A stretch of DNA of 42,050 bases, taken from Planctomycetota bacterium (lineage in GTDB: Bacteria > Planctomycetota > Phycisphaerae > Phycisphaerales > Phycisphaeraceae). The stretch lies in NCBI GenBank assembly GCA_024279865.1, contig JAJRRC010000046.1, positions 1 to 42,050 on the forward strand, in the 5' to 3' direction. Under the pieces are notes generated by a model. The model was not told the origin of the DNA and did no database searches. It saw only the letters and a list, made by a program, of their open reading frames with translations. The translations under genes and the position numbers were made by a program. Position 1 is the stretch's first letter. Each line of letters opens with the position of its first letter. Of this stretch, positions 1 through 42,050 are shown piece by piece.

Positions 1-137
1 CGCGGCTTGTGGCCGAGGGTGTCCAACGTTGGGCGAAATAATTCCCAGTCGATAATTTGATCGAGTTTGGAGAGCGGATCGGTATTCTTATCAAGGCGAT
101 CAAGTCGAATTTGAAGATCAAATAATCCGGTGAACAT
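1..137 (-). CDS. IS5-family transposase, N-terminal part (runs out of window)
   Basis: Read on the minus strand from an ATG at 135-137, this gives about 45 residues beginning MFTGLFDLQIRLDRLDK and containing DPLSKLD and WELFRP. That is the usual opening of IS5-group transposases (family knowledge), in which a short acidic N-terminal region precedes the DDE catalytic core. The rest of the gene lies beyond position 1, so whether it is intact cannot be judged. A second IS5-type fragment sits at the other end of the window in the same orientation. The stretch CCTTGCAAAATAAC just upstream of the start (about 147-160) could belong to the terminal inverted repeat, but the other end would be needed to show it. 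Confidence 0.75.
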   Translation of the reverse strand, partial: MFTGLFDLQIRLDRLDKNTDPLSKLDQIIDWELFRPTLDTLGHKP

Positions 138-297
138 AGGAGCATCCTTGCAAAATAACATCGAAAAATAGAGACTCACATCATCCGTGACGGGGCACGA
201 GGAGATTCTATATTTTGGATGGGGAAAAAGCTATTTTTCAAAGAATATAACAGCATGTCTATAAGGAATTATCGGGTATGCGAGATTGATTTTTTGA

Positions 298-471
298 GCC
301 TGCGTCGCGCTGTCGTATCAATCAATACGTTGCATTGACCATCCGTTGCCTGAGGAATGGACCGAACGCTTGGTCAAAGCAGATGATAAAACATTGCGGG
401 CCATGTTGGTGACGGTGGTCTATGAGCTGGCCATGCGGCAAGAGAGCCGTTCACATCAGGATGACGATTGA
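298..471 (+). pseudogene. C-terminal remnant of an unrecognised gene
   Basis: An open frame of 57 residues ends at TGA 469-471 and is closed upstream by a TGA at 295-297. It has no plausible start with a ribosome site. The peptide is protein-like (HPLPEEWTERLVKADDKTLR, then AMLVTVVYELAMRQE) and looks like the last helices of a larger protein. It lies between the transposase start and galK, so the 5' part was probably lost when the insertion sequence arrived or later decayed. The family is not recognised. It may also be chance coding. Confidence 0.35.
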
Positions 472-519
472 ATTGTAGGCATGGCATTGAGCTTTTTAAC
501 CAGCAATGGGGCGGTCTTG

Positions 520-1701
520 TTATGGGATTGAGATGGCTCTTGCCCCAGCAGCCGGCTGAGTCAGAAAGGCTGTCGCTTCGATACCTGTATGCTTGAGGTA
601 TTCAATGGTGAGGTGACGGATGATGTGGGGGGCTTTGTTTTTTCGGATGAGGCTGACGGTGCATCCGCCAAATCCGCCGCCTGTCATGCGTGAGCCGAAC
701 ACCCCGCCCTGGATGCCTAGGTTTGTGGCCAATTGCACCAATAGGTCCAGTTCAGGCGTGCTGACTTCAAAGGCATCGCGTAATGCGGTATGGCTGTCAA
801 ACATCAGGCGGCCGGCACTTTCCCAATCGCTTGCTTCTAGAAGATAAGACGCTCGCTGGGTTCGCTCAATCTCACCAATCACATGGTACGCCCGTTTAAA
901 TACCAAGGGGTCGAGCGTTGCTTTTTTCTTTAAGAGCTGAACCATTGTTGCTTCTCGCAGCGAGGGTAGTCCCAATGCTTTGGCGGCCTGTTCGCACTGG
1001 GCGCGACGCTGGGGGTACTCACTGCCTGTTAATTGGTGCTTGACGTTGCTGTTGATGATCAGGATGCCGACTGTGGGATCATTGAGATGGACGTGGCGGG
1101 TTTCGTGGTTTTGACAGTCCAGAAGCATGGCACAACCTTCGCGGCCGGCAGCAGAAATAAACTGATCCATGATCCCGCAAGGCATCCCCGCAAAATCATG
1201 CTCTGCTTGCTGACAGAGCTTTGCTTTTTCGGCAGGGGGGATCGTTTGGCCTGTCATGGATTCAATGAGGGTCGCAGTGGCAACCTCTAATGCAGCACTA
1301 CTGGAAAGGCCCGATCCCAGCGGAACCGTCGAATGGATCATCGCGTCAAAGCCTGACAGATCCATCCCTCGAGTGAGACAGCCCGCGACGACCCCGCGCA
1401 CATAGTTCGACCAAGCGGGCTTGCCTGGCTTTAATGAATGATCCGCAGCAAACGTCGCAGGTTGGGATTCAAGTCCCATGCTCAGCAGGCGAACTTCATT
1501 CGTCTGGTTCGGGGTCGCCACGATGACGGTTTGTCTGTCAATGGCAATGGGCAGTACAAAGCCATCGTTGTAGTCCGTGTGCTCGCCGATAAGATTGACG
1601 CGGCCTGGTGCGACGGCCGCATGGGTCGCAGGCATGCCGAAATGAGTTGTAAAGGCCTTGCAGACCATCTTTAGTTGTTCTGGTAGACGTAAATCATTCA
1701 T
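520..1701 (-). CDS. galK: Galactokinase
   Basis: GHMP-family kinase that phosphorylates alpha-D-galactose to galactose-1-phosphate with ATP, the entry step of the Leloir pathway in the cytoplasm. The 393 residues match the usual length. Visible motifs are the galactokinase signature GRVNLIGEHTDYN (residues 33-45, with the expected catalytic Arg at 34), the ATP-binding motif VPLGSGLSSSAALE (126-139), CGIMDQF with the expected base Asp179, and the third GHMP motif GSRMTGGGFGGC (336-347). The ATG at 1701 is 10 residues before any conserved sequence and is plausible. It is divergent from the FabZ-ACP cluster. No galT, galE or galM is nearby, so the rest of the pathway must be elsewhere. Confidence 0.95.
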   Translation of the reverse strand: MNDLRLPEQLKMVCKAFTTHFGMPATHAAVAPGRVNLIGEHTDYNDGFVLPIAIDRQTVIVATPNQTNEVRLLSMGLESQPATFAADHSLKPGKPAWSNYVRGVVAGCLTRGMDLSGFDAMIHSTVPLGSGLSSSAALEVATATLIESMTGQTIPPAEKAKLCQQAEHDFAGMPCGIMDQFISAAGREGCAMLLDCQNHETRHVHLNDPTVGILIINSNVKHQLTGSEYPQRRAQCEQAAKALGLPSLREATMVQLLKKKATLDPLVFKRAYHVIGEIERTQRASYLLEASDWESAGRLMFDSHTALRDAFEVSTPELDLLVQLATNLGIQGGVFGSRMTGGGFGGCTVSLIRKNKAPHIIRHLTIEYLKHTGIEATAFLTQPAAGARAISIP

Positions 1702-1819
1702 AGAGCTTCATGATACGTATTGCTGAATTTTTTGTCGTCATTTGATTGAAAGTTTGCGTCTGAGTGGCCGGAGAGCTAAAATTCTTGGTTTCCCCGAATG
1801 TATTCTTCAGGAAACAGCT

Positions 1820-2224
1820 TTGAAGTTTAAACTGATTGATCGTGTGATCGAACAAAGTGCAGATCGAATCGTTGCAGTCAAGAATGTGACCAGCAGCGAA
1901 GAGTATCTGGCAGACCACTTTCCGACTTTTCCCGTGTTGCCAGGTGTGATGATGCTTGAAACACTGGTTCAGGCAGGAAGGCTTCTGCTTTGTGGCGGGC
2001 TTGAGCCTCATCACGGCGATGATGTGCCGTTGGTCATGGCACGGGCTCGCAATGTAAGATATGGGAACATGGTTCGTCCGGGCGAAACATTGGAAGTTGA
2101 AGTGACCCTTAAAAGCAAGAAAAACGGGCAGTGGAATTTGGTCGGCATCGGACGCGTGCAAGGGGCCGTGGCGGTGCAAGGCAAGTTTGATTTGGCACCT
2201 TTGCCTGTGAAAAAAGAAATATAA
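1820..2224 (+). CDS. fabZ: FabZ-like 3-hydroxyacyl-ACP dehydratase
   Basis: Hotdog-fold dehydratase that removes water from 3-hydroxyacyl-ACP during fatty-acid elongation. The active-site block HFPTFPVLPGVMMLETLVQA carries the expected His and, further on, the Glu of MLETLVQ. The frame is open back to a TTG at 1742, but the family normally begins near LKFKLIDRV. I therefore prefer the TTG at 1820, which has AGGAAA six bases upstream; this gives 134 residues, typical for FabZ. It is followed 26 bases later by an acyl carrier protein gene and then a second dehydratase, so the three probably form one operon for lipid or other acyl-chain synthesis. A FabA-type isomerase function is not suggested by the motif. 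Confidence 0.85.
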   Translation: MKFKLIDRVIEQSADRIVAVKNVTSSEEYLADHFPTFPVLPGVMMLETLVQAGRLLLCGGLEPHHGDDVPLVMARARNVRYGNMVRPGETLEVEVTLKSKKNGQWNLVGIGRVQGAVAVQGKFDLAPLPVKKEI

Positions 2225-2250
2225 CCTTATCAGCAACGGAGAGATAAAAC

Positions 2251-2637
2251 ATGGCATTGTCACACGAAGAAATTTATAAACGCATTGACGACGTACTGGT
2301 AGACGCTTTGGCATTGGATGACGACGAAGTCACGCCCGAAGCGAAACTGGTGTCTGATCTCGGTGCAGAATCCATCGATTTCCTAGATATTGTTTTTCGT
2401 TTGGAAAAAGAATTTGAAATCAAAATAGAGCAAGGCGAGCTGTTTCCTGCCAACGTGCTGGAAAATGCAGATTACGTTCAAGATGGCAAGGTGACCGACG
2501 CGGGCATGGAAGAACTTCGCAAGCGAATGGCTCATGCCGACCTCACCGAGTTTGAAGCCAGCCGTGATGTCGAAGCTTTTTCCGATATTTTCACAGTGGA
2601 TACCGTGGTGAAATTTGTAGAAGGCAAGCTGGCCTAA
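2251..2637 (+). CDS. Acyl carrier protein, extended form
   Basis: Carrier of growing acyl chains on a phosphopantetheine arm. The modification site is the Ser in SDLGAESIDFLDIVF (about residue 41), followed by the usual helix RLEKEFEIKI. At 128 residues it is about 50 longer than standard ACP (about 75-80): an acidic insert (roughly residues 67-105) lies between the IKIEQGELFP region and the final helix FTVDTVVKFVEGKLA. The start ATG 2251 has GGAGA nearby (2239-2243). It sits between two dehydratase genes, which makes a dedicated role with them likely. The long form suggests a specialised ACP rather than the main fatty-acid ACP, but that is inference. Confidence 0.88.
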   Translation: MALSHEEIYKRIDDVLVDALALDDDEVTPEAKLVSDLGAESIDFLDIVFRLEKEFEIKIEQGELFPANVLENADYVQDGKVTDAGMEELRKRMAHADLTEFEASRDVEAFSDIFTVDTVVKFVEGKLA

Positions 2638-2754
2638 GCCCACCTGTTCTTCTAATAAAACATGGGGCAAGCAAGAAAAAGTAACCTATTTACTAACTTT
2701 ATTGCTTTCTTATGTTTTTAATTTGTTCTTTTTATGTGAATTGTTTATTGCCTT

Positions 2755-3267
2755 ATGCGTTGGATTTGGATTGATCGTATTCTTGAATTGGACAAAGGCC
2801 AGCGATGCGTCGCGGTCAAAAATATCTCATTGGCTGAAGACGTTTTGCATGATCACTTCCCGGCAACGTCCTCTAGGCCAGCGATGCCTGTGATGCCTAA
2901 TCCATTGATTGTCGAAGGCATGGCACAAACAGCAGGAATCTTGGTAGGCCACGCCCGGAATTTTGCTGAAAAGGTCATTCTCGCCAAGATCGGCGGCGCA
3001 GAATTCACTGATATTGCAGTGCCAGGCCAAACGATTCGTTTTACCGCCGAGATCGACCGCATCGATGACGCAGGGGCTTCAATCCAAGGCCACGTCGAAG
3101 TTTTTGACTCCGCCATCGGCCCGGCTCAGGCCCGCCCACTGGCAAAAATAGAGCTCCTTTTTAGCCACATCGATCAAAATCGAGCGGGCTTGGACTTTCC
3201 CGAACACAACTTTGTGTTTACCGAACAATTCATGGGATTGCTCCAGCGAAGTGGGTTCGGAGAATAG
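2755..3267 (+). CDS. Second FabZ-like dehydratase
   Basis: A second hotdog-fold dehydratase of 170 residues, only partly like the first. The block HDHFPATSSRPAMPVMP, followed by NPLIVEGMAQTAG, keeps the active-site His and the Glu of IVEGMAQ, but has about six extra residues between HFP and the VMP loop compared with ordinary FabZ. LAKIGGAEFTDIAVPGQTI is the usual following strand and loop. The C-terminal 30 residues, ending LLQRSGFGE, are an extension. The ATG at 2755 lacks a clear ribosome site. The gene follows the ACP gene by 117 bases and probably shares its operon. The extra loop may widen or redirect the acyl tunnel (inference). Confidence 0.82.
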   Translation: MRWIWIDRILELDKGQRCVAVKNISLAEDVLHDHFPATSSRPAMPVMPNPLIVEGMAQTAGILVGHARNFAEKVILAKIGGAEFTDIAVPGQTIRFTAEIDRIDDAGASIQGHVEVFDSAIGPAQARPLAKIELLFSHIDQNRAGLDFPEHNFVFTEQFMGLLQRSGFGE

Positions 3268-3494
3268 GGCTTCCACTTCGTAAGTCTTTATATAGCAATA
3301 AATACCCTGTTTTATATTGTAATGTGGTATTGACTTAATCGCCTTTTGCGATCATCCTTAAGTACAGTTGTTTTGAGGTCTTTGCCCTCATGCACAGGTG
3401 TCTATCGGAAGGCTTGGCAACATTGGTGGTCTACTCTGCATTCGCAGGAAATACACCCTTTTTCGTATTTGGGGTAATTATGTGTTTTTTATAG

Positions 3495-3519
3495 AGAGTG
3501 CCTACCCGTATGGCACTCT
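3495..3519. promoter_or_regulatory. Hairpin or operator-like inverted repeat before WYL gene
   Basis: AGAGTGCC (3495-3502) and GGCACTCT (3512-3519) form a perfect 8-bp inverted repeat with a 9-base spacer, about 36 bases before the WYL regulator start. There is no T run after it, so it is not an obvious terminator. It could be a dimer-binding site for the regulator itself or an mRNA leader hairpin. The rest of the 3268-3554 gap shows no gene; no strong promoter could be assigned. Confidence 0.4.
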
Positions 3520-3554
3520 GCGTATCAAAAATTGACCGATAATGTGAATACTGC

Positions 3555-4517
3555 ATGGCATTGCAACGCATCCATCGTCTTTTACATTTGATCACGCTTT
3601 TACAAAGCGGTGGATTTCATACAACTTCAGATTTGATGTCCGTGTTGAAAATTGGTCGTCGAACTTTATTTCGGGATCTTAAAATGCTCGAAGCTGCAGG
3701 AATCCCTTATTACTACGAACGAGGCAAGGGATATCAAATCATCGGCAACTTTTTTCTCCAACCAGTCAACCTCACGGTTGGAGAAACATTGGGCCTTTTA
3801 TTAACGATTAAAACAACCCTTTCACAGCACCGAAATCCCATGGCCAGCTCGACTTTGTCTGCCTTGTGGAAGCTGATGGCCTCGGTGCCTCAGCCCATTC
3901 GGACCAGTTGCAATGAGATTATGGAATCCGTGAGCGTCACGCCCGCAGCCACTGCCGTGTCGACGGATGAAGATTGTCTTTTTCGTCAGTTACAAACTTT
4001 TATTCTTCAGCGGCGTGTCATTCGGCTGACATACGCGAGGCCGCAGGACACCACCGCCCAGATGTTGGATGTTCATCCCTATGCGTTGCATTTTGGGGTT
4101 AGGGCCTGGTATCTGCTGGCCTATTCGGTGGAGCATGAAGAAGTTCGGATGTTCAAGCTAGGCCGCATCCAAAATGTTGAAGAAATAAAACGCCGTTTTT
4201 CAATGCCAAAATTCAAAGTACAGGACAAAATCGGCTTGGCGTGGCAATTGATTGCCGAGGGGAAAGTGCATGCCATTGAATTGGCATTTTCCGCCAAAGT
4301 AGCGATCAATGTGTCAGAGGTTCATTGGCATGAGAGCCAATCCGTTGAATTTCAGTCTGATGGCAGTTGTCTGATGCGTTTTGAAGTGGATGGTTTAAAT
4401 GAGATTGCTTGGTGGATTTGTGGGTATGCCGACCAAGTGAAAGTGGTTAAGCCTAAACCGTTGAAGAGTCTTGTAAAAAAGATGCTTCAGCAGGCCGCAT
4501 CGCAGTATCAAACATAA
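3555..4517 (+). CDS. HTH and WYL-domain transcriptional regulator
   Basis: A 320-residue DNA-binding regulator of the YafY/DeoR-like WYL class. The N-terminal winged helix (about 1-65) includes LLQSGGFHTTSDLMSVLKIG followed by RRTLFRDLKMLEAAGIP and a wing YYYERGKGYQI. A middle linker leads to the WYL domain, with RAWYLLAY near residue 190 and MFKLGRIQNVEEI after it; this domain is thought to bind ligands or nucleic acid in other members. The C-terminal part (about 230-315) is the usual WCX-like extension. The start ATG 3555 begins directly at the HTH. Its target is unknown; a hairpin lies just upstream, and the two-component pair follows on the same strand after a 96-base gap. Confidence 0.85.
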   Translation: MALQRIHRLLHLITLLQSGGFHTTSDLMSVLKIGRRTLFRDLKMLEAAGIPYYYERGKGYQIIGNFFLQPVNLTVGETLGLLLTIKTTLSQHRNPMASSTLSALWKLMASVPQPIRTSCNEIMESVSVTPAATAVSTDEDCLFRQLQTFILQRRVIRLTYARPQDTTAQMLDVHPYALHFGVRAWYLLAYSVEHEEVRMFKLGRIQNVEEIKRRFSMPKFKVQDKIGLAWQLIAEGKVHAIELAFSAKVAINVSEVHWHESQSVEFQSDGSCLMRFEVDGLNEIAWWICGYADQVKVVKPKPLKSLVKKMLQQAASQYQT

Positions 4518-4613
4518 GGCTTATTTGTTTTTTAAGCCGAAGTTGTATTTCAGGGGCTGGCACGACTTTTCTTTTTGAAAGTGGGACGGGTCTAGAAATA
4601 AGGCAGGATTATT

Positions 4614-5573
4614 GTGAAACAAAACAACACGGCAACAAACATTTCAGGAAATACTTTCGAGGGCAAGGCCGGGGATACTTCCGGGGGCACGGTCGGGGGC
4701 AAGCCCGGGGGCACTTCCGGGGGGGAGCTTACGGTTGAAGAACTTCGGTCGCAGCTTCAGGATGCCAAACAGCAGTTGGCGGAGATGAGTGAGCAGCATG
4801 ATCATCATTTGGCCATGCTTGCTCATGCCAATCGGACTTATTCATCAATCACGCTGGGGGTGGGTTTGTCTCATGAAGTCAAGCAGCCCTTGGGCGCGAT
4901 TGTGAATTATGTGCAGGCTTGTCTACATATGCTTGAACAGGGTCATTACAACACAGAAGAGTTGCAGGACATCATGGCGCGCGCGTGTCATGAATCGCAT
5001 CGTGCTGCGGATTTAATTGAACGGCTAAGGCGATTTATCAGCAAGCGTGAGCCAAGACGTTCCACACTGAATTTCAACCATTCGGTATTGGAAACAATTG
5101 CGTTGTTGCAACTGCGTATGCGGGAACACGACATCCGTATTGAACTGGACATGGCCGATGACTTGCCTTTGATTATTGGTGACCGTATCCAACTCGAGCA
5201 GGTGAGCTTTAATTTACTGAATAATGCGATTGATATTTTGGCTGAATCTAATGCCGATGACCGACGTATTCATATAACGACCGGGCATACGGACGACGAT
5301 CATATCCATCTGGTTGTTCGTGATTGGGGTGGTGGCATGGATGATGAAACCAAGGATAAAATTTTCGAGCCGTTTTTTTCAACCAAAGCCCATGGCATGG
5401 GACTTGGCTTGGCCGTGAGCCATGCGATTATCGCAGCCCATCAAGGCAGCATTGAATTGCAGGTCGAAAAAAATCAGGGTTGTTCTTTTAAAGTATTGCT
5501 TCCAATTCAAAACAAGGCATTGCCAGAAGATTCCTTGCTTGTTGATGGTGTGTCAACCGTTCCATTGTTCTAG
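4614..5573 (+). CDS. Soluble sensor histidine kinase with G-rich N-terminal linker
   Basis: A 319-residue kinase that starts with GTG. In order: a Gly/Thr/Ser-rich segment (13-37), a short coiled coil (about 40-75), the dimerisation and phosphoacceptor helix SHEVKQPLGAIVNY with His87, and the catalytic domain with N box NLLNNAID (200-207), G1 box DWGGGMDD (237-244), F box FEPFFSTK (251-258) and G2 box GMGLGLA. This is the FixL/NtrB type of core. There are no membrane segments and no PAS or other recognisable input domain, so it is cytoplasmic and probably controlled by a partner or via the coiled coil. The G-rich segment is built from 12-bp DNA repeats. The response regulator gene follows after 107 bases. 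Confidence 0.93.
   Translation: MKQNNTATNISGNTFEGKAGDTSGGTVGGKPGGTSGGELTVEELRSQLQDAKQQLAEMSEQHDHHLAMLAHANRTYSSITLGVGLSHEVKQPLGAIVNYVQACLHMLEQGHYNTEELQDIMARACHESHRAADLIERLRRFISKREPRRSTLNFNHSVLETIALLQLRMREHDIRIELDMADDLPLIIGDRIQLEQVSFNLLNNAIDILAESNADDRRIHITTGHTDDDHIHLVVRDWGGGMDDETKDKIFEPFFSTKAHGMGLGLAVSHAIIAAHQGSIELQVEKNQGCSFKVLLPIQNKALPEDSLLVDGVSTVPLF
4653..4725 (+). repeat. Tandem 12-bp G-rich repeat in kinase gene
   Basis: Six consecutive 12-base units: ACTTTCGAGGGC (4653), AAGGCCGGGGAT (4665), ACTTCCGGGGGC (4677), ACGGTCGGGGGC (4689), AAGCCCGGGGGC (4701), ACTTCCGGGGGG (4713). Read in frame they give TFEG, KAGD, TSGG, TVGG, KPGG, TSGG. The last four G runs are separated by 7-base loops, which meets the common G-quadruplex pattern on the coding strand. 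Confidence 0.9.
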
Positions 5574-5680
5574 CTTAATAGAAGGAGACTTTTCTTTAGA
5601 TTTAAAATTTGTGGCCCCCCGATTCTATATTGAATATTCTGAGCCTTGCGAGAACCAATTCTCTATCCAAAGGAGATTAG

Positions 5681-6346
5681 ATGACCGAACCCCCGCCTAA
5701 AGCAAGTGTTGTGCCTATGGTCTTAATTGTCGAAGATGATAGTGCGTACAGTCATTCACTGGGATTGTTAATGCGTGTGTGGCAATTTCATTACCAAGCA
5801 TTTGGCAGTGCCCAAGCATTGTTGGATGCTCCCAATCTACTCACTGCTCAATGTCTTTTGGTTGACATTTGTTTGCCGGGGATGGATGGTTTGGACCTTC
5901 AGCAGCACCTCAACGAGCAGCGAATGTCCATTCCTTTTATCGCGATGTCTGCAAGAAGTGATGTGAGTGTCGCAGTGACTGCCACGAGGCACGGTGCAAT
6001 TACGTTTTTGGAAAAACCAATCCGTACCCCGATGCTCAAACAGGCAATCCATAGCGCGATCAAGGCCAGTCAAGTGATAGCGGACTATCGAGAAACACAA
6101 AGCCAGCTTAAGCAAAGGCTTGCCTTACTTACGCCACGTGAACGACAAGTTTTGGATTGCGTGGTCGAGGGGCAGTCCAGTGCGAAAATTGCCATGGCAC
6201 TGGAATTAAGCGTTAAAACAGTGACCCAGCACCGTGCGCATTTAATGCAAAAACTTCAGGCCAAAGGCCTCGTAGGATTGGTCCGAATGGTCACAGCTCA
6301 GCCACCGCCAACGGTAACGGCTCAAAGACCTTCACGGATCGCTTAG
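5681..6346 (+). CDS. FixJ-like response regulator (REC plus LuxR HTH)
   Basis: A 221-residue response regulator, probably the partner of the kinase upstream. The receiver domain (about 12-130) shows the acidic pair Asp19-Asp20 in VLIVEDDS, the phosphoacceptor Asp62 in VDICLPGMDG, Ser90 in AMSA and Lys112 in FLEKPI. A linker helix leads to a LuxR/FixJ helix-turn-helix, LTPRERQVLDCVVEG, then SSAKIAMALELSVKTVTQHR. It should bind DNA when phosphorylated. The start ATG 5681 is decided by the very good ribosome site AAAGGAG at 5669-5675. A proline-rich tail ends the protein. Targets cannot be deduced from the window. Confidence 0.93.
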   Translation: MTEPPPKASVVPMVLIVEDDSAYSHSLGLLMRVWQFHYQAFGSAQALLDAPNLLTAQCLLVDICLPGMDGLDLQQHLNEQRMSIPFIAMSARSDVSVAVTATRHGAITFLEKPIRTPMLKQAIHSAIKASQVIADYRETQSQLKQRLALLTPRERQVLDCVVEGQSSAKIAMALELSVKTVTQHRAHLMQKLQAKGLVGLVRMVTAQPPPTVTAQRPSRIA

Positions 6347-6387
6347 AGCCCCCCTGTTTTAACGGGTCTCAATCTCTAGTGCATTTT

Positions 6388-6753
6388 CTAACACGCTCTA
6401 GATGGGGCGTTTGAAAAGCAGCCGCACGCTAACAGCGTGCGCGTGGGGGGCGTTCGGGGGCATTCGGGGGGGTAGGGGAGTTCTCTGCCGGAGTCTTTGA
6501 TGGCTTTGATGAGGATGTGTTCGATTTTGAGGTAGCCTCCTGCTCGGGCTGCGTGTAGTGGGGTCCATCCACCTCGTGCAGAGGCGAGTGGGTCTGCACC
6601 ATTTTTCAGTAAGAATTGCACGACTTTGACGTGGTTGTGATCGACTGCATAGTGCAGTGGAGTCCATTTGTTGCGTTCGTCGTCGGGGACGTTGCCGTCT
6701 TGTTTGGCATCAATACACCCAAGGTATGCCGCCTTTTTCAATTCGTCATCCAC
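6388..6753 (-). CDS. Small ankyrin-repeat protein
   Basis: A 121-residue protein starting with GTG at 6753, nine bases after the stop of the next ankyrin gene on the same strand, so probably co-translated. Two ankyrin repeats are clear: NKWTPLHYAVDHNHVKVVQF with LLKNGADP, and RGGWTPLHAARAGGYLKIEH. There is no signal peptide, so it is cytoplasmic. The tail after about residue 90 is not ankyrin-like: it is encoded by a G-rich tract (6445-6472) and a perfect hairpin (6423-6441), and reads PYPPECPRTPP and then Cys-rich sequence. The natural end may once have been earlier. Ankyrin repeats bind other proteins; the partner is unknown. Confidence 0.7.
   Translation of the reverse strand: MDDELKKAAYLGCIDAKQDGNVPDDERNKWTPLHYAVDHNHVKVVQFLLKNGADPLASARGGWTPLHAARAGGYLKIEHILIKAIKDSGRELPYPPECPRTPPTRTLLACGCFSNAPSRAC
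6423..6441. terminator. Perfect hairpin at the end of the ankyrin gene
   Basis: CGCACGCT (6423-6430), loop AAC, then AGCGTGCG (6434-6441). It lies inside the last codons of the minus-strand ankyrin frame and between two convergent genes, where a terminator is expected, but it lacks a T run. Similar CGCACGCTAACAGCGTGCG hairpins recur in planctomycete genomes as far as I recall; this could not be checked here. Confidence 0.4.
6445..6472. repeat. G-rich repeat, 10-bp units
   Basis: GGGGGG followed by CGTTCGGGGG and CATTCGGGGG and two more G. It resembles the CTTCCGGGGG family but has a 10-base period, and lies in the tail of the minus-strand ankyrin gene, where it encodes PPECPRTPP. Confidence 0.7.
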
Positions 6754-6762
6754 AGCTTTCGG

Positions 6763-7290
6763 TTATATCTCGGGCGCGTCTGGCACAACGGTTTGTGGCC
6801 GATTTTTGAGCCAGAGCAATCCAAGGACGATGATGAAAGCCATGGCTCCTAGGAACATCCATGTTTCAGTGCCAGGCATGCTGCCATGGGTGAGCAGCAG
6901 CCACCAGATGGACCAGGATCGAGCCAGGTCCAGCGGGGTGCGCCCTTGGGTATCACGCAGGTTGGGATCTGCATTGTGGGCGAGCAGGAGTCGGGACATG
7001 ACCAGTTGGTCGTCTTGGACTGCTAGATGTAGTGCGGTGGAGCCTCGTGGGTCTCTTTGATTGGGATTAATCCTCGAGTCTGCGAGCAGGGTCTGGACAG
7101 GCATCAGATCGCCTCGAAGGACCGCTTGGTGTAATACTGGCGGCTCAATGGGAATCTTCGCTGCAATCACAGGCGAGGTCAGAAAGCTTCCCCATGCCAA
7201 AAACAAGATGGTGGCTATTTTTTTTATCACTAAAATCTCTATCGGCCAAATGAGGTTGGATTCCTTTACATTGACGTGTTTATCATTCAT
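6763..7290 (-). CDS. Membrane-anchored ankyrin-repeat protein
   Basis: A 175-residue protein with an N-terminal hydrophobic segment (about 19-43, IEILVIKKIATILFLAWGSF then LTSPVIAA) that looks like a signal peptide or anchor. It is followed by ankyrin repeats: PPVLHQAVLRGDLMPVQTLL, then DPRGSTALHLAVQDDQLVMS, then DTQGRTPLDLARSW. A second hydrophobic helix (about 143-161, WMFLGAMAFIIVLGLLWL) is near the C-terminus. The repeats would therefore sit outside the cytoplasm, anchored at the inner membrane. The small soluble ankyrin gene follows nine bases downstream. A shorter start at the internal hydrophobic region is possible. Function unknown beyond likely protein binding. Confidence 0.75.
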   Translation of the reverse strand: MNDKHVNVKESNLIWPIEILVIKKIATILFLAWGSFLTSPVIAAKIPIEPPVLHQAVLRGDLMPVQTLLADSRINPNQRDPRGSTALHLAVQDDQLVMSRLLLAHNADPNLRDTQGRTPLDLARSWSIWWLLLTHGSMPGTETWMFLGAMAFIIVLGLLWLKNRPQTVVPDAPEI

Positions 7291-7402
7291 GGCAGGCAGG
7301 GTATTTTGTTTTAACCTGTCGAAAGAGACTTGAGTGTGAAGAAATCATACACACTGGGCCATGCAAAAACCCCAAGGATGGCCCCTTGGTATGATGGCGG
7401 TT

Positions 7403-8173
7403 ATGACCATCGAGAGTTTGCAAAATCCAAGGCTCAAAGCAGTCGTCAAGCTACGCCAGCACCGTACGCGTCGCCAGACGGGTCTTTTTGTCGTTGAAAG
7501 TGTGCGGGACATTGATCGTGCGCTGGCGAGTGGGCTGGTGATGTCCGAACTTTATGCTCGTGGCATGGATTTACCCAAGTGGCCTCTGGAGGCTGAGCCG
7601 GTGACCGAAGCAGTTTTGGCGAAGATGACATATCGGGAGAATCCTCAGGGCGTGGTGGCGGTGTTTGAGCAGCGATCATGGACTTGGGAGCAGTTGTGGG
7701 CCAAGGAACAAGGCTTGTGGCTCGTGGCGGTTGGGGTGCAGAAGCCTGGGAATCTGGGCGCGATGGCCCGGACGGCCGAGGCTGCTGGTGCGGGGGGGAT
7801 GATCGTGGTCGATGGCGAGGTGGACCCTTGGAACCCCAATGCCATTCGTGCGAGTACCGGTGCTGTTTTTGGGTTGCCGATGGTGGGCTGCGATGCGGTG
7901 ACAGCCATGGAACAACTCCGCAGTCGGCAAATCCAGATAATCAGCACTTCCGACCAAGTGTCCCGGTCTTGGGATGCGGTCGATATGACCGGGCCGACAG
8001 CCATTGTGATTGGCGCAGAAGATCAAGGGCTTGAGGCTTGTTGGCTCGAAGAATCAGCCGATTTGAAACCCGTGGGGATTCCGATGGCCAGCACGTTGGC
8101 GGATTCGCTGAACGCATCGGTGGCTGCGGGCATTCTTCTTTATGAAGCGGTTCGTCAGCGGCAAAGTGTTTAG
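7403..8173 (+). CDS. SpoU/TrmH-family RNA 2'-O-methyltransferase
   Basis: SPOUT-fold enzyme that transfers a methyl group from S-adenosylmethionine to a ribose in rRNA or tRNA. The N-terminal substrate-binding domain begins SLQNPRLKAVVKLR, a typical opening. The three SpoU motifs are present: VGVQKPGNLGAMARTAEAAG (Asn and Arg conserved), AIVIGAEDQGL, and IPMASTLADSLNASVAAGIL, which forms the knot and dimer surface. The frame is open back to ATG 7361, with further ATGs at 7391 and 7394; I place the start at 7403 because the family homology begins there, but no ribosome site decides it. The exact RNA target cannot be told from sequence. Confidence 0.88.
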   Translation: MTIESLQNPRLKAVVKLRQHRTRRQTGLFVVESVRDIDRALASGLVMSELYARGMDLPKWPLEAEPVTEAVLAKMTYRENPQGVVAVFEQRSWTWEQLWAKEQGLWLVAVGVQKPGNLGAMARTAEAAGAGGMIVVDGEVDPWNPNAIRASTGAVFGLPMVGCDAVTAMEQLRSRQIQIISTSDQVSRSWDAVDMTGPTAIVIGAEDQGLEACWLEESADLKPVGIPMASTLADSLNASVAAGILLYEAVRQRQSV

Positions 8174-8304
8174 GTAGACAAGCCCGTGTTTTTCTTTGCC
8201 CGTGGGTTAGAAAAAAGGACTTTACGAGGCAAAATAGTCAATCAGGTCTTGTGTGATAGGCGTGGATTGGTATGGTAGAAGATTAGCAAGGAAGTATAGA
8301 ACCC

Positions 8305-8781
8305 ATGATTTGCGATGAGTGTCAAGCATTGTACGAAAAGGTGGGCGATCGAGCCCGCGAGGCAGACGTTTTTCTAAAGGTTCGTCGTTGTGATGAAGCA
8401 TTGAACTGCGAAGCCCAAATAGAAGATCCCGAGGTCCAAGCCCATTATCAGGTCGATGTATCTGAAGATCACGAAGTCGTCTGGGTCGGGTTGTACACCT
8501 CGAATCGTTGGTTGTCTGAATCCATTGAAGCGGACCTGATGGCCCAAAAAGAGGCGATTGAAGATTTGCTTGAAGATGAACTTTACGAACGCGGTTTTGA
8601 AGCACGTTTGCCTGTGGAGCATAAGCGGGATGAACAGAAAGTTTTTGTTTTTCGTTCGCCGGTGTTTTTAGCCAAGAATGAAGCGTTGGATGACTCGGCA
8701 ATTGTTGATCGTGTGACGCTGGTTTTACTGGCGTACGAGGCCACCTTCTGCGAGTTGGGTGACATGGCTTTTGAGGATTGA
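8305..8781 (+). CDS. Acidic conserved-looking protein of unknown function
   Basis: A 158-residue soluble protein that I do not recognise. It begins MICDECQALYEKVGDRA, with one Cys pair (CDEC) and a few other Cys, but no clear zinc motif. Most of it is acidic and alternates predicted strands (HEVVWVGLYTSNRWL) with helices (SIEADLMAQKEAIEDLLEDE). There is no signal peptide and no membrane segment. Codon use is like the neighbours and the ATG starts an uninterrupted frame, so it is likely a real gene. It stands alone, 131 bases after the methylase, with a G-rich stretch downstream. Confidence 0.6.
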   Translation: MICDECQALYEKVGDRAREADVFLKVRRCDEALNCEAQIEDPEVQAHYQVDVSEDHEVVWVGLYTSNRWLSESIEADLMAQKEAIEDLLEDELYERGFEARLPVEHKRDEQKVFVFRSPVFLAKNEALDDSAIVDRVTLVLLAYEATFCELGDMAFED

Positions 8782-8795
8782 TTGTTTCAAATAAA

Positions 8796-8837
8796 CTAAA
8801 AGGGGCAGGGGGATTTTTAGGGGAAGTTTTTAGGGGG
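8796..8837. repeat. G-rich stretch with TTTTTAGGGG repeats
   Basis: TTTTTAGGGG at 8814-8823 and TTTTTAGGGGG at 8827-8837 are direct repeats. CTAAAA (8796-8801) can pair with TTTTAG (8815-8820), so this may be a terminator hairpin whose loop holds GGGG and GGGGG runs. The same TTTTTAGGGGG string recurs at 16483. It lies in the gap between the unknown acidic gene and the glycosyltransferase; nothing else is evident in 8782-8991. Confidence 0.5.
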
Positions 8838-9003
8838 AGCGGCCGCAATATTATTTTTGTGAGTCATTTCAAATCTGGATTGATGTAGGTCGCTGGGTGG
8901 TTTCGCATTGAACGAGTAATAGGGATCGGGTTTGTTTTTGCGCTGAGGCTACCGCGACGGTGGCGCTTGACGTGGGCTATTCCCGCCGAAAGTGAGGTGT
9001 GGT

Positions 9004-10536
9004 ATGCGTGTCTTAATGCTTGGGTGGGAATTTCCCCCTCATATCAGTGGAGGTCTGGGAACCGCCTGTTTGGGTTTGACCCGTGCCTTGGATCGGCAAC
9101 ATGTCGAGGTTGTGTTTGTTCTACCGACCGGACTGAGCCATGGGGATCAGAATAGTCACGTTAAATTGATTGCAGCAGACAGCCCGCCCGTGGCGAAGAG
9201 GCATGCCTCAGCTATTTCAAAATCAGATTCAACCGCATCAGTCATTCCAACAGTCGAATCTTCACAAACCATTCGACCCACAAGGCCGGTGGCGATGTCC
9301 AAAACATCTTCGGGCCTAACCATGCGCCCGGTGGATTCTCCTTTGACCAACCCGTATCAAATGGAGGGGGGCCAACTCGAAGATTTACCCGCTCACATGC
9401 GGGAGAGTCTTCAGCGAGCCCGAGCGTACTTGGCTCGTGGCGGTACTGAAACATCCTCACGGACCTCCGCCTATCGATCACTGGACGGGTGTAATGATTC
9501 GTCCAGAGGATCTTTGGCAGATGGTGGGGGGAGTTTCGGGGGCGACTCCGGGGGCGGCTCCGGGGGCAGTGCCGGGGGCGGGGGGGGGGAGGGGCCTGCC
9601 AATTATGTGGGTGATGTGGTGGAACAGGCACATTTATATGCCCAGCGATGTTTGGCGGTCGCCAAGGCTGAGCAGTTTGACGTGATTCACGCCCACGATT
9701 GGATTACCTATCCCGCGGGGTTGGCGATTGCCCGTGAATGCAACAAACCTTTGGTGGTGCATGTTCATTCCACCGAGTTTGATCGGTCAGGCGAGAATGT
9801 CAATCAACGGGTGTACGATCTGGAACGTCAAGGGATGCACGGTGCAGATCGTGTGGTCACGGTGAGCTATCTGACCCGTTCAATTGTGGCTGAACGGTAT
9901 GGCACCCATCCAGACAAAATTTCCGTGGTCTACAACGGCATCGACAACGGCAACGGGAACGGCCACACTACCTCCAAAACCACCATTGGCAAGAATGACA
10001 AAGTGGTCTTGTTCCTCGGACGTATTACCATGCAAAAGGGTCCGGAATATTTCATTCGGGCTGCCAAGCGTGTTTTAGAAAAAGAACCGAATGTAATTTT
10101 TGTCATGGCTGGCTCCGGCGACCGGACCGCGGACACCATGGACTTGGCAGTCAAAGAAGGCATTGACGACAAGATTGTTTTCACTGGCTTTTTACGCGGT
10201 CGAGAGATTGACGAGATTTTCCATCTGGCCAATGTCTTTGTCATGCCCAGTGTCTCTGAACCGTTTGGCATTGCACCGCTTGAAGCGATCAGCCACGACG
10301 TGCCTGTGATTATTTCCAAGACTTCAGGCGTTTCAGAAGTTTTGACCCATGCGCTGAAGGTCGATTTCTGGGATGTGGATGAAATTGCCAACAAGATCAT
10401 TGCGGTCTTGCGTCATGCCCCGTTGTCGCAGACCTTGCGGACCCATGCCGATGTGGAGCTTCGGCGGCTCACTTGGGACGAAGCTGCTGACAAATGTGTC
10501 CATGTCTACGAAGAACTGATTCACAAAAAGAGGTAA
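9004..10536 (+). CDS. Glycosyltransferase, GT4/glycogen-synthase-like
   Basis: GT-B fold enzyme. The N-terminal domain opens RVLMLGWEFPPHISGGLGTA, the GxGG-type acceptor and nucleotide loop of starch/glycogen-synthase-like enzymes. The C-terminal domain has VVLFLGRITMQKGPEYFI and the SEPFGIAPLEAI motif, with the two Glu spaced as in retaining GT4 enzymes. It probably transfers a sugar from a nucleotide donor to a glycan. Between VFVLPTGLSHG and AEQFDVIHAHDW lies an insert of about 150 residues of low complexity, ending in a Gly/Ser linker made of 12-bp DNA units and a run of ten G (9580-9589). The start is ATG 9004, or GTG 8992 in the same frame. bioA follows after 48 bases. Confidence 0.88.
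   Translation: MRVLMLGWEFPPHISGGLGTACLGLTRALDRQHVEVVFVLPTGLSHGDQNSHVKLIAADSPPVAKRHASAISKSDSTASVIPTVESSQTIRPTRPVAMSKTSSGLTMRPVDSPLTNPYQMEGGQLEDLPAHMRESLQRARAYLARGGTETSSRTSAYRSLDGCNDSSRGSLADGGGSFGGDSGGGSGGSAGGGGGEGPANYVGDVVEQAHLYAQRCLAVAKAEQFDVIHAHDWITYPAGLAIARECNKPLVVHVHSTEFDRSGENVNQRVYDLERQGMHGADRVVTVSYLTRSIVAERYGTHPDKISVVYNGIDNGNGNGHTTSKTTIGKNDKVVLFLGRITMQKGPEYFIRAAKRVLEKEPNVIFVMAGSGDRTADTMDLAVKEGIDDKIVFTGFLRGREIDEIFHLANVFVMPSVSEPFGIAPLEAISHDVPVIISKTSGVSEVLTHALKVDFWDVDEIANKIIAVLRHAPLSQTLRTHADVELRRLTWDEAADKCVHVYEELIHKKR
9532..9589 (+). repeat. Tandem 12-bp G-rich repeat with a G10 run in glycosyltransferase gene
   Basis: AGTTTCGGGGGC (9532), GACTCCGGGGGC (9544), GGCTCCGGGGGC (9556), AGTGCCGGGGGC (9568), then ten G (9580-9589). 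In frame these give SFGG, DSGG, GSGG, SAGG, GGG. The four G5 runs are spaced by 7 bases. A change in length of the G10 run would shift the frame before the catalytic domain. Confidence 0.92.
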
Positions 10537-10584
10537 AATCCGGGGCATTGAGCATATGATGTTTTGTAGGCTTAAGGATTGTGT

Positions 10585-11841
10585 ATGTCGATTTGGTATC
10601 CGTACGCTCAGATGAAGACCGCCAATTGGCCGTTGAAGGTGATTTCTGCTCAGGGGGTTTATCTACAGCTAGACGATGGCCCGCGTTTAATTGATGCTAT
10701 CAGTTCCTGGTGGTGCGTGATTCATGGCTACAACCACCCACAGCTCAATGAAGCCATCACCCATCAACTTGGCCAGATGGCCCATGTCATGCTCGGCGGG
10801 TTGACCCATGACCCCGCTGAAAAATTGGCGGACAAACTTGTCGCCATCACGCCTGAGGGTTTGAACCATGTGTTCTTTGGTGACAGTGGATCGGTGGGCG
10901 TGGAAATTGCCATGAAAATGGCGATCCAGTTTTGGAAAAACCAAGGCCAAACGAAAAAAACAACCTTGCTGGCTCTAGAGGGTTCCTATCATGGGGATAC
11001 CTGTGGGGCGATGTCCTTATGCGACCCCGCAGGCGGCATGCACGCACTCTTTGCTGGCCTCTTGCCACGCCAAATTTTTGTCCCTTCACCACGAGGCGGG
11101 TTTGAGGCTTCTGCTCAAACTGTTGAAGAAGATTTAGTCCAACTCGAAGCGGTTCTCCAGGAACAGGCCCCTCATTTGGCAGCCATGATCGTCGAGCCCA
11201 TCATGCAAGGCGTGGGTGGGTTTCGGTTTTACAGTCCTTTGTATTTGCAGCGAGCCAGAGAGCTTTGCGATGCGTATGAGGTGCTGTTGATTTTCGATGA
11301 AATTGCCACGGGGCTAGGTCGCACCGGTCGAATGTTTGCCGCGGATCATGCAAGGGTGACGCCTGACATCATGGTGGTCGGTAAAGCGCTAACCGGAGGC
11401 TACCTCACCCTCAGCGCCACGCTGGCGACGGACCGGGTCTTCAATGCGTTTTACGATGACGATGCGGGCAAAGCTTTGATGCATGGCCCAACGTTCATGG
11501 GGAACCCGCTGGCCTGTGCGGTGAGCCTGCAAAGTATTGAACTGTTTGAGCAGGGGGATTATCTCTCCCGTATCCGTCAGATTGAAGCAATCTTGCGAGC
11601 AGGGTTGTTGGATCTCGATGGTGAAGCCATTTGTGAAGTACGTGTTCTGGGCGCGTGTGGTGTGATCGAGGTGTATGACAAGGCTGCGTTGGAAGGGATT
11701 GCAAACTTTGCGATTTCGCGTGGTGTCTGGTTGCGGCCGTTTGATCGGTATGTTTATACGGTTCCGCCGTATGTCATCACTGAAAGCCAGTTAGAGCAAG
11801 TGGTCGGGGTGTTGCGGGACTGGTTTACCAAAAAAAAATAA
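10585..11841 (+). CDS. bioA: Adenosylmethionine-8-amino-7-oxononanoate aminotransferase
   Basis: PLP enzyme that makes 7,8-diaminopelargonate in biotin synthesis, using S-adenosylmethionine as amino donor. Features of class III aminotransferases are present: ISSWWCVIHGYNHP (39-52, the BioA substrate-side motif), GDSGSVGVEIAMKMA, YHGDT, IFDEIATGLGRTG with the cofactor Asp238, and VVGKALTGGY with the PLP Lys267. The start is ATG 10585, chosen because TAAGGA lies just upstream; an in-frame TTG at 10579 is less likely. Length (418 residues) is normal. No other bio gene is adjacent; it lies between a glycosyltransferase and a secreted protein gene. Confidence 0.95.
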   Translation: MSIWYPYAQMKTANWPLKVISAQGVYLQLDDGPRLIDAISSWWCVIHGYNHPQLNEAITHQLGQMAHVMLGGLTHDPAEKLADKLVAITPEGLNHVFFGDSGSVGVEIAMKMAIQFWKNQGQTKKTTLLALEGSYHGDTCGAMSLCDPAGGMHALFAGLLPRQIFVPSPRGGFEASAQTVEEDLVQLEAVLQEQAPHLAAMIVEPIMQGVGGFRFYSPLYLQRARELCDAYEVLLIFDEIATGLGRTGRMFAADHARVTPDIMVVGKALTGGYLTLSATLATDRVFNAFYDDDAGKALMHGPTFMGNPLACAVSLQSIELFEQGDYLSRIRQIEAILRAGLLDLDGEAICEVRVLGACGVIEVYDKAALEGIANFAISRGVWLRPFDRYVYTVPPYVITESQLEQVVGVLRDWFTKKK

Positions 11842-11913
11842 AAGACCGGGAACTTTTCTTAACCTGGTACGTCCAAGATGGGTATGAAAGATATCAACCC
11901 AAGGAGGTTTCCC

Positions 11914-13056
11914 ATGCGTCAACACTTTTTCACGGTGATGGTTCTCTCGGTTTGTTTGGCTAGTTTGAGCTTTGCTCATCCGCCGATCAAAGTGCCTGCG
12001 GATCGACCGGTGCCTCGGATTCAAATCGCACTACTTTTGGATACCAGTAACAGTATGGATGGCCTGATTACCCAAGCCAAGACCCAGCTCTGGAATATTG
12101 TCAATGAACTGGGACGAGCTAGGTGTGGCACACTCAAACCTCAGTTGGAAGTGGCGTTGTTTGAGTATGGCAATGACCGTCTTTCAGCCGGGGAAGGCTA
12201 TCTGCGAATGGTCATCGGGTTTACCACCGATCTGGACAAGCTCTCCGAAAAACTTTTCGAGTTGCGAACCAACGGCGGCAGCGAATATTGTGGCCAAGTG
12301 ATGCAGTCCGCCCTTGAAGGACTTGCCTGGAGTGATCGCGAAGCAGACCTCAAAAGTATTTACATCGCAGGCAATGAGCCCTTTACCCAAGGTCCCGTGG
12401 ACTATCGTGTTCCTTGTAAAACTGCGATGAGCAAAAATATTTTTGTAAATCCCATTTTCTGTGGACCTCGAAAAACAGGTATCGCCACGCATTGGCAAGA
12501 TGGTGCGGTGTTGACCGGAGGTCGGTATCTGCACATCGACAAAGATCGCCAAGTTGTCTATCGCGAAGCGCCCCAAGACACTGAAATTGCTCGGCTCAAT
12601 GTTCAGCTTAATGCGACGTTTATCGCTTTTGGCGATCAGGGACTTGCCGGGGCCATGCGTCAAAAAATGCAAGATACCGCAGCAGCATCGGTGGACAAAG
12701 AAATCCTCGTCAAACGGGCCGTCGCCAAGTCATCGCACAATTACAGCAATGAAGCCTGGGACCTCGTAGACGCAGTACGCAAGGGCAAGGTGAAACTTGA
12801 TGGCATGGACGAGAAAGACATGCCCGCTGAACTCAAGGGTTTGAACGCCAAGCAGCGTGAAGAGCGGATCGCCAAAAAGCTTGCAGAACGCAAGGTTATT
12901 TCTTCACAAATTCGCAAGCTCAGTGAAGAACGAACCCAATGGATTGCCCAGCAAGATCAAAAAAGCAATCACGCCCAAGCATCAGACACCCTTGAAGCCG
13001 TGATCGTTCAAAGCGTGCAAGAACAAGCCCGCATCAGACATTTCACGTTTGAATAA
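11914..13056 (+). CDS. Secreted von Willebrand factor A domain protein
   Basis: An exported protein of about 380 residues. A signal peptide (1-21, MRQHFFTVMVLSVCLASLSF then AHP) precedes a VWA domain that starts RIQIALLLDTSNSM and has an intact metal-binding DxSxS motif at 43-47. Ser/Thr and Asp positions for the rest of the site are plausible in TNGGSEYCG and YIAGNEPF. After about residue 220 the sequence becomes charged and helical (KQREERIAKKLAERKV), a likely coiled coil. The start is decided by AAGGAGG at 11901-11907 just before ATG 11914. It probably mediates protein binding in the periplasm. A strong terminator follows. Confidence 0.85.
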   Translation: MRQHFFTVMVLSVCLASLSFAHPPIKVPADRPVPRIQIALLLDTSNSMDGLITQAKTQLWNIVNELGRARCGTLKPQLEVALFEYGNDRLSAGEGYLRMVIGFTTDLDKLSEKLFELRTNGGSEYCGQVMQSALEGLAWSDREADLKSIYIAGNEPFTQGPVDYRVPCKTAMSKNIFVNPIFCGPRKTGIATHWQDGAVLTGGRYLHIDKDRQVVYREAPQDTEIARLNVQLNATFIAFGDQGLAGAMRQKMQDTAAASVDKEILVKRAVAKSSHNYSNEAWDLVDAVRKGKVKLDGMDEKDMPAELKGLNAKQREERIAKKLAERKVISSQIRKLSEERTQWIAQQDQKSNHAQASDTLEAVIVQSVQEQARIRHFTFE

Positions 13057-13107
13057 ATTTGAAGCAAGCCGCAATTGCCCAAGCATTTTCCGCGAGTTCG
13101 AAACATA

Positions 13108-13150
13108 AAAAACCCATCACACATGCGAGTCGCGTGCGTGATGGGTTTTT
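13108..13150. terminator. Strong bidirectional terminator
   Basis: Bases 13108-13120 (AAAAACCCATCAC) pair perfectly with 13138-13150 (GTGATGGGTTTTT), 13 bp with a 17-base loop and A/T runs on both sides. It lies between the convergent VWA gene (plus) and hisI (minus) and should stop both transcripts. Confidence 0.93.
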
Positions 13151-13194
13151 ATGTTTTCTGGCTAAAGGCTGCCCGCTGATAGCTAGCAGCTTGA

Positions 13195-13689
13195 TTACAG
13201 TTGGGTTGGGTTGGGGGTGTCGCCGTAGACGGCTGTGGGGTCGAAGCTTTTTTCTTCTTCAACGAAGGCCAGCTTGATATTTGCAAGGTCTGCCTTGGGG
13301 CCTGTTGGCACCGCTCGGTAAAAGCAAGAGCGATAGCCCACATGGCAGGAGGCTGCTTCGCCGCCGGCGGTGGGTTTGCCCAGCTCGACTTTCACGACAA
13401 TGCAGTCTTGGTCGTCGTCGATGAGCATTTGTTGAACTTCTTGGGTGAGTCCTGAGGTTTCACCTTTTTTCCAGAGTTTCTGTCGAGAGCGGGACCAGTA
13501 ATGGACTTGGCCTGTTTCAATGGTTTTGGTGAGTGCTTGGTCGTTCATGTAGGCGAACATCAAGACTTCGTTGGTCTGGGCGTGCAGGGTGACGCATGGA
13601 ATGAGTCCATGTTCATCAAATTTCGGGGCCAGAACAGTGCCTTCTTCAACCTGTTCGACAGACGTTCGTTTGGAAAATAGTTCGCTCAC
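13195..13689 (-). CDS. hisI: Phosphoribosyl-AMP cyclohydrolase
   Basis: Zinc enzyme that opens the purine ring of phosphoribosyl-AMP in histidine synthesis. The active-site blocks are HYWSRSRQKLWKKGETSG, the metal-binding DDDQDC and CHVGYRSCFYR. It lacks the phosphoribosyl-ATP pyrophosphohydrolase (HisE) domain that is fused in some bacteria. The frame is open upstream to 13764, but I choose the GTG at 13687-13689, with GGAG eight bases before it, because the upstream residues are not family-like. The protein then has 164 residues, with a C-terminal extension of about 35 beyond the minimal domain. No other his gene is nearby. Upstream lies a G-rich repeat cluster. Confidence 0.9.
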   Translation of the reverse strand: MSELFSKRTSVEQVEEGTVLAPKFDEHGLIPCVTLHAQTNEVLMFAYMNDQALTKTIETGQVHYWSRSRQKLWKKGETSGLTQEVQQMLIDDDQDCIVVKVELGKPTAGGEAASCHVGYRSCFYRAVPTGPKADLANIKLAFVEEEKSFDPTAVYGDTPNPTQL

Positions 13690-13746
13690 AGCATCAGCTC
13701 CATTGAATGGACCAAAAAAACAGTTAAGCAACGCATCATAGCAAAA

Positions 13747-13802
13747 CCCCCGGAAGTTTCCCAAGGCCCCCGGAAGCCCTCCCCGGAAGCCCCCCCCGGA
13801 AG
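13747..13802. repeat. Intergenic cluster of four CCCCCGGAAG units
   Basis: CCCCCGGAAG at 13747 and 13767, CCCCGGAAG at 13781, and a C8 run (13790-13797) followed by GGAAG. The first copy continues CCCCCGGAAGTTTCCC, which recurs next to the DUF4838 stop codon. Here the family occurs outside coding sequence, between hisI and the MFS gene. A weaker inverted repeat follows to about 13850. Confidence 0.85.
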
Positions 13803-13926
13803 TTTTTCAAGGGTTTCTCGAAGACCTTGGAAGTCTTCTCCAAGAGTGAAGAACCAAGCTGTTTAGACCTTGCTTTGGGATTTCGTTCGCACGCCAGTGG
13901 GCATCAGTTGTGTTAATCTATCGCCC

Positions 13927-15186
13927 ATGACACTGGCTCAAACAGATTTAGCAAACCCGCATGCCTCGGTTTCGATCACAGATCGGCCGGTTCGCACGTT
14001 CGTGGCGATCATGCTCGCCCATGTGCTGATCGACTGTTATGGCGGTGTGTGGCCGATTTTTAAGAAATTAGCCGAGTTGGATTTGGCCTGGGCAGGATTG
14101 ATCTCCACCGTGGCGACCATGACCACCATGAGCCTTCAGCCGTTGATCGGCATCTGGGCGGATCAAGGACGACGACGCTTTTATATCTTGCTCGGAACCA
14201 CCATGGGATGCGCAGGCATGCTGCTAGGCCCATTGGGGGTTTACCAACATGCACTGGGGGTGGTTCCCGCTTATGCCATGATGTTTTGCCTGCTGTTGAT
14301 CGTCAGGCTCGGGCAAACGCTGTTTCACCCACCGGCAGCAGGCGTGGCAGGTAACGCCATTGAGGGTAAACGCTCCATGCTGGTGGCGATCTTTGTCAGT
14401 GGCGGCATGATCGGTTTTGCCAGCAGCCAATCGTTATTTAGCATCGCGTACGAACGACTTGACGGCCACACGTTTTGGTTGTTGTTGCCAGCGATCCCAT
14501 TATTACTGATTACTTATGCGTGGTGTCGACCCCTCGAAAACCAGACACGCACACGGCGAAGTTGGGGAGACGTGGCAGAAGCCTTGGGACTCCTCAAAAC
14601 CCGCATGGTAGTGCTGTATCTGATCCTTGTCATGATTAGCGGACAAATGATGGGCCTATTCTTCCTCTTGCCTGAACTACTCGAAACCAAGGGCTATCCC
14701 ATCTGGCTGGTTCACGGCGGGGGGTTCGGCCTCATGATCGGCGGGGGGGTTCTCCTGATGGTCCCAGTCGGTCACCTCGCTGACCGAATCGGACGACGAC
14801 GGATGCTCGCTGCCACGCTGGCGTTGTCCATTGTGAGCTATTATCTGGTGGTCTGTTTGCCTGCGATGCCCATTGGAATCTTTGTGGTCTTTTGCCTCGT
14901 GACCGGCGGCATCATTGGAACCGCCAACCCGCTGGGCGTGGCGTTGGGACAATCACTGTTGCCCCACAAGGCAAGCCTTGTCAGTGGATTGCTGATGGGA
15001 TTGGCGTGGTCTGGAGCTGGGCCCGCGCAGTGGACCGTGGGTTACCTTGCCTCGCGGCCGGACGTGGGCATCGAGCGAGCCTTGATGTTTTTAGGAATTG
15101 CAGGCGTGGTGGCTTTGCTTTTATGCGTGCTGTTGCCCAAGGCTTCTCATTTTTCAAAGTACGATGAAACACCATGCAGCAACTAG
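13927..15186 (+). CDS. Major facilitator superfamily exporter, fosmidomycin-resistance-like
   Basis: Inner-membrane transporter with 12 likely helices in 419 residues. Its arrangement resembles the Fsr-like drug exporters: LAHVLIDCYGGVWPIFKKL in helix 1, the A-type loop GIWADQGRRR after helix 2, LGQTLFHPPAAGVAG in helix 4, and a second-half loop VGHLADRIGRRR. It probably exports a small molecule with proton coupling; the substrate is unknown. I start it at ATG 13927 because the upstream in-frame residues from 13870 look like leader DNA. It overlaps the start of the methyltransferase gene by 13 bases, so the two are probably translated together. Confidence 0.85.
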   Translation: MTLAQTDLANPHASVSITDRPVRTFVAIMLAHVLIDCYGGVWPIFKKLAELDLAWAGLISTVATMTTMSLQPLIGIWADQGRRRFYILLGTTMGCAGMLLGPLGVYQHALGVVPAYAMMFCLLLIVRLGQTLFHPPAAGVAGNAIEGKRSMLVAIFVSGGMIGFASSQSLFSIAYERLDGHTFWLLLPAIPLLLITYAWCRPLENQTRTRRSWGDVAEALGLLKTRMVVLYLILVMISGQMMGLFFLLPELLETKGYPIWLVHGGGFGLMIGGGVLLMVPVGHLADRIGRRRMLAATLALSIVSYYLVVCLPAMPIGIFVVFCLVTGGIIGTANPLGVALGQSLLPHKASLVSGLLMGLAWSGAGPAQWTVGYLASRPDVGIERALMFLGIAGVVALLLCVLLPKASHFSKYDETPCSN

Positions 15187-16409
15187 ATCTTAAAATTTGG
15201 CAGGATATAAACACCGAGGCCTTTGCCGATTTGGTCGCTGCTGCTGCCCTGTGCAAACTAGGCGACGTACAAGCGATTAGCCGCTTACGCCAACGCTGGG
15301 ATGCAGATTATGTCACCGCTGCGTTGAGTCTTGGGCAGGCCCGAACCAAAGCCCAACTGAAATGGCCCGATCACGCAGCGACTTTGATGGCAGATAGTGT
15401 GGGCGTCGAGCAGGCGACCTCTGAACGTGTGGGGATGTACAAAGCAGCCCGCTTTGCCAAGCTCGGCCGCCCGGTGGTGGACTTGTGTTGCGGCATCGGT
15501 GGCGATGCCATGGCCTTAGGCAAACAGGTTGTTTTGGCGGTGGATAGGGACCCCGTGCGTGCGTGGATGACCCAACGCAATGTGGGGTGTCCTGCGGTGG
15601 CAACAGACCTCAAAAATCTCCTGCTCGAAAATTTTCCCGTTGGGTCTAAAGGTACCGAGGACAAGCTTCCGGGGGGCTTTGAAAATCCCTTGGACAAGCT
15701 TCCGGGGGGGGTGGTTTTTCATATTGATCCTGCTCGGCGGAACAGTCATGGTCGGACGCATCACTATGCGGATTATCAGCCGGGGCCGTTGGAGATCGAA
15801 GCTTTGCTTGAGAAGTGGCCGACGGGGGCGATTAAACTTGGCCCCGGGGTGGATCGCGAAGAGTTACCTCCCGGCGAACTGGAATGGATCAGTGACAGCG
15901 GCCGACTGGTGCAGGCCGTGTTGTGGACGGGCGAATTGGCGGGTCCGTCACGTCGAGCGACTTGTTTGCCTGCGGGTTTAAGTTTAGCTGGCGAGCCTGA
16001 CACGCCGCCGGGCGGGCCGATTCAGCGGTATGTGATGACTTTTGATGCTTCGGTGGAGCGGGCTGAGTTGATCGGCCGTTTGTGCCAGGAACTGGACGTG
16101 CGGTGTCTGCATCCGAGGATTGGGCTATTGAGCAGTGAAACATTGGTGACAAGCCCGTGGGTCACTTGTTTTGAGGTGCTGGATGTGGGGCCTTGGCGTT
16201 TGAAGCGTGTTCGTGATTGTCTCAAGGCTCATGATGGCGGGCTCGTTGAAATCAAGACGCGGGATCGTGTGGTCGATCCGGATCAGTTGCAAAAAAAACT
16301 GCGAGGCAAGGGTTCCGCCCGTTTAACTGTTTTTATTCTGCGGTGGGGTGATAAGGTCCGGGCCATCGTCGCGCAGCGGATGAAGTCCGGTCAGCCCGCA
16401 AAAAAATAG
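15174..16409 (+). CDS. Class I SAM methyltransferase with THUMP-like tail
   Basis: A 411-residue methyltransferase. After an N-terminal helical part, the SAM-binding strand-loop VVDLCCGIGGDAMALG (about 100-115) and the acidic VLAVDRDPVRAWM follow, then VVFHIDPARR, which fits the catalytic or substrate loop of this family. The C-terminal half, including HPRIGLLSSETLV and LKRVRDCLKAHDGG, corresponds to the THUMP-like domain found in these proteins, which suggests an RNA substrate (inference). Two KLPGG copies (residues 163-179) interrupt the loop just before the catalytic motif and are encoded by the G-rich repeat. The start overlaps the MFS gene. Confidence 0.82.
   Translation: MQQLDLKIWQDINTEAFADLVAAAALCKLGDVQAISRLRQRWDADYVTAALSLGQARTKAQLKWPDHAATLMADSVGVEQATSERVGMYKAARFAKLGRPVVDLCCGIGGDAMALGKQVVLAVDRDPVRAWMTQRNVGCPAVATDLKNLLLENFPVGSKGTEDKLPGGFENPLDKLPGGVVFHIDPARRNSHGRTHHYADYQPGPLEIEALLEKWPTGAIKLGPGVDREELPPGELEWISDSGRLVQAVLWTGELAGPSRRATCLPAGLSLAGEPDTPPGGPIQRYVMTFDASVERAELIGRLCQELDVRCLHPRIGLLSSETLVTSPWVTCFEVLDVGPWRLKRVRDCLKAHDGGLVEIKTRDRVVDPDQLQKKLRGKGSARLTVFILRWGDKVRAIVAQRMKSGQPAKK
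15660..15711 (+). repeat. Duplicated G-rich unit in methyltransferase gene
   Basis: GACAAGCTTCCGGGGGG occurs at 15660-15676 and again at 15693-15709, 33 bases apart (11 codons); the second ends in eight G (15704-15711). Both encode DKLPGG and together they extend a loop just ahead of the conserved HIDPARR motif. Confidence 0.92.
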
Positions 16410-16482
16410 CAACAAAGCACAATATCTTCGGATAATTTTGTCTGGAAATATCAGTGAAAGCAAGGTTTAGGGAAATAAACTG

Positions 16483-16505
16483 TTTTTAGGGGGTACCCCT
16501 AAAAA
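16483..16505. terminator. Ten-bp hairpin, possible terminator
   Basis: TTTTTAGGGG (16483-16492) and CCCCTAAAAA (16496-16505) form a perfect inverted repeat with a 3-base spacer. It lies in the 249-base gap between the convergent methyltransferase and nfo genes, where it could stop either transcript, although no T run follows. The left arm matches the TTTTTAGGGG repeats at 8814-8837. No gene was seen in the rest of the gap. Confidence 0.55.
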
Positions 16506-16658
16506 TGCAGCACCGCGCAGTTATGCGACGGTGCTGGTGGGAAGAGAGAGCAAGTTGAATACGCATAAGTGTATACGGGTTGTAGCCTAAACTCAAGGAA
16601 ATAGATAAAATAAATTTGAATTTTGAGGCATCCGGGCAGGTTTGTTTTTAGCAAGTGG

Positions 16659-17555
16659 TCACCCTTTTTTTTGGGATTTGGCTTCGTTTCGCTTTTTAAA
16701 ACCTCGTTTTTGCATTTGTCGGAGTGTTTTTAGGTTGACGAGGTCCCAGGGTTCGCCGTTGGGTGAGGGGGATTTTGCAGTTTCGAGGATTTTTGGGATA
16801 TCGCCAAATGCGGGTTCTGAGAGGAGCCATTCAAAGGCAACCTTGGCAATGTGGCCGTGACCGATGTGTTCGTGGCGGTCTACACGGCCGCCGCGTTCGA
16901 TTTTGGAGTCATTGAGATGGATGGCTCGAACCTGATCCAGTCCCACCAACTGATCGAGTTCTTGGATCATTGCTTGGGTGCCTTTTTGGGAGGTCATGTC
17001 ATAGCCTGCTGCAAACATATGGGCAGTATCCAGACAGACAGCCAGTCGGGCGGGGGCATGGCAGCCTTGGAGGATCACTTGAAGGTGTTCAAATCGCCAG
17101 CCGAGGCTGGTTCCTTGTCCCGCGGTGGTTTCCAGACAGGTGATGGTTTTAAGGCCAGGCAAATCACGATGGACTTCATCCAGTGATGCAATAATCTGTT
17201 TCAAGCCCGCCTCTTCGCCTTCTTTCATGTGCGCACCGGGATGGGTCACCAGCAAGGGGATGTCTAGCGTTTCACATCGCAAGAGTTCTTCTCGAAACAG
17301 GGCAATGGATTTATCACGTGCGACCGGGTCCGGACTGGCCAAGTTAATCAGATAGCTGTCATGGCTCACCACGGAGTGGATGTCTGTTTGCTTGCGATGT
17401 TTTTGCCACAGGGTGATTTGTTCATCGGTGAGGGGTTTGGTTTTCCATTGCCTTTGATTTTTGGTAAAAACTTGCACGCAGTCCATTTTCTTTTCGTGTG
17501 CTTCGATCAAAGCATTGTGTAAACCGCCCGCAACAGAGAGATGACTTCCAAACAT
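16659..17555 (-). CDS. nfo: Endonuclease IV (AP endonuclease)
   Basis: Zinc-dependent TIM-barrel enzyme that cuts DNA at abasic sites during base excision repair. The usual metal-ligand blocks are all present: FGSHLSVAGG, VSHDSYLINLASP, VTHPGAH, CLETTAGQGTSLG, VCLDTAHMFAAGYD, IHLNDSK and RHEHIGHGHI. The 298-residue length is normal. The start is ATG 17555, preceded by AAAGGATCA; a TTG at 17570 in frame is less likely. It begins 11 bases after the stop of the ABC ATPase gene on the same strand, so the two are probably co-transcribed, though no functional link is obvious. The last residues are very Lys-rich. Confidence 0.95.
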   Translation of the reverse strand: MFGSHLSVAGGLHNALIEAHEKKMDCVQVFTKNQRQWKTKPLTDEQITLWQKHRKQTDIHSVVSHDSYLINLASPDPVARDKSIALFREELLRCETLDIPLLVTHPGAHMKEGEEAGLKQIIASLDEVHRDLPGLKTITCLETTAGQGTSLGWRFEHLQVILQGCHAPARLAVCLDTAHMFAAGYDMTSQKGTQAMIQELDQLVGLDQVRAIHLNDSKIERGGRVDRHEHIGHGHIAKVAFEWLLSEPAFGDIPKILETAKSPSPNGEPWDLVNLKTLRQMQKRGFKKRNEAKSQKKG

Positions 17556-17566
17556 ATTGATCCTTT

Positions 17567-18259
17567 TCAAGACTCTGTATCGCTGTTGATACGGCCGTCA
17601 AGCAGGCGGATGATGCGTTGGCATCGGTCTGCGATAGCTTCATCATGCGTCACCATAATCAGGGTCATCCCTTGTTGGTGTAGTTCATCGAACAAATTGA
17701 GAATGGATTTGCCAGTGGCGGAATCGAGGTTGCCGGTGGGTTCGTCAGCAAAGAGGAGTCTTGGCTTGTTGACCAAGGCACGGGCGATGGCGACGCGTTG
17801 CTGTTGGCCGCCTGAAAGTTCTGAGGGACGATGGTGCTGACGGTCGGTGAGTCCCACGCGAGCGATGGCAGCCTCTGCCTGGCGTGCGCGTTCGTGACGG
17901 TGGACTCCCTGATAGAACAGAGGAACCATGACATTTTGTAGCACACTCAATTGCGAGATCAGATTGAAGGCTTGAAAGACAAACCCCAGTTGCTCACGGC
18001 GGATGCGGCTAAGGTCGTCGTCATTGAGCTGGGCGACATCTTGAGATTCAAGTAGATAGCGTCCGCCCGTGGGACGGTCTAGGCAGCCCAAGAGATTCAT
18101 AAGGGTACTCTTGCCACTGCCTGAGGGCCCCATGATGGCCATGTACTGTCCACGGGGGATATCTAAATCAACTTCTTGAAGCGCGTGAACCGCCAAGTCC
18201 GACTTGGGACTGCGGTACACTTTGCTGAGGCCTTGAAGTTGAGCAACGAGATGATTCAT
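17567..18259 (-). CDS. ABC transporter ATPase, MacB/LolD type
   Basis: A 230-residue ATP-binding subunit. Walker A GPSGSGKST, Q-loop region FVFQAFNLISQLSVLQNV, signature LSGGQQQR, Walker B LLFADEPTGNLD and the His of VTHDE are all intact. The sequence type, with PTGGRYLLES and DDDLSRIRREQLGF, places it in the family that drives MacB, LolCDE or FtsEX-like permeases, which export or extract lipoproteins, peptides or drugs rather than import. No permease or membrane-fusion gene is adjacent; the partner must be encoded elsewhere. It is divergent from the AEC transporter and precedes nfo. Confidence 0.93.
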   Translation of the reverse strand: MNHLVAQLQGLSKVYRSPKSDLAVHALQEVDLDIPRGQYMAIMGPSGSGKSTLMNLLGCLDRPTGGRYLLESQDVAQLNDDDLSRIRREQLGFVFQAFNLISQLSVLQNVMVPLFYQGVHRHERARQAEAAIARVGLTDRQHHRPSELSGGQQQRVAIARALVNKPRLLFADEPTGNLDSATGKSILNLFDELHQQGMTLIMVTHDEAIADRCQRIIRLLDGRINSDTES

Positions 18260-18348
18260 AACAGAGCCCAGTTTAGATAGTTTCAGGCCGTTGGGCCATT
18301 ATCAGGCTATTACGCATCTTGAGAAAAACTTGTTAGGCTTGGCCCCGA

Positions 18349-19314
18349 ATGGAACAACACCTGCACATCATGAGCTTGGTCCTGGCGGTCTTTACCGTCA
18401 TGGGCATCGGCGGCACGTTGCGAAAAATCAACTGGCTGACCTCTGAAGCAGATGCCAGCTTGCTCAAACTGGTGGTGCGGGTTTTGTATCCTTGCTTTAT
18501 TTTTAATGTGATCGCGGGCAATGAGCGATTTATGACATTCGCCCAAACGTGGCCTCCACCTGCGGTGGGGTTTGGATCGGCCGTGTTGGGGTATGCGATT
18601 GCTTTATCCTTTGCAGCCGTTGCGGGGAAATGGATCGGCCTCAAAACATCGGTCCAACGTCAAACCTTTGCCCTATGCGTCGGAACCTTCAACTACGGCT
18701 ATATCCCCATCCCACTGGTCGAACAACTCTTCGATGACGCAACCCTGGGCACCCTCGTGGTCCACAACGCAGGCGTCGAACTGGCCATCTGGACCGTGGG
18801 CATTTTGGTTCTGCAAGGCAAGCTCGGAGCGGACTCTTGGAAACGTATGATCAATGGACCGGTGCTGGCCATCATGGCTGCACTCACCGTCAATTATTTT
18901 GGCATTCATGATGACCTGCCGCTCTTCGTGACCAAGCCGATTTCACTGCTCGCCCAAACGGCGATTCCCATGGGACTGGTCCTCACCGGAGCCACCATGG
19001 CAGACCATCTAAACCGACAAACCCTGAGCCTTCGCGCTGGAGGCGGCATCATGGGCGCGAGCGTATTCTTAAGGCTTGGCATCATCCCACTGCTTTGCCT
19101 TGCCGGGGGCTATTGGATGCCGATCAATATCGAACTCAAACGGGTCATCATCGTCGAAGCGGCCATGCCCGCAGCCGTCTTCCCCATCCTCTTGGCCAAG
19201 CACTACGGCGGCGACACCGCCACAGCCATCCGAGTCGTCTTAGCAACCTCTCTGGTCGCTATTTTAACCATCCCGGCGGCTATCGCAGCAGGCTTGCAAA
19301 TTATTTTAAACTGA
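18349..19314 (+). CDS. AEC (auxin efflux carrier) family transporter
   Basis: A 321-residue membrane protein with about ten hydrophobic helices. The central NYGYIPIPLVEQLF motif and the second-half TAIPMGLVLTGATMADH and EAAMPAAVFPILLAKHYGGD segments are the two crossover motifs typical of AEC carriers. These proteins move organic anions or amino-acid-like solutes across the inner membrane. The substrate cannot be named. It starts 89 bases from the divergent ABC ATPase gene and ends 22 bases before the RNase PH frame, on the same strand. Confidence 0.9.
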   Translation: MEQHLHIMSLVLAVFTVMGIGGTLRKINWLTSEADASLLKLVVRVLYPCFIFNVIAGNERFMTFAQTWPPPAVGFGSAVLGYAIALSFAAVAGKWIGLKTSVQRQTFALCVGTFNYGYIPIPLVEQLFDDATLGTLVVHNAGVELAIWTVGILVLQGKLGADSWKRMINGPVLAIMAALTVNYFGIHDDLPLFVTKPISLLAQTAIPMGLVLTGATMADHLNRQTLSLRAGGGIMGASVFLRLGIIPLLCLAGGYWMPINIELKRVIIVEAAMPAAVFPILLAKHYGGDTATAIRVVLATSLVAILTIPAAIAAGLQIILN

Positions 19315-19345
19315 TAACTTAAAAAACCTTGCTAGAATGCTCGCT

Positions 19346-20056
19346 ATGAAAAAAAACCGTAAACGTACTGATCTTCGTTCTGTCACCATTGAACCCTTTG
19401 AAACCCATGCTGCTGGCTCGGTGATGATTCGCCAGGGAGGAACCCACGTCCTCTGTACCGCGAGCATTGCCGAAGAAGTTCCCCGTTGGCTGCAAGGTAA
19501 AAATGGACAGCCGCCCACCAAAGGCTGGGTCACTGCCGAATATTCCATGCTTCCAGGGTCAACTATGGGACGCAAGCGACGCGGCCCAGACTCCCGTGGC
19601 ACCGAAATTCAGCGACTCATCGGCCGTGTGCTACGAGCGGCAGTCGATCTCAATAAAATGCCAGGCCTGGCCATCACCTGTGACTGTGATGTCCTGCAAG
19701 CCGACGGCGGAACCCGCACCGCATCCATCACCGGCGCGTTTGTGGCCTTGTCCCAAGCCATTGCCCATGCCCGCGAAACAGGCATGATTAAAAGCAATCC
19801 GATCCTGGGCCCCGTGGCTGCGGTCAGTGTCGGCGTGATTGATGGTCAGCCGACTTTGGACCTTGATTATGAACTGGATGTGCGAGCGGAAGTGGATATG
19901 AATGTGGCCATGAACCATCGTGGTCAATTTATTGAAGTGCAAGGCACGGGCGAGCAAGGAACCTTTAGCCGCGAAGAATTAGACCAACTTCTAGAACTTG
20001 CCACCAAAGGCATCCGCAAACTCGTTCGTTTGCAACGTGCAGTTCTTGCGAAGTAA
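19346..20056 (+). CDS. rph: Ribonuclease PH
   Basis: Phosphate-dependent 3'-to-5' exoribonuclease that trims tRNA precursors; it works as a hexamer. The N-terminal KRTDLRSVTIEPFETHAAGS, the block WVTAEYSMLPGSTMGRKRR with the RNA-binding basics, and CDVLQADGGTRTASITGA, the catalytic and phosphate region, are intact. Length (236 residues) is normal. The start is ATG 19346; an ATG at 19337 would add only three residues. It follows the AEC gene closely. A terminator lies 240 bases downstream. Confidence 0.95.
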   Translation: MKKNRKRTDLRSVTIEPFETHAAGSVMIRQGGTHVLCTASIAEEVPRWLQGKNGQPPTKGWVTAEYSMLPGSTMGRKRRGPDSRGTEIQRLIGRVLRAAVDLNKMPGLAITCDCDVLQADGGTRTASITGAFVALSQAIAHARETGMIKSNPILGPVAAVSVGVIDGQPTLDLDYELDVRAEVDMNVAMNHRGQFIEVQGTGEQGTFSREELDQLLELATKGIRKLVRLQRAVLAK

Positions 20057-20151
20057 TACCCATCGGGTATGAGAATGTCCGCGATGAAAACCGTTTGAAC
20101 GCTTAAAACAAGTAGCCGCGTACACAAGCGAAGGGGAAAACTCAATCGCGA

Positions 20152-20166
20152 TTGGTATAATACCAA
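20152..20166. repeat. Short palindrome in gap after rph
   Basis: TTGGTA (20152-20157) and TACCAA (20161-20166) flank TAA. With the smaller palindrome TACCC-ATC-GGGTA (about 20057-20069) it is the only structure seen in the first part of the 280-base gap between rph and the mlaE-like gene. No gene is visible there. Confidence 0.35.
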
Positions 20167-20295
20167 CTCCTAAAAAAACTTGTGCGAATGGTTGTTCGCG
20201 AAGACGAAATTGACAAGGCTTTATAAAACTCTCAACGCGCAACAAAAATACGCAATGCGTATAATTCGCTTTTGGTTGTTCATTCGAAAAAAACA

Positions 20296-20337
20296 AGAAA
20301 ACGCATGGGCTGATGGCTCGTGCGTTTTCTTTTTTTT
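20296..20337. terminator. Rho-independent terminator
   Basis: AGAAAACGCA (20296-20305) pairs with TGCGTTTTCT (20321-20330), 10 bp with a 15-base loop, followed by a T run to 20337. It should end plus-strand transcription from rph. The A-rich left flank lets it act on the minus strand too, right after the mlaE-like stop at 20336-20338. Confidence 0.88.
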
Positions 20338-21178
20338 AGGTGAAACCCAGTGTGAAGAACAGGGCGGTAAAGATCAGGTCGCAGAAAATGATGGCGACGA
20401 TGGAATGGACCACCGTGTTGGTGGTTGCTTTGCCGACACCCGCTGCGCCGCCGCTGACCTTGAGGCCGTTGAAGCAGGCAATGCAGCCGATGAGGCCGCC
20501 GAAGACCACGGCTTTGCACAAGCCTGTGGCAAAGTCCGTGAGGTCCAACTGCTCAATGGTGTTGTCCATGTACACACTCGCAGGAATGCCCAATTTGGTA
20601 ATCCCCATCAAAAAACCACTCGCCAACGCCACAACGTCACTAATGACAGTGAGGACCACCAGAGCAATGATGGTGGCAATCATGCGGGGGACCGCCAAAA
20701 ACCGCACCGGGTTGAGCGCATGGGTTCGCAGTGCTTCGATTTCTTCGTTGACGGACATGGTTCCTATTTCTGCTGCGATAGAAGCGCCGGCAAAGCCCGT
20801 GAGTACAATCGCGCTGATGAGCGGTCCAAGCTCACGCACAATGGCAATGGCAATGATGTTGGCGACCTGATCCACTTGTCCAAATTCTTCGAGTGGGGGG
20901 GCCATTTGCAGAGCGAGGATCAGTCCGATGCAGAAGCTTACAAGGATGATGACCCCCGCAGCCCGCACGCCTAGCCGTACGAGTTGGACGTACAAGGCAG
21001 GTCTGCCAAAGCGGATATCTTTTTCCGTGAGACTACGCCATATCCATCGTCCCACATCAAGAATCAAGAGCGAGGCTCCGCCGATATAGGCCAAACATTC
21101 ACCTATGGCATCTCGCAAGGCAAAGAAGTTTTTGCCGATTGCGTTAAGGCTTCGTGTCATCGGATTGGATTGGGGCAT
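20336..21178 (-). CDS. MlaE-family ABC permease
   Basis: Inner-membrane permease of the phospholipid-transport (Mla/MCE) type, 280 residues. Visible are the N-terminal interfacial helix (GECLAYIGGASLLILDVGRW), five or so membrane helices, and the family core VRELGPLISAIVLTGFAGAS, followed by EIGTMSVNEEIEALRTHALN, the coupling region toward the ATPase. It probably moves lipids between the two membranes. No MlaF-type ATPase or MCE-domain gene is next to it. It follows the STAS gene by three bases, the last gene of a four-gene operon. MlaB, the STAS partner in known systems, makes that neighbour meaningful. Confidence 0.9.
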   Translation of the reverse strand: MPQSNPMTRSLNAIGKNFFALRDAIGECLAYIGGASLLILDVGRWIWRSLTEKDIRFGRPALYVQLVRLGVRAAGVIILVSFCIGLILALQMAPPLEEFGQVDQVANIIAIAIVRELGPLISAIVLTGFAGASIAAEIGTMSVNEEIEALRTHALNPVRFLAVPRMIATIIALVVLTVISDVVALASGFLMGITKLGIPASVYMDNTIEQLDLTDFATGLCKAVVFGGLIGCIACFNGLKVSGGAAGVGKATTNTVVHSIVAIIFCDLIFTALFFTLGFT

Positions 21179-21181
21179 GGC

Positions 21182-21544
21182 TTATTTCCGTGGTGGCGCA
21201 GGTGGAATTTGTTTAGCTTGTTCGATGTCGTCGGTGATTTGGAAGACGGTGTCGAGCCTTGCGATTTCAAAAATGCCTTGCACTTTTGTTTGTAGGTTAG
21301 AGAGGATCAGTTGTTTTTTATTTTTGGTTTGTCCTTGGAGTGCTTCGACGAGCACCGCGACACCGGAACTATCCATGTAAGGAACGCCCGTCAGATCGAT
21401 AATGAGTCGGTCTGGTTTTCGGGCCAGTGCTTGGTGGATGACATGCCGCAGGTCAGGCGAATTGCTGTAATCAATTTCACCACCGAAGCAGATCAATAAG
21501 CCGTCGTCGATGGTTTCAGTGGTATGTGTTGGCTCCTCGGCCAT
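21182..21544 (-). CDS. STAS-domain protein (anti-sigma antagonist or MlaB-like)
   Basis: A single STAS domain, 120 residues. It begins ICFGGEIDYSNSPDLRHVIH and carries LIIDLTGVPYMDSSGVAVLV, in which the Ser of DSSG is the site that RsbW-type kinases phosphorylate. The start ATG 21544 has GGAAGGAAG upstream and is preferred to the longer frame to 21622, which would overlap the kinase gene. Two roles are possible: RsbV/SpoIIAA-like partner of the kinase immediately upstream, or MlaB-like subunit of the permease immediately downstream. The tail is Pro-rich (IPPAPPRK). Confidence 0.88.
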   Translation of the reverse strand: MAEEPTHTTETIDDGLLICFGGEIDYSNSPDLRHVIHQALARKPDRLIIDLTGVPYMDSSGVAVLVEALQGQTKNKKQLILSNLQTKVQGIFEIARLDTVFQITDDIEQAKQIPPAPPRK

Positions 21545-21548
21545 ATGT

Positions 21549-22004
21549 TTAGCTTCCTTCCTGGACTGCCGGGGCAGTTGGTTGATGATATTTTCGTAAT
21601 GCCAGACGCACCCCTTTGGCATCCTGACGATGGGTGAATTCTACTGTATCCATGGTTTTATAAAGAATGTGGACGCCTAGCCCACCGGGTCGGACCTGTT
21701 TAAGGTCGCGGCCGCGGATTTTGGTCAGGTCAACCCCGACACATTCATCTTCAAGAATGATCTCAATGCCTTTTCCCAAAGCGTCATCGAGTGGATTGAT
21801 CCGTATCAAAATGGGTTTGTCCGTCGCATCTTTGTAGCCGTGGCGAATGATGTTGGTCATGGCTTCATCGACAGCCAGGACGACTGGGTCGACTTCGTTT
21901 TGATGGAGGCCGTACTGCTTGGCAAGGGTTTCCAATGCAGCCCGCGCGACGCAGAGATAGCGTGGTTGGCTTTGCATTCGCATTTCAAAGTGGCTGTGGG
22001 TCAT
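21549..22004 (-). CDS. RsbW-like anti-sigma factor / serine kinase
   Basis: A 151-residue GHKL ATPase of the anti-sigma type. The N box AVDEAMTNIIRHGY is clear; the G1-like region IEIILEDECVGVD and the G2-like RPGGLGVHILYKTMD follow. Proteins of this type bind a sigma factor or another target and phosphorylate a STAS partner, encoded here four bases downstream. The start ATG overlaps the stop of the lipoprotein gene (ATGA). No sigma factor gene is in the operon, so the target may not be a sigma factor. Confidence 0.9.
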   Translation of the reverse strand: MTHSHFEMRMQSQPRYLCVARAALETLAKQYGLHQNEVDPVVLAVDEAMTNIIRHGYKDATDKPILIRINPLDDALGKGIEIILEDECVGVDLTKIRGRDLKQVRPGGLGVHILYKTMDTVEFTHRQDAKGVRLALRKYHQPTAPAVQEGS

Positions 22005-22354
22005 GGTGTGTCCAGTGATCCGTTTTGATAGGCGTGTACCCAGGCTTGAATTTGTTTTTCTCGTTCGGCTGGCCTTGCATAAGGATTGTACCCCAGCCGT
22101 TGGCCTGTGATGCGTTCGAGGGCTGTGATGCAGAGCAATCTTTCAGCAGAGTCATCACTATTGAGTAATTCAATGAGTGGGGTGATGGCGGTTTGGTCCC
22201 GCTGATTGCCTGCTTGTTGAATGGCATAGAGTCGTGCGGCGGGGTTGGGTGAAAAGAATCCACCTTGGGTCACTGACACCGCCGGTGTTCCGCATCCAGC
22301 GACAGCCAAGAGACCGAGGATCATTCCCACACGCACAATCAGTTTCATGAACAT
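22001..22354 (-). CDS. HEAT-repeat lipoprotein
   Basis: A 117-residue exported protein. The signal peptide MKLIVRVGMILGLLAVAGC ends in a lipobox (LAVAGC), so the mature protein is anchored by a lipid on Cys. The mature part has a HEAT-like repeat (AARLYAIQQAGNQRDQTAIT, then PLIELLNSDDSAERLLCITA) that should bind another protein. Translation may start at ATG 22354 or, two codons later, ATG 22348. Its stop overlaps the start of the RsbW-like gene by the ATGA arrangement, making it the first gene of the operon with the STAS and MlaE-like genes. Confidence 0.82.
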   Translation of the reverse strand: MFMKLIVRVGMILGLLAVAGCGTPAVSVTQGGFFSPNPAARLYAIQQAGNQRDQTAITPLIELLNSDDSAERLLCITALERITGQRLGYNPYARPAEREKQIQAWVHAYQNGSLDTP

Positions 22355-22472
22355 GATGGTAACCGCAGAGTCTGTCCACTGCGACCTCTTTGAACAAAGC
22401 GCAAGTGGGCTGGTGGGTCACGATGTGAATCGAGTGGAGGCCTAAAGGGGGCGTGAGTTGGAGTTTTTTTGA

Positions 22473-22946
22473 TTAGCCGTTGAGTGACAGACTGCTCGTG
22501 GTCATGGACGACTGGTTGAATGACATGTTTGTCTTTGCCGCGGGGGCTGCTTCTGTGGCCGCTTCAGAAGCAGCTTGTTCGATGAGCATTTTCCAAGTTT
22601 GTTTTTCGTATTCCAACAGTTCGAGTGCTTCGAGGGCAGGCTCGATTTTTCGTTCAATGTTTGCGTCAACCAACAAGCGGTAAATATAGGTGTACAGCGA
22701 GCTGAGCTTGCTACACAACTCAGGCTCGATATCGAAATTCAAACTGCTGGAAAGTTCAAGCACGATTTTTTGGGATCGCATCAAACCATGATAGCTGGCT
22801 TCAAAATCAGAGTTTTCAAGGCTTTGGCAGCCTTGACGAATGAATTTGATTGCACCTTCATACAGCATCAGCCGCAATTGCTGGGGGCTGGCTGTCATGA
22901 CCTGTGTCTTGAGATAGGGATTGGTGGTAGCCTGACTCATAAACAT
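22473..22946 (-). CDS. fliS: Flagellar export chaperone FliS
   Basis: Cytoplasmic four-helix chaperone that holds flagellin before export. NPYLKTQVMTASPQQLRLML then YEGAIKFIRQG is the classic opening, and the sequence continues as helices through DIEPELCSKLSSLYTYIYRL and LLEYEKQTWKMLIEQA. Length is 157 residues, with a short Ala/Ser-rich tail. Start at ATG 22946 or, two codons on, ATG 22940. It follows fliD on the same strand after 113 bases that hold a hairpin, the normal fliD-fliS order. The 118-base gap after it shows nothing clear. Confidence 0.93.
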   Translation of the reverse strand: MFMSQATTNPYLKTQVMTASPQQLRLMLYEGAIKFIRQGCQSLENSDFEASYHGLMRSQKIVLELSSSLNFDIEPELCSKLSSLYTYIYRLLVDANIERKIEPALEALELLEYEKQTWKMLIEQAASEAATEAAPAAKTNMSFNQSSMTTSSLSLNG

Positions 22947-23009
22947 CTCGTGCTTAACAAACGGAACCTGTCAATGATATCGGTCAAGGTGGGAGCCTGA
23001 CGTTAGCTC

Positions 23010-23032
23010 AAACGCCTTTGGTTATGGCGTTT
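23010..23032. promoter_or_regulatory. Hairpin between fliD and fliS
   Basis: AAACGCC (23010-23016) pairs with GGCGTTT (23026-23032) around a 9-base loop. The T-rich side is on the plus strand, so it is not a proper terminator for the minus-strand fliD. It may act as an mRNA stabiliser or a partial attenuator between the two flagellar genes. Confidence 0.4.
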
Positions 23033-23059
23033 ATTTTATTATTGGACGTATGTTTACGT

Positions 23060-26000
23060 TTAATTATAGGATCGTTGGCTTAGGGATGAAAGACTTGCCA
23101 GGGCATTCCCTTGGGATTGCATATTCGCCAGTGCCAGTTCCATGGCCGTGAATTCACTTTGCAGGCGTAAACGCTTGGATTCGAGTTGGGCATCGAGCTG
23201 TGTGATGCGGTCGGCACTGAGTTTCTTTAGGCTGTCCAGTGAGTCGATTCGTGTTTGGACTGAGCCATTGGCATCTGACATCCCTTTTAACAGGTCTGAA
23301 AAATCAATGGCAAAGCCCGAGGCCGTGACGGTTATTTCATTGGTGTCGGGGTCCGTTTCGGTGGTACGCAAGGTGAACATTTTTTCCACCGCGTTACGGT
23401 CCGTATCCAAGGCACTGAAAAACTTGGAAGAATCAAATTCGAGCTTGGCACCGGATCCCACCGTGACTCCCGCTTGGACGAGTGCGTTGAATTGGGAACT
23501 CACGTCGGTATTGACACTGTTGACCAGTCGGTACAGCGAATTGCGTACACGGGCGACGGTTCCATCACCAAGAAGCAAGCCACGGGTTTCATTTTCCGCG
23601 TCATATTTATCGTATTTGTTGAGGGTATCAATCAGGCTATTAAAGTCATCCACAAAGGATTGGACTTCATCCGCGGCCGCCTGATTGTCGTGGCCGATGA
23701 CCACTTGGACGGAGGTGGGGCTGGTCCCTTTGAGATCAATGGTCGCTCCAGGGATGACCGAGTCAATCGTGTTGGTCGATGAGGTGATGGCAATGCCTTG
23801 GGCGGGATTGGAAGACCCAAAAAATACTTTGGCATCCTCAGCTTCGACCAAGGTGGTGGTGCTGAAATCTAAGTTGCCGTTGTCAAAGACAAATTGGCCT
23901 GCTCGTCCGGACTGTGATGCCAGTAGATTCAAGCGGTACGGGTTGGCTTGAGAGCCATCGTTGATGATGGTGGCTTTGACATCGATGCCTGCGCTGTTGA
24001 TTTTGGAGACAATGTCGTCGAGGGTGTCAGTGGCTTCGACGGTAATGGTGGTTTCAAAGGACCCGATCAAATCATCGCCTGGGTTGGTGGCTTCTCTGAG
24101 GAGGCCTAGGTCTGCTGCTGTGGTTGAGCCGGACTCTTCAATTTTGAGTGCAATCACGCCTGGGCCTGTGTCTTCGATGAGGATGCCGTCGCCGGTGTCA
24201 TTGATTCTAGCGTTGATCTGGAGGCCGCGACTGTTGATTTCGCCAAGGACATCGGCAATGGTGTTTTCATCTCCCTGAGTCAAGTCCACCGTGGCGGAAG
24301 CTCCGCTGGAATCGGTGATGATGAATTTGCCTTCGGTGACGCCTAGGCCGTTTCGGATGTTGTCCAAGCGGGTGGCTTCAGACAAATACTGAACGTCTAG
24401 GTCGCCGGTATCCACGGTTTTGGTGGTGTGGGTTCCGGCCAGTCCCAGTTCCGTGGCAATGCCTCCACCCACATCAGCAATGATAAGGCTGCCCGTGCCG
24501 CCGGCGGTGTCCGTGGCAATTAAGCCGTTGCCCGCATCGTTGAGTGCGACGTTGAGGCCTGCGCCTGAATCGTTGATGGTTTGGATGAGGTCGCTGACAC
24601 TTCGCACGGCCGTGAGGTCAATTTCCGTGGCAGTGCCAGCACTGTTGGTCACGGAAATTTGGCCTGGCCCGTAGGCTTGGGTGGGCAGGCGTGCGGGGTC
24701 AAGGTTCACGCCTAGGACGGTGCTTACCGGCCCATTGGCATAGATTCCCAGTGTGGTGGCCACGGTTCCGCCGTTGGAATCAAGGATGATCAGATCGGTT
24801 GCGCCGCCGGTGTTATCCGTCATTCGCAAGGCATCGCCTTCGATTGTCAGTGTCAAGTTCCCGCCAAAGGTGGTATCAATGCGGTCGATGAGGTCTTGGA
24901 CTGTGTTGAGGTCATCGACGATGACATTGGTGATGGAGACGGTGTTGCGTGGGCTGATTCGCAGGTCAGTGACGGTGGGGCTGCCGTTGCTTCCGGTCCC
25001 CGCTCCATTGAACAAGTTTGAAAGCAAGGTAGAAGGTTCAAGTATCTGTGGTGCCAAGGCAAAGTTGTTGGTGACGCCTTGCCCGCCTCGAAGGTTTTTG
25101 ATCAATTTGGAATTCAAGCCCGCGACCAGTCGATCGCCTTCGATTACGCTATTGGAGTCATAATCACTGATGAGGATGCCGAGGTCTGCCGCTGCCTTGG
25201 AACTGTTCAGTGCGGTGACGACGGTGGTGGTCGCGCCTGCGGTATTGTCGGTGATTTGAATTCCAGTGCCTGCGGCATTGATTGCGGCAGTGGCGTTGGC
25301 TCCGGATGCTGCGTTGATGGTGTCGATCACATCGCCAAGGGTGGTGGCTGTGGTCAGGTTAACGTCAAAGGTGCTGGCATCGCGGAGTGTGACGCGAAAG
25401 TCTGCTGAGCCCGTATTGAACCCGATGCCGTTGCCGTCGTTTAGGATTGAGAGCAAGGTGTCGGTGCCCACGGTGTTGATGTCACTGCCGGTAAGGGTGC
25501 TGCCCGCTGCGGTGGTGGCAATGCCCAAGTCAGAGGCCGTGGTGGTGGAACCTGTGTCGGTGATGCTAAGGCTGGAGGTCGTTTGTCCGGTGTTGTCGGT
25601 GATCACAAAATGATCGCCTTGAACCGACGCGGTCACGCTGACACTTGATGCGGCATTGATGCTTTGGAGTACCTCATCGACGGTGGTGGCAGTGCTGAGG
25701 TCAATAATGCCGACAGCGCCACTGCGGTCGGTGATTCGGATTTTGCCTCGCGTGACCCCGCTGCTGGCATTGAGTTGGTCGAGCTGTGTGTTGGAGTCGA
25801 GTCTTCCATCGCCGAATTCAAACGTCAAAGTGTCGCCGCTGGGTGCAATCAGGGTGGTGTCTGTATCTGCAAATCCGCTGGTCACCATTTGCTGGGTTGT
25901 GACCAGTTGGTTGACGACAAAGTCATAGGTACCCGGGACCGCGGAGCTTTTACTTGTCACGGTTAAGGCGCTCTCATTGGAGCTGCTGGCGGTGGTGGCT

Positions 26001-26215
26001 CGGAAGGTATTGATGTTCGCCAATTGATCCGCTGACAGTTTTAAGCCCAGTATTTGCGCGTTGATTTGCTGAAATGCAACCTGTTGGGATGTCAGGATGG
26101 CGCTACGCTTTTGCTCAAGCTCCTTGGGACGCGCTTCAAGGGCAAGCAACTGATCAATCAGATCAGCTGTGGGAATGCCACTGATAATGCCAACGCTGCT
26201 GGTAATTTGTCCCAT
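23060..26215 (-). CDS. fliD: Flagellar hook-associated protein 2 (filament cap), long form
   Basis: FliD caps the flagellar filament and guides flagellin assembly. The N-terminal domain MGQITSSVGIISGIPTADLI then DQLLALEARPKELEQKRSAI and the C-terminal coiled part (SLDSLKKLSADRITQLDAQL) are typical, as is LVNSVNTDVSSQFNALVQAG. At 1051 residues it is about twice the usual length. The extra length comes from repeated flagellin-IN-like modules of about 100 residues, each with a pattern like TTVDEVLQSINAASSVSV then VITDNTGQTTS and LGI; I count five, plus the normal module near residue 680-730. A sigma-28-like element lies about 50 bases upstream. fliS follows. Confidence 0.95.
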   Translation of the reverse strand: MGQITSSVGIISGIPTADLIDQLLALEARPKELEQKRSAILTSQQVAFQQINAQILGLKLSADQLANINTFRATTASSSNESALTVTSKSSAVPGTYDFVVNQLVTTQQMVTSGFADTDTTLIAPSGDTLTFEFGDGRLDSNTQLDQLNASSGVTRGKIRITDRSGAVGIIDLSTATTVDEVLQSINAASSVSVTASVQGDHFVITDNTGQTTSSLSITDTGSTTTASDLGIATTAAGSTLTGSDINTVGTDTLLSILNDGNGIGFNTGSADFRVTLRDASTFDVNLTTATTLGDVIDTINAASGANATAAINAAGTGIQITDNTAGATTTVVTALNSSKAAADLGILISDYDSNSVIEGDRLVAGLNSKLIKNLRGGQGVTNNFALAPQILEPSTLLSNLFNGAGTGSNGSPTVTDLRISPRNTVSITNVIVDDLNTVQDLIDRIDTTFGGNLTLTIEGDALRMTDNTGGATDLIILDSNGGTVATTLGIYANGPVSTVLGVNLDPARLPTQAYGPGQISVTNSAGTATEIDLTAVRSVSDLIQTINDSGAGLNVALNDAGNGLIATDTAGGTGSLIIADVGGGIATELGLAGTHTTKTVDTGDLDVQYLSEATRLDNIRNGLGVTEGKFIITDSSGASATVDLTQGDENTIADVLGEINSRGLQINARINDTGDGILIEDTGPGVIALKIEESGSTTAADLGLLREATNPGDDLIGSFETTITVEATDTLDDIVSKINSAGIDVKATIINDGSQANPYRLNLLASQSGRAGQFVFDNGNLDFSTTTLVEAEDAKVFFGSSNPAQGIAITSSTNTIDSVIPGATIDLKGTSPTSVQVVIGHDNQAAADEVQSFVDDFNSLIDTLNKYDKYDAENETRGLLLGDGTVARVRNSLYRLVNSVNTDVSSQFNALVQAGVTVGSGAKLEFDSSKFFSALDTDRNAVEKMFTLRTTETDPDTNEITVTASGFAIDFSDLLKGMSDANGSVQTRIDSLDSLKKLSADRITQLDAQLESKRLRLQSEFTAMELALANMQSQGNALASLSSLSQRSYN

Positions 26216-26739
26216 GGGTTGGGGCCTTTTGCACGGAGGGAAAAAAACGCTTCTAAATATAGTTATCGACCCCTTGGCACCATAGACTTGAACTCAAGAG
26301 GGTGCTGAAAAAACAAAGGGTATTTACTGTTTATTCTCATGGGGCAACATAAATGAAAAATGCCCCAAAGACACGGCAGAGATGTTGAATCGCATGAATT
26401 GAGAGGCTCTGTAAAGGTTTTTTTGCTAACCTGTTTAGGGTAATTTTTAGTGGCGGTGGCTGGTTCTTCTTGCCAATAAAAGATGATTTTACGGGAATCT
26501 TATTTTTGTATAAGTACCTTTATTGATTCTGGTTAAATTAAATCAATGGGGTTCTTCGTTTGCTTGTTCTTGATGGTGGAAAGGCTCCTAACTCATTGAT
26601 ACAACATGAATTTAGGCTTGCATAGCGATAAAAACATGGCATAATTTACACATCGACTTTTGTGTAGGCACAGTCGGTAAGGTTCGTGGTCTTGTTTTCT
26701 TGGCCAGCATTTTTTTGGGAAGGGGGAAATTGAATTAGC
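26216..26739. other. Gene-free stretch between fliD and LuxR-type gene
   Basis: No coding frame with a sensible start was found in these 524 bases. The left part should hold the fliD promoter. ATTGATT (26522-26528) and AATCAAT (26541-26547) form a 7-bp inverted repeat with a 12-base spacer that could be an operator or hairpin before the LuxR-type gene. The rest is A/T-rich. Confidence 0.5.
26263..26291 (-). promoter_or_regulatory. Possible sigma-28-type promoter of fliD
   Basis: On the minus strand GTCGATAA (26263-26270) differs by one base from the flagellar -10 consensus GCCGATAA and lies about 50 bases before fliD. The -35 side, TCAA near 26288-26291, is only a partial match and its spacing is slightly long, so the call is tentative. 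Confidence 0.35.
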
Positions 26740-27525
26740 ATGGATGACGTTACCATTTTTTCCCAGCTCAATTCGTCTTGGCATGGCGGCCTTCATCATG
26801 TTTTGGGGGTTGTTGCCCCTGCATTGGATGTTTCTGTGTCAGCAGGCAGGATTTTTGCAGATTTTGCCAAGCCCGCCCCTTGTGTGCTAGATGCAAGGGG
26901 TTTGGATTTGCCTTCGGGGGCGCATACTGCCCTTCAGGATTGGCCTATTCAAAATGAATCCGTTTTTGGTTTTGTCGAACGGAAAAAATTAACGGATCAT
27001 GTTTTTAGGCCGCGGGAAATTGTTGATGAGCTAACCTTTGCAAGACATCGGCTGTATCACCCGATTGAACCATTTACCAAAGTAGTGGATGTCCTGGGGG
27101 CCACGTTCCCTGTTTTGCCAAATGTCTGGTGCATGGTCGTGTTCCTGCGGTGCAGCAAGCAACGCGCTTTTACCGATATTGATTTTCAAGCACTCGAACG
27201 ATTTAAACCCGCGATGGCCAACGTGCTTCGCATCAGTGCCAGACAAGAATTTGCCAGATCCAATGCGGTATCATCCACAGAGATGGCCGATGGTTCTTTA
27301 GGCCAAGCGTTGGTCGATCCAGCAGGCTTGCTCGCCAAGCTAACCCGCACCGAACGTCGTGTCTTGGAACTGTTGCGTTCGCATGCCACGGAACGCGCGG
27401 TGGCAGACCAGATGCACCGATCTCCGCATACCGTTCATGTGCATGTGAAGAATATCTATCGCAAAATGAATGTAAAATCCCGCAAGCATCTCTTGCAGTT
27501 GTTTGGGGATGTCCGGGAAATCTAG
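26740..27525 (+). CDS. LuxR-type transcriptional regulator with unknown N-terminal domain
   Basis: A 261-residue protein. The C-terminal helix-turn-helix is clear (about 200-255): LTRTERRVLELLRSHATERA, then VADQMHRSPHTVHVHVKNIY and RKMNVKSRKHLL. The first 190 residues are not a receiver domain; they show mixed strands and helices (VVDVLGATFPVLPNVWCMVV) and may be a GAF- or PAS-like sensor, which I cannot assign. AAGGGGG lies about 12 bases before ATG 26740. It stands alone, beside the flagellar genes and the LacI locus, with long gaps on both sides, so its targets cannot be guessed. Confidence 0.82.
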   Translation: MDDVTIFSQLNSSWHGGLHHVLGVVAPALDVSVSAGRIFADFAKPAPCVLDARGLDLPSGAHTALQDWPIQNESVFGFVERKKLTDHVFRPREIVDELTFARHRLYHPIEPFTKVVDVLGATFPVLPNVWCMVVFLRCSKQRAFTDIDFQALERFKPAMANVLRISARQEFARSNAVSSTEMADGSLGQALVDPAGLLAKLTRTERRVLELLRSHATERAVADQMHRSPHTVHVHVKNIYRKMNVKSRKHLLQLFGDVREI

Positions 27526-27925
27526 AGTTTTTTCAATTCGCCCGTCGCATCACCCAACGCATCTGGGAAAATCTCACCACCTTCAATTTTCCAAGCGGCA
27601 ACCCTTTGCCCTTTGCCTTTTGCATTATTGCTTACCACCTCTAACTGGAGCAACTTGCGTCAATCATTTTTACGGGTCATTTTGTCATCCACAGGATTTG
27701 ACAATTATCATCTCTAAAAGAAAAACAAAAACTGTTTACTTGCTCTTTTCTAGGTAATAGGATTGGGCCAAATGTGGGTTCAATTAGATTCTTTTGCGTG
27801 TTTTAACAATAATTTTTTAATTGCGCTTGACATTAATACGAAATAGGCAATAATAGTAAAGTGAACTGTTTATGGTTTTTAGAATGATTTGATCCTGTGT
27901 TTCTTTGGGTTTAGGGTTTTAAAGC
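27526..27925. other. Gene-free stretch before the LacI gene
   Basis: About 400 bases with no supported gene. The right half is A/T-rich and holds a good sigma-70 promoter (27827-27855). No inverted repeat strong enough to call an operator was found, although a LacI-type protein would be expected to bind here. Confidence 0.5.
27827..27855 (+). promoter_or_regulatory. Sigma-70-type promoter of the LacI-type gene
   Basis: A perfect -35 box TTGACA (27827-27832) is followed, after 17 bases, by ATAATA (27850-27855), about 70 bases before the LacI-type start at 27926. It is the best-matching promoter found in the window on the plus strand. Confidence 0.65.
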
Positions 27926-28996
27926 ATGGCCTCCATTCGTGAAATTGCACGTTTGATTAATGTTTCGCCAGCGACGGTTTCCAAGGTCGTCAATGGTCGG
28001 CCCGGCGTTCATGTTGAAACAACCCGAATGGTTCGCCAGGCTCTTGAAAAAGCGAACTATCAACCTGCGTCCAAGGCAATCGACTGGGATCGAATTCTTG
28101 TGGTGGTGCCGAACTATCCAGGAATTTTTATCCATGGCACTTATATTTCTACCATTGTGGCAGGGGTTGCCGAGCAGGCCCTCAGTGCGGGGATGTCCAT
28201 TTCCCTGAAAAAATTGCCCGCCAATATTGAAACCGTCTCGGATTTGAAACAGATGTTGTTGCAAGATGGCAGTGGTGGGATCATTTTGCTTGCCTTGCGT
28301 GATGGCTATCGGTTTGCCGATTTGCTAGGCGTGGAAAAATTGCCTCATGTCATCGTGGGAGAGACTAGGCATCAGCACGAAGTCAATCAAATCGTTCTGG
28401 ATGATGCTTTGTCTGCTGCCCGCGCAACCGAATTTCTCATCGAGCAAGGCCACACGCGACTGGGTGTGATTCTCGGTCACCGTAGTGAAATAGGACATCT
28501 CCAACGACTCCATGCCGCCAAGCAAGTTATGAATCAAATGCTAGGTAAAAAAGGCATTCTGTACGATACCCATTGTCTGGGTAGTGACGCAGAACTGAAC
28601 AAGAAAGCGTTTTGCGAATTGTATGATCGTCCCGATCCGCCGACTGCAATTATTTGCTTTGATCACCCCGCAGCCATTGGAATTCTTCAAGAGGCCAAGA
28701 AGCGGGGTATTGCGATCCCAGAACAATTGTCACTGATTAGTTATGTCAATGATGGGACCCCCGTGATTCTGGATACCGCCCTGACTTCTTTGTATATCCC
28801 CACCTATGACATGGGACGTCAGGCCGTTTGCATGCTTCAAAAACAGCTTGCCAGAGAACAGGTTCAAAGCGAAGGTGATGCACGGCACCAGACCACTTCG
28901 GTGCTCCCGAGTCGTTGGGTTCCCGGAGCCACTACCGCTTCCTTGGCAGAAGAGATTGATTCTGTACAACTAGCCATGGAGGTTACAACTGCATGA
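27926..28996 (+). CDS. LacI-family transcriptional regulator
   Basis: A 356-residue repressor-type protein. The N-terminal helix-turn-helix and hinge are standard: ASIREIARLINVSPATVSKV then VNGRPGVHVETTRMVRQALE, residues 2-45. The periplasmic-binding-protein-like sensor domain follows (LVVVPNYPGIFIHG, EFLIEQGHTRLGVILGH, TAIICFDHPAAIGILQEAKK). Such proteins usually respond to sugars. It ends 71 bases before the first prepilin-like gene, on the same strand, so it probably controls that pair or the DUF4838 locus beyond. Its own ribosome site is weak. Confidence 0.9.
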   Translation: MASIREIARLINVSPATVSKVVNGRPGVHVETTRMVRQALEKANYQPASKAIDWDRILVVVPNYPGIFIHGTYISTIVAGVAEQALSAGMSISLKKLPANIETVSDLKQMLLQDGSGGIILLALRDGYRFADLLGVEKLPHVIVGETRHQHEVNQIVLDDALSAARATEFLIEQGHTRLGVILGHRSEIGHLQRLHAAKQVMNQMLGKKGILYDTHCLGSDAELNKKAFCELYDRPDPPTAIICFDHPAAIGILQEAKKRGIAIPEQLSLISYVNDGTPVILDTALTSLYIPTYDMGRQAVCMLQKQLAREQVQSEGDARHQTTSVLPSRWVPGATTASLAEEIDSVQLAMEVTTA

Positions 28997-29067
28997 ATTC
29001 TATCCAAACCATGATCTTGTGGGACAATTATTCCTTACCTCGACCGAACTTTATGAAAGGGTCTCTC

Positions 29068-29835
29068 GTGAAAGCAAACAAAAAAGCTTTTACTCTCATT
29101 GAACTTTTGGTGGTAATCTCGATTATTAGTCTTTTGATCGCTATTTTGCTGCCAGCATTGTCCAAAGCCAAAGAAGCAGCCGATTCGGTTAAATGTTTGT
29201 CGAATTACCGACAGATTGGTGTTTCTCTGCACGCTTATGCGGGAGACTATCATGACACTCTACCACCCTCACGCGATGGTCTTTCACTGACCCCTCCCAG
29301 CGGCGGTGATGAATGGAACTGGAACTGGATCACTAAAATAAGACCTTATGTGAACGGGGCTCCGAACCTCTTGATCTGCCCCACAGGCCACAATCGAAAC
29401 GAAACAAAAATAGGGCCTTTTGGTGCGGGTAACTCATGGATCAATGGAATTAACTATCGGTACAACAATTACTTCGGTAGCCTTGGGACTGGTAGCTGGC
29501 AATTCCCTACCAAGCCAACGTATCGGCCACGTAAAATTTCTTTTTTCACTGATCCTTCAAAAATGGTTGCCATGGTCGATGCGGACTATGCGGTGAATAT
29601 CCCTCCGGGTAACTATCCAAGGTTTGCCAGTGCTTATCTGGCTCCTGCGTGGTTGCCAAATCAGGCAGATGAAATTTCCGTGGATCGTCATACCAAGGGT
29701 GAAAATTACTTGTTCATAGATGGGCATGCCGCCCGTGATGTGGCCGCGGACATGACGCGTAACCAGTTTCGAATGGATGTGGATGCGAACAATGCAATTG
29801 ATTCGACCGGTACCGGTGCTTATTACAGGGACTGA
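29068..29835 (+). CDS. Prepilin-like exported protein with H-x9-DG motif (copy 1)
   Basis: A protein of about 255 residues with a type IV prepilin leader: short basic start, then [20 protein letters not shown], cut before the Phe by prepilin peptidase. The C-terminal motif is His-(x9)-Asp-Gly, in RHTKGENYLFIDGHA, the signature of the H-x9-DG processing-associated family common in Planctomycetes and Lentisphaerae. I choose the GTG at 29068, preceded by GAAAGGG, because it gives the usual very short leader; ATG 29053 and 28993 are in frame but the latter overlaps lacI. It is a pseudopilin-like surface protein, about 45 percent identical by eye to the next gene. Confidence 0.88.
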   Translation: MKANKKAFTLIELLVVISIISLLIAILLPALSKAKEAADSVKCLSNYRQIGVSLHAYAGDYHDTLPPSRDGLSLTPPSGGDEWNWNWITKIRPYVNGAPNLLICPTGHNRNETKIGPFGAGNSWINGINYRYNNYFGSLGTGSWQFPTKPTYRPRKISFFTDPSKMVAMVDADYAVNIPPGNYPRFASAYLAPAWLPNQADEISVDRHTKGENYLFIDGHAARDVAADMTRNQFRMDVDANNAIDSTGTGAYYRD

Positions 29836-29892
29836 CCCATTCAATACGCAGGCAGGGTATTTCCTGTTATTAATCGATCAAGTGAAAAAAAG

Positions 29893-29901
29893 TGTTATAA
29901 T
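29893..29901 (+). promoter_or_regulatory. Extended -10 promoter before prepilin copy 2
   Basis: TGTTATAAT (29893-29901) is a perfect extended -10 element in the 106-base gap, about 40 bases before the second prepilin gene. No good -35 box is needed for such promoters and none is present. The gene therefore may be transcribed apart from copy 1. Confidence 0.55.
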
Positions 29902-29941
29902 TTCGTTTTGTTCCTTAGGTTTTTTATTGGGGTGACTGTTT

Positions 29942-30682
29942 ATGCCGATTCGCCCAAAAGCCTTTACGTTGATTGAGCTTTTAGTCGTGGTTGCAATCAT
30001 CAGTCTTTTGATCGCTCTGTTGCTGCCTGCACTTGCCAAAGCAAAAGAAGCTGCTCAGTCTGTTAAATGCCTGTCGAACCTTCGGCAAATAGGTGTTTGT
30101 CTTCATGTTTATGCTGAGGATCACAAAGATACGCTTCCTTTGGGACGTGATGACTATCCCGGCCCTCTAGGAGCAAGTGCATGGAATAACAAGAGCTGGC
30201 CCAATCGGCTAATTCCTTACGCCAATCAGGTAGGCGACCTGTTGGTTTGCCCCACAGGTTTGATCCTCGGTGAAACGGTGACATATCCCAATTCGCCAGT
30301 CCATGGTCCACATTGGAACCCTTGGTTTAAAGGGCTTACCTATCGATATAATTCGTACTTTGGAACCTATGGCTATTCCTCTTGGCAAGCACCCGCATCC
30401 CAAACCTATCGCGCTCGCCGTATCTCTTTTTTTACCGACCTTACCAAAGTGGTTGCTTTGGTGGATGCCAATCCCACCACGGGAACTTTTACGCTTCCCA
30501 CGTTCGCAGCCACCTATGTGAACGATGTTTCTATTGACCGTCATATCAACGGCGAAAATTATTTGTTTCTAGATGGTCACGCGTCTCGTGACTTTGTGCA
30601 AAGCATGAAACGATCTCAATTTAGACTGGACATTGATAGCGATAATGCTGTCACGGGAATCAGTGCCTACTACAAAGACTGA
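29942..30682 (+). CDS. Prepilin-like exported protein with H-x9-DG motif (copy 2)
   Basis: A 246-residue paralogue of the gene upstream. Leader [20 protein letters not shown] is a type IV prepilin signal. The order of conserved blocks is the same: [63 protein letters not shown], and [18 protein letters not shown], which contains the H-x9-DG motif. The start ATG 29942 has GGGGTGA six bases before it. The two copies look like an old tandem duplication. The next gene beyond is on the other strand. Confidence 0.9.
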
Positions 30683-30733
30683 GTTCATAACGTTTTTTCC
30701 CCCGATGTGGCGTTTCGGAATTAAATTTCCCTT

Positions 30734-30910
30734 TTACCTTGCAGCACGCAAGCGGACAGTGGAGAAGATGTCGCCTGCATACTTGGAATAATGGACGCGG
30801 ACGACCAAGCGGTTCTTTTCGCCAAATTTCACATTTCCAAGTGCCACGAGTTTAAACGCTTGGTTCCAGATTCCACGGGCTGGCTTGCGCTGTTTTTCGA
30901 GCACTGATTC
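30734..30910 (-). pseudogene. Truncated second copy of the DUF4838 gene's 3' end
   Basis: On the minus strand, after the stop of the DUF4838 gene, about 59 residues repeat its tail: GIWNQAFKLVALGNVKFGEK and then NRLVVRVHYSKYAG and VRLRAAR, against DIWNQPFKLAISPDRLQYGR, NLLVVRVHDSKYAG and VRLRAAQ. The copy also starts WEES, matching WEKS about 60 residues earlier in the parent, so the middle has been deleted. It has no start. Divergence is considerable, so the duplication is old or came from a paralogue. A G9 tract separates it from the parent gene. Confidence 0.7.
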
Positions 30911-30922
30911 TTCCCAAGGGAA

Positions 30923-30947
30923 ACCGGGGGAAACTTCCGGGGGGGGG
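30923..30947. repeat. G-rich repeat directly after the DUF4838 stop
   Basis: Read on plus: CCGGGGG, AAACTTCC, then nine G (30939-30947), touching the TAA stop of the minus-strand gene at 30948-30950. On the minus strand this reads CCCCCGGAAGTTTCCC, the same string as at 13747. It lies exactly at the boundary between the gene and its broken duplicate. Confidence 0.85.
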
Positions 30948-33900
30948 TTATTGTGCGGCCCGCAAGCGGACGGGGAAATAAATCCCGCCCGCGTATTTTG
31001 AATCATGCACTCGGACGACGAGCAGGTTTTTGCGGCCATACTGGAGACGGTCGGGAGAAATCGCCAGTTTAAAAGGTTGATTCCAGATATCGCCTGCGGT
31101 TTTCTTTGTAGAGGCGATGGTGCGTTCACCAAGATAGGTCCCGTTGAGATAGACCCATGCCTGTTCATCGACGCCTGCAAAATTGATTTCCATGGCCTTG
31201 CCTGCAAACTTTTTGGGGATTTGAATCTTTGTTCGATACCAAGCGTAGCCGTCATAAGCACCGATACTTTTTTCCCAAGCCAAAGGAACCTTGATGCGTT
31301 GCCATTGACTGTCATCAAATGACGAAGCATGCCAGCCTTGCTCGGTTCCGATATTGCTCGGATCGGTTTTGAAGGACCACTTCTCTGGCGGCACAATCGT
31401 ATCAGGCCCATCCGCCACCACCCGTGCATAGAGTCCCCAAGGGAATGACGCAGCGTTAAAATTGGTCTGGGAGAGCTTGAAGACAAGGGTGTTGGTGCCT
31501 TTGTTCATGCGAACTTCAACCTGGCGTTTGTCCGGGCAATCCGCGTCATTGCCCTGTCTATCGTAGACTTGTTTGCCATTGACATAGACCACAAAGGGGT
31601 TATAACTGTCCATCCGCAATTGCACCCGCATGTTGCGTTGAGAGTTGTAGGTGGTGCTTGCAAAGACATAGGCCAGTTTGTCAGGGTTTTTCCGATTTGT
31701 CAGGGCGTTTTCCAGATCGAGAAATCCGAAGGGGCTTTTGTAATTGCGCCAGTGAGCTGTTGTGCCATCTTTGAGGACGACCGGTCCGCTAGTTGATGCA
31801 ATGGGTTCAAACGGATCACGATACCTTGCAGCATTTCGATCACTGTTGTCAAAAGGACCAAGCAGTTTCCACTCGGTGAAAAAGCCCAGCTCTTTGGGGA
31901 AATATTTTGCGAGCGTTTTGAGACGCATGGTTTTGGATCGTTGTTTGGCATCGGCTGCATTGAGGAACCCGCCCGCGACCAGTTCTTTAATTACTTTGTC
32001 CATGCGAGCAAAAGCATCTACCGCTTTTTTGTATTGGTGGTCTTGAGATTGCCACACGCCGTCGAGATAGGCTTCGAGATAACGCTGACTCATATCAACC
32101 ATGTCGAGGCGTTCACGGTAGGGCGTTTGGGCAGAGCCGATTGTGATGGCCTGATCCAGAAAACCGCGTGCGGTACGCACTATTTTGGGATTGAATATTT
32201 CATGGTAATACGTCAGGCCAAAGCCGATTTTCTCGCGGCCCTGATGGGCGGTGTCCGAGTCCGTTACCGTCGCCAACTCACGATAGTATTGCTCCATCGG
32301 CTTCGCGGCAGGCCCGAAAAAAGACTCGCACATTTCCCGCAAAACCTGATCGGGGTCTTGAGAAGGGTCAATCTTCATCCGCTGTGAAAGATAGCGGTTG
32401 AGGTATGTAGACGCTCCGGTCAAAGCGTAGCGACCATCAGAATAACTACCCCGCACACCATGTTCATTGAACATCTCTTTGAGAGAACGCATCATCCCCA
32501 TGTAGATCGGCGAAGGCAATCCGCCCGTCCACGAAATGGGATCATATTCATAAAGATAAAGGTTCGGCGTCAACGCACGCCAACGCTTGACCAGCTCGCC
32601 AAAATTGGAGGCTTCGCACTTTTCGGTCGGGACCAGATGAAGAATGCAATGATTGGTCCGACACAAACCAATAATCACGTTATCAACAGGCTTCGTCTTG
32701 ACAGGCGGCTCGATATGGGTCGCATAAGCGTAAAAGGCCACATAGCGATCAGGAAACTCATCGCGTATCCCCACAGCAACAGCATTGGCAAAGGCAAGCA
32801 CCCGGTCGGTGACGATGGGCATGCCATCTTTCGTGGGTTTGCCAGGGGCATCCAAAGCCACGCACACATCACATTGGCAGAAGTCACTGTTGTCCGCAGG
32901 GTCCATCGGAAAGCTGATGGCGGCGGGTCTTTTTTTGAAAAAAGCCTTGGCGGCTTTGATCATGGCCTCGACCACCTCTGGATTGCTCGTGCAAAGCTGC
33001 TGGGGCTTGCGTTCGCCCGCCAGGAGCGAATACCAATGGGGGTTTGTCTTAAAATATTTTTTCGGTGGCAGCGCGTAAAGCCAATAATGCTGGGCTGAAA
33101 GCCAGTTATGCCAATTGGCCATGTTCCGACTACCCCATGGATTGCTTTTTCGGTCAAAGGCAAAATGGTTGCGGGGTGAAAATTCCGTCACGCCTCGCCC
33201 AAGCGTCAGCGTGGTGCGGGTGGGGATACACTCACCGATTTTCCCAGGCATGATCCAACGACAACCCCAACTGTCGAGCATGTAATATAGTGCGTTACGA
33301 AACCCCGATGAGGTATAGGCTCGTATGACAACAGCTTTATCACTGGCGTCAATGACAAAACCCTGTGCAAGACGAATGTCTTCAAGTGACACGCCCCAGG
33401 GATTCGTCCCGGCAGGATAATCCTTTAACTCCAGACGCAAGGGGATCAAAGAGGAAGACGATGACGCGTTGATGGTCACGTTTTTAGACTGCGTTGCTTG
33501 AAGGGTGATGTTGTTCCAGCCACCTGGGGCAGGTTTTAGCATGAGCACGCCATAGCCCAATGCCGCGCCGCCCTGGGTCTGGCAGACGCGCCAGGGTCCG
33601 ATTTCTCCTTTATCCATTTCGTCTTCACTGGCCTGGCCGAAGAAGAGGGTCTTGTCTGCCCGGGTCACGCGGATGTCCTTGAGGCTGACCGTGGCGAGTC
33701 GTCCCTTGGGGTGATAGGCCGAGATGTAGAAAGCGGTTTTGCCTGCCCATTGTTTTTGCCAGTTGGCGGTCCATGCTTGGGGTCCTTTTTTGTCGGATTC
33801 GCCTGGCTCACGATTGTCCACCCCGGCTTTGGTGGGATCGTACCATTGGGTATAGACCCAGGGTTGATCGTCAATGGCGTAGCCACCTCGGATGTTGCCT

Positions 33901-34508
33901 TGGTTGCCGCCTTGCATTTCTAATACAAGGCGTATGGTGCTGCCCTTTGTGAAATTGGGTGCTTTGGCTTTTAGTTGTTCAAAGGTGATTGGTCCATAGC
34001 CCGGTCCGTAGTAGGCCTGGTTCGCCACCTTGAGGTCGAAGGTCAACGTCCCTTTGCCACGGTTCCATGCGATGCTCCAAGCGACTTTCTCGCCTGCTTC
34101 GGCAAAAGGGTTTTTGACAAATTGCCCATGGGTACTGGCAATCAAGCTAAACCGTGCGTTGGAAGAGCCAGAGGCCGAGGCATCTTCGAGCTTGACGATC
34201 TGACATTCAAACCGCGTGGGCTGAGATTGAGCCGGATCAAACAACGCCCCCCCGGCCCCCACCCCGGAAGTTCCCCCAACAGGCAAGGCTTGTCCCGTCA
34301 TGATCGAGATGCACCGCGTAAAGTCCGCCATCGCGTTTGCCAGTCCCAAGTCCTTAATTTGCTTGGCGCCAATGTCGAGATAGACCCTTGCTTTGCCTTG
34401 ATCGACGACCGTGAATGTCTCGTTTGCCAGCGAATGTCTTTGGGGTATCCAAAAGACCAGAGCCATCGCAAAAATAGCCAAGGTCCAATTTGTTCGGTTC
34501 ATTTTCAT
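30948..34508 (-). CDS. Large secreted DUF4838 protein with GH2-like C-terminal domain
   Basis: About 1186 residues from ATG 34508, chosen because MKMNRTNWTLAIFAMALVFW then IPQRHSLA is a signal peptide with AGGGAAA upstream. The N-terminal part (GAKQIKDLGLANAMADFTRC, about 48-67) resembles the alpha-glucuronidase N-terminal fold. Around residue 410-440, SGFRNALYYMLDSWGCRWIM is the usual lead into DUF4838, which includes FCQCDVCVAL. The last 250 residues form a GH2-type sugar-binding jelly roll (DDSQWQRIKVPLAWEKS, AWVYLNGTYLGE). It probably acts on a uronate- or sulfate-containing polysaccharide outside the cytoplasm; the exact activity is unknown. It shares an operon with the prepilin-like gene upstream. 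Confidence 0.85.
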   Translation of the reverse strand: MKMNRTNWTLAIFAMALVFWIPQRHSLANETFTVVDQGKARVYLDIGAKQIKDLGLANAMADFTRCISIMTGQALPVGGTSGVGAGGALFDPAQSQPTRFECQIVKLEDASASGSSNARFSLIASTHGQFVKNPFAEAGEKVAWSIAWNRGKGTLTFDLKVANQAYYGPGYGPITFEQLKAKAPNFTKGSTIRLVLEMQGGNQGNIRGGYAIDDQPWVYTQWYDPTKAGVDNREPGESDKKGPQAWTANWQKQWAGKTAFYISAYHPKGRLATVSLKDIRVTRADKTLFFGQASEDEMDKGEIGPWRVCQTQGGAALGYGVLMLKPAPGGWNNITLQATQSKNVTINASSSSSLIPLRLELKDYPAGTNPWGVSLEDIRLAQGFVIDASDKAVVIRAYTSSGFRNALYYMLDSWGCRWIMPGKIGECIPTRTTLTLGRGVTEFSPRNHFAFDRKSNPWGSRNMANWHNWLSAQHYWLYALPPKKYFKTNPHWYSLLAGERKPQQLCTSNPEVVEAMIKAAKAFFKKRPAAISFPMDPADNSDFCQCDVCVALDAPGKPTKDGMPIVTDRVLAFANAVAVGIRDEFPDRYVAFYAYATHIEPPVKTKPVDNVIIGLCRTNHCILHLVPTEKCEASNFGELVKRWRALTPNLYLYEYDPISWTGGLPSPIYMGMMRSLKEMFNEHGVRGSYSDGRYALTGASTYLNRYLSQRMKIDPSQDPDQVLREMCESFFGPAAKPMEQYYRELATVTDSDTAHQGREKIGFGLTYYHEIFNPKIVRTARGFLDQAITIGSAQTPYRERLDMVDMSQRYLEAYLDGVWQSQDHQYKKAVDAFARMDKVIKELVAGGFLNAADAKQRSKTMRLKTLAKYFPKELGFFTEWKLLGPFDNSDRNAARYRDPFEPIASTSGPVVLKDGTTAHWRNYKSPFGFLDLENALTNRKNPDKLAYVFASTTYNSQRNMRVQLRMDSYNPFVVYVNGKQVYDRQGNDADCPDKRQVEVRMNKGTNTLVFKLSQTNFNAASFPWGLYARVVADGPDTIVPPEKWSFKTDPSNIGTEQGWHASSFDDSQWQRIKVPLAWEKSIGAYDGYAWYRTKIQIPKKFAGKAMEINFAGVDEQAWVYLNGTYLGERTIASTKKTAGDIWNQPFKLAISPDRLQYGRKNLLVVRVHDSKYAGGIYFPVRLRAAQ
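34247..34277. repeat. G-rich repeat inside the DUF4838 gene
   Basis: On plus: C7 (34247-34253), C5 (34256-34260), then ACCCCGGAAG and TTCCCCC. On the minus-strand gene it encodes a short Gly-rich loop GGTSGVGAGG at about residue 78-87, just after a conserved block. This is the same CCGGAAG core as elsewhere. Confidence 0.8.
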
Positions 34509-34662
34509 GTCAAGAATTTCCCTGAAAAAAGGTGGCAAAAAAAACAAAAAAGGTTGTTTTGAGAAGACCAAAAACGGTCAAAATGAGTCCACAGTACCCC
34601 ACTCGTGAGACCCAATGGGCAACGCGACAGAACAGTAGGCTATGTGTCATACAGGAGTTGAA

Positions 34663-35397
34663 TTAGTTTTGTGAATTCCAGTACTTTGTGATATTGCTGT
34701 TAATGGTGGCGATTTTCACGCGTGAAACGTGCGAATCGGCAAAGAGCAGATTGGTCGTTCCCTGTCCGGGCAACGCGACGTAGGGGACAGGATTGAATTC
34801 GCCGCCGTCATGCCGTCCTTCGAGACGTCCCATATTGGTGCCCGTGGCAAAAGCGGAACTGAAACCGCCGGTTTCCCCAATGACGAAAACTTCGGTCGCG
34901 CGGCGGACATTTTGAACCTTGGTGCCGTAATAGCCTGATTTACTTGAAAAGTAGGCGTAATTAAAGCCATAGGACTTGGGGCCGTTGTTGGCTATGCTCA
35001 AATAGGTGATGTTCCCATTGGCGTTGTAATCTGAATCGGTGGGGCAATGAAAAATCTCTGAAGTTCCGGGAAAGTCGCCACCCCAGCCCATGTAATCTGC
35101 TAGGTGGGCTTCCCATGTGACATTACCCCATCGACTGTTTCCCCAATGCTCTGGATACAAGCCATCGTTGTCATTGTTGTATTGTGCCACCGCGATGCCG
35201 ATCTGGTGAAAATTAGCACCGCATTGAATCGCTTGAGCCGCCTTTCGGGCAGACCCCAACGCGGGAAGCAAAATAGCGATCAAAAGAGAAATGATACTGA
35301 TTACCACTAGGAGCTCGATCAGCGTAAAGCCCATGCAAGACATCTGACCCCGTCTTGGTCGTACCAAGCCGATGCGATGTGAATTTGATAAAAACAT
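34663..35397 (-). CDS. Prepilin-like exported protein (copy 3)
   Basis: A 244-residue protein with the prepilin leader [20 protein letters not shown] (about 22-41), here preceded by a longer basic N-terminus. Shared blocks are [42 protein letters not shown] and [12 protein letters not shown]. The C-terminal His-x9-Asp-Gly is degenerate: the His of [10 protein letters not shown] lies further from the DS pair. Start ATG 35397 has AAAGGT eight bases before it. The promoter at 35477-35505 lies 80 bases upstream. The DUF4838 gene follows on the same strand after 154 bases, so the two are likely one transcript. It is clearly separate from the two copies at 29068-30682. Confidence 0.88.
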
Positions 35398-35467
35398 GTC
35401 AATAGACCTTTCTTGCTTGAAACCGTGACGGAACGTTTCATCCCTCAGAAGTCTGACTCAAAACATT

Positions 35468-35505
35468 ACCACATGATCGTAGTGATAGACGTGGTACATG
35501 TCAAG
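35468..35505 (-). promoter_or_regulatory. Promoter with overlapping operator-like inverted repeat
   Basis: On the minus strand TTGACA (35500-35505) is followed after 17 bases by TACGAT (35477-35482), a promoter for the prepilin-DUF4838 transcript. TACCAC (35468-35473) and GTGGTA (35492-35497) form an 18-base-spaced inverted repeat that covers the spacer and -10 box. Protein bound there should block the promoter. The divergent GntR-type regulator is the natural candidate. Confidence 0.6.
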
Positions 35506-35689
35506 GATATTTAAAAAAAATATTCGATTGAGCCATGAAAATGGCCGTTCAAAAAACATACTGCTACAAAAAAAAATTTAGATTAGTTGTTTTTCTACTT
35601 AAAACAAGTGTTTTATTGGTTTGGCATCTTTCCACGAACCACGACATGAGAGGGTTTTTTAAATTGTTTCTAAATATTCCTTTTTGTCC

Positions 35690-35717
35690 TTTACTTTGTA
35701 TTTTTTTTGCGTATAAT
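35690..35717 (+). promoter_or_regulatory. Promoter of the GntR-type gene
   Basis: TATAAT (35712-35717) is a perfect -10 box; TTTACT (35690-35695), 16 bases before, is a fair -35 box. The gene starts about 70 bases further on. Confidence 0.5.
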
Positions 35718-35787
35718 CATCTGAGAATAAACATATTTGGCGTTGGAATATGTCAGTCCGTGAAAGATTTGCCCCAACAGGTGACAG

Positions 35788-36957
35788 ATGCTGCAAGCAA
35801 AACCCATTCGTAAAAAAACACCCTCGAAGCGAACCTCTTCTAGGCTCAAGCGTCCGAGCCAATTGCTTTATGCCACGGTGCGGGACCGCATTCTTGACGA
35901 TCTTAAAAAAACGGACCTCAAGCCAGGCGACCGCTATTTTACCGAGGGGGAGCTGACTTTACGCTATGACGTCAGCCGCAATACTGTCCGTCGCGCGATG
36001 GCGGAACTCGAAGAGAGAGGCTACCTCACACGCCAGCGTGGCTTGGGTAATTTTATTCCTCATACGTCACCCGCTTCTACGTTGCAGAAGAATGCAACTG
36101 CAAAAGGAAAGTATTTTGAGCGAGGCCAACAACAAAACACCGCTCGACCTCTGGTTCTGGTCTTGCCTGAGTGGGATGATTCCATGGACGGGTTTTATTC
36201 TGGAAAAATCATTCAGGAACTCACCACGTTAACCAGTGAAATGAATCTGGTGATTCAAATTCATAATTACAATGACTTCAAGACCATGGGTGATCCTCAG
36301 GGCTTGCCGATTGTCGCGATTGATCCCACACATGAGACCATTTTACGTCTGAGCAAATTGGCCTTGGACGGTGCGCATGTTCTGGTGATTGCTCCGGCTT
36401 ATACGATTCCCACAGCGATCAATCTCTGCGATACGCTCGAACAAGCTTCCCGCATGGCGGTCAAGCGTTTTGTCCAATTGGGACATCGCCACGTCGGCAT
36501 CATCAATCACGACACCTGCCACCATGATTTTTGCCAGACGCTCGAAGGCTTTCTTGAAGCGCACCGTGAACTGCAACTGCCGATTCATCCTCATGCCATT
36601 GTGCAAAATTATAAGGGCAAAGTGGCAAGCATTCCCATTGATCCCTGCCAGATAACCGCCTGGATATGTACCTATAACGGAGCTGTCAATTTACTGGCGG
36701 ATCGGTGTCGGGATGAAGGCTTGTCGATACCCCAAGATGTTTCACTGATCTGTTTTGATGGTGCCAATGAACAGATGACCGCTGCGGTGGGCAAACGTAT
36801 TTCCGTCATTCGACCTGATGCTCGCCACACAGCCCGGGCTATTCTCACATGCCTGCAGGATTGGCAGAGTCATGATCTAGGCAAGGTGATTGCCTTGCCG
36901 ATGCAATCGATGAAAGGCCAGACCATCGCCCCGGCCAAGGTATCCTGTTCTCCGTAA
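35788..36957 (+). CDS. GntR-type HTH with LacI-like sensor domain
   Basis: A 389-residue hybrid regulator of the AraR type. The N-terminal winged helix (about 25-95) reads LYATVRDRILDDLKKTDLKP, ELTLRYDVSRNTVRRAMAEL and ERGYLTRQRGLGNFI, the GntR pattern. From about 120 a LacI/PBP-like sensor follows (PLVLVLPEWDD, KRFVQLGHRHVGIINHD, DVSLICFDGANE). Such proteins bind sugars and release DNA. It is divergent from the prepilin-DUF4838 pair, with an operator-like repeat between, so probably controls it. An ATG at 35788 has no clear ribosome site. It meets queC tail to tail after eight bases. Confidence 0.87.
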   Translation: MLQAKPIRKKTPSKRTSSRLKRPSQLLYATVRDRILDDLKKTDLKPGDRYFTEGELTLRYDVSRNTVRRAMAELEERGYLTRQRGLGNFIPHTSPASTLQKNATAKGKYFERGQQQNTARPLVLVLPEWDDSMDGFYSGKIIQELTTLTSEMNLVIQIHNYNDFKTMGDPQGLPIVAIDPTHETILRLSKLALDGAHVLVIAPAYTIPTAINLCDTLEQASRMAVKRFVQLGHRHVGIINHDTCHHDFCQTLEGFLEAHRELQLPIHPHAIVQNYKGKVASIPIDPCQITAWICTYNGAVNLLADRCRDEGLSIPQDVSLICFDGANEQMTAAVGKRISVIRPDARHTARAILTCLQDWQSHDLGKVIALPMQSMKGQTIAPAKVSCSP

Positions 36958-36965
36958 CTGCATAG

Positions 36966-37646
36966 CTATGTCAAGGCGGGGTCCGCGATTCCCAACTCTG
37001 CAAAAGCGTGATCTCGAAGAATACAGCTATCGCAATGTCTACACGGCTGGCCTTGTTCGTCGGGGTCGTAACAGCTATGGGTGAGGCTGTAGTCCACACC
37101 CAGTGAGAGACCTTTTTGAATGATCTGGATTTTGGTGAGGTCGATGAGTGGTGTGTGGATTTTGAGTGTGTGGCCTTCAACGCCAGCCCGGGTGGCGAGG
37201 TTTCCCATGTGCTGATAAGCCTCGATAAATTCGGGTCGACAATCGGGATAGCCTGAATAATCGACCGCATTGACCCCGATGAAAATATCGGTGCAATCAC
37301 GGACTTCTGCCATGGCCAGGGCATAGGCCAGGAAAATGGTATTGCGGGCGGGTACATAGGTGATGGGGATATCTTGGGCCATGTGGCTTTCATCACGATC
37401 TTTGGGGACTGCGATTTCGTCGGTCAGGGCCGATCCGCCAAAGGCTCTTAAATCGATTTTGATCCATCGGTGCGAGGTGACACCTAGGTGTTCTGCGACT
37501 TGTTTGGCTGCATGGAGTTCCACACGATGCCGTTGGCCATAGTCAAAGCTCAGTGCGTGACATTCGGTGAAGCCTTGTTTTTTGGCGATGGCGAGGGTGG
37601 TTGCACTATCGAGGCCGCCGGAGAGGAGGACAATGGCGTTTTTCAT
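36966..37646 (-). CDS. queC: 7-cyano-7-deazaguanine synthase
   Basis: QueC makes preQ0 from 7-carboxy-7-deazaguanine, ATP and ammonia, in the path to queuosine tRNA modification. The P-loop [11 protein letters not shown] (9-19), [31 protein letters not shown] and the C-terminal zinc site [17 protein letters not shown] (about 192-208) are all intact; 226 residues is normal. The start ATG 37646 overlaps the stop of the RDD gene (ATGA), so the genes are translationally coupled. The frame is open further upstream, but that part is the RDD gene's repeat-rich end. No other que gene is present. Confidence 0.94.
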
Positions 37647-39439
37647 GAGGGGGATTCCGGTGGGTCGTTTTTTGAGGGGGGTTCCGGGGGAACCGGGGGC
37701 GTTTCCGGCGTTTCCGGGGGGGCGGCGGGGTCGTGTTGAACCACGATGGTTTTTCCGACGACATCGCCGAGTCGTTGACGGTAGGGGCTCACGAGCATGA
37801 GGATCGGCAAGACGTACCATGCCACGAGGTCTAGTACTTTTAAGAGATTTCGCCAAAATATTTGCCAGACATCAGGCAATTCGCCGTTGAGGGAGTAGAC
37901 ATGGAGGCCCATGATTTTTTTCCCAAGTGAGCGGGCTGTGAATAGTTCGGTCAGGGTGGTATGGGCGATGTAAATACTGATGGCGATTAAGCCGGGGGTC
38001 ATTTGTGACCAATCACTCCCCACGCCTGGCCAGTGGTCAACGAGATGACGCAGGCGTACATCGCACAGCCCCGCAGCGATCATCATGCTCGGCAAGAGGT
38101 CGATGACCAACGCCATGGCTCGTTTGCCAAAGCCTGCCAATATCATTGTTGGAGGCAAGGTGGCTTGGGGTGTTTCAATGGCTCCCCCGGAAGTGGCCCC
38201 CCCGGCCCCCCCGGCCCCCCCGGTTCCCCCCCCGGTTTCTCCATCAGCATCTTCAATTTTGGGATCGCGTCGCCATAGGCCGAACATCACCAGGATCGAG
38301 ATGGCCATGGCAATGGCGACCACCAGTCGTCGTGGGTCTGCGAGGCTTGGCCCTGAACGGGCAATGATCAGAGGCATTGCTTTTTCTGATAGGCGACCTT
38401 GCAGATCAATTGTTCGCGTCAGTGCGATGACCTTGTCATCAAGTTGCAACATGGCGATTTGTGAACCCATTGCCAAAAGCTGTCTTTCACCGGTCGATTC
38501 GGTCGACATTTCCAAAACGCCCAGCGGCAAGATGTGTGGCGGACGTAGCAAAAAAAGTTCTGCAGATAATTCATCAAGCCAGTGACATAAAACGGCTTGG
38601 CCCATAATGTGCAAAGGTGTGAACGAATGGTCTTTGGGTGTGGGAAAGGTTTTGGTGAAAGGGCTGGGTTGCCAGTGATCTTCTTGGCGTTCGAAGATTG
38701 TTAATGTGGCGTTGGAGGCCAAGTGTATCAGTGTGGGCCAGGCATTTTCTTGGGGCTGTGATGGCGTGAGAAGCCATGTTTTACCCAGTGGGTCTAGTGT
38801 GGTTGGCAGGGGGCGTGTTTCCCAGCCTGTTCGTTGCAGAACTTGGAGGTGGAGCTTGCGGTCCTCGGTTTGTAAAAGAACATAGAGTCCTTGCGTGGTG
38901 ACAGCCATTTGCTGCAAGGTGCCTTGGCCTGGCAAATTAGGATGAACCTTACTGACGAGGATCGGGCCAGTGACCGGGGCGGACTTCAATTGGCGTACGG
39001 TCATGCTTTGCACCGCACGGTTGGCAAAGATGATCCATAAACGACCTTGATGGGTAGCGAGGCCTTGTGCGTGAGGATGGATTTTCCCTTTGAGTGTGCC
39101 AATTTTTTGCCATGTATTGGCTGGCGATGTCGTGTGCCGATGGAGGATGCCAATGGTGTTCTCCAGGCCAGGCAAAACAAGCCATTGGTCAACTTCGTCG
39201 CCGACGGCCCCCCATGCAGTGGTCAAAGGCATGGTCAGCGAGTCCAAAGAAGTGTCATTGGGGGCTGCTTGGGGGGACACCGCCAAGGTCACTGCTGGAG
39301 GTGTTTCCAGGGACACTTCCGGGGGTACTTCCGGGGGTACTTCCGGGGGGGTTAAGGCCAAGAGCGGACACAGAATAAAAAGGAAGGCAATCATGACTGT
39401 TGGACACGATACGCCAACGGCTCGTTGTCGTCGAGCCAA
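37643..39439 (-). CDS. RDD-family membrane protein with exported N-terminal domain
   Basis: Up to 598 residues. A hydrophobic signal ([14 protein letters not shown], about 17-30) leads to a Pro-rich stretch (31-60), then an extracytoplasmic domain to about 370 with repeated strand pairs ([20 protein letters not shown]), perhaps a beta-propeller. A single helix ([17 protein letters not shown], about 376-392) and a Gly-rich linker precede the RDD domain (about 425-570) with [37 protein letters not shown] and [14 protein letters not shown]. The C-terminus is Pro-rich. Function unknown. The start is uncertain: TTG 39439 is the longest, ATG 39394 would still keep the signal. Three separate G-rich repeats occur in the gene. 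Confidence 0.75.
37676..37730. repeat. G-rich repeat at the 3' end of the RDD gene
   Basis: G6 (37676-37681), TTCCGGGGG, AACCGGGGG, two GTTTCCGG units, then G7 and more G-rich sequence. In the minus-strand gene this encodes the Pro/Glu-rich tail [19 protein letters not shown]. It lies next to the queC start. Confidence 0.8.
38184..38233. repeat. Repeat in the RDD gene's linker, opposite orientation
   Basis: On plus: CCCCCGGAAGTGG, three C7 runs split by GG, TT, then C8 (38226-38233). The minus-strand gene therefore reads CCACTTCCGGGGG, encoding the Gly-rich linker [19 protein letters not shown] between the transmembrane helix and the RDD domain. It is inverted relative to the other two repeats in the same gene. 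Confidence 0.85.
39303..39350. repeat. Three to four 12-bp units near the 5' end of the RDD gene
   Basis: TTTCCAGGGACA (39303), CTTCCGGGGGTA (39315), CTTCCGGGGGTA (39327), CTTCCGGGGGGG (39339). The minus-strand gene reads them as PPEV repeats ([15 protein letters not shown]) directly after the signal peptide. Two units are identical. Confidence 0.92.
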
Positions 39440-39547
39440 TGCAGGGATCGAAGTTCATCCAGAAAATGTTTTTTAAGTATTAAAACCTTGTGCTTGGACC
39501 TTGGCGTGCCCCAAAACCCCCGCGTGATTGGTATACAATAGCTCCCT

Positions 39548-40708
39548 ATGGAAGTGATTTATCTCGACAACAATGCCACCACACAGCCCACTGATGCGGT
39601 GATCCAACGCATGCACGAAGCCAATCAAACCCAGTGGGCCAATCCCTCAAGTGTCCACCGTTTTGGACAAATGGTTCGCCAGCAAATCGAACTGGCCAGG
39701 CATACCACTGCCTCATTAATCAATGCAGCTCCTCGTGAACTGACCTTCACCTCAGGTGGAACCGAAGCCAACAACCTTGCCCTTCGAGGCAGCGGTGCAA
39801 CAATCATTCTGACCAGTCCTGTTGAACATGCAGCCATCACCGAAACCGCAGAACAATGCCCCCGTGTGGTAATGCTCCCAGTGAACCGTTGTGGCCTTGT
39901 TGAACCAGAGGTCCTCGCCCAAGCCCTCGGCGAGCATGTCGGTCCCAAGGACAAAGCACTGGTCAGCCTTCAATGGGCCAACAATGAAACCGGTCTGATT
40001 GCGTCCATTGAACCCTTGGTGCAAATAGCTCACGCTCATAGCCCCCATGTGCTTTTCCATAGCGATGCGGTTCAGGCAGTGGGCAAAATTCCCGTGGATG
40101 TGAAGGCTTCCAAGGTGGATATGTTGACCCTTGCAGCCCATAAATTTCATGGTCCAAAGGGGGTTGGCGTCCTCTACGTCCGACGTGGTGTTGGAATGAA
40201 GCCTCAAATTAGCGGCGGGCCACAAGAAAATGAAAAACGCGGCGGCACCGAAAATGTCCCTGGCATCCTAGGGATGGGTGAAGCTGCCAATCTTGCAAAA
40301 ATATTTCTCGCAGACGCTGCCAAAATCCAGCAGCTCCACGATCTGCGGGATCAGTTTGAAGCAACCCTGCTCAACGCGCTTCGCGATACGGTGGTGAACC
40401 CTTGTGGGCATGATGCGGATCGCCTTTGGAACACCACCAATCTAGGGTTCCCCAAGCTCCAGGCAGAAGCCATTCTTCTGATGCTTTCAGAACGAGGTGT
40501 TTGTGCGTCTGCTGGGGCAGCTTGTTCGAGTGGGTCACTTGAGCCGTCACCTGCGTTGCTTGCCATGGGCGTGCCTGCTCCGGTAGCTCACGGCTCGGTG
40601 CGATTTTCATTGAGTCGTTTTAGTACATCACAAGAAATCAAAGCTGCCAGTGGCATCGTTATTGAGGTGATTACCCGGCTACAGAAAAGCTACGCATCGG
40701 TGTTGTGA
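39548..40708 (+). CDS. Cysteine desulfurase
   Basis: PLP enzyme that takes sulfur from L-cysteine for iron-sulfur clusters or tRNA thiolation. The N-terminal YLDNNATTQP, GGTEANNLAL, VEHAAI with His94, the PLP Lys199 in AAHKFHGPKG, GGPQENEKRGGTENV and the persulfide Cys326 in GAACSSGS are all intact. The loop SSGSLEPS with its length suits the NifS/IscS type, not SufS. It has 386 residues. No iscU, iscR or thiI gene is adjacent, so the acceptor is unknown. Start ATG 39548 is preceded by a weak ribosome site. Confidence 0.93.
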   Translation: MEVIYLDNNATTQPTDAVIQRMHEANQTQWANPSSVHRFGQMVRQQIELARHTTASLINAAPRELTFTSGGTEANNLALRGSGATIILTSPVEHAAITETAEQCPRVVMLPVNRCGLVEPEVLAQALGEHVGPKDKALVSLQWANNETGLIASIEPLVQIAHAHSPHVLFHSDAVQAVGKIPVDVKASKVDMLTLAAHKFHGPKGVGVLYVRRGVGMKPQISGGPQENEKRGGTENVPGILGMGEAANLAKIFLADAAKIQQLHDLRDQFEATLLNALRDTVVNPCGHDADRLWNTTNLGFPKLQAEAILLMLSERGVCASAGAACSSGSLEPSPALLAMGVPAPVAHGSVRFSLSRFSTSQEIKAASGIVIEVITRLQKSYASVL

Positions 40709-40791
40709 TCGTGCGTGTTTTTTTTATATTTTGCAGAGAGCGTGAAATTGTGGCATGCCAAGAGCGGGCGAGGGTTTTGGCAATCACGCAT

Positions 40792-40952
40792 CAGGGCCAA
40801 CGCAGATCGCGTTTGGGCACGGTTTTTTTTCAATACGTCAGCGTGCGATCATCACAATGCCGCACTCTGAGATCTTGCGAAGAGTCGGATCTGGGAGGGG
40901 GTAGAAAATTTCAGATATCAGCATCGAGAAAATGCCACATGCGTTGGCCCTG
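40792..40952. ncRNA. Candidate structured RNA or large inverted-repeat element
   Basis: CAGGGCCAACGCA (40792-40804) and TGCGTTGGCCCTG (40940-40952) pair perfectly over 13 bp. Inside, GATCGC (40805-40810) can pair with GCGATC (40845-40850) and AGATC (40870-40874) with GATCT (40888-40892), giving a multi-branched fold of about 160 bases. No convincing protein frame covers it. It lies between the convergent cysteine desulfurase and phosphoesterase genes. It may be a noncoding RNA, a terminator structure or a small mobile element; I cannot match it to a known RNA family. Confidence 0.4.
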
Positions 40953-40954
40953 AA

Positions 40955-41440
40955 TCACGCATGGACTTCGACGACATCGGCTTGCATGGTGTCTAGGTCT
41001 ACAATGGCAATGGTGCAGCATTCGGTGACCCAGCCGCAGCATTCGCCGGGGTTGAGAAATAATTTTCCATCGCGGGTTTCATTGACAACTTGATGGGTGT
41101 GGCCGGAGATGACAAGGTCTGCTGCTTCAATTTCACCGGGCTTAAACCAATCAATGAAATGGTTCATGGCAATTTTTCGGCCAGCGAGCTCAATCTTCAC
41201 TGTACCTTCGACTAGGTTAGGCAAGATTTTTTTGAGGCCTTCGCGTTCACCATCGTTGTTGCCGTAGCAGCAATACAGTGGAATTGAAAGTTTGTCGGCA
41301 GCCAAGATGGATGCTGCAAAAGGGGCAACCAGATCCCCTGCATGAAAGATCGCTGTGACTTTCAATCGTTCGAACATGGCCACCGCGCGGCGAAGGGTGG
41401 GTAGCCGATCATGTGTATCAGAGATAACACCAATTTTCAT
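40955..41440 (-). CDS. YfcE/MJ0936-like metallophosphoesterase
   Basis: A two-metal phosphodiesterase of about 161 residues. The metal ligands are in IGVISDTHDRL, HAGDLVAP, YCCYGNNDGE, MNHFID and VISGHTHQVVN, the standard order of the family. Start ATG 41440 is preceded by AAGG five bases away and begins at the conserved strand; the frame upstream of it is not protein-like. The substrate is probably a small phosphodiester, unknown in most members. The 242-base gap upstream has only a short hairpin (41516-41530) and no gene. Confidence 0.9.
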   Translation of the reverse strand: MKIGVISDTHDRLPTLRRAVAMFERLKVTAIFHAGDLVAPFAASILAADKLSIPLYCCYGNNDGEREGLKKILPNLVEGTVKIELAGRKIAMNHFIDWFKPGEIEAADLVISGHTHQVVNETRDGKLFLNPGECCGWVTECCTIAIVDLDTMQADVVEVHA

Positions 41441-41682
41441 AAGTGCCTTAAATGATAACGACTTTTCAAAGGAACACCATCTTTTTTTTGGCTTTGTCCC
41501 AAGATGATCCAACGGCTGCTTTTTTAGCAGGACTTCTTTGGGGGCGATACTAAGGTTGTTTTTAGAAGGTGGCGAGGGATTGCCAAGTATGTTGTAAGTA
41601 TGTTTGGCGTAGAAGTGGTGCGGGGTTTTCAAAATTGGATTGAGATACAGGGCATGTTGTTGCGTCGCGTCAGTTGTGTTGT

Positions 41683-41905
41683 TTAGTTGATTTGCAAGGA
41701 TGCGGTGGACTGGTGGATGAGTTGACCGATGGTTTTGAGGCGTGTGGCATTCATGCGTGAGCTGGGGCCGGTCACCCAGATCGCTGCACCGGGTTGGCCT
41801 GTTGGATCGAGAATTGCCACGCCGACACAACTAACGCCTTCAAGGCCTTCATTGCGATCCATGGCATAGCCATTTTTGTTTGCTTGTTTTAAGGGCACTT
41901 TGAAT
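41683..41905 (-). pseudogene. C-terminal remnant of an IclR-family regulator
   Basis: About 74 residues match the end of the IclR ligand-binding domain: GYAMDRNEGLEGVSCVGVAI, then LDPTGQPGAAIWVTGPSSRM and LKTIGQLIHQSTASL, ending at the stop 41683-41685. The HTH and the first part of the sensor domain are missing; at a C7 tract (41906-41912) the sequence changes to IS5-family transposase in another frame. So this regulator has been broken. Confidence 0.8.
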
Positions 41906-41912
41906 CCCCCCC

Positions 41913-42050
41913 TTTCGTTGAAGGTGTGCGCGATACCCCAGATCAGCCAGCGATTGGAGAATTTTCTGACTACGATACGCACTGTCAGCCCAAACGTCCG
42001 CACTGCTATTCTCCGCATCCAACAAAGACTCAAACACCTGCGAATCATGC
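41913..42050 (-). pseudogene. IS5-family transposase fragment joined to the IclR remnant
   Basis: On the minus strand the frame reads HDSQVFESLLDAENSSADVW then ADSAYRSQKILQSLADLGYR and AHLQRKG. This is the middle of the catalytic domain of IS5-group transposases, with the DSAYRS block. It stops being transposase after QRKG: the usual basic C-terminal stretch with the catalytic Glu and the far terminal repeat is missing, replaced by the IclR tail. The N-terminal part would be beyond 42050. This copy cannot be active. Confidence 0.85.

What the first reader, a model, noticed from the sequence alone, without database searches (positions are those of the whole stretch)
4653..39350. A dispersed family of 12-bp G-rich units placed in frame inside unrelated genes
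A CTTCCGGGGG core, usually as 12-base units (NNN-TCC-GGG-GGN in one frame), occurs at 4653, 9532, 13747, 15660, 30923, 34247, 37676, 38184 and 39303, with a 10-bp variant at 6445. Hosts are a kinase, a glycosyltransferase, a methyltransferase, a DUF4838 protein, an ankyrin protein and an RDD protein, plus two non-coding sites. Depending on frame and strand the units encode TSGG, DKLPGG or PPEV. They always fall in loops, linkers or tails. Simple codon bias would not produce the same string in three frames and in intergenic DNA. This suggests a repeat that spreads or expands and is tolerated where the protein is disordered.
Basis: partly seen in the sequence, partly recalled or inferred. Interest (0 to 1): 0.8.

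Follow-up and report, generated by a model that had tools for sequence, protein, structure and literature searches.

The report
Ten-letter DNA word that spreads
A short DNA word, (C)TTCCGGGGG, occurs hundreds to over a thousand times in some planctomycete genomes and in related phage DNA, is seen to arrive as small insertions even inside an essential gene, and how so short a piece of DNA multiplies is not known.

Summary
The repeat is real and far larger than the window. CTTCCGGGGG occurs 660 times in this 3.42 Mb genome, its reversed control twice. The family is Phycisphaeraceae (G003 is Phycisphaera mikurensis); 51 family genomes hold 3 to 1180 copies, and among 392 phylum genomes sampled a strong excess is seen only in this order. 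The exact unit is a 9-10 bp word; the 12-bp period is one in-frame spacing. Synonymous-codon shuffles give 1.4-1.8 copies where 25-53 occur in genes of three word-rich samples. Between congeners copies appear as insertions of 7-22 bp, e.g. 12 bp in frame in gltX, absent from three relatives, also as block replacements and point changes. Viral contigs related to a prophage of one relative carry 0.59 words per kb with the same in-frame presence/absence. Reverse transcriptases, Chi-type strand bias and quadruplex potential do not explain it. Best reading: a self-copying micro-repeat kept where tolerated; an uptake-sequence-like signal is the main rival. The mechanism is inferred, not shown.

The parts
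4651..4723 (+). Array in the N-terminal tail of a HisKA/HATPase kinase (4614-5573 +): two exact words at 4678 and 4714 plus degenerate units, peptide TSGGTVGGKPGGTSGG
6446..6470 (+). Degenerate 10-bp variant (GGGGGCATTC) near the 3-prime end of an ankyrin ORF (6388-6753 -)
9537..9580 (+). Degenerate array (TCCGGGGG at 9547 and 9559) in the N-terminal part of the GT4 glycosyltransferase; the four closest orthologues align only from about residue 95, after the array, others from 47 to 102 (inconclusive)
13747..13802 (-). Array of three exact words and one with a mismatch, spacing 13-20, between the called PRA-CH (hisI) gene (-) and an MFS gene (+)
15666..15708 (+). Two words 33 bp apart in the THUMP-like gene (15174-16409 +), inside a linker insertion absent from the 10 orthologues read
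30934..30947 (+). Single word with a G9 run; on the other strand it directly follows the TAA of the DUF4838 gene
34261..34270 (-). One-mismatch copy in the DUF4838 gene (30948-34571 -), peptide GGTSGVGAGG
37681..37720 (+). Two one-mismatch copies, read as PPE on the other strand, in the C-terminal tail of the RDD protein
38184..38193 (-). Single exact word in the RDD protein gene (TSGG), next to a GGCCCCCCC array at 38195-38223
39316..39351 (+). Three exact words at period 12 near the N-terminus of the RDD protein, read as (PPEV)3 on the other strand

Best explanation
(C)TTCCGGGGG is a proliferating micro-repeat of Phycisphaeraceae. SHOWN: the exact word is far over-represented on both strands; between close relatives it comes and goes as indels of about 7 to 22 bp that contain it, at least two of them clearly insertions, and as block replacements; it also duplicates locally into arrays; copies inside genes are kept mostly in frames the protein tolerates; the same is seen in phage-like DNA related to a prophage of one of these hosts. 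INFERRED: new copies are templated by existing ones, most simply by polymerase stalling at the G5 run followed by template switching to another copy through short homology, so that the word copies itself without a dedicated enzyme. Copy number then depends on each lineage's rate of switching against loss by drift, mutation and selection.
For: Four of 26 gaps of 6 bp or more in 69 kb of G066-G064 alignment contain the word. Nine distinct gap events at words in genus g44, merged by eye; direction is clear for the 12 bp in gltX (three relatives lack it). In the phage set a 12-bp insertion (L335:11731) is lacking in all 14 homologous copies compared, and pairwise gaps at words peak at 6, 9 and 12 bp (27, 40 and 34 of 171). 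Local unit duplication beside existing words, read by eye, at L325:4436 and L335:9987. In G006 each single-base variant at positions 2-10 occurs 0-7 times against 118 exact. Phage contigs: 84 words in 143 kb, reversed control 0. Words concentrate in low-coding-score genes in G000, G015 and G061 and in intergenic DNA in G000 (44 of 87 clusters; genes cover 83%), as expected of something tolerated rather than wanted.
Against: The 5-prime half TTCC is as invariant as the G run, which stalling at G alone does not predict. G006 has mostly single, sharply kept sites with few decayed neighbours (excess ratio 0.23) and, like G066, no avoidance of well-scored genes, which looks like maintenance. Several gains look like point changes from near-words (L257:940, L266:1906, and L273:238, which may be a paralogue). 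Some gaps may be losses: the dnaK word is in G066 and G063 but not in G064, and the L262/L294 word likewise. No donor-recipient pair was identified. Copy number is fairly stable within some genera (g44 200-425, g9 27-57), though g10 spans 3-80.
Confidence: 0.42

Rival explanations
1. Uptake-sequence-like signal: the word is a DNA uptake or recombination tag, as DUS in Neisseria, kept by biased transformation. New sites are established with imported alleles.
For: Up to about 10^3 exact copies, near-equal on both strands. New sites face gaps, unrelated sequence or one-mismatch forms, the pattern reported for neisserial DUS (PMC2397512, section 9 read). The dnaK word lies in a tract of about 150 bp where G066 is closer to G063 (0.88) than to its sister G064 (0.79). 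The ComEC domain is found in 44 of 51 family genomes.
Against: Phage-like DNA is rich in the word, whereas DUS are reported absent from recently acquired genes (PMC2397512, abstract passage). Long tandem arrays. Fewer words in well-scored genes in three of five genomes. ComEC is also present in low-copy family genomes and in E. coli.
Confidence: 0.25
2. Chi-like or self-marking word: a nuclease or recombinase reads it, the host accumulates it and phages acquire it for protection.
For: Exact asymmetric G-rich word, dense in phage contigs. In G006 it is scattered over all gene score classes.
Against: No clear preference for the G-rich strand in G006 (0.55), G061 (0.47) or G000 (0.57); only G015 shows 0.69, p=0.008. 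On the 4.10 Mb contig of G009 strands are 20 plus and 27 minus in the first 2.05 Mb and 12 plus and 21 minus in the rest (recounted by hand from the lists), with no switch. Tandem arrays are not expected.
Confidence: 0.13
3. Quadruplex-forming G-rich repeat whose structure is selected or drives expansion, as GGGNATC repeats in Xanthomonas and Nostoc.
For: G5-N7 arrays; a canonical G4 motif near 40 of 77 word clusters in G000 and 24 of 60 in G015.
Against: 6 of 150 clusters in G006, 1 of 42 in G061, 0 of 23 in G066. The TTCC half is fixed.
Confidence: 0.08
4. RNA-templated addition of the word by a reverse transcriptase that makes short tandem repeats, as telomerase or DRT10.
For: Short G-rich tandem units; insertion into naive sites.
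Against: No RVT_1 match in G000, G015 or G061, three of the four richest genomes; G006 has one. These are incomplete assemblies (94-98%), and RTs outside PF00078 were not searched.
Confidence: 0.02
5. Ordinary codon or composition bias, or an assembly artefact.
For: G-rich words occur by chance in GC-rich genomes; outside the order many genomes have some copies, near their controls.
Against: Synonymous shuffles 1.35-1.8 against 25-53 observed. Reversed control 2 against 660. Found in many separate genomes and in frame in gltX.
Confidence: 0.02

Closest known systems
DNA uptake sequences (DUS, Neisseria) and uptake signal sequences (USS, Pasteurellaceae)
   Same: Exact word of about 10 bp, of the order of a thousand copies in the richest genomes, both strands, inside genes and between them; new sites often face gaps or unrelated sequence, as reported for DUS (PMC2397512: passages and section 9 read)
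   Different: Tandem arrays; dense in phage-like DNA; no uptake shown; USS were reported not to be insertions (PMC1626085, passages read), whereas here insertions are seen
GGGNATC quadruplex repeats of Xanthomonas and Nostoc (Rehm 2015, PMC4692102; abstract and section 14 read)
   Same: Dispersed G-rich short repeat, enriched between genes, often near stop codons
   Different: [quoted passage not shown] here single units dominate in G006 and G061, and in genus g44 many sites are not shared
Cyanobacterial HIP1 and heptameric STRR repeats (recalled, not searched)
   Same: Genome-wide exact short words or short tandem arrays limited to a lineage
   Different: HIP1 is a palindrome (recalled); this word is asymmetric and its gain by insertion is seen directly
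Rickettsia palindromic elements (recalled; only search listings seen)
   Same: Inserted in frame into unrelated protein genes and tolerated
   Different: RPE are about 100-150 bp with hairpins (recalled); this unit is 9-12 bp with no long shared flank

Membership tests
DUS/USS | exact short word hugely over-represented, both strands | tested here: met
DUS/USS | few decayed neighbours (maintenance) | tested here: inconclusive
   excess one-mismatch to exact ratio 0.23 in G006, 0.49 in G061, 0.57 in G015, 0.58 in G000, 1.05 in G066
[quoted passage not shown]
   0.59 per kb in 14 phage contigs; 5 words in the 20 kb stretch with a G066 phage portal gene; fewer in high-score genes in G000, G015, G061, even in G006 and G066 (coding score is only a proxy for core)
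DUS/USS | preferential uptake of word-bearing DNA | not testable with these tools
   needs a cultured strain
Chi | leading-strand bias | tested here: not met
   GC skew used as proxy, (G015 is the exception, 0.69)
Quadruplex SSR (GGGNATC type) | four G tracts preferred | tested here: not met
   6 of 150 clusters in G006, 1 of 42 in G061, 0 of 23 in G066; but 40 of 77 in G000 and 24 of 60 in G015
MITE or RPE-type mobile element | longer conserved body with terminal inverted repeats | tested here: not met
   conservation around 87 clusters reaches weakly about 8 bp upstream and stops after the G run (G000 only)
Reverse-transcriptase-templated repeat (DRT10, telomerase; DRT10 known from the start of an abstract) | RT gene present in carriers | tested here: not met
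   no RVT_1 in G000, G015, G061
Simple tandem repeat (VNTR) | arrays grow from local duplication | tested here: met
   local unit duplications read; new isolated sites are not explained by this

The most novel reading that the evidence does not exclude
A 9-10 bp word would be the smallest self-spreading DNA unit I know of: an active process writes it into chromosomes and prophages of Phycisphaeraceae at naive sites, so that an exact word multiplies to over a thousand copies with no body, no ends and, in three of the four richest genomes, no reverse transcriptase of the RVT_1 family.
Probability: 0.33. Interest if true: 0.9.

Novelty: new variant of a known kind. Interest (0 to 1): 0.73.

Why it matters
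How lineage-specific words such as DUS, Chi and HIP1 arise and spread is a long-standing question. Here the word is caught arriving, as small in-frame insertions in identifiable genes such as gltX of congeneric species and in phage-like DNA, and its copy number differs several-hundred-fold within one family (3 to 1180). That makes gain rate, donor and selection directly measurable. It also shows a source of new linker peptides (TSGG, LPGG, PPEV) in unrelated proteins. It would be either an uptake-type signal in Planctomycetota, for which two text searches found no paper, or a self-copying micro-repeat.

Tried and rejected
Taxon naming by the genome-contig scan with QueC gave hits scattered over many phyla; the family was named instead by the P. 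mikurensis plasmid. A first orthologue alignment picked wrong frames and was replaced (10 of 26 loci kept). RT/telomerase-like templating was rejected. ComEC presence is uninformative. Two exact array patterns found nothing in viral contigs; a looser one found 28 stretches, not analysed further. The portal search kept the best 80 of 286 relatives. The G066-G064-G063 table includes paralogous or messy alignments (for example L246:17094, L238:6040 against G064, L273, L274); the nine gap events were counted by eye after merging shared sites and adding L247:12356. The totals (203 present, 171 gap, 215 three or more mismatches, 59 two, 45 one) are pairwise and count shared sites many times; 112 of the 171 gaps are multiples of 3. 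In the 14 close phage contigs one-mismatch neighbours number 79 against 84 exact (no expectation computed). Gene calls come from a home-made hexamer caller, so starts and some short genes are uncertain. Cluster counts differ by definition: TTCCGGGG (87 in G000), TTCCGGGGG (77). The G000 sample (438 kb) includes contigs chosen because they held words, so densities from it are biased upward; whole-genome counts come. In gltX, 5 of 29 homologues besides G006 hold 13 words, some possibly upstream of the true start. In one search the second typed strand list was mistyped and is not used; the figures given were recounted. GT4 against solved structures gave alignments that start after the array and so tell nothing about it. 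Paper searches: 'DNA uptake sequence' with Planctomycetes 0 papers; Planctomycetes with 'overrepresented oligonucleotide' 0; the word itself in 26 papers, the 6 listed ones unrelated by title; some searches were seen as listings; PMC1939737 as outline and abstract only. None of this proves absence from print.
Full report
OBSERVATION. The window holds 16 copies of CTTCCGGGGG with at most one mismatch (12 exact) against 3.0 in shuffles, maximum 9. The whole genome G000 (3.42 Mb, 122 contigs) holds 660 exact copies, 352 and 308 on the two strands, and 2 copies of the reversed word. In a 438 kb sample (window plus 20 stretches) it is the most over-represented 10-mer among those seen at least 25 times (89 against 1.1 expected). 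Around 87 clusters conservation reaches weakly back to about GGGGAAAC before TTCCGGGG and fades after the G run, so no longer element is hidden behind it.

WHO HAS IT. Of 51 family genomes, 20 have at least 100 copies and 12 fewer than 20; the richest are G015 1180, G006 1067, G061 727 and G000 660. Of 392 genomes sampled across the phylum, outside the order none exceeds 101 copies (G200, control 77); a few show a modest excess (G340 43 against 15, G114 36 against 10, G244 15 against 0), most lie near their control. Within the order, family f6 has 58, 100 and 32 (controls 6, 6, 3) and G371 143 (control 13). G066 has the length of CP087563.1, 'Planctomycetes bacterium syqfu'.

WHAT THE UNIT IS. 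The word is sharp: in 448 kb of G006 there are 118 exact 10-mers against 0.7 expected, while each single-base change at positions 2 to 10 occurs 0 to 7 times and at position 1 12 to 16 times. One-mismatch forms of the 9-mer are nevertheless above chance in every genome tested, with an excess of 0.23 (G006) to 1.05 (G066) per exact copy. In G006 141 of 150 clusters and in G061 39 of 42 are single words; G000 has 44 single of 77 and G015 36 of 60, the rest being arrays whose period differs from place to place. In genes the word is not explained by protein content: synonymous-codon shuffles give 1.8, 1.5 and 1.35 copies where 53, 36 and 25 occur in G000, G006 and G015; in the smaller G014 and G009 samples it is 4 against 0.38 and 3 against 0.25.

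WHERE IT SITS. In G000, 44 of 87 clusters are intergenic although called genes cover 83%. Of the 43 genic ones the frames are 28 TSGG/APGS, 14 LPG/PPE and 1 FRG. G006 has 13 of 63 clusters between genes and frames 22, 22 and 6; G015 43 of 78 and frames 16, 15 and 4. In G000, 20 of 359 genes have a C5 or longer run within 2 nt after the stop codon, 15 of them with the word within 30 nt, against 1 gene with a G5 run; words start within 10 nt after the stop 13 times in the C orientation and never in the G orientation. This is not general: the C and G counts are 8 and 6 in G015, 1 and 1 in G006, 2 and 0 in G061, 3 and 0 in G066. The orientation rule in G000 is unexplained.

HOW IT ARRIVES. In the window, the THUMP-like protein has about 23-26 extra residues that carry two words; the 10 orthologues read lack them. 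The GT4 gene is inconclusive. In G006, gltX (PF00749) carries four words: relative to the closest homologues two come with 1-2 extra residues, one by substitution, and one where some orthologues share the peptide. Congeners give the clearest view. In 69 kb of G066-G064 alignment, 4 of 26 gaps of 6 bp or more contain the word: 12 bp in gltX (absent from G064, G063 and G065), 9 bp in dnaK (PF00012; present in G063, so perhaps lost in G064), and 11 and 7 bp where no gene was called. The 7-bp one lies at the tip of an inverted repeat. Nine distinct gap events were counted in the genus, not all with known direction, beside a block replacement (L238:3300) and changes from near-words (L266:1906, L257:940). 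The dnaK word lies in a tract of about 150 bp where G066 resembles G063 more than its sister.

PHAGES. The G066 stretch L238 (5 words in 20 kb) carries a lambda-family portal gene. Fourteen viral contigs with portals 88-91% identical hold 84 words in 143 kb (reversed control 0); 66 more distant ones hold 141 in 633 kb (control 4), and 23 of them have two or more (the best 80 of 286 relatives). Their hosts are not known; that they are Phycisphaeraceae is inferred from the prophage. Pairwise comparison shows presence/absence with gaps mostly of 6, 9 and 12 bp; one 12-bp word insertion is missing in all 14 copies compared (L335:11731), and units duplicate next to existing words (L325:4436, L335:9987).

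MECHANISM. Shown: indels and block replacements carrying the word, local duplication, filtering by reading frame, presence in phage-like DNA. Inferred: existing copies template new ones, most simply by template switching at a G-run stall. Not explained by this: why TTCC is invariant, why some gains are point changes, why G006 is so clean. The main rival is an uptake-sequence-like signal: new neisserial DUS also face gaps, unrelated sequence or one-mismatch forms (PMC2397512, section 9). Against it are the wealth of words in phage-like DNA and fewer words in well-scored genes in G000, G015 and G061, though not in G006 and G066. USS were reported not to be insertions (PMC1626085 passages). Chi-like bias is absent in three of four genomes tested. 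Quadruplex potential is common only in G000 and G015. Three of the four richest genomes have no RVT_1 reverse transcriptase.

VERDICT. It resembles known classes of genomic words but misses a tested feature of each except the plain tandem repeat, which does not explain new isolated sites; so it is filed as a new variant with an open mechanism.

Noticed in passing
G000 sample, e.g. L089:13656, L095 minus strand 3140-3160; single CTGATAGC copies in the window at 10696 (as GCTATCAG) and 13176: A second dispersed repeat: arrays of a 7-bp unit (CTGATAG type, e.g. TTCTCTTACTGATAGCTGACAACTGATAGCTT); 50 copies of CTGATAGC in 438 kb against 6 expected. The window coordinates are those printed.
   Followed up: partly
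window 30934-30950 and 19 other gene ends in the G000 sample: Stop codons followed within 2 nt by a C5 or longer run, in 15 of 20 with the word in C orientation within 30 nt; a G run there in only 1 of 359 genes. Function unknown.
   Followed up: partly
L238 (G066:C1:3700001-3720000) and L322-L335: A stretch with a lambda-family portal gene, and close viral contigs, are richer in the word than the G066 samples on average.
   Followed up: yes
L247, about 6625-6775: Short tract in dnaK around the word where G066 is closer to G063 than to its sister G064: possible recombination.
   Followed up: partly
L129-L135 (G014) and L119-L128 (G015): Other over-represented words: AGCCAGTAG type in G014, TACCCCGTAC and CTGCTGTGTG type in G015.
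   Followed up: no
L184 (G015 gltX): A Gly/Ser-rich run (GGSGGASGG) with six words, in columns where all other gltX rows have gaps, in glutamyl-tRNA synthetase.
   Followed up: no
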